From: an uncultured Lachnospiraceae bacterium
GTDB taxonomy: Bacteria; Bacillota; Clostridia; Lachnospirales; Lachnospiraceae
Direction: 5' to 3'
Length of the DNA: 54,839 nt
Assembly (NCBI GenBank): GCA_947626365.1
Contig: CANQRW010000015.1
Location: 1 to 54,839 of the forward strand
Shown: in pieces, positions 1-54,839 of the stretch
Layout of the letters: each line of letters opens with the position of its first letter
Numbering within the stretch: position 1 is the first letter of the stretch
Notes under the pieces: model-generated
Databases searched by the model: none
Seen by the model: only the letters and a program-made list of their open reading frames with translations
Told to the model about the DNA's origin: nothing
Program-made: the position numbers and the translations under genes

Positions 1-2
1 TG

Positions 3-30
3 TATAATACTCCCAAGAGGCGAAAGGAGG
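3..30 (+). promoter_or_regulatory. -10 box and ribosome binding site of the XRE/ImmA/PIN operon
   Basis: A TATAAT at 3-8 directly preceded by TG looks like a -10 element; the -35 would lie outside the window. A strong Shine-Dalgarno, AAAGGAGG, at 23-30 sits 7 nt before the ATG at 38. The leader would be only about 25 nt, leaving little room for an operator downstream of the start site. Confidence 0.5.
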
Positions 31-37
31 ATTTGCC

Positions 38-376
38 ATGGCCACAATTTATGAAAAGCTTAAAATGATGAGGGAGAAAGCAGGCCTGCGGCAGGGACAG
101 ATTGCGGACTATCTGGGGGTGACTCAAACTTTCATATCAAAGGTTGAAACCGGAGAGAGAAACCTCACTGTTGATCAGCTGGAAAGTATTGTGAATCTTT
201 ACGGATATAGTCTTGCTGCCTTCACGGATACGGAGGAGGAGACCCATCCGATCCAATTTGCTTTCAGAGCACAGGATGTCAGCCAGGAAGATCTGCGTAT
301 CATTGCCGATATAGGGAAAATTGCAATCAATAGCAGATTCATGGCAAAAGCGCTGGAGGAATCGAATGTTGGATAA
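38..376 (+). CDS. XRE-family helix-turn-helix transcriptional regulator (antitoxin-like)
   Basis: This is a 112-residue protein with an N-terminal Cro/C1-type HTH at about residues 8-62, including the typical stretches QIADYLGVTQTFISKVETGE and LESIVNLYGYSL. The C-terminal 45 residues have no family I recognise and could be a dimer or partner-binding tail. It probably binds DNA and represses its own operon. The ATG at 38 follows a strong AAAGGAGG. The gene overlaps the following protease gene by 11 nt, so the two are translationally coupled. XRE regulators paired with ImmA/IrrE proteases are known from ICEBs1 (ImmR/ImmA) and from toxin-antitoxin-like pairs. Whether this one responds to DNA damage or acts as an antitoxin is inference. 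Confidence 0.85.
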   Translation: MATIYEKLKMMREKAGLRQGQIADYLGVTQTFISKVETGERNLTVDQLESIVNLYGYSLAAFTDTEEETHPIQFAFRAQDVSQEDLRIIADIGKIAINSRFMAKALEESNVG

Positions 377-1121
377 GTTGGAGCTTAGCACAAAAGCACA
401 GGAACTAAGGGAATTGCTGGGAGAAGATGCCAATTCACCGGTTGACATTTTTTCTCTTGCGAACCAGATTGACGGACTTACACTCGTGTTTTATCCTCTC
501 GGAGAAAATATCAGTGGAATGTGCGTCCGGGATAATATAGTAAAACTGATAGCGATTAACTCGACTATGTCATACGGCCGTCAGCGGTTTTCACTTGCCC
601 ATGAGTTGTACCATCTGTATTTTGATGATGAATCAGGCTTTAATGTTTGTTCTAAAAGGCTTGACCCCAAAAGTGAGAACGAAAAGTGCGCGGATCAGTT
701 TGCCTCCTACTTTCTCGCACCATACAAGTCTTTGAGAGCCACAATAAAGAAGGTAACCGGTGACGGCCAGCTATCTATACAGCATGTTATTGCGCTTGAG
801 CAATACTTTGGGATGAGTCATCTGGCAATGCTCTGGCGACTGGTCTCGGAAGGATATCTTTCTTCCGACAGACTGAAAGATTACAGTTCCGGAGTTATGT
901 CTGCAGCAAGATACCTCGGATTTGATGATAAATTATATAAACCGACACCTGTTGAATTGCGGAAAAGAACGTATGGACACTATCTGAAGCAAGTGGAAGA
1001 GTTACGGCAAAAAGACCTGGTCTCTTCAGGAAAGATCGATGAGCTGTTGCTTGATGCTTTTCGCGACGATATTGTGTTCGGCCTGGATGAAGATGATCAG
1101 GGAGGAGATGCCATTGACTGA
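366..1121 (+). CDS. ImmA/IrrE-family metallo-endopeptidase
   Basis: This is a 251-residue zinc protease of the COG2856 family. The HExxH motif is HELYH at residues 79-83, followed by the family-typical EKCADQFASYFLAP stretch (about 106-119), whose acidic residue normally completes zinc binding. Start chosen at the ATG inside the end of the XRE gene (366); an upstream in-frame ATG at 321 would add 15 residues not seen in the family. ImmA proteases cleave or inactivate a cognate XRE repressor, so the substrate is probably the upstream protein. The C-terminal third (about 150-251) is helical and unassigned. It overlaps the next gene by 14 nt, giving a three-gene coupled operon. Confidence 0.88.
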   Translation: MLDKLELSTKAQELRELLGEDANSPVDIFSLANQIDGLTLVFYPLGENISGMCVRDNIVKLIAINSTMSYGRQRFSLAHELYHLYFDDESGFNVCSKRLDPKSENEKCADQFASYFLAPYKSLRATIKKVTGDGQLSIQHVIALEQYFGMSHLAMLWRLVSEGYLSSDRLKDYSSGVMSAARYLGFDDKLYKPTPVELRKRTYGHYLKQVEELRQKDLVSSGKIDELLLDAFRDDIVFGLDEDDQGGDAID

Positions 1122-1530
1122 GAAGTATTTCTTTGATACGGATTGTCTCTCCGCTTTTCTTTGGGTTCGTGAGGAGAGCATTCTGGCCAGGTTATATGCG
1201 GGAAGAATTATTTTGCCTGCCCAAGTCTATCATGAACTTCAGAAAGTCCCTCGTCTTCTGACGCGGGTCGATATGTTGAAGAATAATGGGTATCTTTCCG
1301 TTGAGAGTATGGTAGCAGGATCTGCGGAATACAACGATTACCTGCAGATGACAACCTCGCCGGAAGCAGGAATGAGAATCATCGGCAGAGGCGAAGCCGC
1401 CGGAATTATTACAGAAGCAGCGGGCAATACCATCTGGTCGGATATGATTCAAAAACACCGTATGCTTCCGGCAAAGACTTTTTCTGAGTATTTGGCAAAC
1501 TACCATAAGTCGGAATGGGCAGAAGAATAA
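1108..1530 (+). CDS. PIN-domain-like nuclease (putative toxin of the triad)
   Basis: This is a 140-residue protein with PIN-type layout: acidic residues in FFDTDCLSAFLW (D10, D12), VYHELQ (E43) and IGRGEAAGI (E96), matching the D...E...GxGEA pattern of VapC/DUF3368-like PIN proteins. The last acidic motif is unclear; the best candidate is WSDM (D112), and the segment between GEA and the C-terminus looks shorter than usual, so activity is uncertain. PIN toxins are Mg-dependent RNases. The start ATG at 1108 follows GGAGG within the end of the protease gene; a longer reading from 1039 would overlap the protease by 83 nt with no benefit. The XRE, COG2856 and PIN gene order is typical of toxin-antitoxin-like or defence modules. 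Confidence 0.7.
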   Translation: MPLTEKYFFDTDCLSAFLWVREESILARLYAGRIILPAQVYHELQKVPRLLTRVDMLKNNGYLSVESMVAGSAEYNDYLQMTTSPEAGMRIIGRGEAAGIITEAAGNTIWSDMIQKHRMLPAKTFSEYLANYHKSEWAEE

Positions 1531-1652
1531 CCGGGTTGATATTGTTTTATGCGCAGCTACCTTCTGCCCCACTTTTTCCTGACGTTTCTTTGCGTGCTGT
1601 TTTTTGCTTCACTTTTTGCTGCTGTTTCGCCCGCTCTTCTTTCCTGATTTTC

Positions 1653-2009
1653 TCAGCCCTTCATCTTCGGCCGGAAGATAAGGGAGCCCAGATATCCGAA
1701 TATGAGCGCTCCCGAGATTCCTACTGCGCTGGCAGTAAAACCGCCTTTGAATACTCCCAGGAGTCCGTCGGTCATAAGCCCCTCTTTCACGCCCTTCCAC
1801 AAGGTGTTTCCAAATCCAAGAAGCGGTACCGTGGCTCCGGCTCCGGCCCACCGGGCAAAAGGCTCATATAGGCCCAGGCATCCCAGAATACTGCCGGTAA
1901 CTACCAGAGTCACCATGACCCGCCCCGGCATCATCTTCGTCTTGTCCAGCAGAATCTGCACCAGACTGCAGATTACGCCGCCTGCCAGAAATGCTCTCAC
2001 ATAATCCAT
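1653..2009 (-). CDS. spoVAE: Stage V sporulation protein AE
   Basis: This is a 118-residue membrane protein of the SpoVAE (SpoVAEb) family with about four hydrophobic segments and the family sequence GAGATVPLLGFGNTLWKG. SpoVA proteins form the inner-membrane channel that moves Ca-dipicolinate into the developing spore and releases it at germination. It follows spoVAD on the same strand, separated by 115 nt that hold a 15-nt tandem repeat and a possible coupled mini-ORF. A GGGGG Shine-Dalgarno lies just upstream of the ATG at 2009. SpoVAC, SpoVAB and SpoVAA lie 24 kb away in this window, which is not the usual arrangement. Confidence 0.93.
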   Translation of the reverse strand: MDYVRAFLAGGVICSLVQILLDKTKMMPGRVMVTLVVTGSILGCLGLYEPFARWAGAGATVPLLGFGNTLWKGVKEGLMTDGLLGVFKGGFTASAVGISGALIFGYLGSLIFRPKMKG

Positions 2010-2125
2010 AAGTTTCCCCCTGTTCTCACTTTTCCGTTACCTGCCATTTGTTCTCGCCCTTTATCTGCTGCTGTCTCCGTCGCTGCCGTCTCCATCACTG
2101 CCGTCTCCATCACTGCTGTCTCCAT
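1997..2125 (-). CDS. Possible translationally coupled 42-residue METAV-repeat peptide
   Basis: An open frame starts at an ATG overlapping the spoVAD stop (TGATG) and ends 13 nt inside spoVAE. It would encode a METAV-type five-residue repeat followed by a polar tail. The composition comes from the underlying 15-nt DNA repeat, so this may only be a ribosome bridge between spoVAD and spoVAE, or not translated at all. No family is recognised. Confidence 0.2.
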   Translation of the reverse strand: METAVMETAVMETAATETAADKGREQMAGNGKVRTGGNLWIM

Positions 2126-2135
2126 CACTGCTGTC
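2068..2135. repeat. 15-nt tandem repeat between spoVAD and spoVAE
   Basis: Four complete and one partial copy of a 15-nt unit (consensus CTGCCGTCTCCATCA on the plus strand) run from 2068 to about 2135. The last copy contains the spoVAD stop codon. The unit is a multiple of three, so copy-number change keeps the reading frame of the overlapping mini-ORF. Confidence 0.9.
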
Positions 2136-3147
2136 CCCTCTCTATCACTACTCCGTGGGCAATCCCGGGGATACTCTGCCCTTCGTTGAAGCTGACTGTG
2201 GACAGCAGCGCTCCGGTAGGAAGAAACAGTACCCGCTTCCATTCACCGGATCTGATTTTAGGCAGTATCATGGCGCACAGAGTCACTGCGGAGCAGCCGC
2301 ATCCGCTGCCGCCGGAATGGGTATCCTGAGCATCATTGTCGTAGATTTCCAGACCGCAGTCCATATGAATGCCCTCCAGGCTGTGTCCTTCCTGCTTCAG
2401 CATGTCCTTCAAAATCTTGCTGCCTACTTCCCCCAGATCGCCTGTGATGATCCGGTCATAATAGGTTTCATCCACGCTGAAATCCTCAAAATTCTGCCGT
2501 ATGGTGTGAACCGCCGCCGGAGCCATCGCCGCTCCCATGTTCATGGAATCCCTGGTTCCCAGATCTACAATGCGACCCGGCGTGATTCCCGTGATGACCG
2601 GATCTTTTACGGAGCCGGAACCGGCCTTTCCCACTACGGCCGCCCCGCAGCCTGTCACCGTCCAGGTGGCGGAATGGGGCCTCTGATTTCCATAAGCCAG
2701 CGGAAAACGGAACTGTTTCTCCGCAGTGGCAAAATGACTGGAAGCGATTGCCAGCGTCCGGTCCGCATATCCGCCGTGAACCGTCATGGCCGCCAGGCTC
2801 AGGGCCTCTCCCATGGTGGAACAGGCCCCGTAAAGGCCGAACATGGGAATCTCCAGATCTACTGTTCCGAAAGATGTGGCGATCAGCTGCCCCAGCAGAT
2901 CGCCTGCGAAAAGGTAGCGGACCTCTTTCCGCCGGATATTTCCCTTCTCCATGGCCAGGTCCGCCGCCTGTTTCTGCATGGCAGATTCCGCCTGTTCCCA
3001 GTTCTCCATGCCGAACTTGTCGTCCTGCTCCACCACGTCAATGCTTTTTCCAAGAGGGCCTTCGCCCTCCTTCTTTCCCGCCACGCATGCAGTGCTTATG
3101 ATAACCGGGGGCTTCTCAAATTCAATACTCGCTTTTCCCTTCTGCAT
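2125..3147 (-). CDS. spoVAD: Stage V sporulation protein AD
   Basis: This is a 340-residue thiolase-fold SpoVAD protein with the family stretches VIISTACVAGKKEGEGPLG, GLYGACSTMGEALSLAAM and SGGSGCGCSAVTLCAMILP. SpoVAD binds dipicolinic acid and works with the SpoVA channel in Ca-DPA uptake. Start chosen at the ATG at 3147, which follows AAAGGAGG with ideal spacing; the frame stays open to 3429, but those 94 residues do not belong to SpoVAD. spoVAC normally precedes it directly. Here the upstream neighbour is a divergent paaK, and no good forespore promoter is visible; the best -10 candidate, CATATTA at 3194-3200 (minus), has no matching -35. Confidence 0.95.
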   Translation of the reverse strand: MQKGKASIEFEKPPVIISTACVAGKKEGEGPLGKSIDVVEQDDKFGMENWEQAESAMQKQAADLAMEKGNIRRKEVRYLFAGDLLGQLIATSFGTVDLEIPMFGLYGACSTMGEALSLAAMTVHGGYADRTLAIASSHFATAEKQFRFPLAYGNQRPHSATWTVTGCGAAVVGKAGSGSVKDPVITGITPGRIVDLGTRDSMNMGAAMAPAAVHTIRQNFEDFSVDETYYDRIITGDLGEVGSKILKDMLKQEGHSLEGIHMDCGLEIYDNDAQDTHSGGSGCGCSAVTLCAMILPKIRSGEWKRVLFLPTGALLSTVSFNEGQSIPGIAHGVVIERGQQ

Positions 3148-3510
3148 AGTACCTCCTTTTCTCTCGGAGTCTACTATCTCCAGATATGGCCGGTAATATG
3201 CAGGAAATCCTTTTCGACCTGAAAATCCGGCCGCTTGCCTGCCCAGTACGCCGTCGATTATTTCGCCGTAAATTTCGAACATATCGCCTTCCGCTCCCAG
3301 ATGGATATGCGCGATCATACCGTCTCCGCGTCTTCCCCCAGATTCACGGTAATCAGGGCCAGAGTGCCGCCCGTGCAAACAGCGAATAGATGGCTCTCTT
3401 CGGTCGTACATGAACCGGCGCTGTATCATCTCGTCCGAAAACTATATCACAGATTCATCGCACTCCGCAGCGTGCCCGCGAATATTTTGCGCATATTTCC
3501 CATTTATCGG
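3148..3510 (-). other. Gene-free stretch upstream of spoVAD with coding-like remnants
   Basis: There is no complete gene here, but two short frames on the minus strand look protein-like. One ends in LALITVNLGEDAETV at a TGA overlapping an ATG (ATGA). The next opens with MIAHIHLGAEGDMFEIYGE and runs in frame into spoVAD. The first has no start codon, because a TGA stands immediately upstream. This may be a decayed gene left at the breakpoint that separated spoVAD from spoVAC. I recognise no family in either piece. Confidence 0.3.
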
Positions 3511-3540
3511 TTTACAGCGATAAATCTTCTGTGGTATACT
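3511..3540 (+). promoter_or_regulatory. Sigma-A-type promoter of paaK
   Basis: TTTACA at 3511-3516 and TATACT at 3535-3540 are separated by 18 nt and point toward paaK. The expected start near 3547 gives a leader of about 100 nt. Confidence 0.6.
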
Positions 3541-3647
3541 GAATAACAACGAGAGGAGTCCCGCGTCTGATACACGAAATCCTTCATCAACTGAGCGGCA
3601 GCGGACTCTGCACGGAAATCATTCCCAACAGAAAGGAACAAAAGCCT

Positions 3648-4955
3648 ATGGAACGTTATTATCAGCCAGAAATCGAATGTGCCTCCCGTGAGCAGATCCG
3701 CGCGTGGCAGGACGAACGTCTGGTAAAAACCGTGAAACATGTTTATGACAATGTGGAATTCTACAGAAAGAAGATGGAAGATGTGGGAGTTACGCCTGAC
3801 GACATCAAGTCTGTGGACGACCTGCACAAACTCCCCTTCCTGACGAAAGACGATCTGAGGGACGCCTATCCCTACGGGCTGCTGGCCAAGCCTCTGTCTG
3901 ACTGCGTCCGCATCCAGTCCACCAGTGGTACCACAGGCCGCCGGGTAGTGGCCTTCTATACCCAGCACGATATCGATCTGTGGGACGAGTGCTGCGCCAG
4001 AGCCATTGTGGCAGCGGGCGGCACCAAAGACGACGTGTGCCACGTCTGCTACGGTTACGGCCTGTTCACCGGCGGTCCGGGACTGAACGGCGGCTCCCAC
4101 AAGGTAGGCTGCCTGACCCTGCCCATGTCCTCCGGCAACACGGAGCGCCAAATCCAGTTCATGGTAGATCTGGGTTCCACTATCCTCTGCTGCACTCCTT
4201 CCTATGCCGCTTACCTGGCGGAATCCATCTGGGAGCGAGGACTGCAGGACAAGATCAAACTGAAAGCCGGTATCTTCGGCGCCGAGGCATGGACCGAGGA
4301 AATGCGCCATGATATCGAGGAGAAACTGCACATCAAGGCTCATGACATCTACGGCCTGACCGAGATCTCCGGCCCCGGCGTCTCCTTCGAGTGCAGCGAG
4401 CAGACCGGTATGCACATCAATGAGGACCATTTCATCGCCGAGATCATCAACCCTAAGACCGGCGAGGTTCTTCCCGATGGCGAGAAGGGCGAGCTGGTAT
4501 TCACCAGCATCACCAAGGAGGCGTTTCCGCTGATCCGCTACCGCACCAGAGACATCTGTATCTTAAGCCACAAGAAATGCTCCTGCGGCCGTACGCATGT
4601 GAAGATGTCCAAACCTCTGGGCAGAAGCGACGATATGCTGATCGTCAAGGGCGTCAATGTATTCCCGTCCCAGATTGAGACGGTTCTGATGAACCAGGGC
4701 TATCCGGCTAACTACCAGATCATCGTGGACCGCATCCACAACACCGACACCATCGAGGTTCAGGTGGAGATGACCCAGGAGATGTTCTCCGACAATGCCG
4801 GCGTGGTAGCTGCCAGAGAGAAACAGCTGGTGGACGCCCTGAAAGCAATGCTTGGCATCCTTGTGAAAGTCCGCCTGGTCAGCCCCAAGGCCATCACCAG
4901 AAGCGAAGGCAAGGCAGTCCGCGTCATCGACAAGCGTAACCTGTACCAGGGCTGA
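3648..4955 (+). CDS. paaK: Phenylacetate-CoA ligase (PaaK-type aryl-CoA ligase)
   Basis: This is a 435-residue AMP-forming ligase of normal family length. It shows the ATP-binding loop STSGTTGRRVVAFYT (about residues 92-106), the adenylation motif YGLTEISGPG (about 237-246) and the C-terminal hinge region with YRTRDI and KGVNVFPSQIE. It would activate phenylacetate or indoleacetate-like acids to CoA thioesters with ATP. In Clostridia such ligases often sit next to an ACT-domain gene and indolepyruvate oxidoreductase genes; here the ACT gene follows after 47 nt, but no iorA/iorB is present in the window. The ATG at 3648 follows GAAAGGAAC. Exact substrate is unknown. Confidence 0.92.
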   Translation: MERYYQPEIECASREQIRAWQDERLVKTVKHVYDNVEFYRKKMEDVGVTPDDIKSVDDLHKLPFLTKDDLRDAYPYGLLAKPLSDCVRIQSTSGTTGRRVVAFYTQHDIDLWDECCARAIVAAGGTKDDVCHVCYGYGLFTGGPGLNGGSHKVGCLTLPMSSGNTERQIQFMVDLGSTILCCTPSYAAYLAESIWERGLQDKIKLKAGIFGAEAWTEEMRHDIEEKLHIKAHDIYGLTEISGPGVSFECSEQTGMHINEDHFIAEIINPKTGEVLPDGEKGELVFTSITKEAFPLIRYRTRDICILSHKKCSCGRTHVKMSKPLGRSDDMLIVKGVNVFPSQIETVLMNQGYPANYQIIVDRIHNTDTIEVQVEMTQEMFSDNAGVVAAREKQLVDALKAMLGILVKVRLVSPKAITRSEGKAVRVIDKRNLYQG

Positions 4956-5002
4956 TACCCTGTCACCTGTCAACTGACCATATATGGAAGAGGAGGGAAA
5001 TT

Positions 5003-5428
5003 ATGACCATCAAACAGATTTCCGTATTTCTTGAGAATAAAGCCGGCACTCTGGCGGAGCTGACGGATTTTCTGCACCGGCATGATATCGATATGAGGGC
5101 TTTGTCCATCGCGGAAGCCCAGGATTTCGGCATCGTCCGCATGATCGTGGACGATGTGTACGCCACCACCAATGTGTTAAAGGAAGCTGGATATGTCTTC
5201 TCCATCACCCCGGTTCTGGCCGTGAAGATGGCGGATGAGCCCGGCGGCCTCTACAAGATCCTGAAGGTTCTGGGAGACGGCGGCATCAATCTGGAATATA
5301 TGTACGCCTTCCTGGCTAACCACGAGGCCTACACCATCCTGCGGGTGGCCGATAAGGATAAGGCCATCGACGTCCTGAAGCGCAACGGCATCACCATGGT
5401 GTGCCAGGACGAAATCGCGGCGCTGTAA
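5003..5428 (+). CDS. Tandem ACT-domain amino-acid-binding protein
   Basis: This is a 141-residue protein made of two ACT modules, about residues 2-68 (starting IKQISVFLENKAGTLAELTDF) and 70-141 (starting VLAVKMADEPGGLYKILKVL). This is the COG4747 type found beside paaK in anaerobes. ACT domains bind amino acids as allosteric signals, so it may regulate the ligase or sense aromatic amino acids. The ATG at 5003 follows GAGGAGGGAAATT. It is probably co-transcribed with paaK and ended by the hairpin at 5457-5570. Confidence 0.9.
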   Translation: MTIKQISVFLENKAGTLAELTDFLHRHDIDMRALSIAEAQDFGIVRMIVDDVYATTNVLKEAGYVFSITPVLAVKMADEPGGLYKILKVLGDGGINLEYMYAFLANHEAYTILRVADKDKAIDVLKRNGITMVCQDEIAAL

Positions 5429-5456
5429 CGTACCGATCCTTTCGGCAATAACTCAG

Positions 5457-5570
5457 GAGGGTATCTCCAAAGCCGTTTTTTTGCATACTGACGCAATATG
5501 AATTGTTCCCTTCCAAACAGCCAAGTCGGGGAGCAGTTCCGTACTGCCTGCGGCTCTGAGAGATACCCTC
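5457..5570 (+). terminator. Interrupted terminator hairpin after the ACT gene
   Basis: A perfect 11-bp stem, GAGGGTATCTC at 5457-5467 with GAGATACCCTC at 5560-5570, continues with a second 5-bp stem, AGCCG at 5471-5475 with CGGCT at 5551-5555. The loop is 75 nt long and begins with seven T and the dispersed tag (GCATACTGACGCAATATG). A normal terminator loop is under 10 nt, so a terminator seems to have been opened by an insertion. It lies between convergent genes and could stop either transcript. Confidence 0.5.
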
Positions 5571-5598
5571 TTTCTGTACCGTCTCTCCCGATCCGGAT

Positions 5599-6135
5599 CT
5601 ATCCGAACTTTCGCACCTCACAGTTCTTCATTCCGAAGGCCGCGAAATCCTCATTTTCCATATCCTGAAAATAACTGGTGATTATCCGGCAGATTCCCCC
5701 GTGGGTCACCAGCAGAATATTCTTTCCTCTGCTTTCCTCCAAAAGCTTTTCCAGAAAAGGATATACTCTGGCGGCCACATCCAGGTACGACTCTCCGCCG
5801 GGATACCGTTTCACAAATGTCCTCTTCTCCCGCTGATAAATCGGATCCGCCCGATCAACGCCCTCAAAAATGCCGAAATTATGCTCAATCAGGCAGGGCT
5901 CCGCCACCACACAGGGACGTGCGCCCTTTTGCCGGTCTGCCACCGCCTTAGCGGTATCCACCGTCCTCTGGAGCGGAGAGGTATAGATGATATCGATCGG
6001 CGTATCCGCAAGCCTTTCCGCAAGCTCCGCCGCCTGGGCAAATCCCTTTTCGTTCAAAGGGACATCTGTCCGCCCCAGTACTCTGTTTTCCCGGTTCCAG
6101 CCGGTCTCTCCGTGTCTCGCTATATAGATTGCCAA
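5599..6135 (-). CDS. Histidine phosphatase family protein (phosphoglycerate-mutase-like)
   Basis: This is a 178-residue protein with the catalytic RHGETGWN motif at the N-terminus (YIARHGETGWN), LNEKGFAQA, and the second histidine in LLVTHGGICR near the C-terminus. This is the GpmB/CobC-like branch of the histidine phosphatases. Start chosen at TTG 6135, placed 7 nt after AGGAGG and giving LAIYIARHGE; an ATG-type start further upstream would add 15 residues with no family counterpart. It lies 102 nt after trpA on the same strand and may be read through from the trp operon. The substrate cannot be told from the sequence. Confidence 0.85.
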   Translation of the reverse strand: MAIYIARHGETGWNRENRVLGRTDVPLNEKGFAQAAELAERLADTPIDIIYTSPLQRTVDTAKAVADRQKGARPCVVAEPCLIEHNFGIFEGVDRADPIYQREKRTFVKRYPGGESYLDVAARVYPFLEKLLEESRGKNILLVTHGGICRIITSYFQDMENEDFAAFGMKNCEVRKFG

Positions 6136-6237
6136 TAAAAATCCTCCTGTCTTTTCCGCGGGCCGCCGGTTCCGCGCCAATGGACGCGGCAGGCGGCTGC
6201 TTTTCCGGGTTCTTCCCTTTTCCGGATTCCGCCGGTT

Positions 6238-7008
6238 CTACCTCACCGCGTCCTTCATGCTCTTCACATACTCGCCTACATGTCCGGGAGCATCCTTGCC
6301 GTATTTCTCCAGAATCTTGATGATAGCCGAGCCTACGATGGCCCCGTCTGCGATTCCCGCCATTTTCCGGGCCTGCTCCGGCGTAGAGATGCCGAAACCG
6401 ATGGCGCAGGGCACATCCGTGTTCGCCCGGATCACCTCCACGATGGAAGCCAGATCCGTCTTGATCTCGCTCCGGGTTCCGGTGACGCCCAAGCTTGACA
6501 CCACATACACAAAGCCCTCCGCTTCCCTGGCGATCATGGCGATCCGGTTCTGGGAGGTCGGCGCGATCAGGGAGATCAGGTCCACGCCGTACTTATGGCA
6601 GGTATCCAGAAACTCCTCTTTCTCCTCGAAGGGCAGATCCGGCAGAATCAATCCGTCCATGCCGATTTCCCGGCAGGTGGAGATAAAACGCTCCGCCCCG
6701 TAGGAAAACACCACGTTGGCGTAGGTCATAAACACCATGGGAATGGTAACCTCATGCCGCAGGTTACGAACCAGGTCAAAAATCTTGTCGGTGGTAACGC
6801 CGCCCTTCAGGGCCCGCAGATTGGCTCCCTGGATCACCGGTCCCTCCGCCGTGGAATCGGAGAAAGGAATCCCCAGTTCGATCAGGTCCGCCCCGTTCTC
6901 CGCGCAGGCCTTTACCACTGCCGCCGTCGTGTCCAGATTCGGATCCCCGCAGGTAATAAAGGGAATGAATGCTTTTCCGCCCGCAAATGCTTCTCTGATT
7001 CTACTCAT
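6238..7008 (-). CDS. trpA: Tryptophan synthase alpha subunit
   Basis: This is a 256-residue TIM-barrel protein with family motifs [33 protein letters not shown] (catalytic Glu, and Asp near residue 50) and GFGISTPEQ. It cleaves indole-3-glycerol phosphate to indole and glyceraldehyde 3-phosphate, passing indole to TrpB. Start at ATG 7008 after GGGAGGATATTC; it overlaps trpB by 8 nt, so the two subunits are translationally coupled. It is the last gene of the trp operon. Confidence 0.97.
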
Positions 7009-8191
7009 GAATATCCTCCCCTCTGTACCGGGCGATGGCCGCGCAGTCCTTGTCGCCCCGGCCGGATATAGTAATGACAATGATCTGATCCTTATTCATC
7101 TCCGGCGCGATCTTCATGGCGTAGGCCACGGCGTGAGCCGATTCGATGGCCGGAATGATTCCCTCGGTCTTCGCCAGGTACTCAAAGGCATTGACCGCCT
7201 CGTCATCGGTAATGGCCACGTACTGGGCCCGGCCGATATCGTGAAGATGGGCGTGCTCCGGCCCGATACCCGGATAATCCAGACCGGCGGAAATGGAGTA
7301 GACCGGCGCGATCTGGCCGTACTCGTCCTGGCAGAAATAGGACTTCATGCCGTGGAAGATTCCCAGCCGTCCGGTGTTGATGGTAGCCGCCGTCTCGAAG
7401 GTATCGATGCCCCGGCCTGCTGCCTCGCAGCCGATGAGCCGCACGCTCTCGTCGCCGATGAAATGATAGAAGCTGCCAATGGCGTTGGAACCGCCGCCTA
7501 CGCAGGCGATGACTGCGTCGGGAAGACGGTCTTCCTTCTCCTTCAGCTGCTCTTTGATCTCCCTGGAAATGACCGCCTGGAAATCTCTTACGATGGTGGG
7601 AAATGGATGGGGTCCCATGACGGAGCCCAGGCAGTAGTGGGTGTCGTCGATACGGCTGGTCCACTCCCTCATGGCCTCGGACACCGCATCCTTCAGCGTC
7701 GCCGTCCCGCTCTTCACCGGGACTACCTCCGCTCCGAGAAGCCGCATGCGGTAGACATTGAGGGCCTGGCGGATGGTATCCTCCTCACCCATGAACACCA
7801 CGCACTCCATGCCCATCAGGGCCGCCGCCGTCGCCGTGGCGACGCCGTGCTGTCCCGCGCCGGTCTCCGCGATCAGCCGGGTCTTGCCCATCTTCTTCGC
7901 CAGAAGGGCCTGCCCCAGCACGTTATTGATCTTGTGGGCGCCGGTATGGTTTAAATCCTCCCGCTTCAGATAGATTTTCGCGCCCCCCAGGTCCTTCGTC
8001 ATCTTCGCCGCATAGTACAGCCGGGAAGGCCGCCCGGCGTATTCATTGAACAGTTCCGTCAGCTCCCGATTAAACTCCGGGTCATCCTTGTAGTGATTGT
8101 ACGCCTCCTCCAGCTCAATCACCGCATTCATCAGCGTCTCCGGAATATACTGTCCGCCGTGAATGCCAAAACGTCCGTTTACATTGGTCAT
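7001..8191 (-). CDS. trpB: Tryptophan synthase beta subunit
   Basis: This is a 396-residue PLP enzyme of the standard TrpB1 length. The PLP lysine lies in [18 protein letters not shown] (about residue 86), followed by [10 protein letters not shown] and the phosphate-binding GGGSNAIG. It condenses indole with serine to tryptophan and forms the alpha2-beta2 complex with the overlapping trpA product. A hairpin at 8226-8252 separates it from trpF. Confidence 0.98.
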
Positions 8192-8225
8192 AATCTTATT
8201 TCCTCATCTTTCTTTTCCTCTCAAG

Positions 8226-8252
8226 GCAGCCCGATTCATTTCACCGGGCTGC
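8226..8252 (-). other. Intercistronic hairpin between trpF and trpB
   Basis: An 8-bp perfect stem, GCAGCCCG at 8226-8233 with CGGGCTGC at 8245-8252 and an 11-nt loop, lies in the 95-nt gap. No U-run follows in the direction of transcription, so it more likely stabilises or processes mRNA than terminates it. Confidence 0.5.
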
Positions 8253-8286
8253 TTCCCGTCTCACCTTCTGCTGCCGGTCTTCTGGC

Positions 8287-8898
8287 TCATTCCGTTGCCA
8301 CGCTCCGCACCCGCCGGACAAAAGCCGCCATTTTTTCCCTGTCCTTCACTCCGCCGGTTTCGATCCCGGAGCTGACGTCCACGCCGTAGGGACGAAGCGC
8401 CTCCACCGCCGCCTTCACATTGTCCGGGTTCAGACCTCCCGCCAGAAAGTAAGGCCGGTCCATCTGCCGCAGCAGAGTCCAGTCAAAGACGGTTCCGGTT
8501 CCTCCGATGCCGGAGTCCAGAAGCACGTAGTCCGCCGAACAGGCTCTGGCCTTCTCAATATCCGCCATGGTCTCAATCCGAAAGGCCTTGATGATGGGCC
8601 GATCCGTCATAGTTCGCAGCCTTTTTATATAACCTTCATCTTCGCTTCCATGAAGTTGGGTTACATCAATGGTCCCATCCCTCAGAAGTTCCGCGATCAA
8701 TTCCGGTTTCTCATTGATAAAGACGCCCACCGCCTGAATCCGCGGAGACAGCTGCCGCCGCAGACGGGCCGCCTCCTCCGGCGGAATGTACCGCCGCCTG
8801 CCCGGCACCAGGATGAATCCCGCGTACTCCGGCATAAGCTCGTTGACCGCTTCCACATCAGCCGGTCTGGCAAGTCCGCACAGCTTGATTTTCGTCAT
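8287..8898 (-). CDS. trpF: Phosphoribosylanthranilate isomerase
   Basis: This is a 203-residue TIM-barrel enzyme with the N-terminal TKIKLCGLARPADV (catalytic Cys), VTQLHGSED and DYVLLDSGIGGTG, then FLAGGLNPDNV and GVDVSSGIETGG. It performs the Amadori rearrangement of N-phosphoribosylanthranilate. Start chosen at ATG 8898, preceded by GGAGGATAGGCCC; the frame is open for 18 more residues upstream, but these do not match the family. Confidence 0.96.
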   Translation of the reverse strand: MTKIKLCGLARPADVEAVNELMPEYAGFILVPGRRRYIPPEEAARLRRQLSPRIQAVGVFINEKPELIAELLRDGTIDVTQLHGSEDEGYIKRLRTMTDRPIIKAFRIETMADIEKARACSADYVLLDSGIGGTGTVFDWTLLRQMDRPYFLAGGLNPDNVKAAVEALRPYGVDVSSGIETGGVKDREKMAAFVRRVRSVATE

Positions 8899-9078
8899 GG
8901 GCCTATCCTCCGTCGTTTTTCTCTTATCAGTTCTGTTCAGCCGCGGTCTCATGGGGCTTATTATTCGCTGCAGTTATCCTGATACGCGCCATTCACGGCG
9001 CTGCGGGTTCCTGCTGCCTTGCGGGGTCCGCCACATCTCCGCTTGTTGATTCTGCTATCACCTCTTGCACAGGTCTGC

Positions 9079-9939
9079 TCACAATCCCCGCAGCTGGGCC
9101 AGCCGGGCTTTTTTGTCCGCCGCCCGCATCAGTGTCTCACCTACCAGCACCGCGTCGGCTCCGATCTCCCGGAGCTTTCTTACGTCCTCCGGTCCGCTGA
9201 CGCCGCTCTCTGACACAAAGATCGCCGACCGGGGTATCATCTGCCGCAGCCTGCGGCTGTTCTCCGTATCCACTGTAAAATCCTTCAGATTCCGGTTATT
9301 GACGCCGATGATCCGGGCACCTGCCCGAAGGGCCATCTCTACTTCTTTCTCATCATGGGCCTCCACCAGGGCCGAGAGCCCCAGCCCGTCGCAGACGCCG
9401 ATATACCCGTTAATCTGCTCTTCACTCAGTATGGAGCAGATCAGAAGCACCGCCGACGCCCCCAGAAGCTTTGCCTCCCAGATCATGTACTCGTCTACGG
9501 TAAAATCCTTCCGCAGGCAGGGAATCTTCACCGCGGCGGCAATCTGCCGCAGGTATTCATCGCTCCCCAGAAACCAATTGGGCTCCGTCAGCACGGAAAC
9601 CGCGTCCGCCCCTGCCGCCTCATACTCTCTGGCGATTTCCAGATAGGGGAACTCCGGCGCAATCAGACCTTTGGACGGAGACGCCTTCTTGCACTCGCAG
9701 ATAAAAGCGATGTCCGCTGCCGCCGATCCCGGCAGATTCAGATTCTGTCCTCCGGAAACGCCAAAACTCTCCGGCGCCGTTTCACCTGCTTCCCGGCCCT
9801 TTCTCAGAGCCCGCTCAAACCGGAAATCTCCCCTCGGCAGCGCTTCCGCCTGCCGCCGAAGTTCCTCCGGCGGGCACTTGAGCTTCGCCTGACTGACCCG
9901 CTCCCTGGCGTGGTCCGCCAGCTGATCCAGTATGGTCAT
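9079..9939 (-). CDS. trpC: Indole-3-glycerol phosphate synthase with a loop insertion
   Basis: This is a 286-residue protein, about 25 residues longer than usual TrpC. It contains FICECKKASPSKG, LRKDFTVDEYMIWEA, GVNNRNLKDFTVD and the C-terminal VSESGV. The reaction closes the indole ring from carboxyphenylaminodeoxyribulose phosphate. The extra length is a Gly/Ala/Ser-rich segment at about residues 48-76, between the helix ending FERALRK and the first core strand, where relatives have only a few residues. Start at ATG 9939 after GGAGGCAGATATT. The 180-nt gap to trpF (8899-9078) shows no feature. Confidence 0.96.
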   Translation of the reverse strand: MTILDQLADHARERVSQAKLKCPPEELRRQAEALPRGDFRFERALRKGREAGETAPESFGVSGGQNLNLPGSAAADIAFICECKKASPSKGLIAPEFPYLEIAREYEAAGADAVSVLTEPNWFLGSDEYLRQIAAAVKIPCLRKDFTVDEYMIWEAKLLGASAVLLICSILSEEQINGYIGVCDGLGLSALVEAHDEKEVEMALRAGARIIGVNNRNLKDFTVDTENSRRLRQMIPRSAIFVSESGVSGPEDVRKLREIGADAVLVGETLMRAADKKARLAQLRGL

Positions 9940-10013
9940 AATATCTGCCTCCGTTTCCTCGATTCTGATTATATCTCTTTGGCTGACAGCCCTGATTCCA
10001 TCATTTCAGGCGA

Positions 10014-11036
10014 TTATTCCGGCCGGTTACTGACCTCAACGAACTTATTCAGAACCTCCATGGCTTTGCCGGAATCAATCAGCTCCGCCGCCAGTTTGAC
10101 GCCGTCCTTCATGGTTTCCGCCTTGCCGCCGATATAGAGGGCAGCGCCGGCGTTCATCAGCACCGCGTCTCTCTTGGGCCCTTTCTCACCAGACAGGATC
10201 GCCCTGGTGATGGCCGCGTTCTCCTCCGGCGTCCCGCCTACCAGGTCCGCCTTGCTGCACCGCTCGAATCCAAACTCCTCCGGCGTGATGACGTAGGACT
10301 TAAACCAGCCGTCCTTAAACTCACAGACCGTAGTGGGGGCGCTCAGGGAAATCTCATCCAGCTTATCCTGGCCATAGACCACCATACCGCGCTTCACGCC
10401 CAGATTGATCAGCACCTGGGCCAAAGGCTCCACCAGATATTCGTCATAGACGCCCAGAAGCTGCATCTTCGGGCTTCCCGGGTTGGTCAGAGGCCCAAGG
10501 ATATTAAATACGGTGCGGAAACCCAGTTCTTTGCGGATGGGGCCTACGTATTTCATGGAGGTGTGGTATTTCTGGGCAAAGAAGAAGCACATGCCGACTT
10601 CATTTAACAGTTCCACACAGCGGGCCGGGCTCTGCTGGATATTGACGCCCAGCGCCTCCAGACAGTCGGCGGTGCCGCATTTGGAGGAGGCCGCCCGGTT
10701 GCCGTGCTTGGCTACCTTCATGCCGCCGGCCGCAGCCACCAAAGCCGAAGTAGTGGAAATATTGAAGCTGTGGGCGTTGTCGCCGCCGGTTCCCACGATC
10801 TCGAACAGGTCCATATCCGTCTCCACCCTGGTGGCGTGATCCCGCATGGCTGCGGCGCATCCGGCAATCTCGTCGGTGGTCTCCGCCCGGGCACTCTTGG
10901 TGGACAATGCCGCCAGGAAAGCCGCGTTCTGGGTGGCTGTGGTCTCGCCGCTCATAATCTCATTCATCACGGCGTAGGCCTCGTCGTAGGTCAGATCCTG
11001 CTTGTTTACAATCTCAACAATCGCTTCTTTAATCAT
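10014..11036 (-). CDS. trpD: Anthranilate phosphoribosyltransferase
   Basis: This is a 340-residue enzyme with the PRPP-binding [30 protein letters not shown] and the [11 protein letters not shown] stretch typical of TrpD. It joins anthranilate to PRPP. ATG at 11036 follows AAAAAGGAGAACAG. It is placed between trpG and trpC in the standard order, and is a separate gene rather than a TrpGD fusion. Confidence 0.98.
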
Positions 11037-11138
11037 AATATCTGTTCTCCTTTTTCTATTGTGATGCCGCCGCGTCGGCGGCTCATAACCCTTTGCCCTG
11101 TTCTGTCAGGCTTTCATTTACATATCCCGCGGCTGTCT

Positions 11139-11870
11139 TCATTCCCGGCCAGTCAGCCGGATGAAATTTTCCAGCATCCGCTTTCCGTCCGGTGTCATAA
11201 TGGATTCCGGGTGGAACTGCACTCCGAAGATAGGATACTCCTTATGCTGCACCGCCATCACCTCGCCGCCGGCCGCTGTTATCCCGCTGCTGCCAATCGC
11301 CGCCATCTCGCTGCCGGCCGCTGTTATCCCCCTGCTGCCAGCAGCCGCCATCTCGCCGCCGATCGCATCCCCGCCGCAATCCGGCTTCGTCTGACCGCCG
11401 GCCGCAGCGCCATGATGCTCCGGCACCGTCACCGCCGTCACCTTCAGGCAGTCCGGCATGGTCGCCGGATCCGCTGCCAGCGAATGATACCGGGCCACCA
11501 GGGCCGTCTCCGGACAGCCGGCAAACAGCGGACAGTCCTTTTCAAACCTTACCCGGGACTGCTTGCCGTGCATCAGCTCCCTGGCGTAAGTAATGGTGGC
11601 TCCAAAGGCCGCGCAGATGGCCTGATGGCCCAGGCAGACTCCCAGAATCGGAATTTCCCGGCCCAGCTCTTTTGCCACCTGGCAGATGATCCCGGCGTCC
11701 TCCGGACGCCCCGGCCCTGGCGACAGGATAATCCGGTCCGGCTTCAGGGCCCGGACGTCCGCCACCGTCATCTCGTCATTGCGGATCACCTTGATATCCG
11801 GCTCAATCTCCCCTACCAGCTGATACAGGTTATAGGAAAAGCTGTCGTAATTGTCAATCAACAGAATCAT
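11139..11870 (-). CDS. trpG: Anthranilate synthase glutamine amidotransferase subunit with a repeat insertion
   Basis: This is a 243-residue class I glutamine amidotransferase. The catalytic Cys79 is in GVCLGHQAICAAFG, with His220 and Glu222 in FGVQFHPES. It supplies ammonia to TrpE. Usual TrpG is about 190 residues; the excess is a Gly/Ala-rich insertion at about residues 150-202 containing two copies of a 15-residue unit (EMAAAGSRGITAAGS, EMAAIGSSGITAAGG). It sits directly before VMAVQHKEYPIFG, so the catalytic His-Glu motif itself is intact. Its ATG overlaps the trpE stop (ATGA). Confidence 0.95.
   Translation of the reverse strand: MILLIDNYDSFSYNLYQLVGEIEPDIKVIRNDEMTVADVRALKPDRIILSPGPGRPEDAGIICQVAKELGREIPILGVCLGHQAICAAFGATITYARELMHGKQSRVRFEKDCPLFAGCPETALVARYHSLAADPATMPDCLKVTAVTVPEHHGAAAGGQTKPDCGGDAIGGEMAAAGSRGITAAGSEMAAIGSSGITAAGGEVMAVQHKEYPIFGVQFHPESIMTPDGKRMLENFIRLTGRE
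11265..11354. repeat. 45-nt in-frame tandem repeat within trpG
   Basis: Two adjacent 45-nt units with few differences encode residues 173-202 of TrpG. Partly related Gly/Ala-rich sequence continues upstream to about 11423. Because the unit is a multiple of three, expansion or loss would keep the frame. Confidence 0.85.
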
Positions 11871-13333
11871 AAGTCCTCCTCCCCTGCCATCTCAAGGGCT
11901 CTGACTACCGCCTTCGCCTTGTTGATGCATTCCTCAAATTCCTTCTCCGGAACGGAATCCGCCACGATCCCGGCTCCGCTCCGCACAAAGACCTTGCCGT
12001 TTTTCCTGTAGGCAATGCGGATGGCGATACAGGTGTCCATGTTACCGGTGAAATCAATGTAGCCGATGGCTCCTCCGTAAATCCCCCGCTTATTGTTCTC
12101 CAACTCTCCGATCAGCTGACAGGCCCGGATCTTGGGGGCGCCGGACAGGGTTCCCGCCGGAAGCACGGCGCTGACCGCGTCCAGGGCGTCGTACCGCTCC
12201 TGAATCTCGCCTCTCACTGTGGAGCCGATGTGCATCACGTGGGAATACCTCTCGATGGAGTGGAATTTCTCCACCTGAACCGTCCCGAACTTACTGATCT
12301 TTCCCAGATCGTTGCGTCCCAGGTCCACCAGCATGTTATGCTCCGCCAGTTCCTTCTCATCGGCCAGAAGCTCCCGCTCCAGGGCCAGATCCTCTTCCTC
12401 CGTCTTTCCTCTGGGTCTGGTCCCCGCCAGGGGGAATGTGTGGAGCACTCCGTTCTCCAGCTTTACCAGAGTCTCCGGCGAGGCCCCGGCCACCTCCACG
12501 TCCGTTCCTGAGAAATAGAACATGTAAGGCGACGGATTCAGGGTCCTGAGAATCCGATAGGTGTTCAGCAGGCTTCCCTCAAAGGGAGCGCTCAGCCGGT
12601 TAGACAGGACGATCTGGAAAATGTCTCCCTCCCGAATGTAGTGCTTTGCCTTCTCCACCATCCGGCAGTACTCCTCCTTCTCAAAGAGGGGCTTTACCTC
12701 CCCCAGAAGGCGGCCTCCCGGTTCCTCCTTCTTCGCTCCGTTCCGCAGAAGCTCCGCCATCTGCTTCAGCTCCATTACCGCCTTGTTGTAACCGATTTCC
12801 GGGTCGGACAGAGGGATATTTACTATCAGAATAATCTTCTGCCGGAAATTGTCGAAGGCGATCACCTTGTCAAACAGCATCAAGTCCACATCCCGGAAGG
12901 CTTCCTCGTCCTCCACGCAGGTCCGAACCGCCGGCTCGCTGTAACCCAGATAATCATATGAAAAATAACCTACAAGTCCGCCGGTGAATGACGGCAGGTT
13001 ATCGAATCTGGGGCTCTTATAATCCGCCAGGATCTGCCGCAGATAATCGGCGGGATTATCCGTCTGAAAACGGATATTTCCGGCCTTCATCTCACCGTTC
13101 ATGCAGGTAATCTCCAGCTTGGGATCATAGCCCAGAAATGTGTACCGGCCCCATTTCTCCTTCTCCTCCACCGACTCCAGCATATAGCAGTGAGTGGATA
13201 CATTTTTCAGAATCTTCAGCGCCTCGATGGGCGTGCACAGATCCGACAGAAGTTCGCAGCTGACCGGAAGCACCTTATACTCCCCGGCCGCCGCGATGGC
13301 CTGAACCTGTTCTAAGGTTGGCGAAATCTTCAT
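11867..13333 (-). CDS. trpE: Anthranilate synthase component I
   Basis: This is a 488-residue chorismate-utilising enzyme of standard length, with GDIFQIVLSNRLS, the chorismate-binding PLAGTRPRGKTEEED and LAEHNMLVDLGRNDLG, and RSGAGIVADSVPEKEFEECINKA (given in part) at the C-terminus. The N-terminal feedback loop LLSDLCTPIEALK resembles the usual tryptophan-binding element. The start ATG at 13333 follows AGGAGGTAATGCC. It is the first gene of the operon, about 350 nt downstream of the T-box terminator. Confidence 0.97.
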   Translation of the reverse strand: MKISPTLEQVQAIAAAGEYKVLPVSCELLSDLCTPIEALKILKNVSTHCYMLESVEEKEKWGRYTFLGYDPKLEITCMNGEMKAGNIRFQTDNPADYLRQILADYKSPRFDNLPSFTGGLVGYFSYDYLGYSEPAVRTCVEDEEAFRDVDLMLFDKVIAFDNFRQKIILIVNIPLSDPEIGYNKAVMELKQMAELLRNGAKKEEPGGRLLGEVKPLFEKEEYCRMVEKAKHYIREGDIFQIVLSNRLSAPFEGSLLNTYRILRTLNPSPYMFYFSGTDVEVAGASPETLVKLENGVLHTFPLAGTRPRGKTEEEDLALERELLADEKELAEHNMLVDLGRNDLGKISKFGTVQVEKFHSIERYSHVMHIGSTVRGEIQERYDALDAVSAVLPAGTLSGAPKIRACQLIGELENNKRGIYGGAIGYIDFTGNMDTCIAIRIAYRKNGKVFVRSGAGIVADSVPEKEFEECINKAKAVVRALEMAGEEDL

Positions 13334-13384
13334 GGCATTACCTCCTGAATCAACTTATATATCGCGGGCAGTAATCACTCCGCA

Positions 13385-13567
13385 CTCACCTCGTAAACGC
13401 TCCGCGTTTCCTCGGTCGCGGGCATTGTTCTTCTCTCTCCTTGTGAACGCTACGCTCTCACCTCGTAAACGCTCCGCGTTTCCTCGGTCGCGGGCTCTTG
13501 CCCCTCTCTTCTCGTGAGTGTTACGCACTCACCTCGTGAATGCTACGCATTCCCTCGGTCGCGGGCA
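13385..13567. repeat. Three mini-hairpin repeats in the trpE 5' region
   Basis: The block CTCACCTCG, small palindrome, CCTCGGTCGCGGGC occurs three times (about 13385-13424, 13457-13497 and 13528-13566). The central palindrome differs between copies while keeping pairing: AAACGC/GCGTTT twice, then GAATGC/GCATTC. Related palindromes (GTGAGTG/CACTCAC) fill the gaps. The array lies between the T-box terminator and trpE, so it would be in the mRNA leader. Confidence 0.85.
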
Positions 13568-13584
13568 TTGTTCCAATACCCGCG

Positions 13585-13647
13585 GCTCCGTAGGGCGTCG
13601 GATATTTGCTCCTGCAAGCAGGGCAAATATCCGACGCCCTACGGAGC
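13585..13647. repeat. Perfect 25-bp inverted repeat in the trp leader
   Basis: The arms 13585-13609 and 13623-13647 are perfectly complementary over 25 bp, and the 13-nt loop contains a further 5-bp stem (CCTGC/GCAGG). The folded leader RNA would carry a hairpin of about 30 bp. It is GC-balanced and has no U-run, so it does not look like a terminator. Confidence 0.9.
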
Positions 13648-13673
13648 TGCGAGTGCTGTAACAATTTGCCTAC

Positions 13674-13968
13674 GCGCAAAAAAATCCCTGACAGAACGGT
13701 CTAAGTTCTGTCAGGGACGAATAAACATTATCCGCGGTGCCACCCTGAATTCACGGCTGCGAGCCATGCTCTTAGCGGGATACCCTCATATCCCCGGCAA
13801 CTGACGTATGCCTTACGTTGCAGAATACTCTGCGCGTCTACGCGCATTTGACTGCACCCTCAGCGGTCCATTTGACGACTTGTTTCTCACCTGACTCTCA
13901 GCAGCGCAGGCTCTCTGTAAAGGCATCATCGCCGTTATCTCCGCCTCAACGGTTTAACTTATTAAATT
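13674..13968 (-). ncRNA. T-box leader of the trp operon, tryptophan specifier
   Basis: The minus-strand leader shows the T-box core AGGGTGGCACCGCGG (13732-13746), a stem I with AGAGAG near 13911-13916, and a specifier-loop segment AAATGGACCGC whose TGG (13868-13870) is the tryptophan codon. The terminator follows directly. Uncharged tRNA-Trp should pair with the UGG specifier and the T-box bulge and favour antitermination, so trpEGDCFBA is induced by tryptophan starvation. Specifier assignment rests on position in the stem I loop and on the downstream genes. Confidence 0.9.
13685..13717 (-). terminator. Intrinsic terminator of the trp T-box
   Basis: A 13-bp perfect stem, TCCCTGACAGAAC at 13685-13697 with GTTCTGTCAGGGA at 13705-13717 and a 7-nt loop, is followed by a run of T in the direction of transcription (minus). 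It overlaps the T-box antiterminator region as expected. Confidence 0.93.
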
Positions 13969-13974
13969 ATTAAG

Positions 13975-14003
13975 ATAATAGCACAGGATCAGAAGGCTGT
14001 CAA
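13975..14003 (-). promoter_or_regulatory. Promoter of the trp operon
   Basis: On the minus strand, TTGACA (13998-14003), a 17-nt spacer and TATTAT (13975-13980) form a near-consensus sigma-A promoter. It begins only 17 nt after the stop of the rhamnosidase gene. Confidence 0.85.
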
Positions 14004-14020
14004 CCGGAAATTTCTGTTTC

Positions 14021-16687
14021 TCAGGCCTTCTCATAAACAATCCTGTAATGCCCGGAACCCAGAGACGCAGTAGCCTGTTCCTGACATACAACCACATTTC
14101 CCCGTCCCGTGGCCGCCTGACCCTGACGCACTGCCGCATTGTCCTGCCCCGGCCCCATCGCTGCTTCCAGGTTCGTTATTGATAACAGCCTGCCGCCCGG
14201 AAGGCGCACGGTTGCCGTCGTATTTGGCGGGACTGTCACCTCCAGGACCGCCTTCCGCCCCTCGGTTCTCCAGCCTGCTTTAATCTCTCCGTACCCGCAC
14301 AGGTGCGTCGTCTCGGCACAGGCAAGGCCTCCGCCAATCTGCGGTTCCACGTAAAAATGCTTATATCCTGGTTCTTTTTCGTCCCGTTTCAGTCCGGCGC
14401 ACACCTCATACAGCCATTTTCCCACAGAACCGTAAGCGTAATGGTTAAAGGAATTCATATCCGGACTCCACATGGTTCCGTCCGGCTTCCGCCCGTCCCA
14501 GTGCTCCCAAACCGTCGTGGCCCCCTGTTCCACCTGATAGAGCCAGGAGGGAAAATCCTTTTTCAGAAGCAGCTCATAGGCTTCCTCAGTGTACCCGTTT
14601 TCGCTCAGCACATGCATGAGATACGGCGTCCCCAGAAATCCGGTGCTCAGGTGCATCTCCCTCTGGCGAAGAAGCGTCAGAAGCCCTTCCGCCGTTTTCC
14701 CGCGGTACTCTTCCGGTGCCAGACCGAACGCAAGCGCCAGCACATGGGCCGTCTGAGTCTGAACCGTCATGACGCCGTTTGCGTCAAAATATTTCTCACG
14801 AAAACAGTTCACTGCCCTCTGGCGTGCCATAGCATACCGCTCTCCATCTTCCGTCCTGCCCAGGGCCCGGGCCATCTTCGCCAGCAGCCCGGCCCCATAG
14901 GCCAGATACGCCATGCTGGTCAGTTCTGCCGGCGTCGCCCCGTGATAACTGCCCTCCTCCGCATCCAACGCGACCCAGTCGCCAAACTGCTCCCCCAGGG
15001 TAAAAGTTCCATTCTGAAAATGGGTATCTACATAGTCAATCCATGCCTTCATGCTGTCATACTGCTGCCTGACGACGGCCAGATCCCCGGTCTCCTGATA
15101 CAGAATCCACGGCAAAACCACCGCCACGTCACCCCAGCCGCTGGCGCCGGCAAAATTATCCGGCTGGCTGGGCTTCAATACGTCCGGCACCACATGAGTG
15201 ACTGCCCCGTCCGCCTGCTGATCCGCGGCCGCGTCGCAAAGCCATTTTCTGTAAAATTCGTGCATATCCAGAAGATAGCAGGCTGTATTGCAGAACACCT
15301 GTACATCGCCTGTCCAGCCAAGTCTCTCATCCCTCTGAGGACAGTCCGTAGGAACATCCACGGAATTCCCCTTTAATCCCCACAGAATGTTACTTTGCAG
15401 CCGATTTAACAGCGGTTCGGAGCAGGAAAACGTTCCGGTCCGCCTCATATCCGAGTGAAGGACCAGCATCCGGAAGCAGGCCTGATCCACCTGGCCCGGA
15501 TACTGCTTCACCCACACATACTGAAACCCCTGACAGGTAAAATGCGGATGATATTCCTCCGTCCCGCCACCGCGGCAGATATATCGTATGGTCTGCCTGG
15601 CCGTGCGCAGATTCTCCGTATACACATTTCCGTCCTTATCGAGCGTCTCGAAGCATATCAGTTCCACTACCGCCCCCGGCGCCGCATTTACCTGAAAATG
15701 TACCCACCCGCTGGCATTCTGTCCGAAATCCAACACTGTCTCGCCCTTCGGCGTCACCAGCACCCGCTGAACCGGAAGAATCTCCTGAACACGGACTGTA
15801 CTGCCTGGCTGAGGAAGGATTTTTCCATGACCGGCGTCCACGGTTGTCACGGTTCTCTTTTCAAGCTGTCTCCCGGCATCATACACTTCACCATCATAGA
15901 TATCCGCAAACAGAATCGGCGAATCACTGCCTTCCCAGGTATCATCTGTAAGAATCCGCTCCCGGCTTCCGTCCTCATACCGCAAGATCAATTCCCCGGA
16001 AAACGCTGCGAAATCTCCATAGAAATTATGAATCCGATGGTAGGAGACATCCCCCTTATACCAGCCTGCGCCTACCTGGGCGCTCCACAGGTTATTGCCC
16101 TGAACCAATAAATCCGTCACATCATAAGACTGATACAGAAGACGCTTCCCGTAACTGGTCCAGCCCGGAGTCAGCTCGTCGTTCCCGGCCTTTTGTCCGT
16201 TAATGAAGGTCTGATACAGGCCGTGGGCCGTAGCCAGAAGCCAGGCCTCCTTCACCGGTTTCCCAACCCGAAATCCCTTACGCACTTCAAACGCCGGCGA
16301 GTCTTTCTTTTCCTCCGGCTTCTCCGCTGTGATAAATGGCGCGCTCCAGGTATCGTTTCCGAGAAGTCCTGTCAGGAAACGGGTTCCGCACCATGCACTT
16401 TTCTCCCCATAGTTATCCCATATCCTCACGCGGACATGATATATACGCACAGATTCCAATGGAAATTCCGCCATATTCAGCCTTAGATTCTGAGACTGCT
16501 CCGACTCCGTCTGACCCGAATCGTAAATCAGGCTCTCAAATGCTGAATCGCGCCCAATCTGAAGCTGGTATCCTCTCTGGTATACATTCCCGCGGTCCGA
16601 TTCGATCCGCCAGCCAAGTGTCATTTCCCCGGTGATCCCCTTGGGCTCATTCATATGGTTTATGCGTATTTCTGTTACTCTCAGCAT
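14021..16687 (-). CDS. Alpha-L-rhamnosidase, GH78
   Basis: This is an 888-residue four-part GH78 enzyme: an N-terminal Ig-like domain (residues about 1-110), the rhamnosidase N-domain (FINGQKAGNDELTPGWTSY), a concanavalin-like domain and the alpha/alpha-six barrel. The barrel carries CPQRDERLGWTGDVQVF and the late TTVWEHWDG stretch, regions that hold the family's acidic catalytic residues. There is no signal peptide, so it likely acts in the cytoplasm on imported rhamnosides. Near the C-terminus (about 836-877) a Gln/Gly/Ala/Val-rich insertion splits the final beta-sandwich before GSGHYRIVYEKA. It is the last gene of the sugar locus. Confidence 0.93.
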   Translation of the reverse strand: MLRVTEIRINHMNEPKGITGEMTLGWRIESDRGNVYQRGYQLQIGRDSAFESLIYDSGQTESEQSQNLRLNMAEFPLESVRIYHVRVRIWDNYGEKSAWCGTRFLTGLLGNDTWSAPFITAEKPEEKKDSPAFEVRKGFRVGKPVKEAWLLATAHGLYQTFINGQKAGNDELTPGWTSYGKRLLYQSYDVTDLLVQGNNLWSAQVGAGWYKGDVSYHRIHNFYGDFAAFSGELILRYEDGSRERILTDDTWEGSDSPILFADIYDGEVYDAGRQLEKRTVTTVDAGHGKILPQPGSTVRVQEILPVQRVLVTPKGETVLDFGQNASGWVHFQVNAAPGAVVELICFETLDKDGNVYTENLRTARQTIRYICRGGGTEEYHPHFTCQGFQYVWVKQYPGQVDQACFRMLVLHSDMRRTGTFSCSEPLLNRLQSNILWGLKGNSVDVPTDCPQRDERLGWTGDVQVFCNTACYLLDMHEFYRKWLCDAAADQQADGAVTHVVPDVLKPSQPDNFAGASGWGDVAVVLPWILYQETGDLAVVRQQYDSMKAWIDYVDTHFQNGTFTLGEQFGDWVALDAEEGSYHGATPAELTSMAYLAYGAGLLAKMARALGRTEDGERYAMARQRAVNCFREKYFDANGVMTVQTQTAHVLALAFGLAPEEYRGKTAEGLLTLLRQREMHLSTGFLGTPYLMHVLSENGYTEEAYELLLKKDFPSWLYQVEQGATTVWEHWDGRKPDGTMWSPDMNSFNHYAYGSVGKWLYEVCAGLKRDEKEPGYKHFYVEPQIGGGLACAETTHLCGYGEIKAGWRTEGRKAVLEVTVPPNTTATVRLPGGRLLSITNLEAAMGPGQDNAAVRQGQAATGRGNVVVCQEQATASLGSGHYRIVYEKA

Positions 16688-16765
16688 CTCCGATTCCCCT
16701 CTGTCCCATCATTTCTTTTATTTCGCTGCAACCTTCTGTTTTTCCGTCCTATTTCTACCTTATAT

Positions 16766-16909
16766 CCAGGCGTTTTACCTTCGCTTTGTCTATATCTTAC
16801 CTGCGCTTTTCTACATTTTACCAGCGCTTTTTCCGCTCCCCTTCCGCATCTATCCGCACTTTTTCCGCAATTACTAGCACTTTTTCCGCGCTTTATCTGC
16901 ATCTTGCCG
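16766..16909. repeat. Degenerate repeat array between the two hydrolase genes
   Basis: The 231-nt gap (16688-16918) is filled with a purine/pyrimidine-biased array. On the minus strand GCGGAAAAAGTGC or close variants recur about three times, with related AAAGCGCAGGTAA units further on. It has no fixed period and no start codon with a good ribosome binding site. Confidence 0.6.
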
Positions 16910-16918
16910 GCTCCGGGA

Positions 16919-18961
16919 TCATTCCACCAATCCGGCTCGGTCGGAAGCGACCTCCAGGTGCTCTCCATCATATTTTATGCTCACGCTGCCGCCCTTCACC
17001 GGCACCACACAGTCAAGCTTCCGGAAATAAGACAGCTGCGGCTTCGCCTCAAACGCCTTATATCCCGGTTCCAGGGGCCGCACCCCCAGGAAATACCGGC
17101 CCAGCAGGTAGATGGGGCTTGCTCCCCAGGCATGGCACAGGCTCTTGCCGAAGGGATCCCCGTACATTCCGTACTGCTCCGGCTCGCCCTGAGCGGCGTC
17201 ATAGTCCTCCCAGAATGTAACCGCGCCCCGGTCGATCATGCCGCCCCAGTAATCCCGGATCGCCTCGTACACCTGATCCAGATGTCCGGTCTTCCCCCAC
17301 ACATCCAGTTCAAAGAATTTGAAATACGGCGTGGTGATCCGGGTAATGTCCGGATTCAGAAGCACATGGTCAATGATCGAGCGGGTTCGGGCCTCATCCA
17401 CCACATCAAACAGGATGGCGAAAATATTGGCGTGCCGGGTCACATGATTTCTTCCGGACTCATAGCTGTCGATAAAGGCTCCCTTCTCCTCGTTCCAGAA
17501 AAAGGCAAACAGATTGGCCTTCAGCCTCTCATACGCCTGCTCATATTTCCGATAGTCCGCAGCCGGCGCTCCGGTCTCCGACGCTCCGGGCGCCGTTCCG
17601 TCCTCCGATGCCTCCGCCCCGTCCTCTGCCGCAAGCAGCTTCCCGCAGAACGCCATGACGTCATAGCATTTTAACAATAACACCTGTTCCGCGCAGACCG
17701 CGCCGGTCTTATCAATATCGGACCAGTCGATAAAGATCCAGTCTCTCTCCCGCCCGCGGATAAAACCGTGCTCGTCCAGCTGGCTTTCCAGCAGGCGCAT
17801 CATCCCCTCCATCTTAGGGTAGATCATGCGGACAAATTCCCGATCCCCCGTGATCCAGTACTCCTTCTCGATACTGATGAGCCAGAGCATGGAATAATCC
17901 ACGATGGTATTGATATGCTGCACGATGTCCTGATTTCCCCGAAGGGCCAGGATCGTGCGCTTGTCAATCTCCTCATCCATGAACAGATAAGGATTTACGA
18001 AATAGCTTTGATAGGCGTCTCCAGACCATATCCACCGGTCCCGCTTGATCCCGTCGATGAAGAACAGGCCGCTGCACAGGCGGTAAGTCTCCTTTGCCAC
18101 ATCCCAGATCCGGTTTATCTTCTCGTCGTCGCACCAAAAGGACGCCTTCACCGGAATCGGAACCCACTGATGTTCCGCGGCGCAGGATACATGCCCCACC
18201 CGGCATCCGGGAAGATAAAGATAGCGGAAGGCCCTGCGCCGAAGCACATCACCGGAGACGACATGCTCCGATTTATAATAGCACCAGGTCAGATCCGTGG
18301 CCTCCGCTGCGGACTCCCCGTAGGCAACCGTGACCTCTCCTGCCGACCGCCTGACGTCCTGTCCGCGATCTTCTCCCGCAAAGGCTTCGCTCACCTGCTC
18401 GGAAGCCTTCTCCGAATCGCCCGCAATCGTCACCCGGACCGTGCCGTTTATCATTCTCCCGAAGTCCATGAGCACGCCGCCGCAAACCTCTTTCTCAGAG
18501 ACCGGCAGCAGCTCCTCCGTCTCATAGTAAACCTTGTTCGGGTCTTTCTCCTTATCCCGATACAGGCTGGACATGCCTACCGGATGACATTCCGTGAAAT
18601 CGTCAGCCATCCAGGAAGCGTCGGAGCAGATAACATCCCCTTCCACGTAGGCGCAGGGAAGTCCAAACATATTTCCCACAAAAATCTCTACGGTACAGGC
18701 TCCTTCCGGACAGTCAATCCACCGATCAAAGGGGAATTTCCTTCCATTTACCGCCACGTATCCCTGGCCTGCGGCCGTCACGCGGATCCTGGTCTTCTCC
18801 CTCAGCTGATACTTGTTATAAAGCCGCACGTTCTTCCGCCAGTCGTCCATTTTCCAGTAGGCCGGCCAGCCGTAAGACCGCTCCTCCCGCTGGAAATTCT
18901 GAAGCATCCCGTGATACAATTCAAAGTCGCCCGGATACCATATCCAACCTGTTCCGCTCAT
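16919..18961 (-). CDS. GH78-like glycoside hydrolase (alpha-L-rhamnosidase-related)
   Basis: This is a 680-residue protein related to the rhamnosidase alpha/alpha barrel: FIDGIKRDRWIWSGDAYQSY, RDWIFIDWSDIDKTG, TFWEDYDA and SLCHAWGASPIYLLGRY. It is shorter at the N-terminus than its neighbour and has no signal peptide. The motif aligned with RDERLGWTGD in the neighbour reads KRDRWIWSGD, so an acidic residue is shifted or lost, and the true substrate may differ. Two acidic low-complexity stretches (about 210-240 and 465-490) look like loop insertions. Start at ATG 18961 after AAGGAG; the frame extends 9 residues upstream without a ribosome binding site. Confidence 0.82.
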   Translation of the reverse strand: MSGTGWIWYPGDFELYHGMLQNFQREERSYGWPAYWKMDDWRKNVRLYNKYQLREKTRIRVTAAGQGYVAVNGRKFPFDRWIDCPEGACTVEIFVGNMFGLPCAYVEGDVICSDASWMADDFTECHPVGMSSLYRDKEKDPNKVYYETEELLPVSEKEVCGGVLMDFGRMINGTVRVTIAGDSEKASEQVSEAFAGEDRGQDVRRSAGEVTVAYGESAAEATDLTWCYYKSEHVVSGDVLRRRAFRYLYLPGCRVGHVSCAAEHQWVPIPVKASFWCDDEKINRIWDVAKETYRLCSGLFFIDGIKRDRWIWSGDAYQSYFVNPYLFMDEEIDKRTILALRGNQDIVQHINTIVDYSMLWLISIEKEYWITGDREFVRMIYPKMEGMMRLLESQLDEHGFIRGRERDWIFIDWSDIDKTGAVCAEQVLLLKCYDVMAFCGKLLAAEDGAEASEDGTAPGASETGAPAADYRKYEQAYERLKANLFAFFWNEEKGAFIDSYESGRNHVTRHANIFAILFDVVDEARTRSIIDHVLLNPDITRITTPYFKFFELDVWGKTGHLDQVYEAIRDYWGGMIDRGAVTFWEDYDAAQGEPEQYGMYGDPFGKSLCHAWGASPIYLLGRYFLGVRPLEPGYKAFEAKPQLSYFRKLDCVVPVKGGSVSIKYDGEHLEVASDRAGLVE

Positions 18962-19110
18962 ATCGATCAATCTCCTTATTCTCAGCAAAAAGGCAGCGCC
19001 GCAAAACAGATCGGATTTTCACTATTTTGCAACACTACCTTTACACTGTACCATATAAAACCTCATGTGGCAAGCCGCAGCGGCTTTTCTGTATCTTCCT
19101 TTGAAACCCT

Positions 19111-19201
19111 GCCTTTCGGCGTCGATCTTTGACGCCTGCCTTAAAGACCTGCTTTTCGGTGTCGGTCTTTGACGCCTGCCTTAAAGACCTGCCTCTCAGT
19201 G
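19111..19201. repeat. 40-nt tandem repeat upstream of the GH78-like gene
   Basis: A 40-nt unit (containing TCTTTGACGCCTGCCTTAAA) is present at 19111-19150 and 19151-19190 with about three differences, and a third partial copy runs to 19201. It fills the end of the 253-nt gap between the permease and hydrolase genes (18962-19214). The rest of that gap shows no convincing promoter. Confidence 0.85.
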
Positions 19202-19214
19202 CCTGCCGTCTGTA

Positions 19215-20045
19215 TCAGCCCTTCACCGCGCCTGCCGTCATACCGCCTTCGATATGTTTCTGCATCACCAGGAAGAACAGAACCACCGGTATCATGGTGA
19301 TAACCGCGGCGGCAAAGGCCATATTGTAATCCGCCGAGTGTTCGCCGAAGAACACATACTGCTGCATGGGAACCGTTTTCACCGCGTTTTTCTGCAGTAC
19401 GATCAGGGACGCGTTGAAATCGTTCCAGGCCCACAGGGCGTCCAGAACCGCTATGGTCACGGTGGTAGGCTTCAGGATTGGGAAAATCACCTTTACAAAG
19501 GTCTGAAACACGGTGCAGCCCTCCAGCTTCGCCGCCTCTTCCAGCTCCATGGGAACTGTCCGGACGAAGCCGATGTAGGTCATGATCGCGAAAGGCATGT
19601 TGATTCCCGCGATCAGGATGATGATGCCCGGCAGGGTATTCAGAAGTCCAAGTCCTCTGTACATCCGGTAGATCGGGATCATCAGGGACTGGAACGGAAC
19701 CATCATGGCCGCCGTCAGTACGGACTCATAGAATTTGTAACCCTTCTTATGATACTGACGCCCGATGGCATATCCCGCCATAGAAGCCACGATCAGCACC
19801 AGGATCACGCTGGCAGCGGTGACAATAAGGCTGTTTGCCATGGAACGGAAGATATTGGCCTTCTCGATGGCGTCGATAAAATTCTCAATGTGCAGCGCCG
19901 ACGGCAGGGCCAGAACGCTTTTGGTGGTTTCCTGCTTGGTCTTAAACGCCAGAAGAATACTGATCAGGAATGGGAAAAGGAATATGGCAGCCATGATACA
20001 GAGTACAACGCGGCCTAAAATCACTGTCGTCCTGTTTTTCATCAC
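19215..20045 (-). CDS. Carbohydrate ABC transporter permease, MalG type
   Basis: This is a 276-residue inner-membrane protein with six predicted helices and the EAA loop EEAAKLEGCTVFQTFVKVIFPILKP (in part), the contact site for the ATPase. Family CUT1, MalG/UgpE branch. It works with the overlapping MalF-type permease (4-nt ATGA overlap) and the upstream lipoprotein to import an oligosaccharide or glycoside. No ATPase gene is linked, as is common for CUT1 systems that share MsmX/UgpC. Confidence 0.93.
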   Translation of the reverse strand: MMKNRTTVILGRVVLCIMAAIFLFPFLISILLAFKTKQETTKSVLALPSALHIENFIDAIEKANIFRSMANSLIVTAASVILVLIVASMAGYAIGRQYHKKGYKFYESVLTAAMMVPFQSLMIPIYRMYRGLGLLNTLPGIIILIAGINMPFAIMTYIGFVRTVPMELEEAAKLEGCTVFQTFVKVIFPILKPTTVTIAVLDALWAWNDFNASLIVLQKNAVKTVPMQQYVFFGEHSADYNMAFAAAVITMIPVVLFFLVMQKHIEGGMTAGAVKG

Positions 20046-20968
20046 ATTTCAACCTCCTTGCTTCTGAAGAATCTTGTAAGTCCGATGCCAAGCACCATCA
20101 GGATGATCATGAATACCAGCGCCACCGCCTGGCCGTATCCGGCCTTCTGATAGCTGAACAGGTTATTGTAAATGAAGATGGAAATCATCTCGGAGGATCT
20201 GGCCGGACCGCCTCCGGTCGCCGACATGGTGATCCCAAACTCGCGGAGAGCGCTTGTCAGCGTCAGGGTAATGCAGGTGGTAAAGGACGGCCCCAGGAGA
20301 GGAAGGGTAATGTACTGGAACCTTTTCCACGCGTTGGCTCCGTCAATCTGAGCCGCCTCGTAATAATCCTGAGGTATATTGGAAAGGCCTGCCATATAGA
20401 TCATGATGTTGGATCCGATACCGCTCCACAGGGCTATGATGATGATTCCGATGATAACCGTTGACGGACTTCCCAGAAGGGATTTCCCCAGAATCCCGGA
20501 AAGGATCTTCCTGTCAATAAACCCCCATACAAACGCCGCGAGAACCGCGCTCAGGGCCATGGGAACGAAGAAGATCGTTTTCAAAATACCTACGCCTCTG
20601 AATTTGTCTCCCAGAAGAATGGCAAGGAACAGGGAAAGGATATTGTTGAGAGCCGTGTAGCCGATGGCAAACAGAAGCGTCACCTTAATGGCCTGAACAA
20701 TATTGCTGTCCTGGAACATCCGGATAAAGTTATCCAGAAATACATAATGATATTCTTTTGAAATTCCATCCCAGTCCGTAAATGCGATATTAAGGCCGGA
20801 TACAAACGGAACCGCTACCGTAAAAGCGAATAAGACGATCGATGGAACCAGAAACCAGAAATAACCTTTTGCGTTTTTCACCGGAAACCCTCCTTTTTTG
20901 AGGGAGGCTGCTTTTGAGGCAGCCTCCGCAGAACTTTTCAATCTTTTTCTTCCGATACTTCCAAACAT
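20042..20968 (-). CDS. Carbohydrate ABC transporter permease, MalF type
   Basis: This is a 308-residue multi-pass protein (helices from about residue 37) with the EAA motif YYEAAQIDGANAWKRFQYITLP. The N-terminal 35 residues are basic and cytoplasmic. It pairs with the downstream MalG-type permease and lies 21 nt after the solute-binding protein gene, clearly in one operon. ATG at 20968 follows GAAAGGTC. Confidence 0.93.
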   Translation of the reverse strand: MFGSIGRKRLKSSAEAASKAASLKKGGFPVKNAKGYFWFLVPSIVLFAFTVAVPFVSGLNIAFTDWDGISKEYHYVFLDNFIRMFQDSNIVQAIKVTLLFAIGYTALNNILSLFLAILLGDKFRGVGILKTIFFVPMALSAVLAAFVWGFIDRKILSGILGKSLLGSPSTVIIGIIIIALWSGIGSNIMIYMAGLSNIPQDYYEAAQIDGANAWKRFQYITLPLLGPSFTTCITLTLTSALREFGITMSATGGGPARSSEMISIFIYNNLFSYQKAGYGQAVALVFMIILMVLGIGLTRFFRSKEVEM

Positions 20969-20989
20969 CGTTTGACCTTTCGTCAGGTT

Positions 20990-22264
20990 TTAGTTGCCGG
21001 CGATCCGGTCGAACTCGCTGTCCAGATCCGCCAGGACCTTATCCACGTCGGTACCTCCGTCCAGCACGAACTGACTCACCACATTCTGGAAGGCCGCGCG
21101 GTACTCTTCCTTAAAGTTGAAATCCGCCTCCGCGGAAAGAGCCCTGGCCTTGCCGCTGCTGATCATGTTTACCACATCGCCCAGAGTCGTAGCGCCCTCG
21201 GGAGCTTCCACATCCTTGATCACGCAGATACCGATTCCCTCGCTGACATATTTCTCGCCAGCTTCCTTGGTGGTAAGGAAGTCCACAAACTTGATCGCCG
21301 CCTCCTGCTTGGTGCTGGCCGCGCTGACCGCGTAGCTCTGGCCTGCTCCCGGATAGACCACAACCGTGTCGTCCGCGTTGTTGGATACCGGAAGAACAAA
21401 AGCTCCCAATTCTACTTCCTCGCCCATATCGGCCACATTATTGGCGGTCCAGTCACCGCTGATCACCATAGCCGCTTCCGCGTTTGCCAGCATGGTACAT
21501 GCCGTATTCCAGTCGGTGCCGAACTGATCCCCCTGAGTATACGCAAGCCTGCGTCCGAATCTCTCAAACACTGCCCTCCAGTCTGCGCTGTCGGCAAACC
21601 GCACCTCCCGGCTCTCCAGTTTCTTCAGGGCATCCAGATCGTCCTTCATGATGCTGGTCACATATTCCGCCTGGGTATCCGCCATCAATACCCAGGAATC
21701 CTGGTATCCGGCTGCCAGCGGCGTGTAGCCTGCCGCCTGAATCGCGTCGCACGCGGCGTAGAACTCATCCAGCGTTTCCGGAATCTCCACGCCTACCTTA
21801 TCAAAAATGGATTTGTTATATGTAACCACGTAGGCGTTGACTCCCAATGGCGCTCCGTACATCTTTCCGTCATAGGCCAGCATGTTGCCGTCGTAGTGGT
21901 TTACGATGTCCGTATCCGACAGATCCAGCAGATAATCGTTCTTGGCGTACAGCTCCAGGTTGGACTGCTCGATGACAAACACATCCGGCGCGTCGTCGCT
22001 GGCGAACTTGGTCTGAATGGTCTGAGTATAGTCGTCCATGCTCATACGCTGCACCTCAATCTTGATATCCGGATTCGCCGCCTCAAACTCCGCGATCAGT
22101 TCATCTTCGTATTTAATCGTTCTGTCCTCACCTGTGTGATTCATAAACTGTAAGGTGACCTGTCCCGCTTCACTTCCGGCTTCGCCGCCTGAGGAGCCGC
22201 AGCCCGTCATCATGGCCGCCGCCAGTGATACTGTAACCATCGCGCAAAGTAATGTCTTTTTCAT
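20990..22264 (-). CDS. Extracellular sugar-binding lipoprotein of the ABC transporter
   Basis: This is a 424-residue family 1 solute-binding protein. Its signal peptide has a lipobox (AAMMTGCGSS), so Cys21 is the lipidation site. Typical segments are EFEAANPDIKIEVQ, YTQTIQTKFASDDAPDVF and MVISGDWTANN. It should capture the glycoside and deliver it to the two permeases. Start at ATG 22264 after GAGAGGGAGATATC; the frame reaches 14 residues further upstream, but the signal peptide fixes the start. Confidence 0.93.
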   Translation of the reverse strand: MKKTLLCAMVTVSLAAAMMTGCGSSGGEAGSEAGQVTLQFMNHTGEDRTIKYEDELIAEFEAANPDIKIEVQRMSMDDYTQTIQTKFASDDAPDVFVIEQSNLELYAKNDYLLDLSDTDIVNHYDGNMLAYDGKMYGAPLGVNAYVVTYNKSIFDKVGVEIPETLDEFYAACDAIQAAGYTPLAAGYQDSWVLMADTQAEYVTSIMKDDLDALKKLESREVRFADSADWRAVFERFGRRLAYTQGDQFGTDWNTACTMLANAEAAMVISGDWTANNVADMGEEVELGAFVLPVSNNADDTVVVYPGAGQSYAVSAASTKQEAAIKFVDFLTTKEAGEKYVSEGIGICVIKDVEAPEGATTLGDVVNMISSGKARALSAEADFNFKEEYRAAFQNVVSQFVLDGGTDVDKVLADLDSEFDRIAGN

Positions 22265-22365
22265 GATATCTCCCTCTCTTTTCTCTCTGAATACTTTCAG
22301 CTTCAAAGCATCTGTTCTGAATTTTATGTCTCACGTTTCCTTGTTTCCTGTCGGCTATGGTTATA

Positions 22366-22371
22366 TTATAG
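22366..22371 (-). promoter_or_regulatory. -10 element of the sugar transporter operon
   Basis: A TATAAT stands on the minus strand about 100 nt before the binding-protein gene, but no good -35 is found at 16-18 nt; TTGATT is 21 nt away. This is the pattern of an activator-dependent promoter, fitting control by the neighbouring YesN-type regulator. The rest of the 333-nt gap holds the terminator at 22471-22508. Confidence 0.45.
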
Positions 22372-22470
22372 GCGCTGCCTGACCGTCTCTCAATCAACAA
22401 ACTACCGATTTCATTCAAATTTTACAGGTCTTTCTGAAATTACAGATCCATGTTTTCCCGCGTTCAGGCA

Positions 22471-22508
22471 AAAAAAAGGAAGCAGCCGCCCTCCCGCAGC
22501 CGCTCCTT
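22471..22508 (-). terminator. Terminator after the YesN-type regulator
   Basis: On the minus strand a stem of about 11 bp (GGAGCGGCUGC with GGCUGCUUCC, including two G-U pairs and one bulge) is followed by seven U. It separates the two-component genes from the transporter operon. Confidence 0.7.
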
Positions 22509-22597
22509 ATTCCTTGCCCGTTTCGTCGGTTCTGCCTGCCTTATTGCCCCTGTCCATCCCGCCGGTTCTGTCTGACCCCGCAGGTTCTTTCTCGGAC

Positions 22598-24088
22598 TCA
22601 CTGGCTTTTCCGGTTTCTATACTCACTGATGGACATTCCCGTCACTTTCCGGAAGATCGTACTCAGATACGTGGCGTTCCGGTATCCCACCGCCTCCGCC
22701 ACCTCGCTGACCTTCATGGACTGGCTGTCCAGCAGCCGCTTCGCGTTCTCAACCCTCACTTTATTGATAAATGACACCAGATTTTCATTCATTTCCTGCT
22801 TAAACAGATTGGAAAAATAGTTGTCGCTGAGTCCTACATATTCCGCTACATCCCCCAGGGAGATCTCCTCCGCGTAATGACGGCGGATATACTCCACCGC
22901 CTTTCTGACCGCCCGGTTGTCGCTCCCGGCGGACGCAAAGATATCCTGTTCCCACGCCTGCCTGATCGCTTCCAGCGTATATACAGCCTTTTCTTCCAGC
23001 GTCCCGAGAAGCCGGAGTTTCTCATAGTAAGTGATGGCGTCTCCCTCCCTGCTGCCCTGTCGAACGCTCTCCGTACATTTCGCGTAAAAATTGACAAAGC
23101 TCCGGTTCAGATATTCCTCCTCCGGCATGTACTCCATCAGCCGCTCCGTCATCTCCCTAAGAACCCTCTCCGCATCCTCGGGACTTTCCAGAGGCAAAGT
23201 CTCCGGCACCTCGTAAACGTAGTCCCGCTCTCTGCTCTTTTCATACCTGCTCATATCCAGATAATGGAATATCCGCTCCTTTGGAAAATAAATTTCATAC
23301 TCCAAAGCCGTCCGCGCCCGCCGGTACATGTCAGCCAGCGCCGTCACATCCCCGCAGCTGTCACACAGTCCCATACGGACCTTGTCGGCAAACCCGTTCT
23401 GCAGCCTGTTTATCATGGCAAGCTCCTGCCGGGACTTCTCCCCCATGCTCCTGGTCTGGGGAAGCTCACAGACAAACAGCCACCGGGCCGGCCCTGTCTT
23501 TGACACAAACAGCGGGGTCCGGTCCGCGCCGGCGCTGTCCGCCGCCCGGTATTCCGTCCGGCTGTCCGCCAGACATACCGTCAGCGATTCTCGGTTGCGC
23601 AGATGCCTGGCCGCCTGACTGTCTTCCGGGAATTCTTCGCTTTTCCCCTGTATATAGGAGACAACCTCCTCCGTCTCCCTGGTACTGTCCAGTTCTCTGG
23701 ACCGCTGTTTCGCATGTTTCCGGCAGATATTTTCAAGGGACTCTATGATTTTGTCTCCATCAAATTCCTGCTTTAGGATATAATCCTCCGCCCCCAGGCG
23801 CATGGATTCCTTTACAAAACCAAAATCATCAAAAGCGCTCAGGGCTACCACGATCATATCCGGGTAAAGGGACTTGATGGCTTCCGTCAGCTCGACACCG
23901 TTCATCACCGGCATCTCCATATCAGTCAGAACGATATGGACCTCCTTTTTCTCAAGGATTTCCAGCGCCTGCCTGCCGTGTACCGCCTCGCCGACCACCT
24001 GAAATCCATGATCCGCCCAGGGGATCGCTTCCCGCATGGCGTAGCGGAAATTCCTGTCGTCATCTACGATCAGCACATTCCATATCAT
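22598..24088 (-). CDS. Response regulator, YesN type, with AraC DNA-binding domain
   Basis: This is a 496-residue regulator. The receiver domain (1-120) has VDDD at 8-11, phospho-acceptor Asp56 in HIVLTDMEMP and the conserved Lys in YILKQE. A variable middle part spans 120-390, and the two AraC helix-turn-helix motifs lie in the last 100 residues (ISLGDVAEYVGLSDNYFSNL and VSEVAEAVGYRNATYLSTIF). It is translationally coupled to the kinase gene (ATGA overlap). It most likely activates the adjacent sugar transporter and hydrolase genes. A short polar stretch near residues 190-205 looks inserted. Confidence 0.93.
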   Translation of the reverse strand: MIWNVLIVDDDRNFRYAMREAIPWADHGFQVVGEAVHGRQALEILEKKEVHIVLTDMEMPVMNGVELTEAIKSLYPDMIVVALSAFDDFGFVKESMRLGAEDYILKQEFDGDKIIESLENICRKHAKQRSRELDSTRETEEVVSYIQGKSEEFPEDSQAARHLRNRESLTVCLADSRTEYRAADSAGADRTPLFVSKTGPARWLFVCELPQTRSMGEKSRQELAMINRLQNGFADKVRMGLCDSCGDVTALADMYRRARTALEYEIYFPKERIFHYLDMSRYEKSRERDYVYEVPETLPLESPEDAERVLREMTERLMEYMPEEEYLNRSFVNFYAKCTESVRQGSREGDAITYYEKLRLLGTLEEKAVYTLEAIRQAWEQDIFASAGSDNRAVRKAVEYIRRHYAEEISLGDVAEYVGLSDNYFSNLFKQEMNENLVSFINKVRVENAKRLLDSQSMKVSEVAEAVGYRNATYLSTIFRKVTGMSISEYRNRKSQ

Positions 24089-25872
24089 TGACCGGCACCC
24101 CCTATCGGTATTTTCAATGTGATTTTGGTTCCCTCTCCTACCGTGCTTTCCACGATTGTGGAATAACCCGGACCGTACAGCTCACGCAGCCGCTTGTTTA
24201 CGATCTTCAGCCCAATGCTGCTGAATCCCTTATATTTTTTCTCCTGTTCCTCATCAGGAGTCAGAAGATTTTCCAGCTTCTCCGGAGGGATCCCGGCTCC
24301 GTTATCTTCCACCGACATAAGGAGATATCCCTTCTCAAGGTAGCAGCCGATAAACAGGCAGCCGTCGTCCCCCGCCATATCAAGCCCGTGGAGAAAACTG
24401 TTCTCCACCAGGGGCTGCAGGACAAATCCCGGAATCGGAATATCCTTCGCCTCCTCGTCAATCTCATATTCGATGATAAACCGATCCCCGTACCGCATCT
24501 GTTCGATGGCGATATAATTTTTGATATAATCGATCTCCTCCGCCACCGTCACCATACCGCCGGCTTTCTTGATGGTAAACCGCAGAAGACTGATGAGCGC
24601 GTCCAGAGAATCCGCCAGGCCCTTCTGTCCCGTCTGAAAAGCCGCCCATTTCAGCGAACCCAGGGTATTGTATAGAAAATGAGGATTGATCTGCGCCTGA
24701 AGAACCTCGATCTCTTTTTTCTTCTTCTCCTCGTCCTCCAGCTGCAGAAGCCGGATCAGCTCGTCAATCTTCACCGCCATGTGATTCAGCTGCAGTCCCA
24801 GAAGCCCGACTTCATCATAGCTGGCCGGACGGATCCGGTACTCAAAATGGCCTTCCTCGTAACTTTTCATTCCCTCCTCGATCAGAAGCACATTGCTGGT
24901 AATCGTCCGGGAAATGAGGGACGTCACCAAAAGCACAATCGCGACGACAATCGCCACCACCAGAAGCATTCCCAGATAGATTCTGCGAATTCCCCTCAAA
25001 AGAACCGCATGGGAAAAGTACGCGGTAGCCTGCCATTCATTGCCCGGAGTGCGGATCGTCGTCACCGTGTAGGTATCGCCTTCCGCCTCCTTCATATAAT
25101 AGTAGACAAAATAGTGCTTATCCTGAACCTGGGAGAGATCTGCCAGTATGCTCTTCGCCATAGCTTCATCGTGAAACTCAAGAAGATTCCCTTTCCTGCT
25201 GATAACGATGGTATGCTCATCGTCCAGATAATCCACGCCGGCGTCGATAAAATCAAAAAACTCCGGTTCAATGGCAAAGCAGATAATGCCCTTTTCTTTC
25301 AGATCCGGCGTGATGATCTGCCGGACAAAGTATACCTGCCCGTCATAAACCGTCCAGTTCACCGGTGAGACGCGGCTTACCTGCTCGTCCAGCGCGTCCA
25401 AAAGCTCATTCTGTTCCTGCGCAGATAGTCTCCGCTGGTCATATTTATAATAATCATATACCTTGCCGCTGGCAGGCCGCAGAAGAGCGTATCTGGTATA
25501 TCCGGCCAGAGAAGACTGCTGGCTGATAGCCGTTGGCAGCCCCTCATTGACGATCCGATACCGCTCCGCCTCCTCCGCCGTATAATCCAGAAGCCGGGCA
25601 ATATTGGAAGTCTGCAAAATCCGGTAGGATGTGTCCTGGAAGGCGCTGATCCTGTCGTCCAGATTGACGCTTCCCTGTTTGAGCATACCGATTACGGCGT
25701 CCCGGGAATTCTTAAACAATTCCTGACTCGCGATGTGATAACTGTACAGACCGATACCCAATACCGTTCCCACTGTCGCCGCGAACAGAAACAGACGTAT
25801 CTTCGTGCGCAGCTTCATATCTCTTATTCTTTTGCGGCACAGCTTCAAATAAAGTTCCAGATTCCTCTGCAT
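24085..25872 (-). CDS. Sensor histidine kinase, YesM type
   Basis: This is a protein of about 595 residues: a membrane helix at about 25-45, an extracytoplasmic sensor region to about 300, a second helix (LGMLLVVAIVVAIVLLVTSL), HAMP, the His_kinase domain with AQINPHFLYNTLGSLKW, and an HATPase with LVENSFLHGLD and DNGAGIPP. It phosphorylates the overlapping YesN-type regulator. Start preferred at ATG 25872, which has GGAG at proper spacing; the ATG at 25884 has no ribosome binding site. The sensed ligand is presumably the imported glycoside, by context only. Confidence 0.92.
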   Translation of the reverse strand: MQRNLELYLKLCRKRIRDMKLRTKIRLFLFAATVGTVLGIGLYSYHIASQELFKNSRDAVIGMLKQGSVNLDDRISAFQDTSYRILQTSNIARLLDYTAEEAERYRIVNEGLPTAISQQSSLAGYTRYALLRPASGKVYDYYKYDQRRLSAQEQNELLDALDEQVSRVSPVNWTVYDGQVYFVRQIITPDLKEKGIICFAIEPEFFDFIDAGVDYLDDEHTIVISRKGNLLEFHDEAMAKSILADLSQVQDKHYFVYYYMKEAEGDTYTVTTIRTPGNEWQATAYFSHAVLLRGIRRIYLGMLLVVAIVVAIVLLVTSLISRTITSNVLLIEEGMKSYEEGHFEYRIRPASYDEVGLLGLQLNHMAVKIDELIRLLQLEDEEKKKKEIEVLQAQINPHFLYNTLGSLKWAAFQTGQKGLADSLDALISLLRFTIKKAGGMVTVAEEIDYIKNYIAIEQMRYGDRFIIEYEIDEEAKDIPIPGFVLQPLVENSFLHGLDMAGDDGCLFIGCYLEKGYLLMSVEDNGAGIPPEKLENLLTPDEEQEKKYKGFSSIGLKIVNKRLRELYGPGYSTIVESTVGEGTKITLKIPIGGAGQ

Positions 25873-26190
25873 ATTATTCTCCATGAAATACAGGACTTTC
25901 TGAATAACAGTTTATTCGATTTCAGCGCGGTCGTCAAGTTCCTGACCGACAGATGCGGCTGCTTGGGCCGCGCAAATAATTAAGCACAATGCTTGAAAAA
26001 ACAAGAAACGCGTCACTGGCGCGTTTCTTGCATACTGATATTCTTTTACCGCCTGATTGGGGGCCTGGCTGTCCATATTGAGAAGCAGCCCGTTGCTTTT
26101 GCGAACCGCCGCCAGGTCATATCGCATCTTCCTGCCCGGCATCCCCCGGCGCCGTCAGCTACACCTCGCAGCCGGGGGATCAAAAGCTCC
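25873..26190 (-). other. Gene-free stretch with a hairpin and a peptide-like remnant
   Basis: A minus-strand frame at about 26025-26142 encodes RYDLAAVRKSNGLLLNMD and AVKEYQ, which look protein-like, and then runs into the dispersed repeat. Its start is poor. Between it and the ATPase fragment lies a perfect 10-bp stem, ATCCCCCGGC (26141-26150) with GCCGGGGGAT (26171-26180). Nothing else is evident. Confidence 0.35.
26003..26040 (+). repeat. Dispersed terminator-tag repeat, copy 2
   Basis: AAGAAACGCG, a 7-nt loop and CGCGTTTCTT form a perfect 10-bp hairpin, followed by GCATACTGATATTC, a variant of the tag. On the minus strand the hairpin is followed by TTGTTTTTT, so it can end minus-strand transcripts. 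Confidence 0.8.
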
Positions 26191-27063
26191 TTACACCTGC
26201 CGGTGTTCTTCACATGAACCGTCATCCGCGCCTCCTTCGCAGTCGAATTTCCCCTCCTCGGAAGAAACCCATTTCAGATATTCTCTTGACAAGAAGGCGC
26301 AAAAGTACGGAAATGTATAAATATTATCGCTGCATCCGATGTTCCCGGCCGTGAATTTTATACCGTACCGGATATCCGGATAATGATCGCTTTGAATCAG
26401 TGTTCGAAGAGATTTCGCCGTACCGCGCTTTGCCTTTACCTCCACCGGAAGAAGATTCTTCTGTGTTCTCACAAAAAAATCCTCCTCCAACGTAGAATCT
26501 TCTTTTTTATAATAATACAGATCATACCCGCATTTCGTCAGCGCTTCCCCCACGATACTTTCATATAAAGCCCCTTTGTAAACGCCAAGATTTCTGTTAA
26601 CCCGCAAATCTTCCTGCGCCTCTTCATCCAGCATGGCGACAAACAGACCCGTATCAAAAAAATAAATCTTATATTTTGCCTCATCATAGTTGCCGCGAAG
26701 GGGAAGTTCCGGATAATTGAGACAATAGCAGAGATTGACGATCCCGGCGTCCTTCAGCCACTCAATACATCCCCGATAATCTTTAAATCTGGCTCCCTTC
26801 GCAACCTTGGAAATCTGAAACTTCTTATTATCCTTCGCCAGCTGTATCGGAATATGCTCAAACACGTTGAGGATCCGTGCCTGATTCATCCCTTCGGCAT
26901 ATTTGCGAATATCCTCTCTGTAATCCTCCAGAAGCTGCCTCTGAATATCCAGCGTCCCTTCAAAGGTGCCTCTTGCGATATATTCCCGTATGACCGCCGG
27001 CATACCTCCCAGAATACAGTAATCCAGAAACAGCCTGCTACAAAAAAATGAGGGAGTTTTCAT
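26191..27063 (-). pseudogene. DUF4143 ATPase lacking its AAA domain
   Basis: The 290-residue frame starts just before LFLDYCILGGMPAVIREY, the beginning of the DUF4143 half of AAA+ ATPases of about 400 residues, and continues through KIYFFDTGLFVAML, GALYESIVGEAL and the nuclease-like LLPVEVKAKRGTAKSLR to the end. The N-terminal P-loop domain (about 150-200 residues) is missing: the frame upstream runs into the end of spoVAC, 37 nt away. The gene was therefore truncated, probably when sequence was joined to the spoVA operon. The C-terminal tail after the domain is acidic and unusual. Whether a shortened product is made is unknown. Confidence 0.8.
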
Positions 27064-27099
27064 CCTCTCATCACAAAATTTAAACGCCGATACCCTGCG

Positions 27100-27555
27100 T
27101 CAAAGAATTCCCGCTGCCTGTCCGATCCATTTTATCACTCCCAGCGCCCAGCTGGACAGGATTCCGAAGAGGATCACCGGCCCGGCGATGGTGAAGATCT
27201 TCACGCCGATGCCGTAAACCTGGCCCTCCGCACGGTACTCGATGGCCGGCGCCACCACGGAATTGGCGAAACCGGTGATGGGTACCAGGGCGCCGGCGCC
27301 GCCCCATTTCACGATCTTCGGATACAGGTTCAGGCCGGTCAGCAGAACGCTTGTAAGGATCAGCGCCAGAGTGTTCCAGGACGCCGCCGTCTGCTGGTCC
27401 ATGCCATAAACAGATTGAAGACAATTCATGACTGCCTGCCCCGCCGTACAGATGATTCCGCCGGTAATAAATGCCCGGAGCATATTCTTCCACAGGGGAT
27501 TTACCGGCGTCATCTCTTTCACATATGCATTGTAATCCTGTTTATTGATCTCCAT
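27100..27555 (-). CDS. spoVAC: Stage V sporulation protein AC
   Basis: This is a 151-residue membrane protein with the SpoVAC stretches NPLWKNMLRAFITGGIICT and KWGGAGALVPITGFANSVV; it is complete. SpoVAC forms the mechanosensitive Ca-DPA channel of the spore membrane. ATG at 27555 follows AAAGGAGACTGT. In relatives spoVAD follows directly; here a truncated ATPase follows 37 nt after the stop and spoVAD is 24 kb away. A GC-rich hairpin lies in the gap to spoVAB. Confidence 0.95.
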   Translation of the reverse strand: MEINKQDYNAYVKEMTPVNPLWKNMLRAFITGGIICTAGQAVMNCLQSVYGMDQQTAASWNTLALILTSVLLTGLNLYPKIVKWGGAGALVPITGFANSVVAPAIEYRAEGQVYGIGVKIFTIAGPVILFGILSSWALGVIKWIGQAAGIL

Positions 27556-27569
27556 ACAGTCTCCTTTCG

Positions 27570-27595
27570 GCAGGCGCCCTTCGGGCCGCCTGCCC
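27570..27595 (-). other. Hairpin between spoVAB and spoVAC
   Basis: GGCAGGCG and CGCCTGCC enclose a self-complementary GCCC/GGGC centre, forming a stable hairpin of about 12 bp just before the spoVAC ribosome binding site. No U-run follows, so it is more likely an mRNA element than a terminator. Confidence 0.5.
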
Positions 27596-27631
27596 CTTTG
27601 TTATCTTTCATTCATCAGATTTCCGGCGTCC

Positions 27632-28162
27632 TCAGGGCGTCATGCGCCCGATTCCCCTGGAAAAATACAGAAGCGCCCCCGCCATCTTTCCCAGGGCAAT
27701 TCCCAGCACCACATACTGAAATCCCACCGCCAGATGGATTCTCCGATTCATAACCGGAAGAGCCTTGGCCGTCTCCGCCAGGGACATGATGAGACAGCCC
27801 ACGAATACGCCTGCTGCCAGTCCGAAACCCGCCAGAGAGACGAAAGGCCCCCAAACCATCAGTCCTTCTGCCAGCCATCCTATTCCGCCTGACGCCTGCC
27901 GGAGACTCTGCCCCGCTCCTTTCTGTGCCAGCAGCCGCGCGCCTGCGGAAGCCAGCGGAAACTCATAGATATCCAGCACATTTCCCACGGCTCCCCCCAG
28001 GATGATCAGCGTCTCATACAGCATGATGTGACCTCTGGTTTTCGTCTTTCCGATCAGTCTGGGAAACACGCCGATGATCGCCAGAAAAGCAAACACGCCG
28101 GCAGCTATGATTCCGCCGGCGCAAAGACCGATAAATCCCAGAAACAGCTGCTTAAGTAACAT
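27632..28162 (-). CDS. spoVAB: Stage V sporulation protein AB
   Basis: This is a membrane protein of about 176 residues with the SpoVAB N-terminus QLFLGFIGLCAGGIIAAGVF and FPRLIGKTKT, and the later GCLIMSLAETAKALPVMNRR. It is longer than typical SpoVAB (about 140); the excess appears as an Ala/Gly/Gln-rich stretch at about residues 75-105. Start is ambiguous between ATG 28168 (ribosome site too close) and 28162 (preferred). It overlaps the end of spoVAA by about 11 nt. Confidence 0.9.
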   Translation of the reverse strand: MLLKQLFLGFIGLCAGGIIAAGVFAFLAIIGVFPRLIGKTKTRGHIMLYETLIILGGAVGNVLDIYEFPLASAGARLLAQKGAGQSLRQASGGIGWLAEGLMVWGPFVSLAGFGLAAGVFVGCLIMSLAETAKALPVMNRRIHLAVGFQYVVLGIALGKMAGALLYFSRGIGRMTP

Positions 28163-28781
28163 CCACATCCGACTCCTTCCTTCCGTCGTTCTGAATCAGC
28201 GTCTTGGAAATATTATCCTCATAAAGCCGCATCTCCACCTCCAGAGGCGTCGGGTCCGTGTTCAGCTTCCACACGGCGAAATGATTGAAAAACACAAGGA
28301 TTCCCAGCGCCAGGCCGATGGAATAAGACAGCTCCAGTATGGAAAAATGTCCCGGTTCCTGCCCCAGCGCCATCCGATAGAGCTCCGCAAACACCTCATT
28401 GACACTGGCATCATTATTGAACGTCATGATGGCAAATGCCGCTCCGCAGAAGCTGACGGCAGCCACCGCCAGTGCCTTCAGCCATTTCCCCGTCTTGCCG
28501 GGCTGCTTACGCGGCCTTTTGTAATCTATGATGAAATCCGTCTCTCCCACATTGTTCACCTGGATAGAAGGGTCCATCTCCGTGATTTTCCGGATTACAT
28601 CCAGAACGCTCTCCACGTACCGCTTATCCCGGTCTTCATGAATGTTCCGAATCTTCAGCGCGCCGCATTTGGCCAGAACTGCCGGATCATCGGAATAAAG
28701 TTCCGCCACATCCTTAAGCTTTACTTCTTTCTCATGGACCTCCGTAATCTGAGCCAGCTTCAGATACAACGTCCTGCTCAT
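28152..28781 (-). CDS. spoVAA: Stage V sporulation protein AA
   Basis: This is a 209-residue protein with an N-terminal soluble part (residues 1-115, LYLKLAQITEVHEKEVKLKD) and two C-terminal membrane helices, as in SpoVAA. Family motifs include AVLAKCGALKI and TPLEVEMRLYEDN. Start at ATG 28781, which overlaps the stop of the preceding small gene (ATGA); the frame upstream is an artefact of that overlap. It is part of the forespore Ca-DPA transport operon. Confidence 0.92.
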   Translation of the reverse strand: MSRTLYLKLAQITEVHEKEVKLKDVAELYSDDPAVLAKCGALKIRNIHEDRDKRYVESVLDVIRKITEMDPSIQVNNVGETDFIIDYKRPRKQPGKTGKWLKALAVAAVSFCGAAFAIMTFNNDASVNEVFAELYRMALGQEPGHFSILELSYSIGLALGILVFFNHFAVWKLNTDPTPLEVEMRLYEDNISKTLIQNDGRKESDVDVT

Positions 28782-29041
28782 AGAAAGATCATCCCCTCTG
28801 CCGGACCTGCGGCCATTGGTTCTGCCGCCTCCCACACACAGCCCGCATATTCTCCTACGGTTTCGCCCTCGGCCAGAGTGCATATCCCCGCAGGCAGCGC
28901 CTGCTCCAGCCGCACCAGCATGCCTCCCACATAGGGTTCTCTGTTCCGGCATATCACATACAGGTAGGCGGATGCGCCGACCATAAGCGCCAGCGCCGTC
29001 GCCAGCAGAAGATACGTCCATTTATTTTTCAGAAACTCCAT
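28778..29041 (-). CDS. Small membrane-anchored protein heading the spoVA operon
   Basis: This is an 87-residue protein with one membrane helix at about residues 8-28 (TYLLLATALALMVGASAYLY) and an acidic soluble tail rich in Gly, Ala and Glu. I do not recognise its family. It lies between sigF and spoVAA, overlaps spoVAA by 4 nt and is preceded by a sigma-G-like promoter 33 nt upstream, so it should be made in the forespore together with the SpoVA channel. A role in Ca-DPA transport or SpoVA assembly is inferred from context only. Confidence 0.7.
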   Translation of the reverse strand: MEFLKNKWTYLLLATALALMVGASAYLYVICRNREPYVGGMLVRLEQALPAGICTLAEGETVGEYAGCVWEAAEPMAAGPAEGMIFL

Positions 29042-29073
29042 ACTCTCTCACTTCCTCTCCGGCAATGTAAGAT

Positions 29074-29102
29074 TAGTATGGGCGGATTTCCGTTTTCTAT
29101 TC
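29074..29102 (-). promoter_or_regulatory. Sigma-G/sigma-F-type forespore promoter of the spoVA operon
   Basis: On the minus strand GAATA (29098-29102), a 17-nt spacer and CATACTA (29074-29080) match the Bacillus sigma-G consensus (GHATR and CATnHTA). It lies in the 113-nt gap after sigF. Bacillus spoVA is known to be sigma-G dependent, which supports the assignment. Confidence 0.75.
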
Positions 29103-29154
29103 CCGATGATTTCCGGCCGCGGCGGATACCTTCCATTTATTTTTTATACGGATT

Positions 29155-29868
29155 TCAAAAATGCTCCCGCATCTGTCTCAAAATTTTCTTTTCCAAACGC
29201 GACACCTGCACCTGGGAGATTCCCAAGGCCTCCGCCACCTGAGTCTGGGTTTGGTTCTCAAAATATCTGCGGATAATAATGGTCCGCTCTTTTTCCCCCA
29301 GTTCCTCGATCAGACTCCGAAGGACCATATGGTTTAACAGCTTTTCCTGGCTTTCGTCCTGATCCTCGATCTTGTCCATCAGCATAAGACCGGGCTCGTC
29401 CCCTTTGCTGACCGGCTTATACAGAGACTCCACCTCTGCCCCCGCTTCTATGGAAGCAGCCACTTCCTCCTTGCTGACGCCTATCTGCCCGGCTATCTCC
29501 TCCACCGTTGGTTCCCGGCCATAATCGGAGGTCAGTTTCTCCCGGACCATCCTCACTTTCATTCCCATCTCCTTCACGGAACGGCTCACCTTAATCATGC
29601 CGTCGTCCCGCAAAAAGCGCTTGATCTCTCCGGTGATCATAGGCACCGCATAAGTAGAAAAACGTACCTCATACGTCAGATCAAATTTATCGATTGCCTT
29701 CATGAGTCCGATGCTGCCAATCTGAAACAGGTCCTCCATGTCGTATCCCCGGCCCGAAAATCTCCTTACAATACTCCAGACCAGCCCCATGTTGTCGAAC
29801 ACAAGCTGGTCCCGGGCCCCTTTATCTCCCTGGTGCGCCCTGGTCATAAGCACCATCGTCTCATCCAT
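29155..29868 (-). CDS. sigF: Sporulation sigma factor F
   Basis: This is a sigma-70 family factor of about 237 residues: region 2 with DMEDLFQIGSIGLMKAIDKFD and RFSTYAVPMITGEIKRFLRDD, region 3 (REPTVEEIAGQIG), and region 4 (QTQTQVAEALGISQVQVSRLEKKIL in part). It is the first forespore-specific sigma factor, held by SpoIIAB until SpoIIAA is dephosphorylated. Start preferred at ATG 29868, 4 nt after spoIIAB with GGTGAGGG upstream; a TTG at 29883 would overlap spoIIAB and has no ribosome site. Confidence 0.96.
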   Translation of the reverse strand: MDETMVLMTRAHQGDKGARDQLVFDNMGLVWSIVRRFSGRGYDMEDLFQIGSIGLMKAIDKFDLTYEVRFSTYAVPMITGEIKRFLRDDGMIKVSRSVKEMGMKVRMVREKLTSDYGREPTVEEIAGQIGVSKEEVAASIEAGAEVESLYKPVSKGDEPGLMLMDKIEDQDESQEKLLNHMVLRSLIEELGEKERTIIIRRYFENQTQTQVAEALGISQVQVSRLEKKILRQMREHF

Positions 29869-29872
29869 GCCC

Positions 29873-30343
29873 TCACCTGCCAATCAGTTTTTTCATGGTC
29901 ACCTCGGTTCCTTCCCCCACCAGGGACCGAACCTGAACCTGATCCATAAGGGCCTCCATGAAGGCAAATCCCATACCGGAGCGTTCACCGGTGCAGTCGG
30001 TGGTGTACATAGGCTCCCTGGCCTTTGCGATATCGGGAATTCCTACGCCCTCGTCACGCACTGACACCGTCAGCTCCTTTCCCCGCACGGAGGCCTCTAT
30101 GTAGATGGTTCCCGGCCCGCAGCGGTAACCATGGATCACCGCGTTGGTCACCGCCTCGGAAACCGCCGTCTTCACATCATCGATTTCCTCCAGAGTCGGG
30201 TCCAGGCGGCTGGCAAACACCGCCACTACCACCCGGGCAAACTCCTCGTTGCGGGAATGGCTCTCGATCTCCAGCCGCATGGTCTCCGCCATGGAATCCG
30301 CTCCTCCGCATTTTCCAGTTCTCATCTCCCTGTCCTGTCCCAT
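29873..30343 (-). CDS. spoIIAB: Anti-sigma F factor / serine kinase
   Basis: This is a 156-residue GHKL kinase with the N-box EAVTNAVIHGY, DEGVGIPD and the lid ERSGMGFAFM. It binds and inhibits sigma F and phosphorylates SpoIIAA. The ATG at 30343 has a good ribosome site (GGAGG) and overlaps the spoIIAA stop by 1 nt. It adds about 17 residues before the conserved MRLEIESHSRNEEFARV, so an internal ATG (about 30292) is possible. Confidence 0.95.
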   Translation of the reverse strand: MGQDREMRTGKCGGADSMAETMRLEIESHSRNEEFARVVVAVFASRLDPTLEEIDDVKTAVSEAVTNAVIHGYRCGPGTIYIEASVRGKELTVSVRDEGVGIPDIAKAREPMYTTDCTGERSGMGFAFMEALMDQVQVRSLVGEGTEVTMKKLIGR

Positions 30344-30696
30344 TATTTCTTTCCTCCTTCTGCTATGGCTGCCTCTTTGGTATCGTACCGGTCCACCAGC
30401 TTCATCACGCCGCCGATGGATAAAAGCCTCGCGATCTGCGCCCTGGCGCCGTAGATAGCCACGGTTCCCCCGCTGCGCTGCATCTGTTTGTATCGGTTCA
30501 GCAGGATTCCGATTCCTGTGGAATCCATAAACACCGTCTTGGAAAAATCAAACACAATCCTGGAAATATAATTTTCCTCCAGCAGCAGATCTGTCTCGTA
30601 CCTGAGACTTCTGGAATTGTGATGGTCCAATTCCTTCGGCAGATGGATCACCAGCACCCTTCCCCTGGCTTCATATAAAAACGCGGTATCATTCAT
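30343..30696 (-). CDS. spoIIAA: Anti-sigma F factor antagonist
   Basis: This is a 117-residue STAS-domain protein. The phosphorylated serine is Ser59 in FMDSTGIGILLNRYK. Dephosphorylated SpoIIAA releases sigma F from SpoIIAB. Start at ATG 30696 after AAAGGAGAG; the frame is open far upstream, but that part overlaps the terminator and the previous gene. No sigma-H or Spo0A box is obvious in the 100-nt gap, which holds a hairpin and the dispersed tag. Confidence 0.95.
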   Translation of the reverse strand: MNDTAFLYEARGRVLVIHLPKELDHHNSRSLRYETDLLLEENYISRIVFDFSKTVFMDSTGIGILLNRYKQMQRSGGTVAIYGARAQIARLLSIGGVMKLVDRYDTKEAAIAEGGKK

Positions 30697-30716
30697 CCTT
30701 TTTTCTCTCCTTTCCC

Positions 30717-30735
30717 GCATACTGACGTAATACAA
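30717..30735 (+). repeat. Dispersed tag, copy 3
   Basis: GCATACTGACGTAATAC occurs on the plus strand, directly beside the hairpin at 30739-30774. On the minus strand, in which the genes run, it follows the hairpin and its short U-run. Confidence 0.85.
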
Positions 30736-30738
30736 ATA

Positions 30739-30774
30739 AAGACACCACGAATCAAATATCTTTCGTAGTGTCTT
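30739..30774 (-). terminator. Terminator after the TPR gene
   Basis: A 12-bp stem, AAGACACCACGA with TCGTAGTGTCTT (one G-U on the minus-strand RNA) and a 12-nt loop, is followed by TTTATTTG in the minus direction. It separates the TPR operon from spoIIAA. Confidence 0.75.
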
Positions 30775-30796
30775 ATCTGATCTTCTGCTTCTTCTG

Positions 30797-32101
30797 TTAA
30801 TACCCTCTTGTCTCCCTGGCAAGCGCAGCCAGTTCCGAATCCGGATATCCGACAATAACCTGGCCAAACAGCTCATTGGCCTGATCCTCCTCGCCTCTTG
30901 CGTGATAGACCATAGCCATATCATAGATTACCTGGACATTGTCGGGATGGATTGCCAGGCTCTTCTGATAGTAAACCAGGGCCTGATCCGTATTGCCTGC
31001 ATCCCTGGCCCGGTTCCCCAGTTCCGCCAGCACCTGATATCCGTTGGCCTCCATGTCCGTCCTGATATCGGCAATGACGGTCTGAATCCCCTCATCCGTA
31101 ATCGCCGAGGCATCCAGATCGGAATACAGTTCCACCGCCGTCTGGAAATCATCGGCCCGATACGCCTGAAGAATGGCTATGAGGCGCTGATACTGGCTCA
31201 GCATGCCTCCGTTCTCATCTATAATCGACTGGAGCCTGGCGTCTGCCGCCTCTTTTTCTTCCTGAAGAGCAGCCGCGTCAGCCTCCAGACCGTCAATCTC
31301 AATGTTTCTCTGGTTTACCTGCTCCAAAACCTGCGTCAGCTCCTGATTATGCTCCGCCTGGAGCTGCTGTTCCCTGGCCGGCATAACCAGAAAAAAAATA
31401 ACCGCTGCGCCCATCAGCAGACCGGCGGCAATATTGATAATCGTCAGCCAGCCCGTAGTCTCCTTGTAAGTAGGCGGCAGGATTACGTCGTCGTCCTGCA
31501 TCTCCCTGTGGGAAAATGCCGTCAGAAGCTTTTTCCGCTCCACATCTCCCTGGCGCGTGTTCCGCTTGACGACAGACATATACCGGGATGCCCTGGGATT
31601 GTTCTTGTCAATCTGCAGTACCTTGTACAGAGACTGCCCCGCTTTGGTGTATTCCTCCCTGCCGATATAAAGAAGGGCCAGAAGCATATGGGCCTTGATG
31701 TAATTGGGCTTATGCTCCACCACCCGCCTTAGCTGCAGAATCGCCAGATCGGAATTATCTGTCTGGGCGTACTGAACCGCCTGATTATATTTCCGGATAT
31801 GAACACTTTCATCCTCCAGCTGTCCGGGTTTTCCCTGAATTTCCTCCAGATAGTCCAGCGCTCTGTTGTCCTGAGGCCGCAGGTTGGAGCTGACCACCCA
31901 CTGGACCAGAGCCTCCGCCGTCTCGCCGGCCTCATAATAGATCAGGCCCAGCAAATTTCGGGCGTCGATATTGTATTTATCAAAATGAAGACTTTTCTTC
32001 AGGCACTGCGCCGCGCCTGTCAAATCACGTATCTGCGCCTTTTCCAGCCCCGCGTTGTAAAACGCGTTGGAAATCCGGCGGCATCTCTTTGCGTAATCCA
32101 T
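30797..32101 (-). CDS. TPR-repeat membrane protein with coiled coil
   Basis: This is a 434-residue protein. TPR-like repeats span about residues 10-165 (LKKSLHFDKYNIDARNLLGL, AHMLLALLYIGREEYTKAG), then a single membrane helix at about 220-243, a coiled coil (QAEHNQELTQVLEQVNQRNI, about 250-300) and more TPRs to the end (LVYYQKSLAIHPDNVQVIYD). It probably scaffolds a membrane complex. Gene order folC, small peptide, TPR, spoIIAA suggests one long operon. Precise function is not recognised. Confidence 0.85.
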   Translation of the reverse strand: MDYAKRCRRISNAFYNAGLEKAQIRDLTGAAQCLKKSLHFDKYNIDARNLLGLIYYEAGETAEALVQWVVSSNLRPQDNRALDYLEEIQGKPGQLEDESVHIRKYNQAVQYAQTDNSDLAILQLRRVVEHKPNYIKAHMLLALLYIGREEYTKAGQSLYKVLQIDKNNPRASRYMSVVKRNTRQGDVERKKLLTAFSHREMQDDDVILPPTYKETTGWLTIINIAAGLLMGAAVIFFLVMPAREQQLQAEHNQELTQVLEQVNQRNIEIDGLEADAAALQEEKEAADARLQSIIDENGGMLSQYQRLIAILQAYRADDFQTAVELYSDLDASAITDEGIQTVIADIRTDMEANGYQVLAELGNRARDAGNTDQALVYYQKSLAIHPDNVQVIYDMAMVYHARGEEDQANELFGQVIVGYPDSELAALARETRGY

Positions 32102-32105
32102 GAGT

Positions 32106-32252
32106 CTACTCTTTTCTCTCCTGGCTTTCTTCCACCATCTTCATCAAAATATCCGTCATATCGGTCAGATCCATATTCATGACGGCATCCTCGATCTGTT
32201 CCACCTCAAGACTGGGCTTAAACTGCTCCAGTTCTTTTTCAAAATCGATCAT
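32106..32252 (-). CDS. 48-residue acidic small protein between folC and the TPR gene
   Basis: The small gene begins MIDFEKELEQFKPSLEVEQ and ends MVEESQERKE. It is strongly acidic and Met-rich, predicted helical, with no membrane segment. Its ATG at 32252 stands 8 nt after a strong AAGGAGG inside the end of folC (14-nt overlap), and its stop is 4 nt before the TPR start, so it is tightly coupled on both sides. I do not recognise a family; it may be a partner of the TPR protein. Confidence 0.7.
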   Translation of the reverse strand: MIDFEKELEQFKPSLEVEQIEDAVMNMDLTDMTDILMKMVEESQERKE

Positions 32253-33555
32253 GGTCCTGTTCCTCCTTAAGCAGACTCATCACATTGCCGATCAGATACA
32301 GAGAACCGGCACAGAAGGCAAGTCCTTCCCCTTTATGATCCAGGAAATCCCTCCATGCCTCTTCCACCGTATCAAATGCCTCTACCGGACAATCAAGCTC
32401 CTGCCTGAATTCTTCCGCCAGTTCTTCAGCTCCGGCGCTCCGGCTGGAGTCCACATGGGCAATGGTTACCCGCTGAACCCGGATACCCCGGCACAGATCC
32501 CGGATCATCTTCCCATGGGCCTTATCGGACATGGCTCCAAACATAAGAGATACCGGCCGGCCTGTCTCCTGCTGCAGTCTGCAGATGGTAGCCGACAGCG
32601 CCTGAATGCCTCCCTCATTGTGGGCCCCGTCCAGGTACACTCCGGGAAGAACCTCCTCCATGCGTCCCGGCCAATAACTGCAGCGGATACCTCTTACCAC
32701 GTCCTCTGCCGACAGCCACGCAATACGGCGGCTGCGCAGCACTCCCACGGCCCGGACGGCGACGGTTACATTCATCATCTGATACTCTGCCTGGGAAGGT
32801 ATGGTCACCACCACCTGTCCTCCGTCTGTCGTCCGAATGGCAATCCGCGGCTCCCCGTTATCCCTTCCCAGAAACGTATAATCCTTTCTGCTCACCGGAT
32901 AGGCGGGACAGCCCAGCAGCTCCGCCCTGTGTTCAATCACCGGAAGGCTCTCCGGACAGTTGGCATCATAGACTGCCGGCACTCCCTCTTTCATGATACC
33001 GGCCTTCTCCCCGGCAATCTCCGCCAGGGTGTTGCCCAGATACTGCATATGATCCATACTGAGAGATGTAAGCACCGTCAGCACCGGCTTCCGGATTACA
33101 TTGGTCACATCCAGCCGTCCGCCCAGGCCGGTCTCCAGAATCACAAAATCCGGTCCCGCCTTTCGGAAGATTACCATAGACATATAAAACAGGAACTCAA
33201 AATAGGTCGGCGGATTCAATCCCGCAGACGTCATCCTGTCCGCCAATGCCTTTACCTGCTCGAAGGCCTGTCCGAACTCCTCCTCTGAAACCATCTCCCC
33301 ATCTACAAGAAACCTTTCCCTGACAGTCTCAAGATGAGGCGAGATAAATGTCCCTACGGAAAAACCGGCTTCATGGAGCATGGACGTCAGATAGGAGCAC
33401 ACCGACCCCTTGCCGTTGGTTCCGGCCACATGAATAATGCGCATGGCGTCATCCGGGTTGTCCATGGTTTCCAGATACCGGCGTACATCCGCCAGACTGT
33501 TCTTTTTGTCTGCCCACATGGGGATATTGTTCAGATATTCTTCAATTTCCTTCAT
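32239..33555 (-). CDS. folC: Folylpolyglutamate / dihydrofolate synthase
   Basis: This is a 438-residue Mur-ligase-like enzyme. The P-loop is HVAGTNGKGSVCSYL (about 43-57), followed by SPHLETVRERFLVDG, ETGLGGRLDVTNV and LDGAHNEGGIQAL. It adds glutamate to folates, and in many bacteria also makes dihydrofolate from dihydropteroate. It follows valS by 124 nt, a common pairing in Clostridia. Confidence 0.96.
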   Translation of the reverse strand: MKEIEEYLNNIPMWADKKNSLADVRRYLETMDNPDDAMRIIHVAGTNGKGSVCSYLTSMLHEAGFSVGTFISPHLETVRERFLVDGEMVSEEEFGQAFEQVKALADRMTSAGLNPPTYFEFLFYMSMVIFRKAGPDFVILETGLGGRLDVTNVIRKPVLTVLTSLSMDHMQYLGNTLAEIAGEKAGIMKEGVPAVYDANCPESLPVIEHRAELLGCPAYPVSRKDYTFLGRDNGEPRIAIRTTDGGQVVVTIPSQAEYQMMNVTVAVRAVGVLRSRRIAWLSAEDVVRGIRCSYWPGRMEEVLPGVYLDGAHNEGGIQALSATICRLQQETGRPVSLMFGAMSDKAHGKMIRDLCRGIRVQRVTIAHVDSSRSAGAEELAEEFRQELDCPVEAFDTVEEAWRDFLDHKGEGLAFCAGSLYLIGNVMSLLKEEQDHDRF

Positions 33556-33679
33556 ACGTAAACATTATAATATATTTGCTATTTCATGCCAACAGTTATT
33601 TTTCGCACAATACGACAAGGACCGCCTTCGTCATAGCCGGCCCGGGCGGCATTCTGCCCAGCCCGGGCCGCAAAACTCA

Positions 33680-36460
33680 TTATCTCAGCTGAGCCAGGCG
33701 CTCCTTCACCTGCTCCATCATCTGGGCGTATTTCTGCTGTTTTTCTTTTTCTTCGGCAATCTTGGCGGCGGGGGCCTTGCTGACAAAGCGCTCGTTGCCA
33801 AGCATACCGTTTACCCGGACCAGTTCTTTCTCCAGCCGGGCTTCTTCTTTCTCCAGGCGCTCGATTTCCTTAGCCACATCCACCAGCTCGGCAAAGGGCA
33901 TATAGATGGCGGCCTGGGCGATCACCGCGGACACCGCGTCATCAGAAATTCCGGTCTTGTCCGTCTGGAGATGCACTTCGCTGGCGTAGCCCAGCATGGC
34001 AAAGAACACCTTACTCCTCTCAAAGATATCCAGCAGTTCCTGATTCTCCGACACCACATACACCTGGGCCTTCTTGCTGGGGGGCACGTTCATGGAAGTG
34101 CGGACCGTGCGGATGGCGCGCACCGCCTCCTTGATGGTCTCCACCTCGGATTCCTCCTTGGCGAAATTCCAGGTCTCCCGGTAAACCGGCCACGCGGAGA
34201 TCATGATGGTCCGCTCGTCGCTCTCACTCTCCGTCACCGTCCCGTCAGGATGCATCTGAGCTACAGTGATGGTCTCCCCCTCATCCAGCAGGTTGCAGAA
34301 AATCTCCTCGGTGATAAAGGGAATGTAGGGATGCAGAAGCTTAAGGGACTGCACCAGCACCGTCTTCAAAGTCCAGACCGCCGCCGTATGGGTCTCGTCG
34401 TCGTCCTTCCACAGACGGGGCTTCACCATCTCGATATACCAGTCGCAGAACTCCTCCCACACAAAATCGTACACCTTCTGCAGGGCGATTCCCAGTTCAT
34501 ATTTATCCAGATTATAGGTAACGTCCTTGATCAGCGTATTGACTCTGGACAGGATCCATTTGTCCGCCATGGTCAGAGGCGCCACATTGCCGCAGCCCAG
34601 GCAGATGCCGTCTTTTCCGGCGGCCACCGCGCATTCCTTCAGACCGTAGGCGATATCGTAGGCCCGTAGCTGCTCCGGCGACGCCTTCTCAATGTTCATC
34701 ATGATGAAACGGGAAGCGTTCCAGATCTTGTTGGCAAAGTTCCGGCTGTTCTCCACCCGCTCCCAGTAAAAACGCATGTCGTTGCCGGGGGCGTTGCCCG
34801 TCACCAGGGTCATGCGCAGGGCGTCGGCGCCGTATTTGTCAATGACATCCAGCGGGTCGATGCCGTTGCCCAGGGACTTGCTCATCTTCCGCCCCAGGGA
34901 ATCCCGGATCAGCCCGTGGAACAATACTGTGTGGAAGGGCTTCTCGCCCATCTGCTCATACCCGGAAAAGATCATGCGGATAACCCAGAAGAAAATGATG
35001 TCGTATCCGGTCACCAGCACATCCGTCGGATAGAAATATTTTAGATCTTCCGTCTGCTCGGGCCATCCCAGGATGGAGAAAGGCCACAGAGCGGAAGAAA
35101 ACCAGGTATCCAGCGTATCCTCGTCCTGATTCAAATGAGCGCTGCCGCACTTGGGACATTTCTCCGGACGGGTCTTAGAAACGGTCATCTCGCCGCAGTC
35201 GGCGCAGTAGTAGGCCGGGATCCGGTGTCCCCACCACAGCTGCCGGGAAATGCACCAGTCGCGGATATTGTCCGTCCAGCTGTAATAGTTTTTGTCCATC
35301 CGCTGAGGCAGCAGCGTGATATCGCCGTTCTTCACGGCCTCCACCGCAGGCTTGATCATCTCCGACATCTTCACAAACCACTGAGGCTTGATCATGGGCT
35401 CCACAGTGGTACCGCAGCGGTCATGGGTGCCCACTGCGTGGGTGTGGGGAACCACCTTCACCAGAAGACCCAGGGCGTCCAGATCCGCTACCATGGCCTT
35501 CCGGGCCTCGTAGCGGTCCATGCCGTGATATTTGCTGCCCGGCAGATTGATAGTGGCGTCGTCATTCAGGATATTGATCTCCGCCAGATTGTGACGCTTG
35601 CCCACCTCAAAGTCGTTGGGGTCGTGGGCCGGCGTGATCTTCACGCAGCCGGTGCCAAATTCCTTATCCACATAAGCATCGGCGATCACCGGGATCTGCC
35701 GCCCAGTCAGGGGCAGCTCCAGCATTTTCCCCACCAGATCCTGATACCGCTCATCCTCCGGATTCACCGCCACGGCTGTATCGCCCAGAAGCGTCTCCGG
35801 ACGGGTGGTGGCGATCTCCACAAAGCGGCCCTCCTCGCCTACGATGGGGTAGTTGATATGCCAGAAATAGCCTTCCTGATCTTCATGGATCACCTCCGCA
35901 TCGGAGATGGATGTCTGGCACACCGGACACCAGTTGATGATCCTGCTGCCCTTGTAGATCCAGCCTTTCTCATAGAGCTTCTGGAACACCTCCAGTACCG
36001 CTTCCGAGCAGCCCTCGTCCATGGTGAAACGTTCCCGATCCCAGTCGGCGGAGGAACCCATCTTGTGCAGCTGATTGATGATGCGGCCGCCGTACTCCTT
36101 CCGCCAGTCCCAGCATTTCTCCAGGAATCCTTCCCGGCCCAGGTCTTCCTTCTCGATTCCCTGTTTTTTCAGGCTGTCGATTACTTTCACCTCGGTGGCG
36201 ATAGCCGCGTGGTCCGTGCCCGGCTGCCACAGAGCCTCATAGCCCTGCATCCGACGGTAACGGATGATAATATCCTGCATGGTATTGTCCAGGGCGTGGC
36301 CCATGTGCAGCTGCCCGGTGATGTTGGGCGGCGGCATCACAATGGTAAAGGGCTTTTTGTCCGGATTGGGCTTCGCCCGGAAATATCCTTTAGCCATCCA
36401 GCGCTCGTAAAGTTCTCCCTCGATCTTCGACGGATTGTAATTCTTCTCCAATTCTTTCAT
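33680..36460 (-). CDS. valS: Valyl-tRNA synthetase
   Basis: This is a 926-residue class I synthetase. HIGH motif PPPNITGQLHMGHALDN, KMSKS motif GRKMSKSLGNGIDPLD, an editing domain with TTRPETLLGDTAVAVNP, and the C-terminal coiled coil typical of ValS (EIERLEKEEARLEKELVRV). Start at ATG 36460, with AAGGAG 10 nt upstream; a TTG three codons earlier is too close to that site. The gene lies downstream of a Val T-box but with a small gene between. Confidence 0.98.
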   Translation of the reverse strand: MKELEKNYNPSKIEGELYERWMAKGYFRAKPNPDKKPFTIVMPPPNITGQLHMGHALDNTMQDIIIRYRRMQGYEALWQPGTDHAAIATEVKVIDSLKKQGIEKEDLGREGFLEKCWDWRKEYGGRIINQLHKMGSSADWDRERFTMDEGCSEAVLEVFQKLYEKGWIYKGSRIINWCPVCQTSISDAEVIHEDQEGYFWHINYPIVGEEGRFVEIATTRPETLLGDTAVAVNPEDERYQDLVGKMLELPLTGRQIPVIADAYVDKEFGTGCVKITPAHDPNDFEVGKRHNLAEINILNDDATINLPGSKYHGMDRYEARKAMVADLDALGLLVKVVPHTHAVGTHDRCGTTVEPMIKPQWFVKMSEMIKPAVEAVKNGDITLLPQRMDKNYYSWTDNIRDWCISRQLWWGHRIPAYYCADCGEMTVSKTRPEKCPKCGSAHLNQDEDTLDTWFSSALWPFSILGWPEQTEDLKYFYPTDVLVTGYDIIFFWVIRMIFSGYEQMGEKPFHTVLFHGLIRDSLGRKMSKSLGNGIDPLDVIDKYGADALRMTLVTGNAPGNDMRFYWERVENSRNFANKIWNASRFIMMNIEKASPEQLRAYDIAYGLKECAVAAGKDGICLGCGNVAPLTMADKWILSRVNTLIKDVTYNLDKYELGIALQKVYDFVWEEFCDWYIEMVKPRLWKDDDETHTAAVWTLKTVLVQSLKLLHPYIPFITEEIFCNLLDEGETITVAQMHPDGTVTESESDERTIMISAWPVYRETWNFAKEESEVETIKEAVRAIRTVRTSMNVPPSKKAQVYVVSENQELLDIFERSKVFFAMLGYASEVHLQTDKTGISDDAVSAVIAQAAIYMPFAELVDVAKEIERLEKEEARLEKELVRVNGMLGNERFVSKAPAAKIAEEKEKQQKYAQMMEQVKERLAQLR

Positions 36461-36563
36461 GAATTTCAATCTCCTTCTATAATATAATGTTATGATGTGG
36501 CGTCAAAGAGTATTTTGACCCCTATGATACGCGTATTGCTCCGCGCTTCGCGCTCACGCAATC

Positions 36564-36761
36564 CTACATCTGGTGCCGCACCACCGCGTACTCGTCTCCA
36601 TTGCGGTAATAAGGGCACTGGAAGGACCGGTCCGTCATCAGGCGGCCGTAGTCGTCCTCATCCATGTCCACGTCGCAGACATAGTCCTCATAATCCTCGT
36701 CATAGACCAGATTGGCGCAGCTGTCGCAGCTGGTTTCCGTCTTTTTCGCTTTGGTCCGCAC
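36564..36761 (-). CDS. DUF6472-like small Cys-containing protein
   Basis: This is a 65-residue acidic protein with CDSCANLVYDEDYEDYVCDV and FQCPYYRNGDEYAVVRHQM. Four Cys (CxxC, C, C) suggest a small metal-binding knuckle. I recall similar Lachnospiraceae proteins named DUF6472; function unknown. GTG start at 36761 is preceded by a near-complete anti-SD match (AAAGGGGGTGATCC). It is the first gene after the Val T-box. Confidence 0.75.
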   Translation of the reverse strand: MRTKAKKTETSCDSCANLVYDEDYEDYVCDVDMDEDDYGRLMTDRSFQCPYYRNGDEYAVVRHQM

Positions 36762-36902
36762 CGGATCACCCCCTTTGATCTTTCTGTAATGCTGACGCAC
36801 GCCACGCCCGATGCAGTCCTGCAGCAGGCCGCGCCAGCGACATTTTCGGCACCGCCGGATGCGCAGAAGAACACGCCTGCCCGGAAAAATTTCCTAAGTT
36901 AT

Positions 36903-37245
36903 ATAAAAACGCCCCTTGCATGAGCCATACTCACACAAAGGGCGAAATCATCCGCGGTACCACCTTTTTTATGAAACCCCGCGCGCTCCGCGCGCACGAA
37001 TCCCATCTCTTTCGGGCCATTTAACGCCGGCCAGACGTGAACGGCTACTGCGCGAATCTCCCGCCCTGCTGTTCTGTGCCCTAAACACAACTCCGCAGCA
37101 GCACACAGCACTCCTTCGCGATTCGCCATTCCGGTTCTGAAGCGACCTTCCGTTCCTTCCTTCTGAAACCGCCTTCCAGCCGACGAGCGGTTCTCTCTGC
37201 CAGGGTCCTGAACGTACTCCTCTTCGTCTTAACCTTTTCCTGTTG
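36903..37245 (-). ncRNA. T-box leader with valine specifier
   Basis: The T-box core is AAGGTGGTACCGCGG (minus, 36952-36966). Stem I carries AGTACG on its 5' side and GGAAGGTCGC on its 3' side; the GTC at 37144-37146 is in the specifier position and reads valine. A terminator follows at 36910-36944. It should raise transcription when tRNA-Val is uncharged, fitting valS downstream. Stem I assignment is moderate. Confidence 0.85.
36910..36944 (-). terminator. Intrinsic terminator of the valine T-box
   Basis: CGCCCTTTG and CAAGGGGCG (minus strand, one G-U) form a 9-bp stem followed by TTTTTAT. The antiterminator would use the preceding T-box sequence. Confidence 0.88.
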
Positions 37246-37256
37246 AAACTCCTATA

Positions 37257-37285
37257 ATCATAGACAAAATACGGAGATTTGTCAA
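37257..37285 (-). promoter_or_regulatory. Promoter of the valine T-box operon
   Basis: TTGACA (37280-37285), a 17-nt spacer and TATGAT (37257-37262) on the minus strand form a near-consensus sigma-A promoter just ahead of the leader RNA. Confidence 0.85.
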
Positions 37286-37362
37286 ATCCTTTTTACCGCA
37301 AAAGATAAATCCTGCAGAAGATAAATGTCTTCCGCCGCATCCGAGAATCCGCTTGGTTCCCG

Positions 37363-38781
37363 TCAGGCCGGCTGCGTCGGCTGCTTCTGCCCTGCCAGCT
37401 CTCGGTTCATCCAGTCCTTCTCCGATATGTGCAGGTGCCGCCGGATCAGGATATAGCAGATCAGGTGGGCAAAAAAGGTCAGAATCCAGGAGGCCGGATA
37501 GGAATAATACAGCGTCGGCAGCGTTCGGTTAGCCGCAAAGACCGTATAGATCCACACGATCCGGAAGGCGCAGGCTCCCGTCAGGGACACGAACATGGGA
37601 AGCACCGAATATCCCATACCCCGCAGGGCTCCCACCATCACGTCCATCATGCCGCAGGTGAAATACAGGACAATGTAGCACCTCATGCGCAGCAGTCCGT
37701 ACTCGATCACCGCAGGATCGGAGGAATAGATATGCAAAAGCTGGTTTCCCATCAGCAGCGCTCCTCCATCCAGCGCGATTCCCACCAGAATCACCAGTCC
37801 CTGACAATACAGAAGGACCCTGGTCATCCGTTTATAATTTTTAGCGCCGAAATTCTGGCTGGTAAAGCTGAGGGTCGTCTGATACACCGCGTTCATGGAT
37901 GTGTAGATAAATCCTTCAATGTTGGCTGAAGCCGTATTGCCGGCCATAGCTACGGAGCCGAAGGAATTGACGGAGGACTGAATCAGCACATTGGAGATGG
38001 AAAAGATGGCGCCCTGAAGTCCCGCCGGAAACCCGATCTTCACGATGGAAAAGAATTTATCCCGGACAATCCGCAGCCGTTTCAGCTGAATGCGATAATC
38101 AGCATCGGAGCGCACCAGGCACAGGACGATGAGGCCTGCCGAGATGCACTGGGAAATCACCGTAGCCAGCGCCACGCCCGCTACTCCCATGGAGAACTGA
38201 ATCACGAAAAACAGATTCAGAACCACATTGATGATTCCCGCCGTCAGCAGGTAATATAAAGGTCTGCGGGTATCTCCCACCGCCCGCAGTATGGCGCTGC
38301 CAAAATTGTAAAGCAGAGTCGCGGGCATACCGGCAAAATAGATCTGCATATATAAGGTAGACAACGGCAGCACATTGTCCGGCGTGCCCATAAGAGTCAG
38401 AAGCGGGCCGGAGAACAAAAAGCCAACGATGATCAGGATCACACCGCCAATGAACGCAATCACCACCGATGTCTGCACCGTTTCCTCCAGATCATGCTCA
38501 CTGTGAGAGGCAAAAAAACGGGCGACCAACACATTGGTTCCGATGGACAGCCCGATAAATACATTAATCAGCAGATTGATCAGCGCCGAGGTAGCGCCTA
38601 CCGCCGCCAGCGAATCGCTGCCTGCGTATCGTCCTACCACAATGATGTCCGCCGCATTGAAAAGAAGCTGCAGAATACCGGACAGCATAAGCGGTATGGC
38701 AAACAGGATAATCTTGGATAAAAGCGGGCCATTGCACATATCGATCTCATAATTTCTGGCCGCTTTCTGGTTCACTTTCAT
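37363..38781 (-). CDS. MATE-family multidrug/cation exporter
   Basis: This is a 472-residue protein with 12 predicted membrane helices and the MATE N-terminal stretch LFAIPLMLSGILQLLFNAAD followed by VGRYAGSDSLAAVGAT. It would export organic cations or drugs in exchange for Na+ or H+. Substrate unknown. ATG at 38781 follows AAAGGAG. Confidence 0.93.
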   Translation of the reverse strand: MKVNQKAARNYEIDMCNGPLLSKIILFAIPLMLSGILQLLFNAADIIVVGRYAGSDSLAAVGATSALINLLINVFIGLSIGTNVLVARFFASHSEHDLEETVQTSVVIAFIGGVILIIVGFLFSGPLLTLMGTPDNVLPLSTLYMQIYFAGMPATLLYNFGSAILRAVGDTRRPLYYLLTAGIINVVLNLFFVIQFSMGVAGVALATVISQCISAGLIVLCLVRSDADYRIQLKRLRIVRDKFFSIVKIGFPAGLQGAIFSISNVLIQSSVNSFGSVAMAGNTASANIEGFIYTSMNAVYQTTLSFTSQNFGAKNYKRMTRVLLYCQGLVILVGIALDGGALLMGNQLLHIYSSDPAVIEYGLLRMRCYIVLYFTCGMMDVMVGALRGMGYSVLPMFVSLTGACAFRIVWIYTVFAANRTLPTLYYSYPASWILTFFAHLICYILIRRHLHISEKDWMNRELAGQKQPTQPA

Positions 38782-38829
38782 GATTCTGATACTCCTTTAT
38801 TTCTAACATTTCCCGAAGGCGTAACCCTG

Positions 38830-38857
38830 ATTATAGCACAAAAAATTTATCTTTCAA
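38830..38857 (-). promoter_or_regulatory. Promoter of the MATE gene
   Basis: TTGAAA (38852-38857), 16 nt, TATAAT (38830-38835) on the minus strand, giving a leader of about 40 nt. Confidence 0.75.
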
Positions 38858-38887
38858 CTGTTTTTTGTAAGTTCTTACAGATAATAA

Positions 38888-38916
38888 TTGCCTGGGTCCG
38901 GAGGACATGCTATAAT
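38888..38916 (+). promoter_or_regulatory. Promoter of the aldo/keto reductase gene
   Basis: TTGCCT (38888-38893), a 17-nt spacer and TATAAT (38911-38916) point toward the reductase, divergent from the MATE promoter. Confidence 0.7.
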
Positions 38917-38993
38917 CTCGGGGAAAGTGCCGATGACGCCTGCCGCAATCGGCCTTTGACGAGTATTTCCATCGAGATGAAAAGGAGGACCTT

Positions 38994-40031
38994 ATGGATA
39001 ATATAACTCTGGGAAGAACACAGATTACCGTCAACCGCAATGGATTCGGCGCGCTACCCATTCAGCGTGTGCCTGTAAAAGAGGCCGTCCGCCTGCTGCA
39101 GAAAGCCCATGACGGCGGGATTACCTTTTTTGATACGGCACGGTCCTACACAGACAGCGAGGAAAAGCTGGGCCTGGCCTTTGAGGACAGACGGAACCGG
39201 CTGTACCTGGCGACTAAGACCCCGGCAAAGACGGCTGATGAGTTCCGAAAAGACCTGGAAACCAGCCTGAAGCTTTTAAAGACAGATTATATTGATATTT
39301 ATCAGTTCCACAACCCCAATTTCTGTCCGAAACCCGGTGACGGCACCGGTCTCTATGAAGCCGCCCTGGAAGCGAAACAGCAGGGCAAAATCCGCTTTAT
39401 CGGCCTGACCAACCACCGTCTTTCCGTAGCCTGGGAATGTATTGAAAGCGGCCTTTACGACACGCTCCAGTTTCCGTTCAGCTATCTGGCTGTGGAGAAA
39501 GACCTGGCCCTGGTGGAAGGCTGCAGAACACATCATATGGGATTCATCGCCATGAAATCCCTCTCCGGCGGCCTGATCACCAATTCTGCCGCCGCCTACG
39601 CTTTCGCCTCCCAGTTCGATCATGTGGTGCCTATCTGGGGGATTCAGCGAGAATCGGAACTGGATGAATTCTTAAGCTACATAGACAATCCTCCGACATG
39701 GACCGCCGAATACCAGGCTCTGGTGGAGACGGACCGCCGGCAGCTGTCCGGAAGCTTCTGCCGGGGCTGCGGCTACTGCATGCCCTGTCCGGCGGGAATC
39801 AAAATCAACGACTGCGCCCGGATGTCCCTGCTTCTTCGCCGCTCTCCTTTAAAGGACCGCTTGAAAGAGGCTGGTCAGGCGGAAATGTTCAAAATCAGGG
39901 ACTGCCTCCACTGTAATCAGTGCTCCTCCAAATGTCCCTACGGACTCAACACGCCGGAGCTTCTGGCCCGGAACCTGAAAGACTTTGAAGAGATTCAGGC
40001 AGGCAAAGAGATGACGCCGGACAATTATTGA
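38994..40031 (+). CDS. Aldo/keto reductase with C-terminal 4Fe-4S ferredoxin domain
   Basis: This is a 345-residue protein: an AKR TIM barrel (about 1-265; FFDTARSYTDSEEKLG with the catalytic Asp/Tyr, LATKTPAKTADEF with Lys), then two Cys clusters (CRGCGYCMPCPAG and CLHCNQCSSKCPYGL) for iron-sulfur clusters. Such proteins are common in anaerobic Clostridia and probably link NAD(P)H or ferredoxin to carbonyl reduction; substrate unknown. ATG follows AAAAGGAGG. Confidence 0.93.
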   Translation: MDNITLGRTQITVNRNGFGALPIQRVPVKEAVRLLQKAHDGGITFFDTARSYTDSEEKLGLAFEDRRNRLYLATKTPAKTADEFRKDLETSLKLLKTDYIDIYQFHNPNFCPKPGDGTGLYEAALEAKQQGKIRFIGLTNHRLSVAWECIESGLYDTLQFPFSYLAVEKDLALVEGCRTHHMGFIAMKSLSGGLITNSAAAYAFASQFDHVVPIWGIQRESELDEFLSYIDNPPTWTAEYQALVETDRRQLSGSFCRGCGYCMPCPAGIKINDCARMSLLLRRSPLKDRLKEAGQAEMFKIRDCLHCNQCSSKCPYGLNTPELLARNLKDFEEIQAGKEMTPDNY

Positions 40032-40115
40032 TGCCCTATAATTATCATCCGTCGTCTCATATTTTTCCCTCATCGGGAGATACTGAGCATCAGCAAGGTC
40101 TCCCGGAGGTTTATT

Positions 40116-40727
40116 ATGCTTTCCACTCTTACTGCATATATCGTGATTCCTATCTATACTCTCCTGTTCGTCAGCGGTACCGACTGGTTCTCAACAAACC
40201 TGTCGGTCATCGGAAGCTGGCCGGACAGGAGATTTGCTTTTACAGGACTTGGCCTGGTTCTTGGTCTCTATTTTTATACCATTCTCAAACGGCTTATGTC
40301 ACACCTTCCCAGGCACAGGAATGAGACTCTGTGCGTGAACCTTGCGCTTCTTCTTCTGCTGCTGGCTGTCGCCACGCCCTACCTGCCCAGACAAATGCCG
40401 CTCCAGTCCTTCCTTCATATTGTATTTGCCCTTCTGTCCTCTATCCTGCTGCTTCTGTGCCTGTACCGGATCGTCTGGCTGCTTTCCTCTACCTCCGGCG
40501 ACGCCAGAAGGTTCCTGAAACCTTATAAGATCATGCTTCTTTTTATTACATTAATCAGCGGTCTGCTGCTCTTCCTGGCCGGCATCATCAGCAGCGCCCT
40601 GGAAATCTTCTTCGTTCTGTCCGCCACAGTCATGGTACAGCGCCTTTACCGCGGCTATTCTCGCGCCTTTTCCAATTCCCGATACACCAAAACGCATCAC
40701 TGGCGCGTTTTTCGCATACTGACGTAA
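40116..40727 (+). CDS. Six-helix membrane protein of unknown function
   Basis: This is a 203-residue, strongly hydrophobic protein with about six membrane helices, starting LTAYIVIPIYTLLFVSG. The general layout resembles DUF998-type proteins, but I am not sure. The last 14 codons (KTHHWRVFRILT and neighbours) are made of the dispersed terminator-tag repeat, so the native C-terminus may have been altered by that element. It lies 84 nt after the reductase gene in the same direction. GGAGG precedes the ATG. Confidence 0.65.
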   Translation: MLSTLTAYIVIPIYTLLFVSGTDWFSTNLSVIGSWPDRRFAFTGLGLVLGLYFYTILKRLMSHLPRHRNETLCVNLALLLLLLAVATPYLPRQMPLQSFLHIVFALLSSILLLLCLYRIVWLLSSTSGDARRFLKPYKIMLLFITLISGLLLFLAGIISSALEIFFVLSATVMVQRLYRGYSRAFSNSRYTKTHHWRVFRILT

Positions 40728-40773
40728 TACAAAAACGCGTCACTGGCGCGTTTTTTGCATACTGACGTAATAC
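40689..40773 (+). repeat. Dispersed terminator-tag repeat, copies 4 and 5 in tandem
   Basis: Two adjacent 42-43-nt copies (40689-40730 and 40731-40773) each hold AAAACGCG, TCACTGG, CGCGTTTTTT and then GCATACTGACGTAATAC. The hairpin plus T-run is a good rho-independent terminator for the plus-strand genes. The first copy lies inside the end of the membrane-protein gene; the second is intergenic, before convergent ftsH. Confidence 0.9.
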
Positions 40774-40831
40774 AAAAACAGCCACCTGGCCGGATCCAGT
40801 CAGATGACTGCCTCGATCATACATATTTCAT

Positions 40832-42787
40832 TTAATTTCCCGCCGGATTCTGCATCGGTCGCGGACCTTCTGCAGACACCGGGCTCTCCGGCCGTGCGGA
40901 AATTCCCGCAGGCACATGATTCTCCGCGGCAGTACCGGCCTGCGCCGTCCTGCCGTCCCGGATCTCATGGAAAATCTTCATGAACTCCTTGCCTGTGATA
41001 GTCTCCTTCTCAATCAGGAATTCGGAAATCTTATCCATAGCGTCGCGGTTCTCGCTGAGCAGCCGTTTCGCCTCGACATAGGCTTCCTTCAGCATCCGCA
41101 TCACTTCCTGGTCGATCTCCGCCGCCGTAGCCTCGCCGCAGTTCAGCACCATGCGTCCGCTTAAATACTGATCCTCCTGAGTCGCCAGTCCCATCAGTCC
41201 AAACTTCTGGGACATGCCGTACTGGGTCACCATGGCCCTGGCGATCCGCGTCGCCTTCTCGATATCATTGGCCGCGCCTGTGGTCACCGTGTCAAACACG
41301 ATCTCCTCCGCCGCCCGGCCGGCCAGGCTGACTACCAGCATGGCTTTCAGTTCCTTCTCCGTATTCAGGTACTTCTCCTCCTCAGGCACCTGCATCACAT
41401 AGCCCAGGGCTCCCATAGTACGGGGCACGATCGTGATCTTCTGCACCGGCTCCGCATCTTTCTGCAGGGCGCTGACCAGAGCATGGCCCACCTCGTGATA
41501 AGATACGATCCGGCGCTCTTCTTTGCTGAGCACCCGGTCCTTCTTCTCCTTTCCTACCAGAACCACTTCCACGGCCTCAAACAGATCTCTCTGGCTCACC
41601 GCGTTTCGTCCGTTCTTGACGGCCAGAATAGCCGCCTCGTTGATCATATTGGCCAAGTCGGAACCCACCGCGCCGGAGGTGGCCAGGGCAATAGCCTCCA
41701 GATCTACCGTCTCGTCAAGGGCCACATTCTGGGCGTGCACCTTCAGGATATCCACACGGCCTCTCAGATCCGGCTTATCCACGATAATGCGCCGGTCAAA
41801 ACGGCCCGGACGCAGAAGGGCCGGGTCCAGGATCTCCGGACGGTTGGTAGCCGCCAGCACCAGAAGGCCCTTGGAGGAATCAAATCCGTCCATCTCCGAC
41901 AGCAGCTGATTCAGGGTCTGCTCCCTCTCGTCGTTGCCGCCGCCGTAACGGGAATCACGGCTCTTGCCGATGGCGTCTACCTCGTCAATAAAGATGATAC
42001 AGGGGGCGTTGTCCTGGGCCTGCTTGAACAGATCCCGGACACGGGACGCGCCAACGCCCACGAACATTTCCACAAAATCAGAACCGGACAGAGAGTAGAA
42101 CGGCACATGGGCCTCGCCTGCCACCGCCTTGGCAAGAAGAGTCTTACCGGTTCCGGGCGGGCCTACCAGCAGGGCTCCCTTGGGCAGCTTGGCGCCGATG
42201 TGAGTATATCTTCCCGGATTGTGAAGGAAGTCCACAATCTCCACCAGGGATTCCTTAGCTTCATCCTCTCCGGCTACGTCTTTAAAGGTAACTCCGGTTT
42301 CCTTCTGCATATACATCTTGGCCGTGCTCTTGCCGACGCCCATGACGCCGCCGCCCATACGCCTCATCATCATATTCATAAGGAACAGAATGGAGCCGAA
42401 CATCAGCACCGTGCTCATAATGCTCCACAGCGCCGTATTCTGCTGCAGCTGCTCATAGACGATATTGGCTTTCTCCAGCCGCAGCGTCAGCTGGTCCCCG
42501 CTCTCAATCCGCACGGTGCTGTAGGTAATGGCCGGTATATTAGGCAGCGGATGATCTTCCTTCAGCGTAAAAAGGATATCGCTTCCGTCAATGGTAACCT
42601 CATCGACCTGCCCTGCCTCCAGATAATCCAGAAACTCACTGTAAGGCACAGTCGTCTGGCGGTTCATAAAGTTGCTCATCATCATGATTACCAGAAATGT
42701 AATCAATCCTGCTGTCAGGATAACGCCGAAAATCTGATTGTAATTCGGCCCCTTACCCTGGTTATTTCGGTTGTTTCTATCATTCAT
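40832..42787 (-). CDS. ftsH: ATP-dependent zinc metalloprotease FtsH
   Basis: This is a 651-residue protein: an N-terminal helix ([16 protein letters not shown]), a periplasmic-side domain, a second helix near 120-138, the AAA+ domain ([32 protein letters not shown] region [17 protein letters not shown]) and the protease domain with HEVGHA. It degrades misfolded membrane and regulatory proteins. The last 40 residues (Pro/Gly/Ala/Glu-rich) are variable, as in the family. Confidence 0.98.
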
Positions 42788-42828
42788 AATCCTGATTCTC
42801 CCAATTTCTGTATAACAGTTCCTTCTTG

Positions 42829-42857
42829 ATTATACTTTCAGTTTCTCCATAAATCAA
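42829..42857 (-). promoter_or_regulatory. Promoter of ftsH
   Basis: TTGATT (42852-42857), 17 nt, TATAAT (42829-42834) on the minus strand, with a leader of about 40 nt. Confidence 0.75.
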
Positions 42858-42910
42858 GAACCGCAACTATTAAATTATTATAAACACCCTCAAAAAATTA
42901 CAAAAATGGG

Positions 42911-42939
42911 TGGATTTTTGGAAAAAGGGGTTGTATAAT
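42911..42939 (+). promoter_or_regulatory. Likely promoter of pyrG
   Basis: TATAAT at 42934-42939 preceded by TTG; the -35 position (TGGATT, 42911-42916) is weak. The sequence is AT-rich upstream. The leader is about 35 nt. Confidence 0.5.
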
Positions 42940-42979
42940 AGTAAAATATTTTGATTTTCACGCAAGGGAGGTTCTGAGT

Positions 42980-44578
42980 ATGCCAGTTAAATATGTTTTC
43001 GTCACCGGCGGAGTTGTCTCCGGACTGGGAAAAGGTATCACGGCCGCGTCCCTGGGACGTCTCTTAAAGGCCCGCGGATACAAAGTCACCATGCAGAAGT
43101 TTGACCCATATATCAATATCGACCCCGGCACCATGAACCCCGTACAGCACGGGGAGGTATTCGTGACCGACGACGGAGCCGAGACGGACCTTGACTTAGG
43201 CCACTATGAACGGTTCATCGATGAAAGTCTCACCAAAAATTCTAACGTCACAACTGGAAAAGTCTACTGGAGCGTTCTTCACAAGGAGCGCCGCGGCGAC
43301 TACGGCGGCGGCACTGTCCAGGTTATCCCCCACATCACCAACGAAATCAAAAGCCGTTTTCACCGCAATTACTCTACAAATGAGACAGAGATTGCTATTA
43401 TTGAGGTGGGCGGAACCGTAGGCGACATTGAAAGCCAGCCTTTCCTGGAGGCTATCCGCCAGTTTATGCGGGAAGTAGGGCCCAGCAACGCCATTCTGAT
43501 CCATGTGACCCTGATTCCTTACCTGAAAGCTTCCGGCGAGCTGAAGACCAAGCCCACCCAGTCCAGCGTCAAGGACCTGCAGGGAATGGGCATTCAGCCG
43601 GATATCATCGTCTGTCGGACGGAGCATCCCCTGGACGACGGCATCCGCAGCAAGATTTCCCTGTTCTGCAACGTTCCCAAAAGCCATGTACTGCAGAACC
43701 TGGATGTGGAGGTCCTCTATGAGGCTCCTCTTGCCATGGAAAAGGAACATCTGGCCCAGGTGGCATGCGATTGTCTGGATCTTCCCTGCCCGGAGCCGGA
43801 TCTGACCGACTGGCACGCCATGATCGACGCGTGGAAGCATCCTCAGACAGAAGTGACCGTGGCCCTGGTCGGCAAGTACATACAGCTTCATGACGCCTAC
43901 ATCTCCGTAGTGGAAGCATTAAAGCACGGCGGCGTAGCCAACCACGCGGAGGTCCATATCAAATGGATCGATTCCGAGAAAGTAACTCCGGACAATGTGA
44001 ACGAACTTCTGGGAGACGTAAAAGGCATCCTGGTACCCGGCGGTTTCGGCGACCGTGGCATCGACGGCAAGATTTACGCTATCCGGTATGCCCGGGAACA
44101 CGGGATTCCCTTCCTGGGCCTGTGTCTGGGCATGCAGCTCGCCATCGTGGAGTTCGCCAGAAATGTTCTCGGCCTGACCGACGCTCACAGCGTAGAACTG
44201 AATCCGGCCACTACCAATCCGGTCATTCACCTGATGCCGGAGCAGGACGGCATCGAGGACATCGGCGGCACCCTAAGGCTGGGCGCGTATCCCTGCGTGC
44301 TGAACGAATCCTCCAAAGCCTACGCCCTGTACGGACAGAAACAGATTTCCGAACGCCACCGTCACCGCTACGAAGTAAACAACGACTATCGGGATATTTT
44401 GACCAGAAACGGAATGCTGCTGTCAGGCATGTCCCCCGACAACCGTATTGTGGAGATGATCGAACTGCCGGACCATCCCTGGTTTATCGGCACCCAGGCC
44501 CATCCGGAACTGAAGTCCAGGCCCAACAAGCCCCATCCCCTGTTCAAAGGCTTCATTGAGGCGGCGCTGAAGGCATAA
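42980..44578 (+). CDS. pyrG: CTP synthase
   Basis: This is a 532-residue protein of standard length. The amidoligase half starts [22 protein letters not shown] (in part); the glutamine amidotransferase half has the catalytic Cys in [18 protein letters not shown] and the His/Glu pair in AHPELKSRP. It makes CTP from UTP, ATP and glutamine. ATG follows GGGAGG. It is monocistronic, divergent from ftsH. Confidence 0.98.
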
Positions 44579-44615
44579 TACGATTTCTTCCTTTATGATT
44601 TATTGTAATTTCCTG

Positions 44616-44644
44616 TTGACTTTATTCCGCTAACTTGCTAATAT
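44616..44644 (+). promoter_or_regulatory. Promoter of the amino-acid ABC transporter operon
   Basis: TTGACT (44616-44621), a 17-nt spacer and TAATAT (44639-44644); an overlapping TATAAT is 20 nt from the -35. The leader is about 40 nt. Confidence 0.65.
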
Positions 44645-44688
44645 AATGACGTCACAAAGTTATACTATTAATCTGGAGGAGAAAGATC

Positions 44689-45591
44689 ATGAAAAAAGTA
44701 TTATCTTTAACCCTGACCATGGCCATGGTTCTGTCCCTGGCTGCCTGCGGAAGCTCCACTTCTTCCGCTCCCGCTGAAACTACCGCTGCCGCCGCGGAAA
44801 CCACCGCTGAAGATACCACGGCAGAAGAAACCACTGCTGCCGAGACAGAAGCTGCTGAGACGGAGGCCGCTGAAGCGGAAACTGACAGCGATCTGGCTTA
44901 TGTCCAGGACAAGGGAACCCTGGTCGTGGGTATCACGGAGTTTGAGCCTATGGATTATCAGGATGAGAACGGCGAGTGGATCGGCTTCGACGCCGACATG
45001 GCCAAAGCATTCGCGGAGAGCCTTGGCGTAGACGCGGAATTCATCGTAATCGACTGGGACAACAAGATTCTGGAACTGGAAGGCAAGACCATCGACTGTG
45101 TCTGGAACGGCATGACCCTGACTGACGAAGTGACCAGCGCCATGGAATGTTCCAACGCTTACTGCAACAATGCTCAGGTTATTATCGTTCCTGCCGATGT
45201 GGCCGATCAGTATCAGGATACGGACAGCCTTTCCGATCTGTCCTTCGCCGTAGAGGCAGGAAGCGCCGGCGAAGCTGAGGTTGATGCCCTCGGACTTACA
45301 TACACCTCTGTAACCTCCCAGGCAGACGCCCTGATGGAAGTCGCCGCAGGCACCTCTGACGCCGCTGTCATCGACTCCCTAATGGCTGCCGCCATGGTAG
45401 GCGAGGGAACCGGCTACGCGGACCTGACCTACACCGTCGGCCTCAACAGTGAAGAGTACGGCGTCGGATTCCGCAAGGGTTCCGATCTGGCTGCAGCCCT
45501 CAACGATTTCTTTGCCGACAGCTACGCAGACGGCTCCATGGAAGCATGCGCGGAGACCTACGGCGTGCAGGCCGCGCTGATTGAGCAGTAA
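44689..45591 (+). CDS. Amino-acid ABC transporter substrate-binding lipoprotein
   Basis: This is a 300-residue family 3 binding protein. It has a signal peptide with lipobox SLAACGSS (Cys20), then a Thr/Glu/Ala-rich linker (residues 25-63), then the binding domain (GTLVVGITEFEPMDYQDENG, IGFDADMAKAFAESLGVDAE). It likely binds a polar amino acid such as Gln, Glu or Cys. ATG follows TGGAGGAGAAAGATC. The final codons are the first unit of a 29-nt tandem repeat that continues past the stop. Confidence 0.93.
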   Translation: MKKVLSLTLTMAMVLSLAACGSSTSSAPAETTAAAAETTAEDTTAEETTAAETEAAETEAAEAETDSDLAYVQDKGTLVVGITEFEPMDYQDENGEWIGFDADMAKAFAESLGVDAEFIVIDWDNKILELEGKTIDCVWNGMTLTDEVTSAMECSNAYCNNAQVIIVPADVADQYQDTDSLSDLSFAVEAGSAGEAEVDALGLTYTSVTSQADALMEVAAGTSDAAVIDSLMAAAMVGEGTGYADLTYTVGLNSEEYGVGFRKGSDLAAALNDFFADSYADGSMEACAETYGVQAALIEQ

Positions 45592-45680
45592 CCGTACCGG
45601 CCGCACTGATTGAGCAGTAACCATACAGGCCGCGCTGATTGAACAATGCGCGCGGCGGCCGTGCTGACCGAACAGTAACG
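45570..45680. repeat. 29-nt tandem repeat spanning the 3' end of the binding-protein gene
   Basis: Four units with 29-nt period begin at 45570, 45599, 45628 and 45657; each resembles GGCCGCGCTGATTGAGCAGT. The first encodes the last residues and stop of the lipoprotein. Divergence rises in later units. Confidence 0.9.
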
Positions 45681-45724
45681 GGCGGCACACATTGCATGAT
45701 TCATAGATAAAAGCAGACCAACCG

Positions 45725-45767
45725 GGGGATGCTGCAAAAAATCATCATAAGGTTTTGCAGCATCCCC
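45725..45767 (+). other. 15-bp perfect hairpin between binding-protein and permease genes
   Basis: GGGGATGCTGCAAAA (45725-45739) pairs perfectly with TTTTGCAGCATCCCC (45753-45767), loop 13 nt. No T-run follows. Such a hairpin after the binding-protein gene could protect the upstream mRNA or partly attenuate the permease, as known for other ABC operons. Confidence 0.8.
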
Positions 45768-45806
45768 TGATTCACCCAAAAGACCCGCAGAAAGCAGAGA
45801 GTTGAT

Positions 45807-46493
45807 ATGAGTCTTATTCTGGAACAGATGCCGGTGGTCATCGGGGCCCTCAATACCGGCTTTATTCAAACGCTAAAACTTTTCTTTGTGACGCTGATCG
45901 GCGCGTTCCCCCTGGGACTTGTCATTGCCTTCGGCTCCATGTCCCGGTTTCGGCCCCTGAGCCTGGCAACCAAGCTGGTCGTCTGGATCATACGCGGCAC
46001 GCCCCTGATGATTCAGCTTCTGATCATCTACTACTTCCCCGGCCTGGTACTGAATAATCCTATCTGGGGAGGCGGGGAGACCGGACGTTTCCTGGCGGCT
46101 TCCACCGCCTTTATCATCAATTACGCCTGTTACTTTTCCGAGATTTACCGGGGCGGTATCCAGGGCGTACCAGTGGGCCAGGAAGAAGCCGGCCTGGTTC
46201 TGGGCATGACCAAAAGCCAGATCTTCTGGAAGATCAAGCTGCTGCAGATGATCAAGCGCATCGTGCCGCCCATGTCCAACGAAATCATCACTCTGGTCAA
46301 GGACACGGCTCTTGCCAGAATCATCGCCCTGCAGGAGATCATTTTCGCCGGACAGTCCTTTATGAAAGGTTCCCACGGTATCTCCGGAGCCATCTGGCCT
46401 CTGTTTTTCACGGCGTTTTACTATCTTATTTTCAACGGCGTCCTGACCCTTCTGCTGGGACGGCTTGAGAAAAAGCTGGATTATTTCAGGTAA
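45807..46493 (+). CDS. Amino-acid ABC transporter permease
   Basis: This is a 228-residue His/Glu/Gln/Arg-type permease with the motif GFIQTLKLFFVTLIGAFPLG, RGTPLMIQLLIIYYF and the EAA loop VPVGQEEAGLVLGMTKSQIF. Four to five membrane helices. It forms the channel with the downstream ATPase (14-nt gap). Confidence 0.95.
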   Translation: MSLILEQMPVVIGALNTGFIQTLKLFFVTLIGAFPLGLVIAFGSMSRFRPLSLATKLVVWIIRGTPLMIQLLIIYYFPGLVLNNPIWGGGETGRFLAASTAFIINYACYFSEIYRGGIQGVPVGQEEAGLVLGMTKSQIFWKIKLLQMIKRIVPPMSNEIITLVKDTALARIIALQEIIFAGQSFMKGSHGISGAIWPLFFTAFYYLIFNGVLTLLLGRLEKKLDYFR

Positions 46494-46507
46494 GGAGGGA
46501 AAATCAG

Positions 46508-47284
46508 ATGCCTATTTTAGAAGCCCGAAATATCTGCAAGACCTTTGAACATACCGAAGTTTTGAAGCATATCGATCTCTCCCTGGAACAGGGACAGGTG
46601 CTTTCCATTATCGGTTCCTCGGGAAGCGGCAAGACCACTCTGCTTCGGTGCCTGAATTTTCTGGAGCGTCCTGACAAAGGCGTTATCCGTGTCAATGAAG
46701 AGACCCTGTTTGACGCGGACGATCCCGCCACCTTAAGCGAAGCGGCCATACGCAAAAAGCGGCTGCACTTCGGCCTGGTGTTCCAGTCCTTCAATCTGTT
46801 TCCCCAGTACACTGCCATGGAAAACGTCATGCTGGCGCGAAAGCTCCTGGCAGAGGAACGCCCGGATTTCAAGTCGAGAAAGCGAGAAATCTATGACGAG
46901 ATCGAGGCTCAGGCAAAAACGCTCCTGGACCAGATGGGACTCTCCAACCGGCTGGACAATTATCCCCATCAGCTTTCCGGCGGTCAGTGCCAGCGTGTGG
47001 CCATTGCCCGCGCCCTGGCCCTTCAGCCCGACATTCTCTGTTTCGATGAACCCACTTCGGCTCTGGATCCGGAGCTGACCGGCGAAGTGCTGAAGGTGAT
47101 CCGGGAACTGGCGGACAAAAACACTACCATGATCATTGTCACCCACGAGATGTCCTTTGCCAGAGATGTGGCCAACCACGTGATCTTCATGGATGACGGC
47201 GTCATCGTGGAGCAGGGACCGCCAGCAGAAGTTTTTGGAAACCCGAAGGAAGAGCGGACGAAACAGTTTCTATCACATTATTGA
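46508..47284 (+). CDS. Amino-acid ABC transporter ATP-binding protein
   Basis: This is a 258-residue ATPase: Walker A IIGSSGSGKTTLLRCLNFLE, signature LSGGQCQRVAIARAL, Walker B ILCFDEPTSALDPE, and H-loop IVTHEMSFARDV. It belongs to the polar amino-acid (GlnQ/HisP) subfamily and powers the upstream permease. ATG at 46508 follows TAAGGAGGGAAAATCAG. A terminator follows at 47325-47363. Confidence 0.97.
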   Translation: MPILEARNICKTFEHTEVLKHIDLSLEQGQVLSIIGSSGSGKTTLLRCLNFLERPDKGVIRVNEETLFDADDPATLSEAAIRKKRLHFGLVFQSFNLFPQYTAMENVMLARKLLAEERPDFKSRKREIYDEIEAQAKTLLDQMGLSNRLDNYPHQLSGGQCQRVAIARALALQPDILCFDEPTSALDPELTGEVLKVIRELADKNTTMIIVTHEMSFARDVANHVIFMDDGVIVEQGPPAEVFGNPKEERTKQFLSHY

Positions 47285-47324
47285 TTTCCTTATCGACAAA
47301 TACATTGCCGCATGCGGCAGAATC

Positions 47325-47363
47325 AAGCCATAGATTTCAGGCAATTTCTGAAATTTATGGCTT
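47325..47363 (+). terminator. Terminator of the amino-acid ABC operon
   Basis: A 16-bp stem (AAGCCATAGATTTCAG with CTGAAATTTATGGCTT, one G-U) and a 7-nt loop are followed by TTATT. A short perfect palindrome, TGCCGCATGCGGCA, lies at 47306-47319 just before it. Confidence 0.9.
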
Positions 47364-47427
47364 TTATTGCAAGCTGCCGCCGCTTATAATTCTCTCATCA
47401 TCGCCTCATACTACTCATGAGGTGATG

Positions 47428-47856
47428 ATGAACATGCGCGATAAACAAAGCAGCCAAAGCCCCCGCTGGACTACCAATCCAAATATTGCCGCGGAAACCT
47501 GCGGCAGCGGCTTTCCCTTTGGCACCAATACCGTAAACAACGATTACCGCTATACAAGGCAGACGGAACTCGGAGGCAGCCGTGACCGCGGCGACAGCAG
47601 TGATTTCGCTGACACTGGCGGAAACTCCGACAGCTCCCGCGGCTACGCTCCCACCGGCAGTGACATCGGCGACGGGCATGGCTACGCTCCCACTGGCGAT
47701 TCCGACCAGGATTATGAAGAAGACGAGATGCTGAACATGAAGGCCTGCTCCGCCATGGAGTGTACCGGTCTGATTCCGTCCCTTCCCCTGTCCGACTCCG
47801 AGCTGGAATCCTATGCGGAAATCTACCATTATCCGGCGGATGTGTTCCGGGATTAA
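47428..47856 (+). CDS. Hypothetical acidic protein with GYAPTG repeats
   Basis: This is a 142-residue soluble protein. N-terminal part has RWTTNPNIAAETCGSGFPFG. The middle (about 48-92) is Gly/Asp/Ser-rich with two RGYAPTG/HGYAPTG units, and the C-terminus has the more conserved-looking CSAMECTGLIPSLPLSDSEL and SYAEIYHYPADVF. No family is recognised. Start chosen at ATG 47428 after GAGGTGATG; ATGs at 47425 and 47434 are alternatives. It follows the ABC terminator, with its own strong terminator after it. Confidence 0.6.
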   Translation: MNMRDKQSSQSPRWTTNPNIAAETCGSGFPFGTNTVNNDYRYTRQTELGGSRDRGDSSDFADTGGNSDSSRGYAPTGSDIGDGHGYAPTGDSDQDYEEDEMLNMKACSAMECTGLIPSLPLSDSELESYAEIYHYPADVFRD

Positions 47857-47871
47857 ATACTGACGTAATAC
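47857..47871 (+). repeat. Dispersed tag, copy 6
   Basis: ATACTGACGTAATAC starts directly after the stop codon of the GYAPTG protein and just before the terminator stem at 47875. Confidence 0.85.
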
Positions 47872-47874
47872 TGC

Positions 47875-47914
47875 AGAAAGCGCAGGTAACCATAAAAGAT
47901 TGCCTGCGCTTTCT
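47875..47914. terminator. Bidirectional terminator between the GYAPTG gene and uxuA
   Basis: AGAAAGCGCAGG (47875-47886) pairs perfectly with CCTGCGCTTTCT (47903-47914), 12 bp with a 16-nt loop. The flanking genes converge, so it can serve both. Confidence 0.75.
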
Positions 47915-47943
47915 CACGCCCGATTGATCAATTTATCGATTCA

Positions 47944-49038
47944 TCATTTCTTCTCTGCATCCAGCTTGTCCAGCATATCCCACACACCAAGCATGTACAT
48001 AACGCCCAGGGCCCGGTCGTAGAGGCCGTATCCGGGACGGACATTGCCCGGCTTCTCATCCCACAGATGACGGCCGTGGTCCGGACGGATATATCCCTCG
48101 AAACCGCAGTCGTGGTAGGCCTTCAGGATATCCAGGATTCCGGTATCGCCGTCGCAGTCGCGGTGGCTGGCCTCACTGAAGTCTCCGTTGGGGAAGTGCT
48201 TCACGTTGCGGATGTGGGCAAAGGCGATCCGGTCGCAGTGCTTGCGGACGATATCCGCCACATTGTTGTTGGGATCCGCGTTCAGGGAACCGCTGCACAG
48301 TGTCAGGCAGTTGTAGGGATCGTCCACCATGGACAGGAACCGGTCAATGGCCTCTCCGTTCACCAGCAGCCTGGGCAGGCCGAAGATATCCCACGGCGGA
48401 TCATCCATATGTACCGCCATCTTGATGTCGCACTCATGGCAGGTCGGCATGATAGCCTCCAGGAAATACTTGAAATTCTCCCACAGCTTCTCCTTGGTCA
48501 CAGGAGCATAGGCCTTAAACAGCTCGTCCAGCTTGGCCATGCGCTCCGGCTCCCAGCCGGGGAAGGTCATGTTGTACTTCTCGGTAAAGGACATGATGTA
48601 CTCCGCCATAGCGTTGTAATCATCCTGGATCATATCCTTCTGGTAATACAGAGCGGTAGAACCGTCCCCCACCGGATGGAACAGATCCGATCTTGTCCAG
48701 TCGAAAATCGGCATGAAGTTGTAGCAGATGACCTTGACTCCGAAGGGAGCCAGGTTGCGGATGGTCTGCTTGTAGTTTTCAATGTACTTGTCCCTGGTAG
48801 GCAGACCAATCTTGATGTCGTCGTGGACATTGACCGACTCAACCACATCCATGTTGAAGCCGTAGGCTTCAATCTGCTTCTGCACTTCCGCAATCTCTTC
48901 CGGCTCCCAGACCTCGCCGGGCATCTTGTTGTGCAAGGCCCAGACAATGGTAGAGACACCGGGAATCTGCCGGATATCGGACAGGGTTATCTTGTCGTTA
49001 CCCTCTCCGTACCAGCGCCAACCCATTTGCATCGGCAT
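47944..49038 (-). CDS. uxuA: Mannonate dehydratase
   Basis: This is a 364-residue enzyme of the UxuA family: MQMGWRWYGEGNDKITL, IPGVSTIVWALHNKMPGE, YNFMPIFDWTRSDL, and metal-binding HMDDPPWDIFGLPR (His/Asp). It converts D-mannonate to 2-keto-3-deoxygluconate in glucuronate breakdown. ATG at 49038 follows AAAGGAGG. The SDR gene upstream encodes the preceding step. Confidence 0.96.
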   Translation of the reverse strand: MPMQMGWRWYGEGNDKITLSDIRQIPGVSTIVWALHNKMPGEVWEPEEIAEVQKQIEAYGFNMDVVESVNVHDDIKIGLPTRDKYIENYKQTIRNLAPFGVKVICYNFMPIFDWTRSDLFHPVGDGSTALYYQKDMIQDDYNAMAEYIMSFTEKYNMTFPGWEPERMAKLDELFKAYAPVTKEKLWENFKYFLEAIMPTCHECDIKMAVHMDDPPWDIFGLPRLLVNGEAIDRFLSMVDDPYNCLTLCSGSLNADPNNNVADIVRKHCDRIAFAHIRNVKHFPNGDFSEASHRDCDGDTGILDILKAYHDCGFEGYIRPDHGRHLWDEKPGNVRPGYGLYDRALGVMYMLGVWDMLDKLDAEKK

Positions 49039-49153
49039 AGTGTTACCTCCTTTTTCTTTCTTTTATTTTTTCGTTTTCCCTGAAAGCCGCCGAAAACGCA
49101 GGTCGCTCTCACATTCTGACCGGCCGGCCCCGTGGGTTCCGAAATCAAACGCC

Positions 49154-50002
49154 TTAAACCCCGGAATACGCGGAGAATCCGCCGTCGATGGGGATGACCA
49201 CGCCGGTGACAAAGCCGGCCGCGTCGTTATTCAGCAGATAGAGAAGAGTCCCGTTCAGCTCCTCCGCCTTGCCGAAACGTCCCATGGGGGTCGCCGCCAG
49301 AATCTTCTCGGTTCTCGGAGTCGGCGTACCGTCATCGTTAAACAGCAGCTTCTGATTCTGATTGGTCACGAAGAATCCGGGGGCCATGGCGTTGACACGG
49401 ATGCCTACCTTGGAGAAATGAACCGCCAGCCACTGAGTAAAGTTGCTGACCGCCGCCTTGGCGCCGCTGTATGCCGGAATCTTGGTCAGAGGCGTGAACG
49501 CGTTCATGGAAGACACATTCAGGATATTGCAGCCTTCCCGTCCGATCATGTCCTTGGCAAATATCTGGGTAGGCAGAAGCGTTCCGATAAAGTTCAGGTT
49601 AAATACAAACTGCACGCCGTTCTGATCCAGATCAAAGAAAGACACCGTATCGGCCTCAATATCGCCGATCTCAAAATATTCCTTCTGGGTCTGCGCTCTG
49701 GCATTGTTGCCGCCGGCGCCGTTGACCAGAATGTCGCAGGGCCCCAGCTCCGCCAGAACCTTCTCATGTGTCTGTTCCAGACTTTCCTTCTCCAGCACGT
49801 TGGTCTTGTAAGCCTTTCCTATGTTCCCCGCAGCCGTGATCTCGTCGGCTACCTTTTGGGCCGCCTCCTCATTCAAATCGAGAACCGCTACCTTCGCGCC
49901 GGCCTCCGCCAGCGTTTTGGCAAACATGCCGCACAGCACGCCGCCAGCGCCTGTCACAACCGCCACTTTTCCGGTCAGATCTGTACCAAATGATAATCCC
50001 AT
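49154..50002 (-). CDS. uxuB: SDR-family D-mannonate oxidoreductase (fructuronate reductase)
   Basis: This is a 282-residue short-chain dehydrogenase: the cofactor motif VVTGAGGVLCG, NGAGG, the catalytic Ser in NVSSMNAFTPLTKIPAYSGA with YSGAK for Tyr/Lys, and the C-terminal VTGVVIPIDGGFSAYSGV. The SDR type is the Bacillus-like UxuB; the neighbouring uxuA supports reduction of D-fructuronate to D-mannonate. Strict assignment among SDRs is inferred from context. ATG follows GAGGGGTAACT. Confidence 0.88.
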   Translation of the reverse strand: MGLSFGTDLTGKVAVVTGAGGVLCGMFAKTLAEAGAKVAVLDLNEEAAQKVADEITAAGNIGKAYKTNVLEKESLEQTHEKVLAELGPCDILVNGAGGNNARAQTQKEYFEIGDIEADTVSFFDLDQNGVQFVFNLNFIGTLLPTQIFAKDMIGREGCNILNVSSMNAFTPLTKIPAYSGAKAAVSNFTQWLAVHFSKVGIRVNAMAPGFFVTNQNQKLLFNDDGTPTPRTEKILAATPMGRFGKAEELNGTLLYLLNNDAAGFVTGVVIPIDGGFSAYSGV

Positions 50003-50159
50003 AGTTACCCCTCGCTTTCTATACTTATATTATATACTTTCTGCAGCACAGCCCTGTTCCTGTTCCAGAACTCCGGGAACCGCTCCGCGCTGCTTTCTGC
50101 TTACAAGAATAGTATAACAAATCTGTCAGCAAATTACATGGAAACTTTTGTGATTAACA

Positions 50160-50188
50160 TTGCAAAAATTGTTATTATTGTATATAAT
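50160..50188 (+). promoter_or_regulatory. Promoter of the AraC-family regulator
   Basis: TTGCAA (50160-50165), a 17-nt spacer and TATAAT (50183-50188), leader about 35 nt. The 227-nt divergent region before uxuB shows AT-rich inverted patches (AAACTTTTG/CAAAAATT) that may be regulator sites; no good promoter toward uxuB is visible. Confidence 0.7.
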
Positions 50189-50229
50189 TAGATGCAGAAC
50201 CAATCATTGTCTGTCAGAAGGAGACGGTC

Positions 50230-51132
50230 ATGGCTAAACGACAGTATAGAAAAAAAGAACTGTCCACCACCTTTGATACGCGACAGTACATGGAGACGCC
50301 GGATTTCGAGATTTTCTACTATCGGGACGTCAACCTGAAACCGGTCCGATTCCATCAGCACGAATATTACGAACTGTTTTTCTTCCTGGAGGGAGACGTC
50401 GATTACCGGGTGGCGAATTCCGTCCACTCACTGGAATACGGTGATCTTCTGCTGATTCCCCCCGGCGTGGAACACCGGCCTTATTTTCGCAATATCAAAA
50501 GCACTTACCGCAGGTTCGTCCTGTGGCTGGGCAAAGACTTTTACCATCGTCTGGCGGAAATCTCCGATGATTTTGCCTACGGATTCAACCGGGCTCAGAC
50601 ATACGGCAGATATCATGTGCGCTGCGGCTATGTCCCAGCTCAGGAAATCCAGGCGAAATTTATCGAACTGGTGCAGGAACACGGGGGGCAGAATCCCTTC
50701 CGCGATACCAGCTGCCGCCTGATCATCGCCTCTCTGCTCATGCAGATCAACCGGATGCTGTACCAGTCCGACCACATGGACTCCCCTGCCCGTGAAAAAA
50801 ATCTCTATCTGAATCTGTGCGACTACATCAGCAATCATCTGGAGGAGGATCTGTCTCTGGATGCCCTGGCCGGTTTTTTCTATGTCAGCAAATATCACAT
50901 TGCTCACGTATTTAAGAACAATATGGGCATCTCCCCCCACCAGTATGTGACGAAGAAACGTCTTCAGGCCAGCAGACATGAAATCATGGCGGGAGTTCCC
51001 TTCAATCAGATCAGCCTTCAGTACGGATTTCAGGATTATACCAGCTACTACCGGGCTTTTCGGAAGGAATTCGGCCTGTCCCCCACCGAATTCCGAGAAC
51101 AGAATCCCATGCCGAAGCCCACGTCTCTTTAG
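50230..51132 (+). CDS. AraC-family regulator with cupin sensor domain
   Basis: This is a 300-residue protein: a cupin-like ligand-binding half (about 25-120; FHQHEYYELFFFLEGDVDY, GDLLLIPPGVEHRP) and a C-terminal AraC pair of HTHs (LDALAGFFYVSKYHIAHVFK and ISLQYGFQDYTSYYRAFRKE). It probably senses a uronate-related sugar and controls the divergent uxuB-uxuA operon. ATG follows AGAAGGAGACGGTC. Confidence 0.93.
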   Translation: MAKRQYRKKELSTTFDTRQYMETPDFEIFYYRDVNLKPVRFHQHEYYELFFFLEGDVDYRVANSVHSLEYGDLLLIPPGVEHRPYFRNIKSTYRRFVLWLGKDFYHRLAEISDDFAYGFNRAQTYGRYHVRCGYVPAQEIQAKFIELVQEHGGQNPFRDTSCRLIIASLLMQINRMLYQSDHMDSPAREKNLYLNLCDYISNHLEEDLSLDALAGFFYVSKYHIAHVFKNNMGISPHQYVTKKRLQASRHEIMAGVPFNQISLQYGFQDYTSYYRAFRKEFGLSPTEFREQNPMPKPTSL

Positions 51133-51165
51133 AATATTTTCACACTCGCTGAAAAGGAGTCTGTC

Positions 51166-52227
51166 ATGACATCATATTCCAGTCTTCTGTCCACGGATGC
51201 TTATAAAAACTGCCGGCTCTGTCCCAGACAATGCGGGACGGACCGTACTGTCCGCACCGGTTACTGCGGCTGCACAGACCGGATCCGAGTCGCCCGCGCC
51301 GCCCTTCACATGTGGGAGGAGCCCTGTATCAGCGGGACATTTTCCGACGGCATGGGCGGCAGCACGGAGCCTGCGGACCCTGGCGAACCCGACAGCATAT
51401 CGGCATGTCCGTCACATCCCGGCGGCAGCGGCGCTGTCTTCTTCAGCGGCTGTACTCTGGGCTGCTGTTTCTGCCAGAATTACAAAATCAGCCATGACCG
51501 GTTCGGAAAGGAAATATCCGTCCGACAGCTGACTGACTGTTTCCTGCGGCTGCAGGATCAAGGCGCTTACAATATCAATCTGGTCACGGCCACCCATTAT
51601 CTTCCCTCTGTCGTATCCGCCCTGGAACTGGTCAAAGACCGGCTGACCATACCCATCGTCTACAACTGCGGCGGCTATGAGCGGCCGGAGATTGTGGAAG
51701 CTCTGTCCGGATACGTGGATATCTGGCTTCCGGATCTGAAATACATGGACCGCGGCCTGTCCGCTCGATATTCCCAGGCTTCCGATTATTTTGAGCAGGC
51801 TTCCATCGCCATCCGGCAGATGATCGGTCAGACCGGCGCTCCGGTTCTGGACGACCGGGGTATCATGACTTCCGGCGTGGTGATCCGCCATATGGTACTG
51901 CCCGGCGCCCGTCAGGATTCCATCCGTCTCCTTCACTGGATGAAGGAGAACCTTCCGAAAGGATCCTATTATCTGAGCCTGATGAGCCAGTACACTCCTG
52001 CCGGAGCGGTTAAGGAACACGCTGTCTCACCGTCACAGCCGGGCCAGAAGGATTCCGCCGGCAGACAGACCTCCCTTTACCCGGAACTGTCCCGCCGAAT
52101 CACTACCTATGAATACGAATCTGTCCTGAACGCCGCTCTGGAACTGGGACTGGACACGGGTTATATGCAGAAAAAAAGCAGCGCCAAAGAGGAATACACG
52201 CCGCCTTTCAATCTGGAGGGATTATAA
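51166..52227 (+). CDS. Radical SAM protein, PflX/COG1313 type
   Basis: This is a 353-residue protein. An N-terminal zinc-knuckle-like part (NCRLCPRQCGTDR, GYCGC) precedes the radical SAM motif SGCTLGCCFCQNYKIS (CxxxCxxC). Later stretches IVYNCGGYE and DIWLPDLKY fit the pyruvate formate-lyase-activating-like COG1313 family, whose substrate is unknown. Two polar insertions (about residues 62-86 and 285-305) look like low-complexity loops. It lies 33 nt after the AraC gene, with AAAAGGAG. Functional link to uronate metabolism is uncertain. Confidence 0.88.
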   Translation: MTSYSSLLSTDAYKNCRLCPRQCGTDRTVRTGYCGCTDRIRVARAALHMWEEPCISGTFSDGMGGSTEPADPGEPDSISACPSHPGGSGAVFFSGCTLGCCFCQNYKISHDRFGKEISVRQLTDCFLRLQDQGAYNINLVTATHYLPSVVSALELVKDRLTIPIVYNCGGYERPEIVEALSGYVDIWLPDLKYMDRGLSARYSQASDYFEQASIAIRQMIGQTGAPVLDDRGIMTSGVVIRHMVLPGARQDSIRLLHWMKENLPKGSYYLSLMSQYTPAGAVKEHAVSPSQPGQKDSAGRQTSLYPELSRRITTYEYESVLNAALELGLDTGYMQKKSSAKEEYTPPFNLEGL

Positions 52228-52242
52228 GATATCCCTCCGGTT

Positions 52243-52310
52243 CCTTATTCTATTATCCTTATTCTATTATCCTTATTCTATTACCCTTATTCTATCATCC
52301 TTATTCTTTT
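52243..52310. repeat. 14-nt minisatellite between radical SAM and degV
   Basis: Four full and one partial copies of CCTTATTCTATTAT fill almost all of the 89-nt gap between the convergent stop codons. Copies 3-5 differ by one or two bases. Confidence 0.92.
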
Positions 52311-52316
52311 ATCTCT

Positions 52317-53147
52317 TCATCCTTCATACCCGATCATAAGTCCGCCCTTCTCCGCGTAAAAACTGCAGAGAGCCGTACAGAATGTAGTGCGGACGTCCGC
52401 GTTCGGAAACCTCTCATGAATCACGTCCGTAAGCTTCTGCGCGATTCCGGGATTGAAACAATGGGCCAGGCGGACCTTCCCGCCGCTGTAGCCATGAGCC
52501 AGCATTTCCTTCCAGGTACTTGACACCGTCAGGGCCTCTCCGCGGCACTTGTGAAGCTGCTGCAGCGTGCCTTCATCACTGGCCTTGCCCACGATACGAA
52601 TCCCCAGAATCCCGGCAATCTTGGCCACTGCCGGATTCACGCGGCCGTTCCTGGCCAGGTTATCCAGATGCTCCAGGCAAAACAGCAGATGGCTGTGCCT
52701 GCAGTACTCCTCGATCTTCTGCTCCATCTCCTCGAAACTGCCCCCAGCCTGCACCACCTCGGTCATCTTCTCCACAATCAGTTCCAGTTCCGGCCCGGCG
52801 GACAGGGAATCCACGATCATCACCTTCGCCTTCGGATGTTCCGCCAGATACTCCTCCCTGGCCTTCACAGCGGAAGCATAGCTTCCGGACAGATTACTGG
52901 TAATCGCGACGCCGAAGATCACATCCGCATCCCCAAAAGCCTCCAGCCAGTCGTTTACATTGGGACAGGACGTGCTGGAACGCCCCTTGTAACCCTGAAG
53001 ATAATCTACCATTTCCGCAAGATTTGTTCCTTTTACATCCACATATTCCCTTTCATCCGTAATGATCTTCAGGGGAACGCTGGTAAAATCCACTCCTTCT
53101 ATCTCATAAAGATTCGCTGACGAATCCGCCACTATTTTGTATTTCAT
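52317..53147 (-). CDS. DegV family fatty-acid-binding protein
   Basis: This is a 276-residue protein with the DegV layout: KIVADSSANL, TSCPNVNDWLEAF, ITSNLSGSYASA, VDSLSAGPELELIVEKM, and the C-terminal FNPGIAQKLTDVIHERFP. DegV (FakB-like) proteins bind a fatty acid and may hand it to a kinase FakA. The kinase is not in the window. Weak ribosome site (GAGGGT). Confidence 0.93.
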   Translation of the reverse strand: MKYKIVADSSANLYEIEGVDFTSVPLKIITDEREYVDVKGTNLAEMVDYLQGYKGRSSTSCPNVNDWLEAFGDADVIFGVAITSNLSGSYASAVKAREEYLAEHPKAKVMIVDSLSAGPELELIVEKMTEVVQAGGSFEEMEQKIEEYCRHSHLLFCLEHLDNLARNGRVNPAVAKIAGILGIRIVGKASDEGTLQQLHKCRGEALTVSSTWKEMLAHGYSGGKVRLAHCFNPGIAQKLTDVIHERFPNADVRTTFCTALCSFYAEKGGLMIGYEG

Positions 53148-53275
53148 ACCCTCGGCCTCGCTTTTTATGCTTTTCCATGTAGTTTCAAAAACTACTTTAC
53201 AAGGTCTATTGTATTGCGTTTGCCGGAGAATGTCAAGATATATATGGAATCTTTCGCAAACAGAGCGTAATTGGC

Positions 53276-53340
53276 TTTTTTTGCATACTGGCGTAAAACA
53301 AAAAACGCGTCGCTGGCACTCTTTTGTATACTGGCGTAAC
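53276..53340 (+). repeat. Dispersed terminator-tag repeat, copies 7 and 8
   Basis: Two divergent copies: TTTTTTTGCATACTGGCGTAAAAC (split here as TTTTTTT and GCATACTGGCGTAAAAC, 53276-53299) and an ACGCGTCGCTGGCACTC hairpin-like part followed by GTATACTGGCGTAAC (53300-53340). They have GGCG in place of GACG and weaker hairpins than copies 4-5. Confidence 0.75.
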
Positions 53341-53341
53341 G

Positions 53342-53382
53342 AAAGAGAGTATCGATCATTTTCTTTAACCGATACTCTCTTT
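53342..53382. terminator. 13-bp perfect terminator hairpin
   Basis: AAAGAGAGTATCG (53342-53354) pairs with CGATACTCTCTTT (53370-53382), loop 15 nt. On the plus strand it ends in TTTATA; on the minus strand in TTTCGTTA. It can end the transcript from the promoter at 53705-53733. Confidence 0.75.
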
Positions 53383-53390
53383 ATACTATC

Positions 53391-53660
53391 TCATCCATTG
53401 GACTGTACCTCTTTCATTTTGATAGTTTTCTCTATATTAAATTTTTCCGTTCTCTGCGATTCCCTTCCCTCTTTCTTCATTCTCCTTCTCATCTTCTCTT
53501 TCAACCATTGCCTATGGAAGAAATCATCAGTCCTGCAATACTTTCTCGTCATATTACAAAGCAATCTGTCTTCCGCAATTGTCTTGAAATCCTTCCGGGG
53601 GTGCTCCTCGCAGATTCGGGGTTCCTTCGTCTCATCTATCTTATGTAAATGAAACGGCGC
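53391..53660 (-). other. Unassigned transcribed stretch with a coding-like open frame
   Basis: Behind the strong promoter at 53705-53733 a minus-strand frame is open for about 89 codons. It contains stretches such as ICEEHPRKDFKTIAEDRLL and a basic part, DDFFHRQWLKEKM. The only ATG (53552) would give 53 residues; before it no ATG, GTG or well-placed TTG follows the AAAGGAGGT site. It could be a decayed gene, a frameshifted gene or a non-coding RNA. No family recognised. The 650-nt gap (53148-53797) has no other gene. Confidence 0.3.
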
Positions 53661-53710
53661 TTACGTGTTCTTTGGACCGTACCTCCTTTGTTTTTGATGG
53701 TCTTATTATA
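53398..53710. repeat. Pair of 38-nt direct repeats flanking the unassigned stretch
   Basis: The block TTGGACCGTACCTCCTTTG plus TTTTTGATGGTC (53672-53710) recurs with about 80 % identity at 53398-53437. On the minus strand each holds an AAAGGAGGTACGGTCC-like ribosome-site sequence. The copies are about 275 nt apart. Confidence 0.75.
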
Positions 53711-53733
53711 GCCGAACCCCGCTCATTTGTCAA
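53705..53733 (-). promoter_or_regulatory. Consensus sigma-A promoter with no assigned gene
   Basis: TTGACA (53728-53733), exactly 17 nt, TATAAT (53705-53710) on the minus strand: a perfect match in both hexamers, the only one of this quality here. Transcription would start near 53699 and run through the unassigned stretch to the hairpin at 53342-53382. Confidence 0.85.
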
Positions 53734-53797
53734 TACTTTTTTGAAATATTTTTTAAAAATTTTGTTTCTTCTTTTAATTTGTCTAAATTGTCTGTAA

Positions 53798-54505
53798 TTA
53801 TTTCAACATTTCCAATATATTTTTCAATATGTTCACCTGGCGCACTTCCGTCTCAAATTCACTTTGAACTGCGCAAACCGCGCAGCAATAGCCTTTCGCT
53901 GCGTCATATTCCCGAAAACAATACTTTCTCCGATCCACATTCTGAATCACGGATATCTCATTTTCCAGAATTATCTGAAAATTATTCAGGCCCAGCCTTA
54001 TACCCTGGCCTGTAACTTTCAGGAAACTTTCCTTCAGGGTCCAGTACCGGCAGAACATCTCCCGGCGGGCCGCCTCATCTTCCAGTGACGCGATCTTCTC
54101 ATATTCCTGGACTGTAAAAAATCTCCTGGCGACGGCCAGTTCCCGCTTTCTGATCTTTTCCACATCGCAGCCTACCTCCCGCGGCGCTATGGCGCACAGG
54201 ACCATGTCTCCCGAATGGGACAGATTAAAATACACATCCTCCGCCCCCTCCAGATATGGCTTTCCGTCTTCTCCATAGCGATACCGGATCCGGTCTGCCG
54301 TCAAATCCGCCAGCCCCAGCTCCGAAAGTCCGTACAACAGCAAAAGTTCCACCCCCAAAGACAGGCAGCGGCCTTTAACAGAGCCCATGCGATCCACCTT
54401 CTGCCGCCTTTCCTCCGTCGCCTTTTCGTAAGCCGCGCGAAACACCTCTTCCTGCTCCAACTGATCTACATTTGCGGCGTAAACCCGCACGGGAAAATCC
54501 TTCAT
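53798..54505 (-). CDS. 4'-phosphopantetheinyl transferase, Sfp type
   Basis: This is a 235-residue PPTase of the Sfp/HetI class. Motifs: GKPYLEGAEDVYFNLSHSGD, the metal-binding GCDVEKI, RRFFTVQEYEKI, and FCRYWTLKESFLKVTGQGI. It transfers phosphopantetheine from CoA to carrier proteins of polyketide, nonribosomal peptide or fatty-acid synthases. No such synthase is in the window. Weak ribosome site. Confidence 0.93.
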   Translation of the reverse strand: MKDFPVRVYAANVDQLEQEEVFRAAYEKATEERRQKVDRMGSVKGRCLSLGVELLLLYGLSELGLADLTADRIRYRYGEDGKPYLEGAEDVYFNLSHSGDMVLCAIAPREVGCDVEKIRKRELAVARRFFTVQEYEKIASLEDEAARREMFCRYWTLKESFLKVTGQGIRLGLNNFQIILENEISVIQNVDRRKYCFREYDAAKGYCCAVCAVQSEFETEVRQVNILKNILEMLK

Positions 54506-54636
54506 CTAACCTTATCATCCTTACTTAAAACATTTTTATTTCTTCACTATACCCTGATCTGACCTGAAAATTAATCCCCCAAAAAATGCAGCATGTGTTG
54601 TAGTACAATGCAGTATAAATAGGAGATATAAAAAGC

Positions 54637-54662
54637 GGGAGACCCTATTTTCAAGGCCTCCC
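54637..54662 (-). terminator. Terminator after tRNA-Gly
   Basis: GGGAGGCC and GGGTCTCCC (minus strand) form a stem of about 7-8 bp with one mismatch and a 9-nt loop, followed by GCTTTTTAT. It lies 16 nt after the tRNA. Confidence 0.7.
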
Positions 54663-54678
54663 CTTTCCTTATAAAAAG

Positions 54679-54750
54679 AGCGCGAGACGGGATTCGAACC
54701 CGCGGCCCCCACCTTGGCAAGGTGGTGCTCCACCCCTGAGCCACTCGCGC
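54679..54750 (-). tRNA. tRNA-Gly (GCC)
   Basis: This is a 72-nt minus-strand tRNA. The acceptor stem is GCGCGAG/CTCGCGC with U73, typical for Gly. D-arm TGGCTCAGGGGTGGAGCA, anticodon stem CCACC/GGTGG with loop TTGCCAA (anticodon GCC), and TΨC arm GCGGGTTCGAATCCCGT. CCA is not encoded. No promoter is seen up to the window end, so it is probably part of a longer tRNA or rRNA transcript starting outside. Confidence 0.95.
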
Positions 54751-54756
54751 TGATTA

Positions 54757-54786
54757 TCATTTTAAGGGCACATACCCTCAAAACCG
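54757..54786 (-). other. Short hairpin upstream of tRNA-Gly
   Basis: On the minus strand TTTTGAGGG and CCCTTAAAA form a hairpin with a 6-nt loop shortly before the tRNA. It could be a processing site or the end of an upstream gene outside the window. The last 50 nt show no recognisable feature. Confidence 0.4.
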
Positions 54787-54839
54787 CATACTGTACATCT
54801 CTCTCCTCCGCAACAACCTCCAGGCCTCCTGGACAAGCC

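Follow-up and report, generated by a model that had tools for sequence, protein, structure and literature searches.

The 17-nt tag that recurs along the 54,839-nt stretch of DNA analysed here (the window) is, judged from its sequence context, no free-standing signal: its reverse complement forms the head of a 44–45 nt unit. The unit is mobile, and this is well supported: whole units are present or absent and stems are exchanged at orthologous sites, the ends are sharp, and high copy numbers are seen in 10 of the 26 species searched, all from one genus of gut bacteria, which agrees with the mobile palindromic element that was one suggestion of the first-pass annotation. We interpret it as a REP/PATE-like non-autonomous element that would transpose in single-stranded form on the lagging-strand template. 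Its mover is probably an IS200-type Y1 transposase, whose role we infer, and we give this reading a probability of about 0.6.

The repeated unit and its copies

The unit reads (GTA)TT|ACGTCAGTATGC, followed by a hairpin with a conserved loop (GCCAGTGAC) and a stem that varies but stays paired, and then GTATT. Its right end is sharp, with a T after GTAT in 60 of 66 last copies and near-random bases beyond, and units stack in tandem with the GTATT common to neighbours. In 63 genuine 49-nt sequences, 94.4% of the stem cells are paired, and 66 cells are altered on both sides compared with 25.2 (sd 3.5) in 500 shuffles; the stem pairs with a two-sided change number six, no more than in shuffles (5.1). 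The hairpin foot is mostly GTATGC and sometimes GTATAC, with CCATGC in type 2 units, which have a 39-nt spacing. Which head dominates depends on the species, ACGTCAGTATGC versus TCCATGC, ahead of one common hairpin. Type-B hairpins (GGGGCTGCTGCAGAAT...) were also seen.

The first-pass annotation listed eight copies of the tag in the window, all on one strand. Six matches to GCATACTGACGTAATAC are found there at ≤3 mismatches (0.01 expected, 100 shuffles), all on the plus strand and none on the minus strand, but the remaining two are decayed copies, that at 26029 retaining the hairpin but no more of the tag than its first part, and that at 53326 having a divergent tag (Table 1). A covariance model places units on the minus strand at 40726–40773, 25998–26046, 53295–53342 and 40681–40725, and gives only weak matches (17–20 bits) to the three solo tags. 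Both window sites that can be tested are empty in the sister species G023: the site of the tandem pair, where the T-tract and much of the adjoining terminator-type hairpin are retained, and that of the decayed tandem. The GC skew of the window is −0.136, which places it within one replichore; the one-strand orientation holds inside the window but is local, the genome as a whole having copies on both strands.

Table 1. Tag matches, units and adjoining hairpins in the window
Feature	Position	Strand	Description
Tag matches to GCATACTGACGTAATAC	5483, 30717, 40714, 40757, 47855, 53283	all +	≤3 mismatches
Tandem pair of units	40681..40773	-	Head TTACGTCAGTATGC and hairpin, then GTATT, then second head and hairpin; tags begin at 40714 and 40757 on +
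Terminator-type hairpin and T-tract	40774..40810	-	3' of (-) ORF 40832-42787, directly 5' of first unit; by eye
Single unit	25998..26046	-	Hairpin intact (stem CAAGAAAC/GTTTCTTG), head decayed
Decayed tandem	53283..53342	-	One hairpin between two heads (53283 and 53326 of the first-pass annotation)
Solo head, exact tag	30717..30733	-	3' of terminator-type hairpin, without unit hairpin behind
Solo head	47855..47871	-	3' of hairpin; overlaps stop codon of convergent + ORF 47281-47856
Solo head, 2 mismatches to 17-mer	5483..5499	-	Between convergent ORFs 5003-5428 (+) and 5599-6180 (-)

Counted on both strands of the whole genome (G000), the motif lies far above expectation: the 17-mer at ≤3 mismatches has 122 forward and 81 reverse matches (203 in all; control 8), the 15-mer at ≤1 mismatch has 58 and 38 (control 1), and the stem-loop core at ≤2 mismatches has 91 and 59 (control 4). 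The copies are dispersed and intergenic, 104 of 138 tags lying outside naive ORFs of ≥80 aa. Among the matches listed, drawn from the best 99 or fewer scored candidates per genome, the ten species each carry at least 46–120 units, and the best-scored candidates include few matches in the rest of the genus or, with the best 20 taken, elsewhere in the family. Spread by phage or plasmid was set aside, as viral contigs have no exact match to the 17-mer and phage and plasmid records none to a 61-nt query. So was a known RNA family: at Rfam gathering scores the window yields one tRNA only, and one array searched at E up to 1 gave five matches to miRNA or snoRNA models, all far below gathering scores.

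Turnover, landing sites and strand bias

Copy positions were compared with those in G023. Both flanks of 17 of the 108 G000 clusters are found in G023 stretches, and 14 of these 17 sites differ: five are without the element in G023, seven have a different stem, head, hairpin or copy number, and two have only a head in G000 where G023 has a full unit; three are alike. This tally is a reading of alignments, with L027 and L037 read from the G023 side, the L013 flanks having only 77–79% identity, and L047 judged from a short gap of low identity. On the G023 side 17 of 57 clusters were mapped, and L173 and L220 carry units that are absent from G000; L179 was excluded as unclear, and L186 and L200,0 as tag-like stretches that look the same in the two species and probably code for protein. 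At one orthologous site (L031/L220) the head is the same in both species, but G000 has the short hairpin behind it and G023 a long one unrelated to it. The empty sites have diverged too far to fix the junction to the base.

A position immediately 3' of a terminator-type hairpin with a T-rich stretch is strongly over-represented among first copies. Of 101 first or solo heads, 61 have a strong hairpin that ends ≤12 nt upstream, whereas such a hairpin precedes 2 of 101 segments taken 265 nt farther upstream and 1 of 101 shuffled sequences; 40 heads have no strong upstream hairpin, or 30 at a looser cut-off. The bases ahead of first copies are T-rich, then G (39 of 81), T (51) and A (55).

The copies lie on the G-rich strand at 87 of 110 sites in the fetched stretches (binomial p = 6e-10), this strand being taken as the lagging-strand template with GC skew, computed over ~20-kb surroundings and no finished chromosome, as the proxy for replication direction; the other 23 sites run the opposite way. 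The strand of the element is that of the upstream gene in 67 of 75 cases for genes running with the fork, but in 14 of 33 for head-on genes. Part of the bias follows gene direction, since 67% of the genes (489/729) are themselves on the G-rich strand. The strand-biased signal proposed in the first-pass annotation is real as a bias, but reads best as a result of the element's mode of insertion.

Candidate enzyme and competing explanations

A Y1 family search of G000 gave five matches, all IS200-like, one intact and the rest broken, with no RAYT/tnpA_REP gene flanked by the repeat (REPtron); a RAYT-linked REP was rejected on this result, and the linked REP-type transposase raised in the first-pass annotation was not seen. 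At L071 an IS200 copy lies exactly at a unit junction, GTATT|IS200|ACGTCAGTAAGC (GTATT|IS200|ACGTC), and in G011 the element of a 97%-identical TnpA abuts the GTATT of a unit. A unit is present in the ~3 kb locus of four of the six genes of this TnpA subfamily (≥82% identity, intact or broken) compared with none of nine other Y1 genes, leaving aside one match at E 0.67. The units adjoining IS200 genes look like landing sites, and no autonomous copy with the unit's exact ends was found.

In the mechanism that we propose, an IS200-type Y1 (HUH) transposase would bind the hairpin of the single-stranded unit and cut after GTATT at both ends, guided by the ATGC at the hairpin's 5' foot, which can pair with GTAT. 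The unit would then be pasted 3' of another hairpin with an exposed T-rich or GTATT tail on the lagging-strand template, a terminator imitating the right end of the element itself, and slipped recombination within tandem arrays would lose or scramble units. Such terminator targeting would fall outside the known mechanism, since the accessible descriptions of Y1 enzymes give the target as a tetra- or pentanucleotide, with no hairpin, and IS200 may only be using the unit's end as a landing site. A tentative extension, which we regard as rather doubtful, is that the unit belongs to a class of single-hairpin transposons that recognise the target as a copy of their own right end, any T-tailed terminator hairpin on the lagging template being a surrogate end; units would then stack behind terminators and one another, and the hairpin between fixed ends would be exchangeable cargo, as the differing hairpins behind one head at L031/L220 suggest.

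It is quite possible, if less than probable, that the hairpin element is mobile but owes this to another enzyme, either a RAYT that is lost or unrecognised or a recombinase outside the Y1 family, and that IS200 only lands at its ends. The IS200 ends (GGGCTTTAGCCC hairpin; ...GGCGACT), read for L071, L079 and L080 only and the RE also for L073, are different hairpins from that of the unit, and an IS200 copy in G014 lies behind the T-tract of an ordinary terminator. Moreover, six of the ten loaded species have no gene of the TnpA subfamily at E up to 1e-20, and five of these six have no Y1 match whatsoever (the sixth, G023, was outside that search); the assemblies are fragmented and may lose repeats, so the missing TnpA is weak but real counter-evidence to the IS200-type enzyme. 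Against another mover, the insertion point of IS200 coincides with the inferred unit boundary, the matches in G000 are IS200-like, and no other linked gene was noticed, the Y1 family being the one screened.

A selected module for termination or for mRNA 3' ends, multiplied by gene conversion and slippage with no transposition involved, would account for the stable hairpin with A/T runs at its flanks, the location mostly near gene 3' ends and the compensatory change that preserves stem pairing. Termination does not require a conserved head and loop, however, and a strong hairpin already stands ahead of 61 of 101 first or solo heads. As whole units are also missing at five of 17 orthologous sites, and orientation is tied to replication beyond gene direction, we consider this explanation unlikely. 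Least probable is a DNA uptake sequence or a replichore signal (KOPS/Chi-like), which the ~200 tag matches and the strand bias might suggest. It is disfavoured because sites and dominant heads turn over between species while the hairpin stays the same, because copies keep to hairpins, and because 23 of 110 sites have the opposite orientation. The motif also travels together with its hairpin, and is no single short motif common to the species group and independent of the flanking hairpin.

If transposition by an IS200-type enzyme is the right reading, it would extend the range of REP-like repeats to a genus of Lachnospiraceae in which the mover is of IS200 type and not a RAYT, and would be an instance in nature of single-strand transposition directed at terminator hairpins. 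Genomes would show its strand bias and landing site as well as its tandem stacking and turnover, so that target choice by hairpin shape in a Y1 enzyme becomes testable. It would also warn that strand-biased repeats beside terminators need not be uptake or segregation signals. The literature searched, which had few subscription papers, yielded no report of the element itself or of IS200 aimed at terminators.

Comparison with known systems

REP and REPIN sequences are described, in PMC3116915 and PMC6006769, as short intergenic palindromic repeats of high copy number, single or clustered/tandem, for which a Y1 (HuH-Y) protein acting in trans is the presumed mover and of which one genome may have several subfamilies. 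The unit shares with them its many dispersed intergenic hairpin copies. It differs in lacking GT[AG]G at the hairpin's 5' foot (other feet are allowed for some REP subclasses, according to the accessible part of PMC6006769), in that most arrays seen here are head-to-tail whereas REPINs are inverted doublets, and in that no RAYT gene was seen in this genome. Also unlike REP and REPIN sequences, the unit sits behind terminators and has a constant head and loop with an exchangeable stem.

PATEs (IS200/IS605 ends-only) are, according to PMC7290912, non-autonomous hairpin elements, often movable by a trans-acting transposase and inserting on the 3' side of a short sequence with no duplication of the target. 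The lagging-template orientation of IS200/IS605 PATEs is seen here too (87/110 sites, by the GC-skew proxy), but the unit has one hairpin where PATEs have two subterminal ones, and is ~44 nt (39-nt spacing in type 2) compared with ~271 nt in the example that PMC7290912 describes. Nor does it keep both ends of the resident IS, from whose hairpins its own differs, and it is placed 3' of terminator hairpins. The IS200 copies themselves follow GTATT in G000 and G011.

Group IIC introns insert 3' of terminator-type stem-loops, a likeness to the placement of the unit, which is, however, a 44-nt hairpin without intron RNA or reverse transcriptase. Uptake sequences in terminators, as presented in PMC2267715, are likewise a repeated motif concentrated at terminators, but in those the terminator hairpin is built from complementary copies of the motif, whereas the motif described here is a head that lies outside the hairpin and travels together with it. 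The element seems to be a new relative of the REP and IS200-type elements already known.

Architecture of the repeated unit

The 17-nt tag reported by the first-pass annotation is real in the window, with six matches when up to 3 mismatches are allowed (0.01 expected), all on the plus strand as claimed; of the eight copies listed six match at this threshold, and those at 26029 and 53326 are decayed. When both strands of the window's own genome (G000; 3,496,966 bases in 144 contigs) were searched at the same threshold we found 122 forward and 81 reverse matches, against 8 for a reversed control. With at most 1 mismatch, the 15-mer core gives 96 matches against 1.

Comparison of tag contexts in 60 stretches and the window (1.0 Mb in total) places the tag at one end of a larger unit, which on the opposite strand reads (GTA)TT ACGTCAGTATGC, a hairpin with loop GCCAGTGAC, and then GTATT. 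We call the tag, read on this strand, the head. With up to 3 mismatches allowed, TTACGTCAGTATGC matches 203 times (some of these resemble chance matches in coding sequence), and the unit hairpin comes next in 110. Of these 110, 29 stand in tandem behind another such hairpin. The other 81 are first or solo copies, 5' of which lies a T-rich stretch and then G (39/81), T (51/81) and A (55/81). The right end was not located in 13; of the other 97, 31 continue into another tag, and the remaining 66 are last copies, in which GTAT is followed by T in 60 and the bases beyond are near random. Measured up to GTAT, 78 of the 97 are 45 nt long.

Extraction yielded 79 distinct sequences, and the 63 of 49 nt (flank included) were used for stem analysis. 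Stem cells are paired in 94.4% of instances and two-sided changes occupy 66 cells, compared with 25.2 in 500 shuffles (sd 3.5, maximum 37); counted as stem pairs, six in these 63 sequences have a two-sided change, no excess over shuffles (5.1). A perfect 11-bp stem is present in 30 of the 63, with nine different arms, and an earlier count on 38 rows (one not genuine) agrees. A longer palindromic repeat (GGGGCTGCTGCAGAAT...GCAGTGAATATT) is found behind some heads and also alone (L019, L028, L066), and at one site (L220) an identical head is followed by it instead of by the short hairpin.

Placement and strand

The proposed association with terminator-type hairpins is borne out: a strong hairpin ends within 12 nt upstream of 61 of 101 first or solo heads, against 2/101 for segments 265 nt further upstream and 1/101 for shuffles, and the eight positions immediately 5' of the head contain 3.2 T compared with 1.8. 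Immediately 3' of the head a strong hairpin is present in 72/148 cases versus 3/148 controls. At three loci (L055, L060 and L061) a single hairpin is flanked by heads in opposite orientation, the arrangement that insertion from both strands at a bidirectional terminator would be expected to produce.

The unit's sense strand is the G-rich strand at 87 of 110 sites (p = 6e-10), compared with 489 of 729 genes on that strand. An upstream gene is present at 108 sites: element and gene share a strand in 67/75 cases when the gene runs with the fork and in 14/33 when it is head-on, so both the direction of the gene and that of replication matter. The window (GC skew -0.136) lies inside one replichore, which together with the strand bias explains its single tag orientation.

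Turnover and distribution

In the sister species G023, colinear blocks are about 80–97% identical to the 20-kb part of the window compared. Both flanks are present in G023 stretches for 17 of 108 G000 clusters. The element is absent from G023 at five: 40.7 kb and 53.3 kb in the window (both of its testable sites), L065, L022 (first site) and L047. Seven others differ in content (see table), the head alone is left in G000 at L022 (second site) and L041 (first site), and L027, L013 and L014 (second site) are alike. Conversely, G023 carries units at L173 and L220 where G000 has none. These differences are turnover by insertion, to which tandem contraction probably adds. Such turnover agrees with the mobile palindromic element proposed in the first-pass annotation and speaks against its alternative of a strand-biased chromosome signal, since the sites are not fixed. 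The table also lists other repeats in the window.

Differing orthologous sites, the intact IS200-like element, and other window repeats
Feature	Location	Observation
Orthologous sites	L014 (first site), L037, L012	Different stem, G000 versus G023
Orthologous site	L056	One hybrid unit versus two
Orthologous site	L021	Different head, G000 versus G023
Orthologous site	L041 (second site)	Unit number and stem differ, G000 versus G023
Orthologous site	L031	Identical head; short hairpin versus long unrelated hairpin
Intact IS200-like element	G000:C11:58476-58934 (L071 / L222)	Reads GTATT/IS200/ACGTCAGTAAGC
15-nt tandem repeat	window 2068-2142	CTGCCGTCTCCATCA-like
Direct repeats	window 13361-13665	Three of 63 nt, ~72-nt spacing, then inverted repeat with 43-nt arms
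Tandem array	window 45568-45679	Three overlapping 54-nt copies, 29-nt spacing
14-nt tandem repeat	window 52242-52311	TCCTTATTCTATTA

With a covariance model (best 99 candidates per genome scored), 10 of 26 genus members have at least 46–120 matches and the others 0–12; a family-wide draw (best 20 scored, E up to 1e-4) gave matches in at least 6 of 299 genomes, including two from that genus. When genome contigs, perhaps excluding G000 itself, were scanned for a 28-nt pattern with no mismatch allowed outside one free position, two contigs matched, both from one uncultured Lachnospiraceae MAG with isolate label Lapin-023. A second head, TTTCCATGC, precedes the same loop (up to 2 mismatches) in other genus members (G008 174, G001 153, G004 126, G014 106, G011 101, G002 78, G018 75, G012 44; control 0 or 1 in each genome) and is rare in G000 (11) and G023 (8); arrays mixing both heads exist. 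In G032, from a more distant genus, two near-identical copies at L117 keep loop GCCAGTGAC with an unrelated stem (CATCAAAACT/AGTTTTGATG). We conclude that the unit is a genuine mobile hairpin element, present in high copy number and mainly within one genus.

A candidate mover and known relatives

The suggested search for a REP-type transposase gave five Y1 matches in G000, of which the only intact gene is IS200-like and the others are broken or partial. This IS200 splits a tag; the break falls between GTATT and ACGTC and coincides precisely with the inferred unit boundary. An element with a 97%-identical TnpA adjoins the GTATT of a unit in G011, and in G014 an IS200 element follows a terminator T-tract. 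IS200 and the unit thus have a common landing site. A unit lies within the ~3 kb locus of 4/6 genes of the intact copy's TnpA subfamily versus 0/9 other Y1 genes (omitting one match at E 0.67), and all four genomes concerned are loaded, that is, carry many units. Six of the ten loaded species, however, show no gene of this subfamily, and five of those six show no Y1 match whatsoever.

We infer that IS200 probably moves the unit. In published Y1 mechanisms the enzyme recognises a hairpin, guide bases lie at the 5' foot of that hairpin, and the element goes in 3' of a short target sequence, on the lagging-strand template and with no target duplication (PMC6006769, PMC7290912). The remaining features of the unit fit these mechanisms, which do not explain the terminator as target.

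Among the closest known systems are REPs and the ends-only elements of IS200/IS605, but the unit lacks the GT[AG]G foot of the former and the IS ends of the latter, and no RAYT gene was seen among the Y1 matches in G000. Features that seem new are its landing beside terminators, the fixed ends with one hairpin between them that can be exchanged, and its coincidence with the point at which IS200 inserts.
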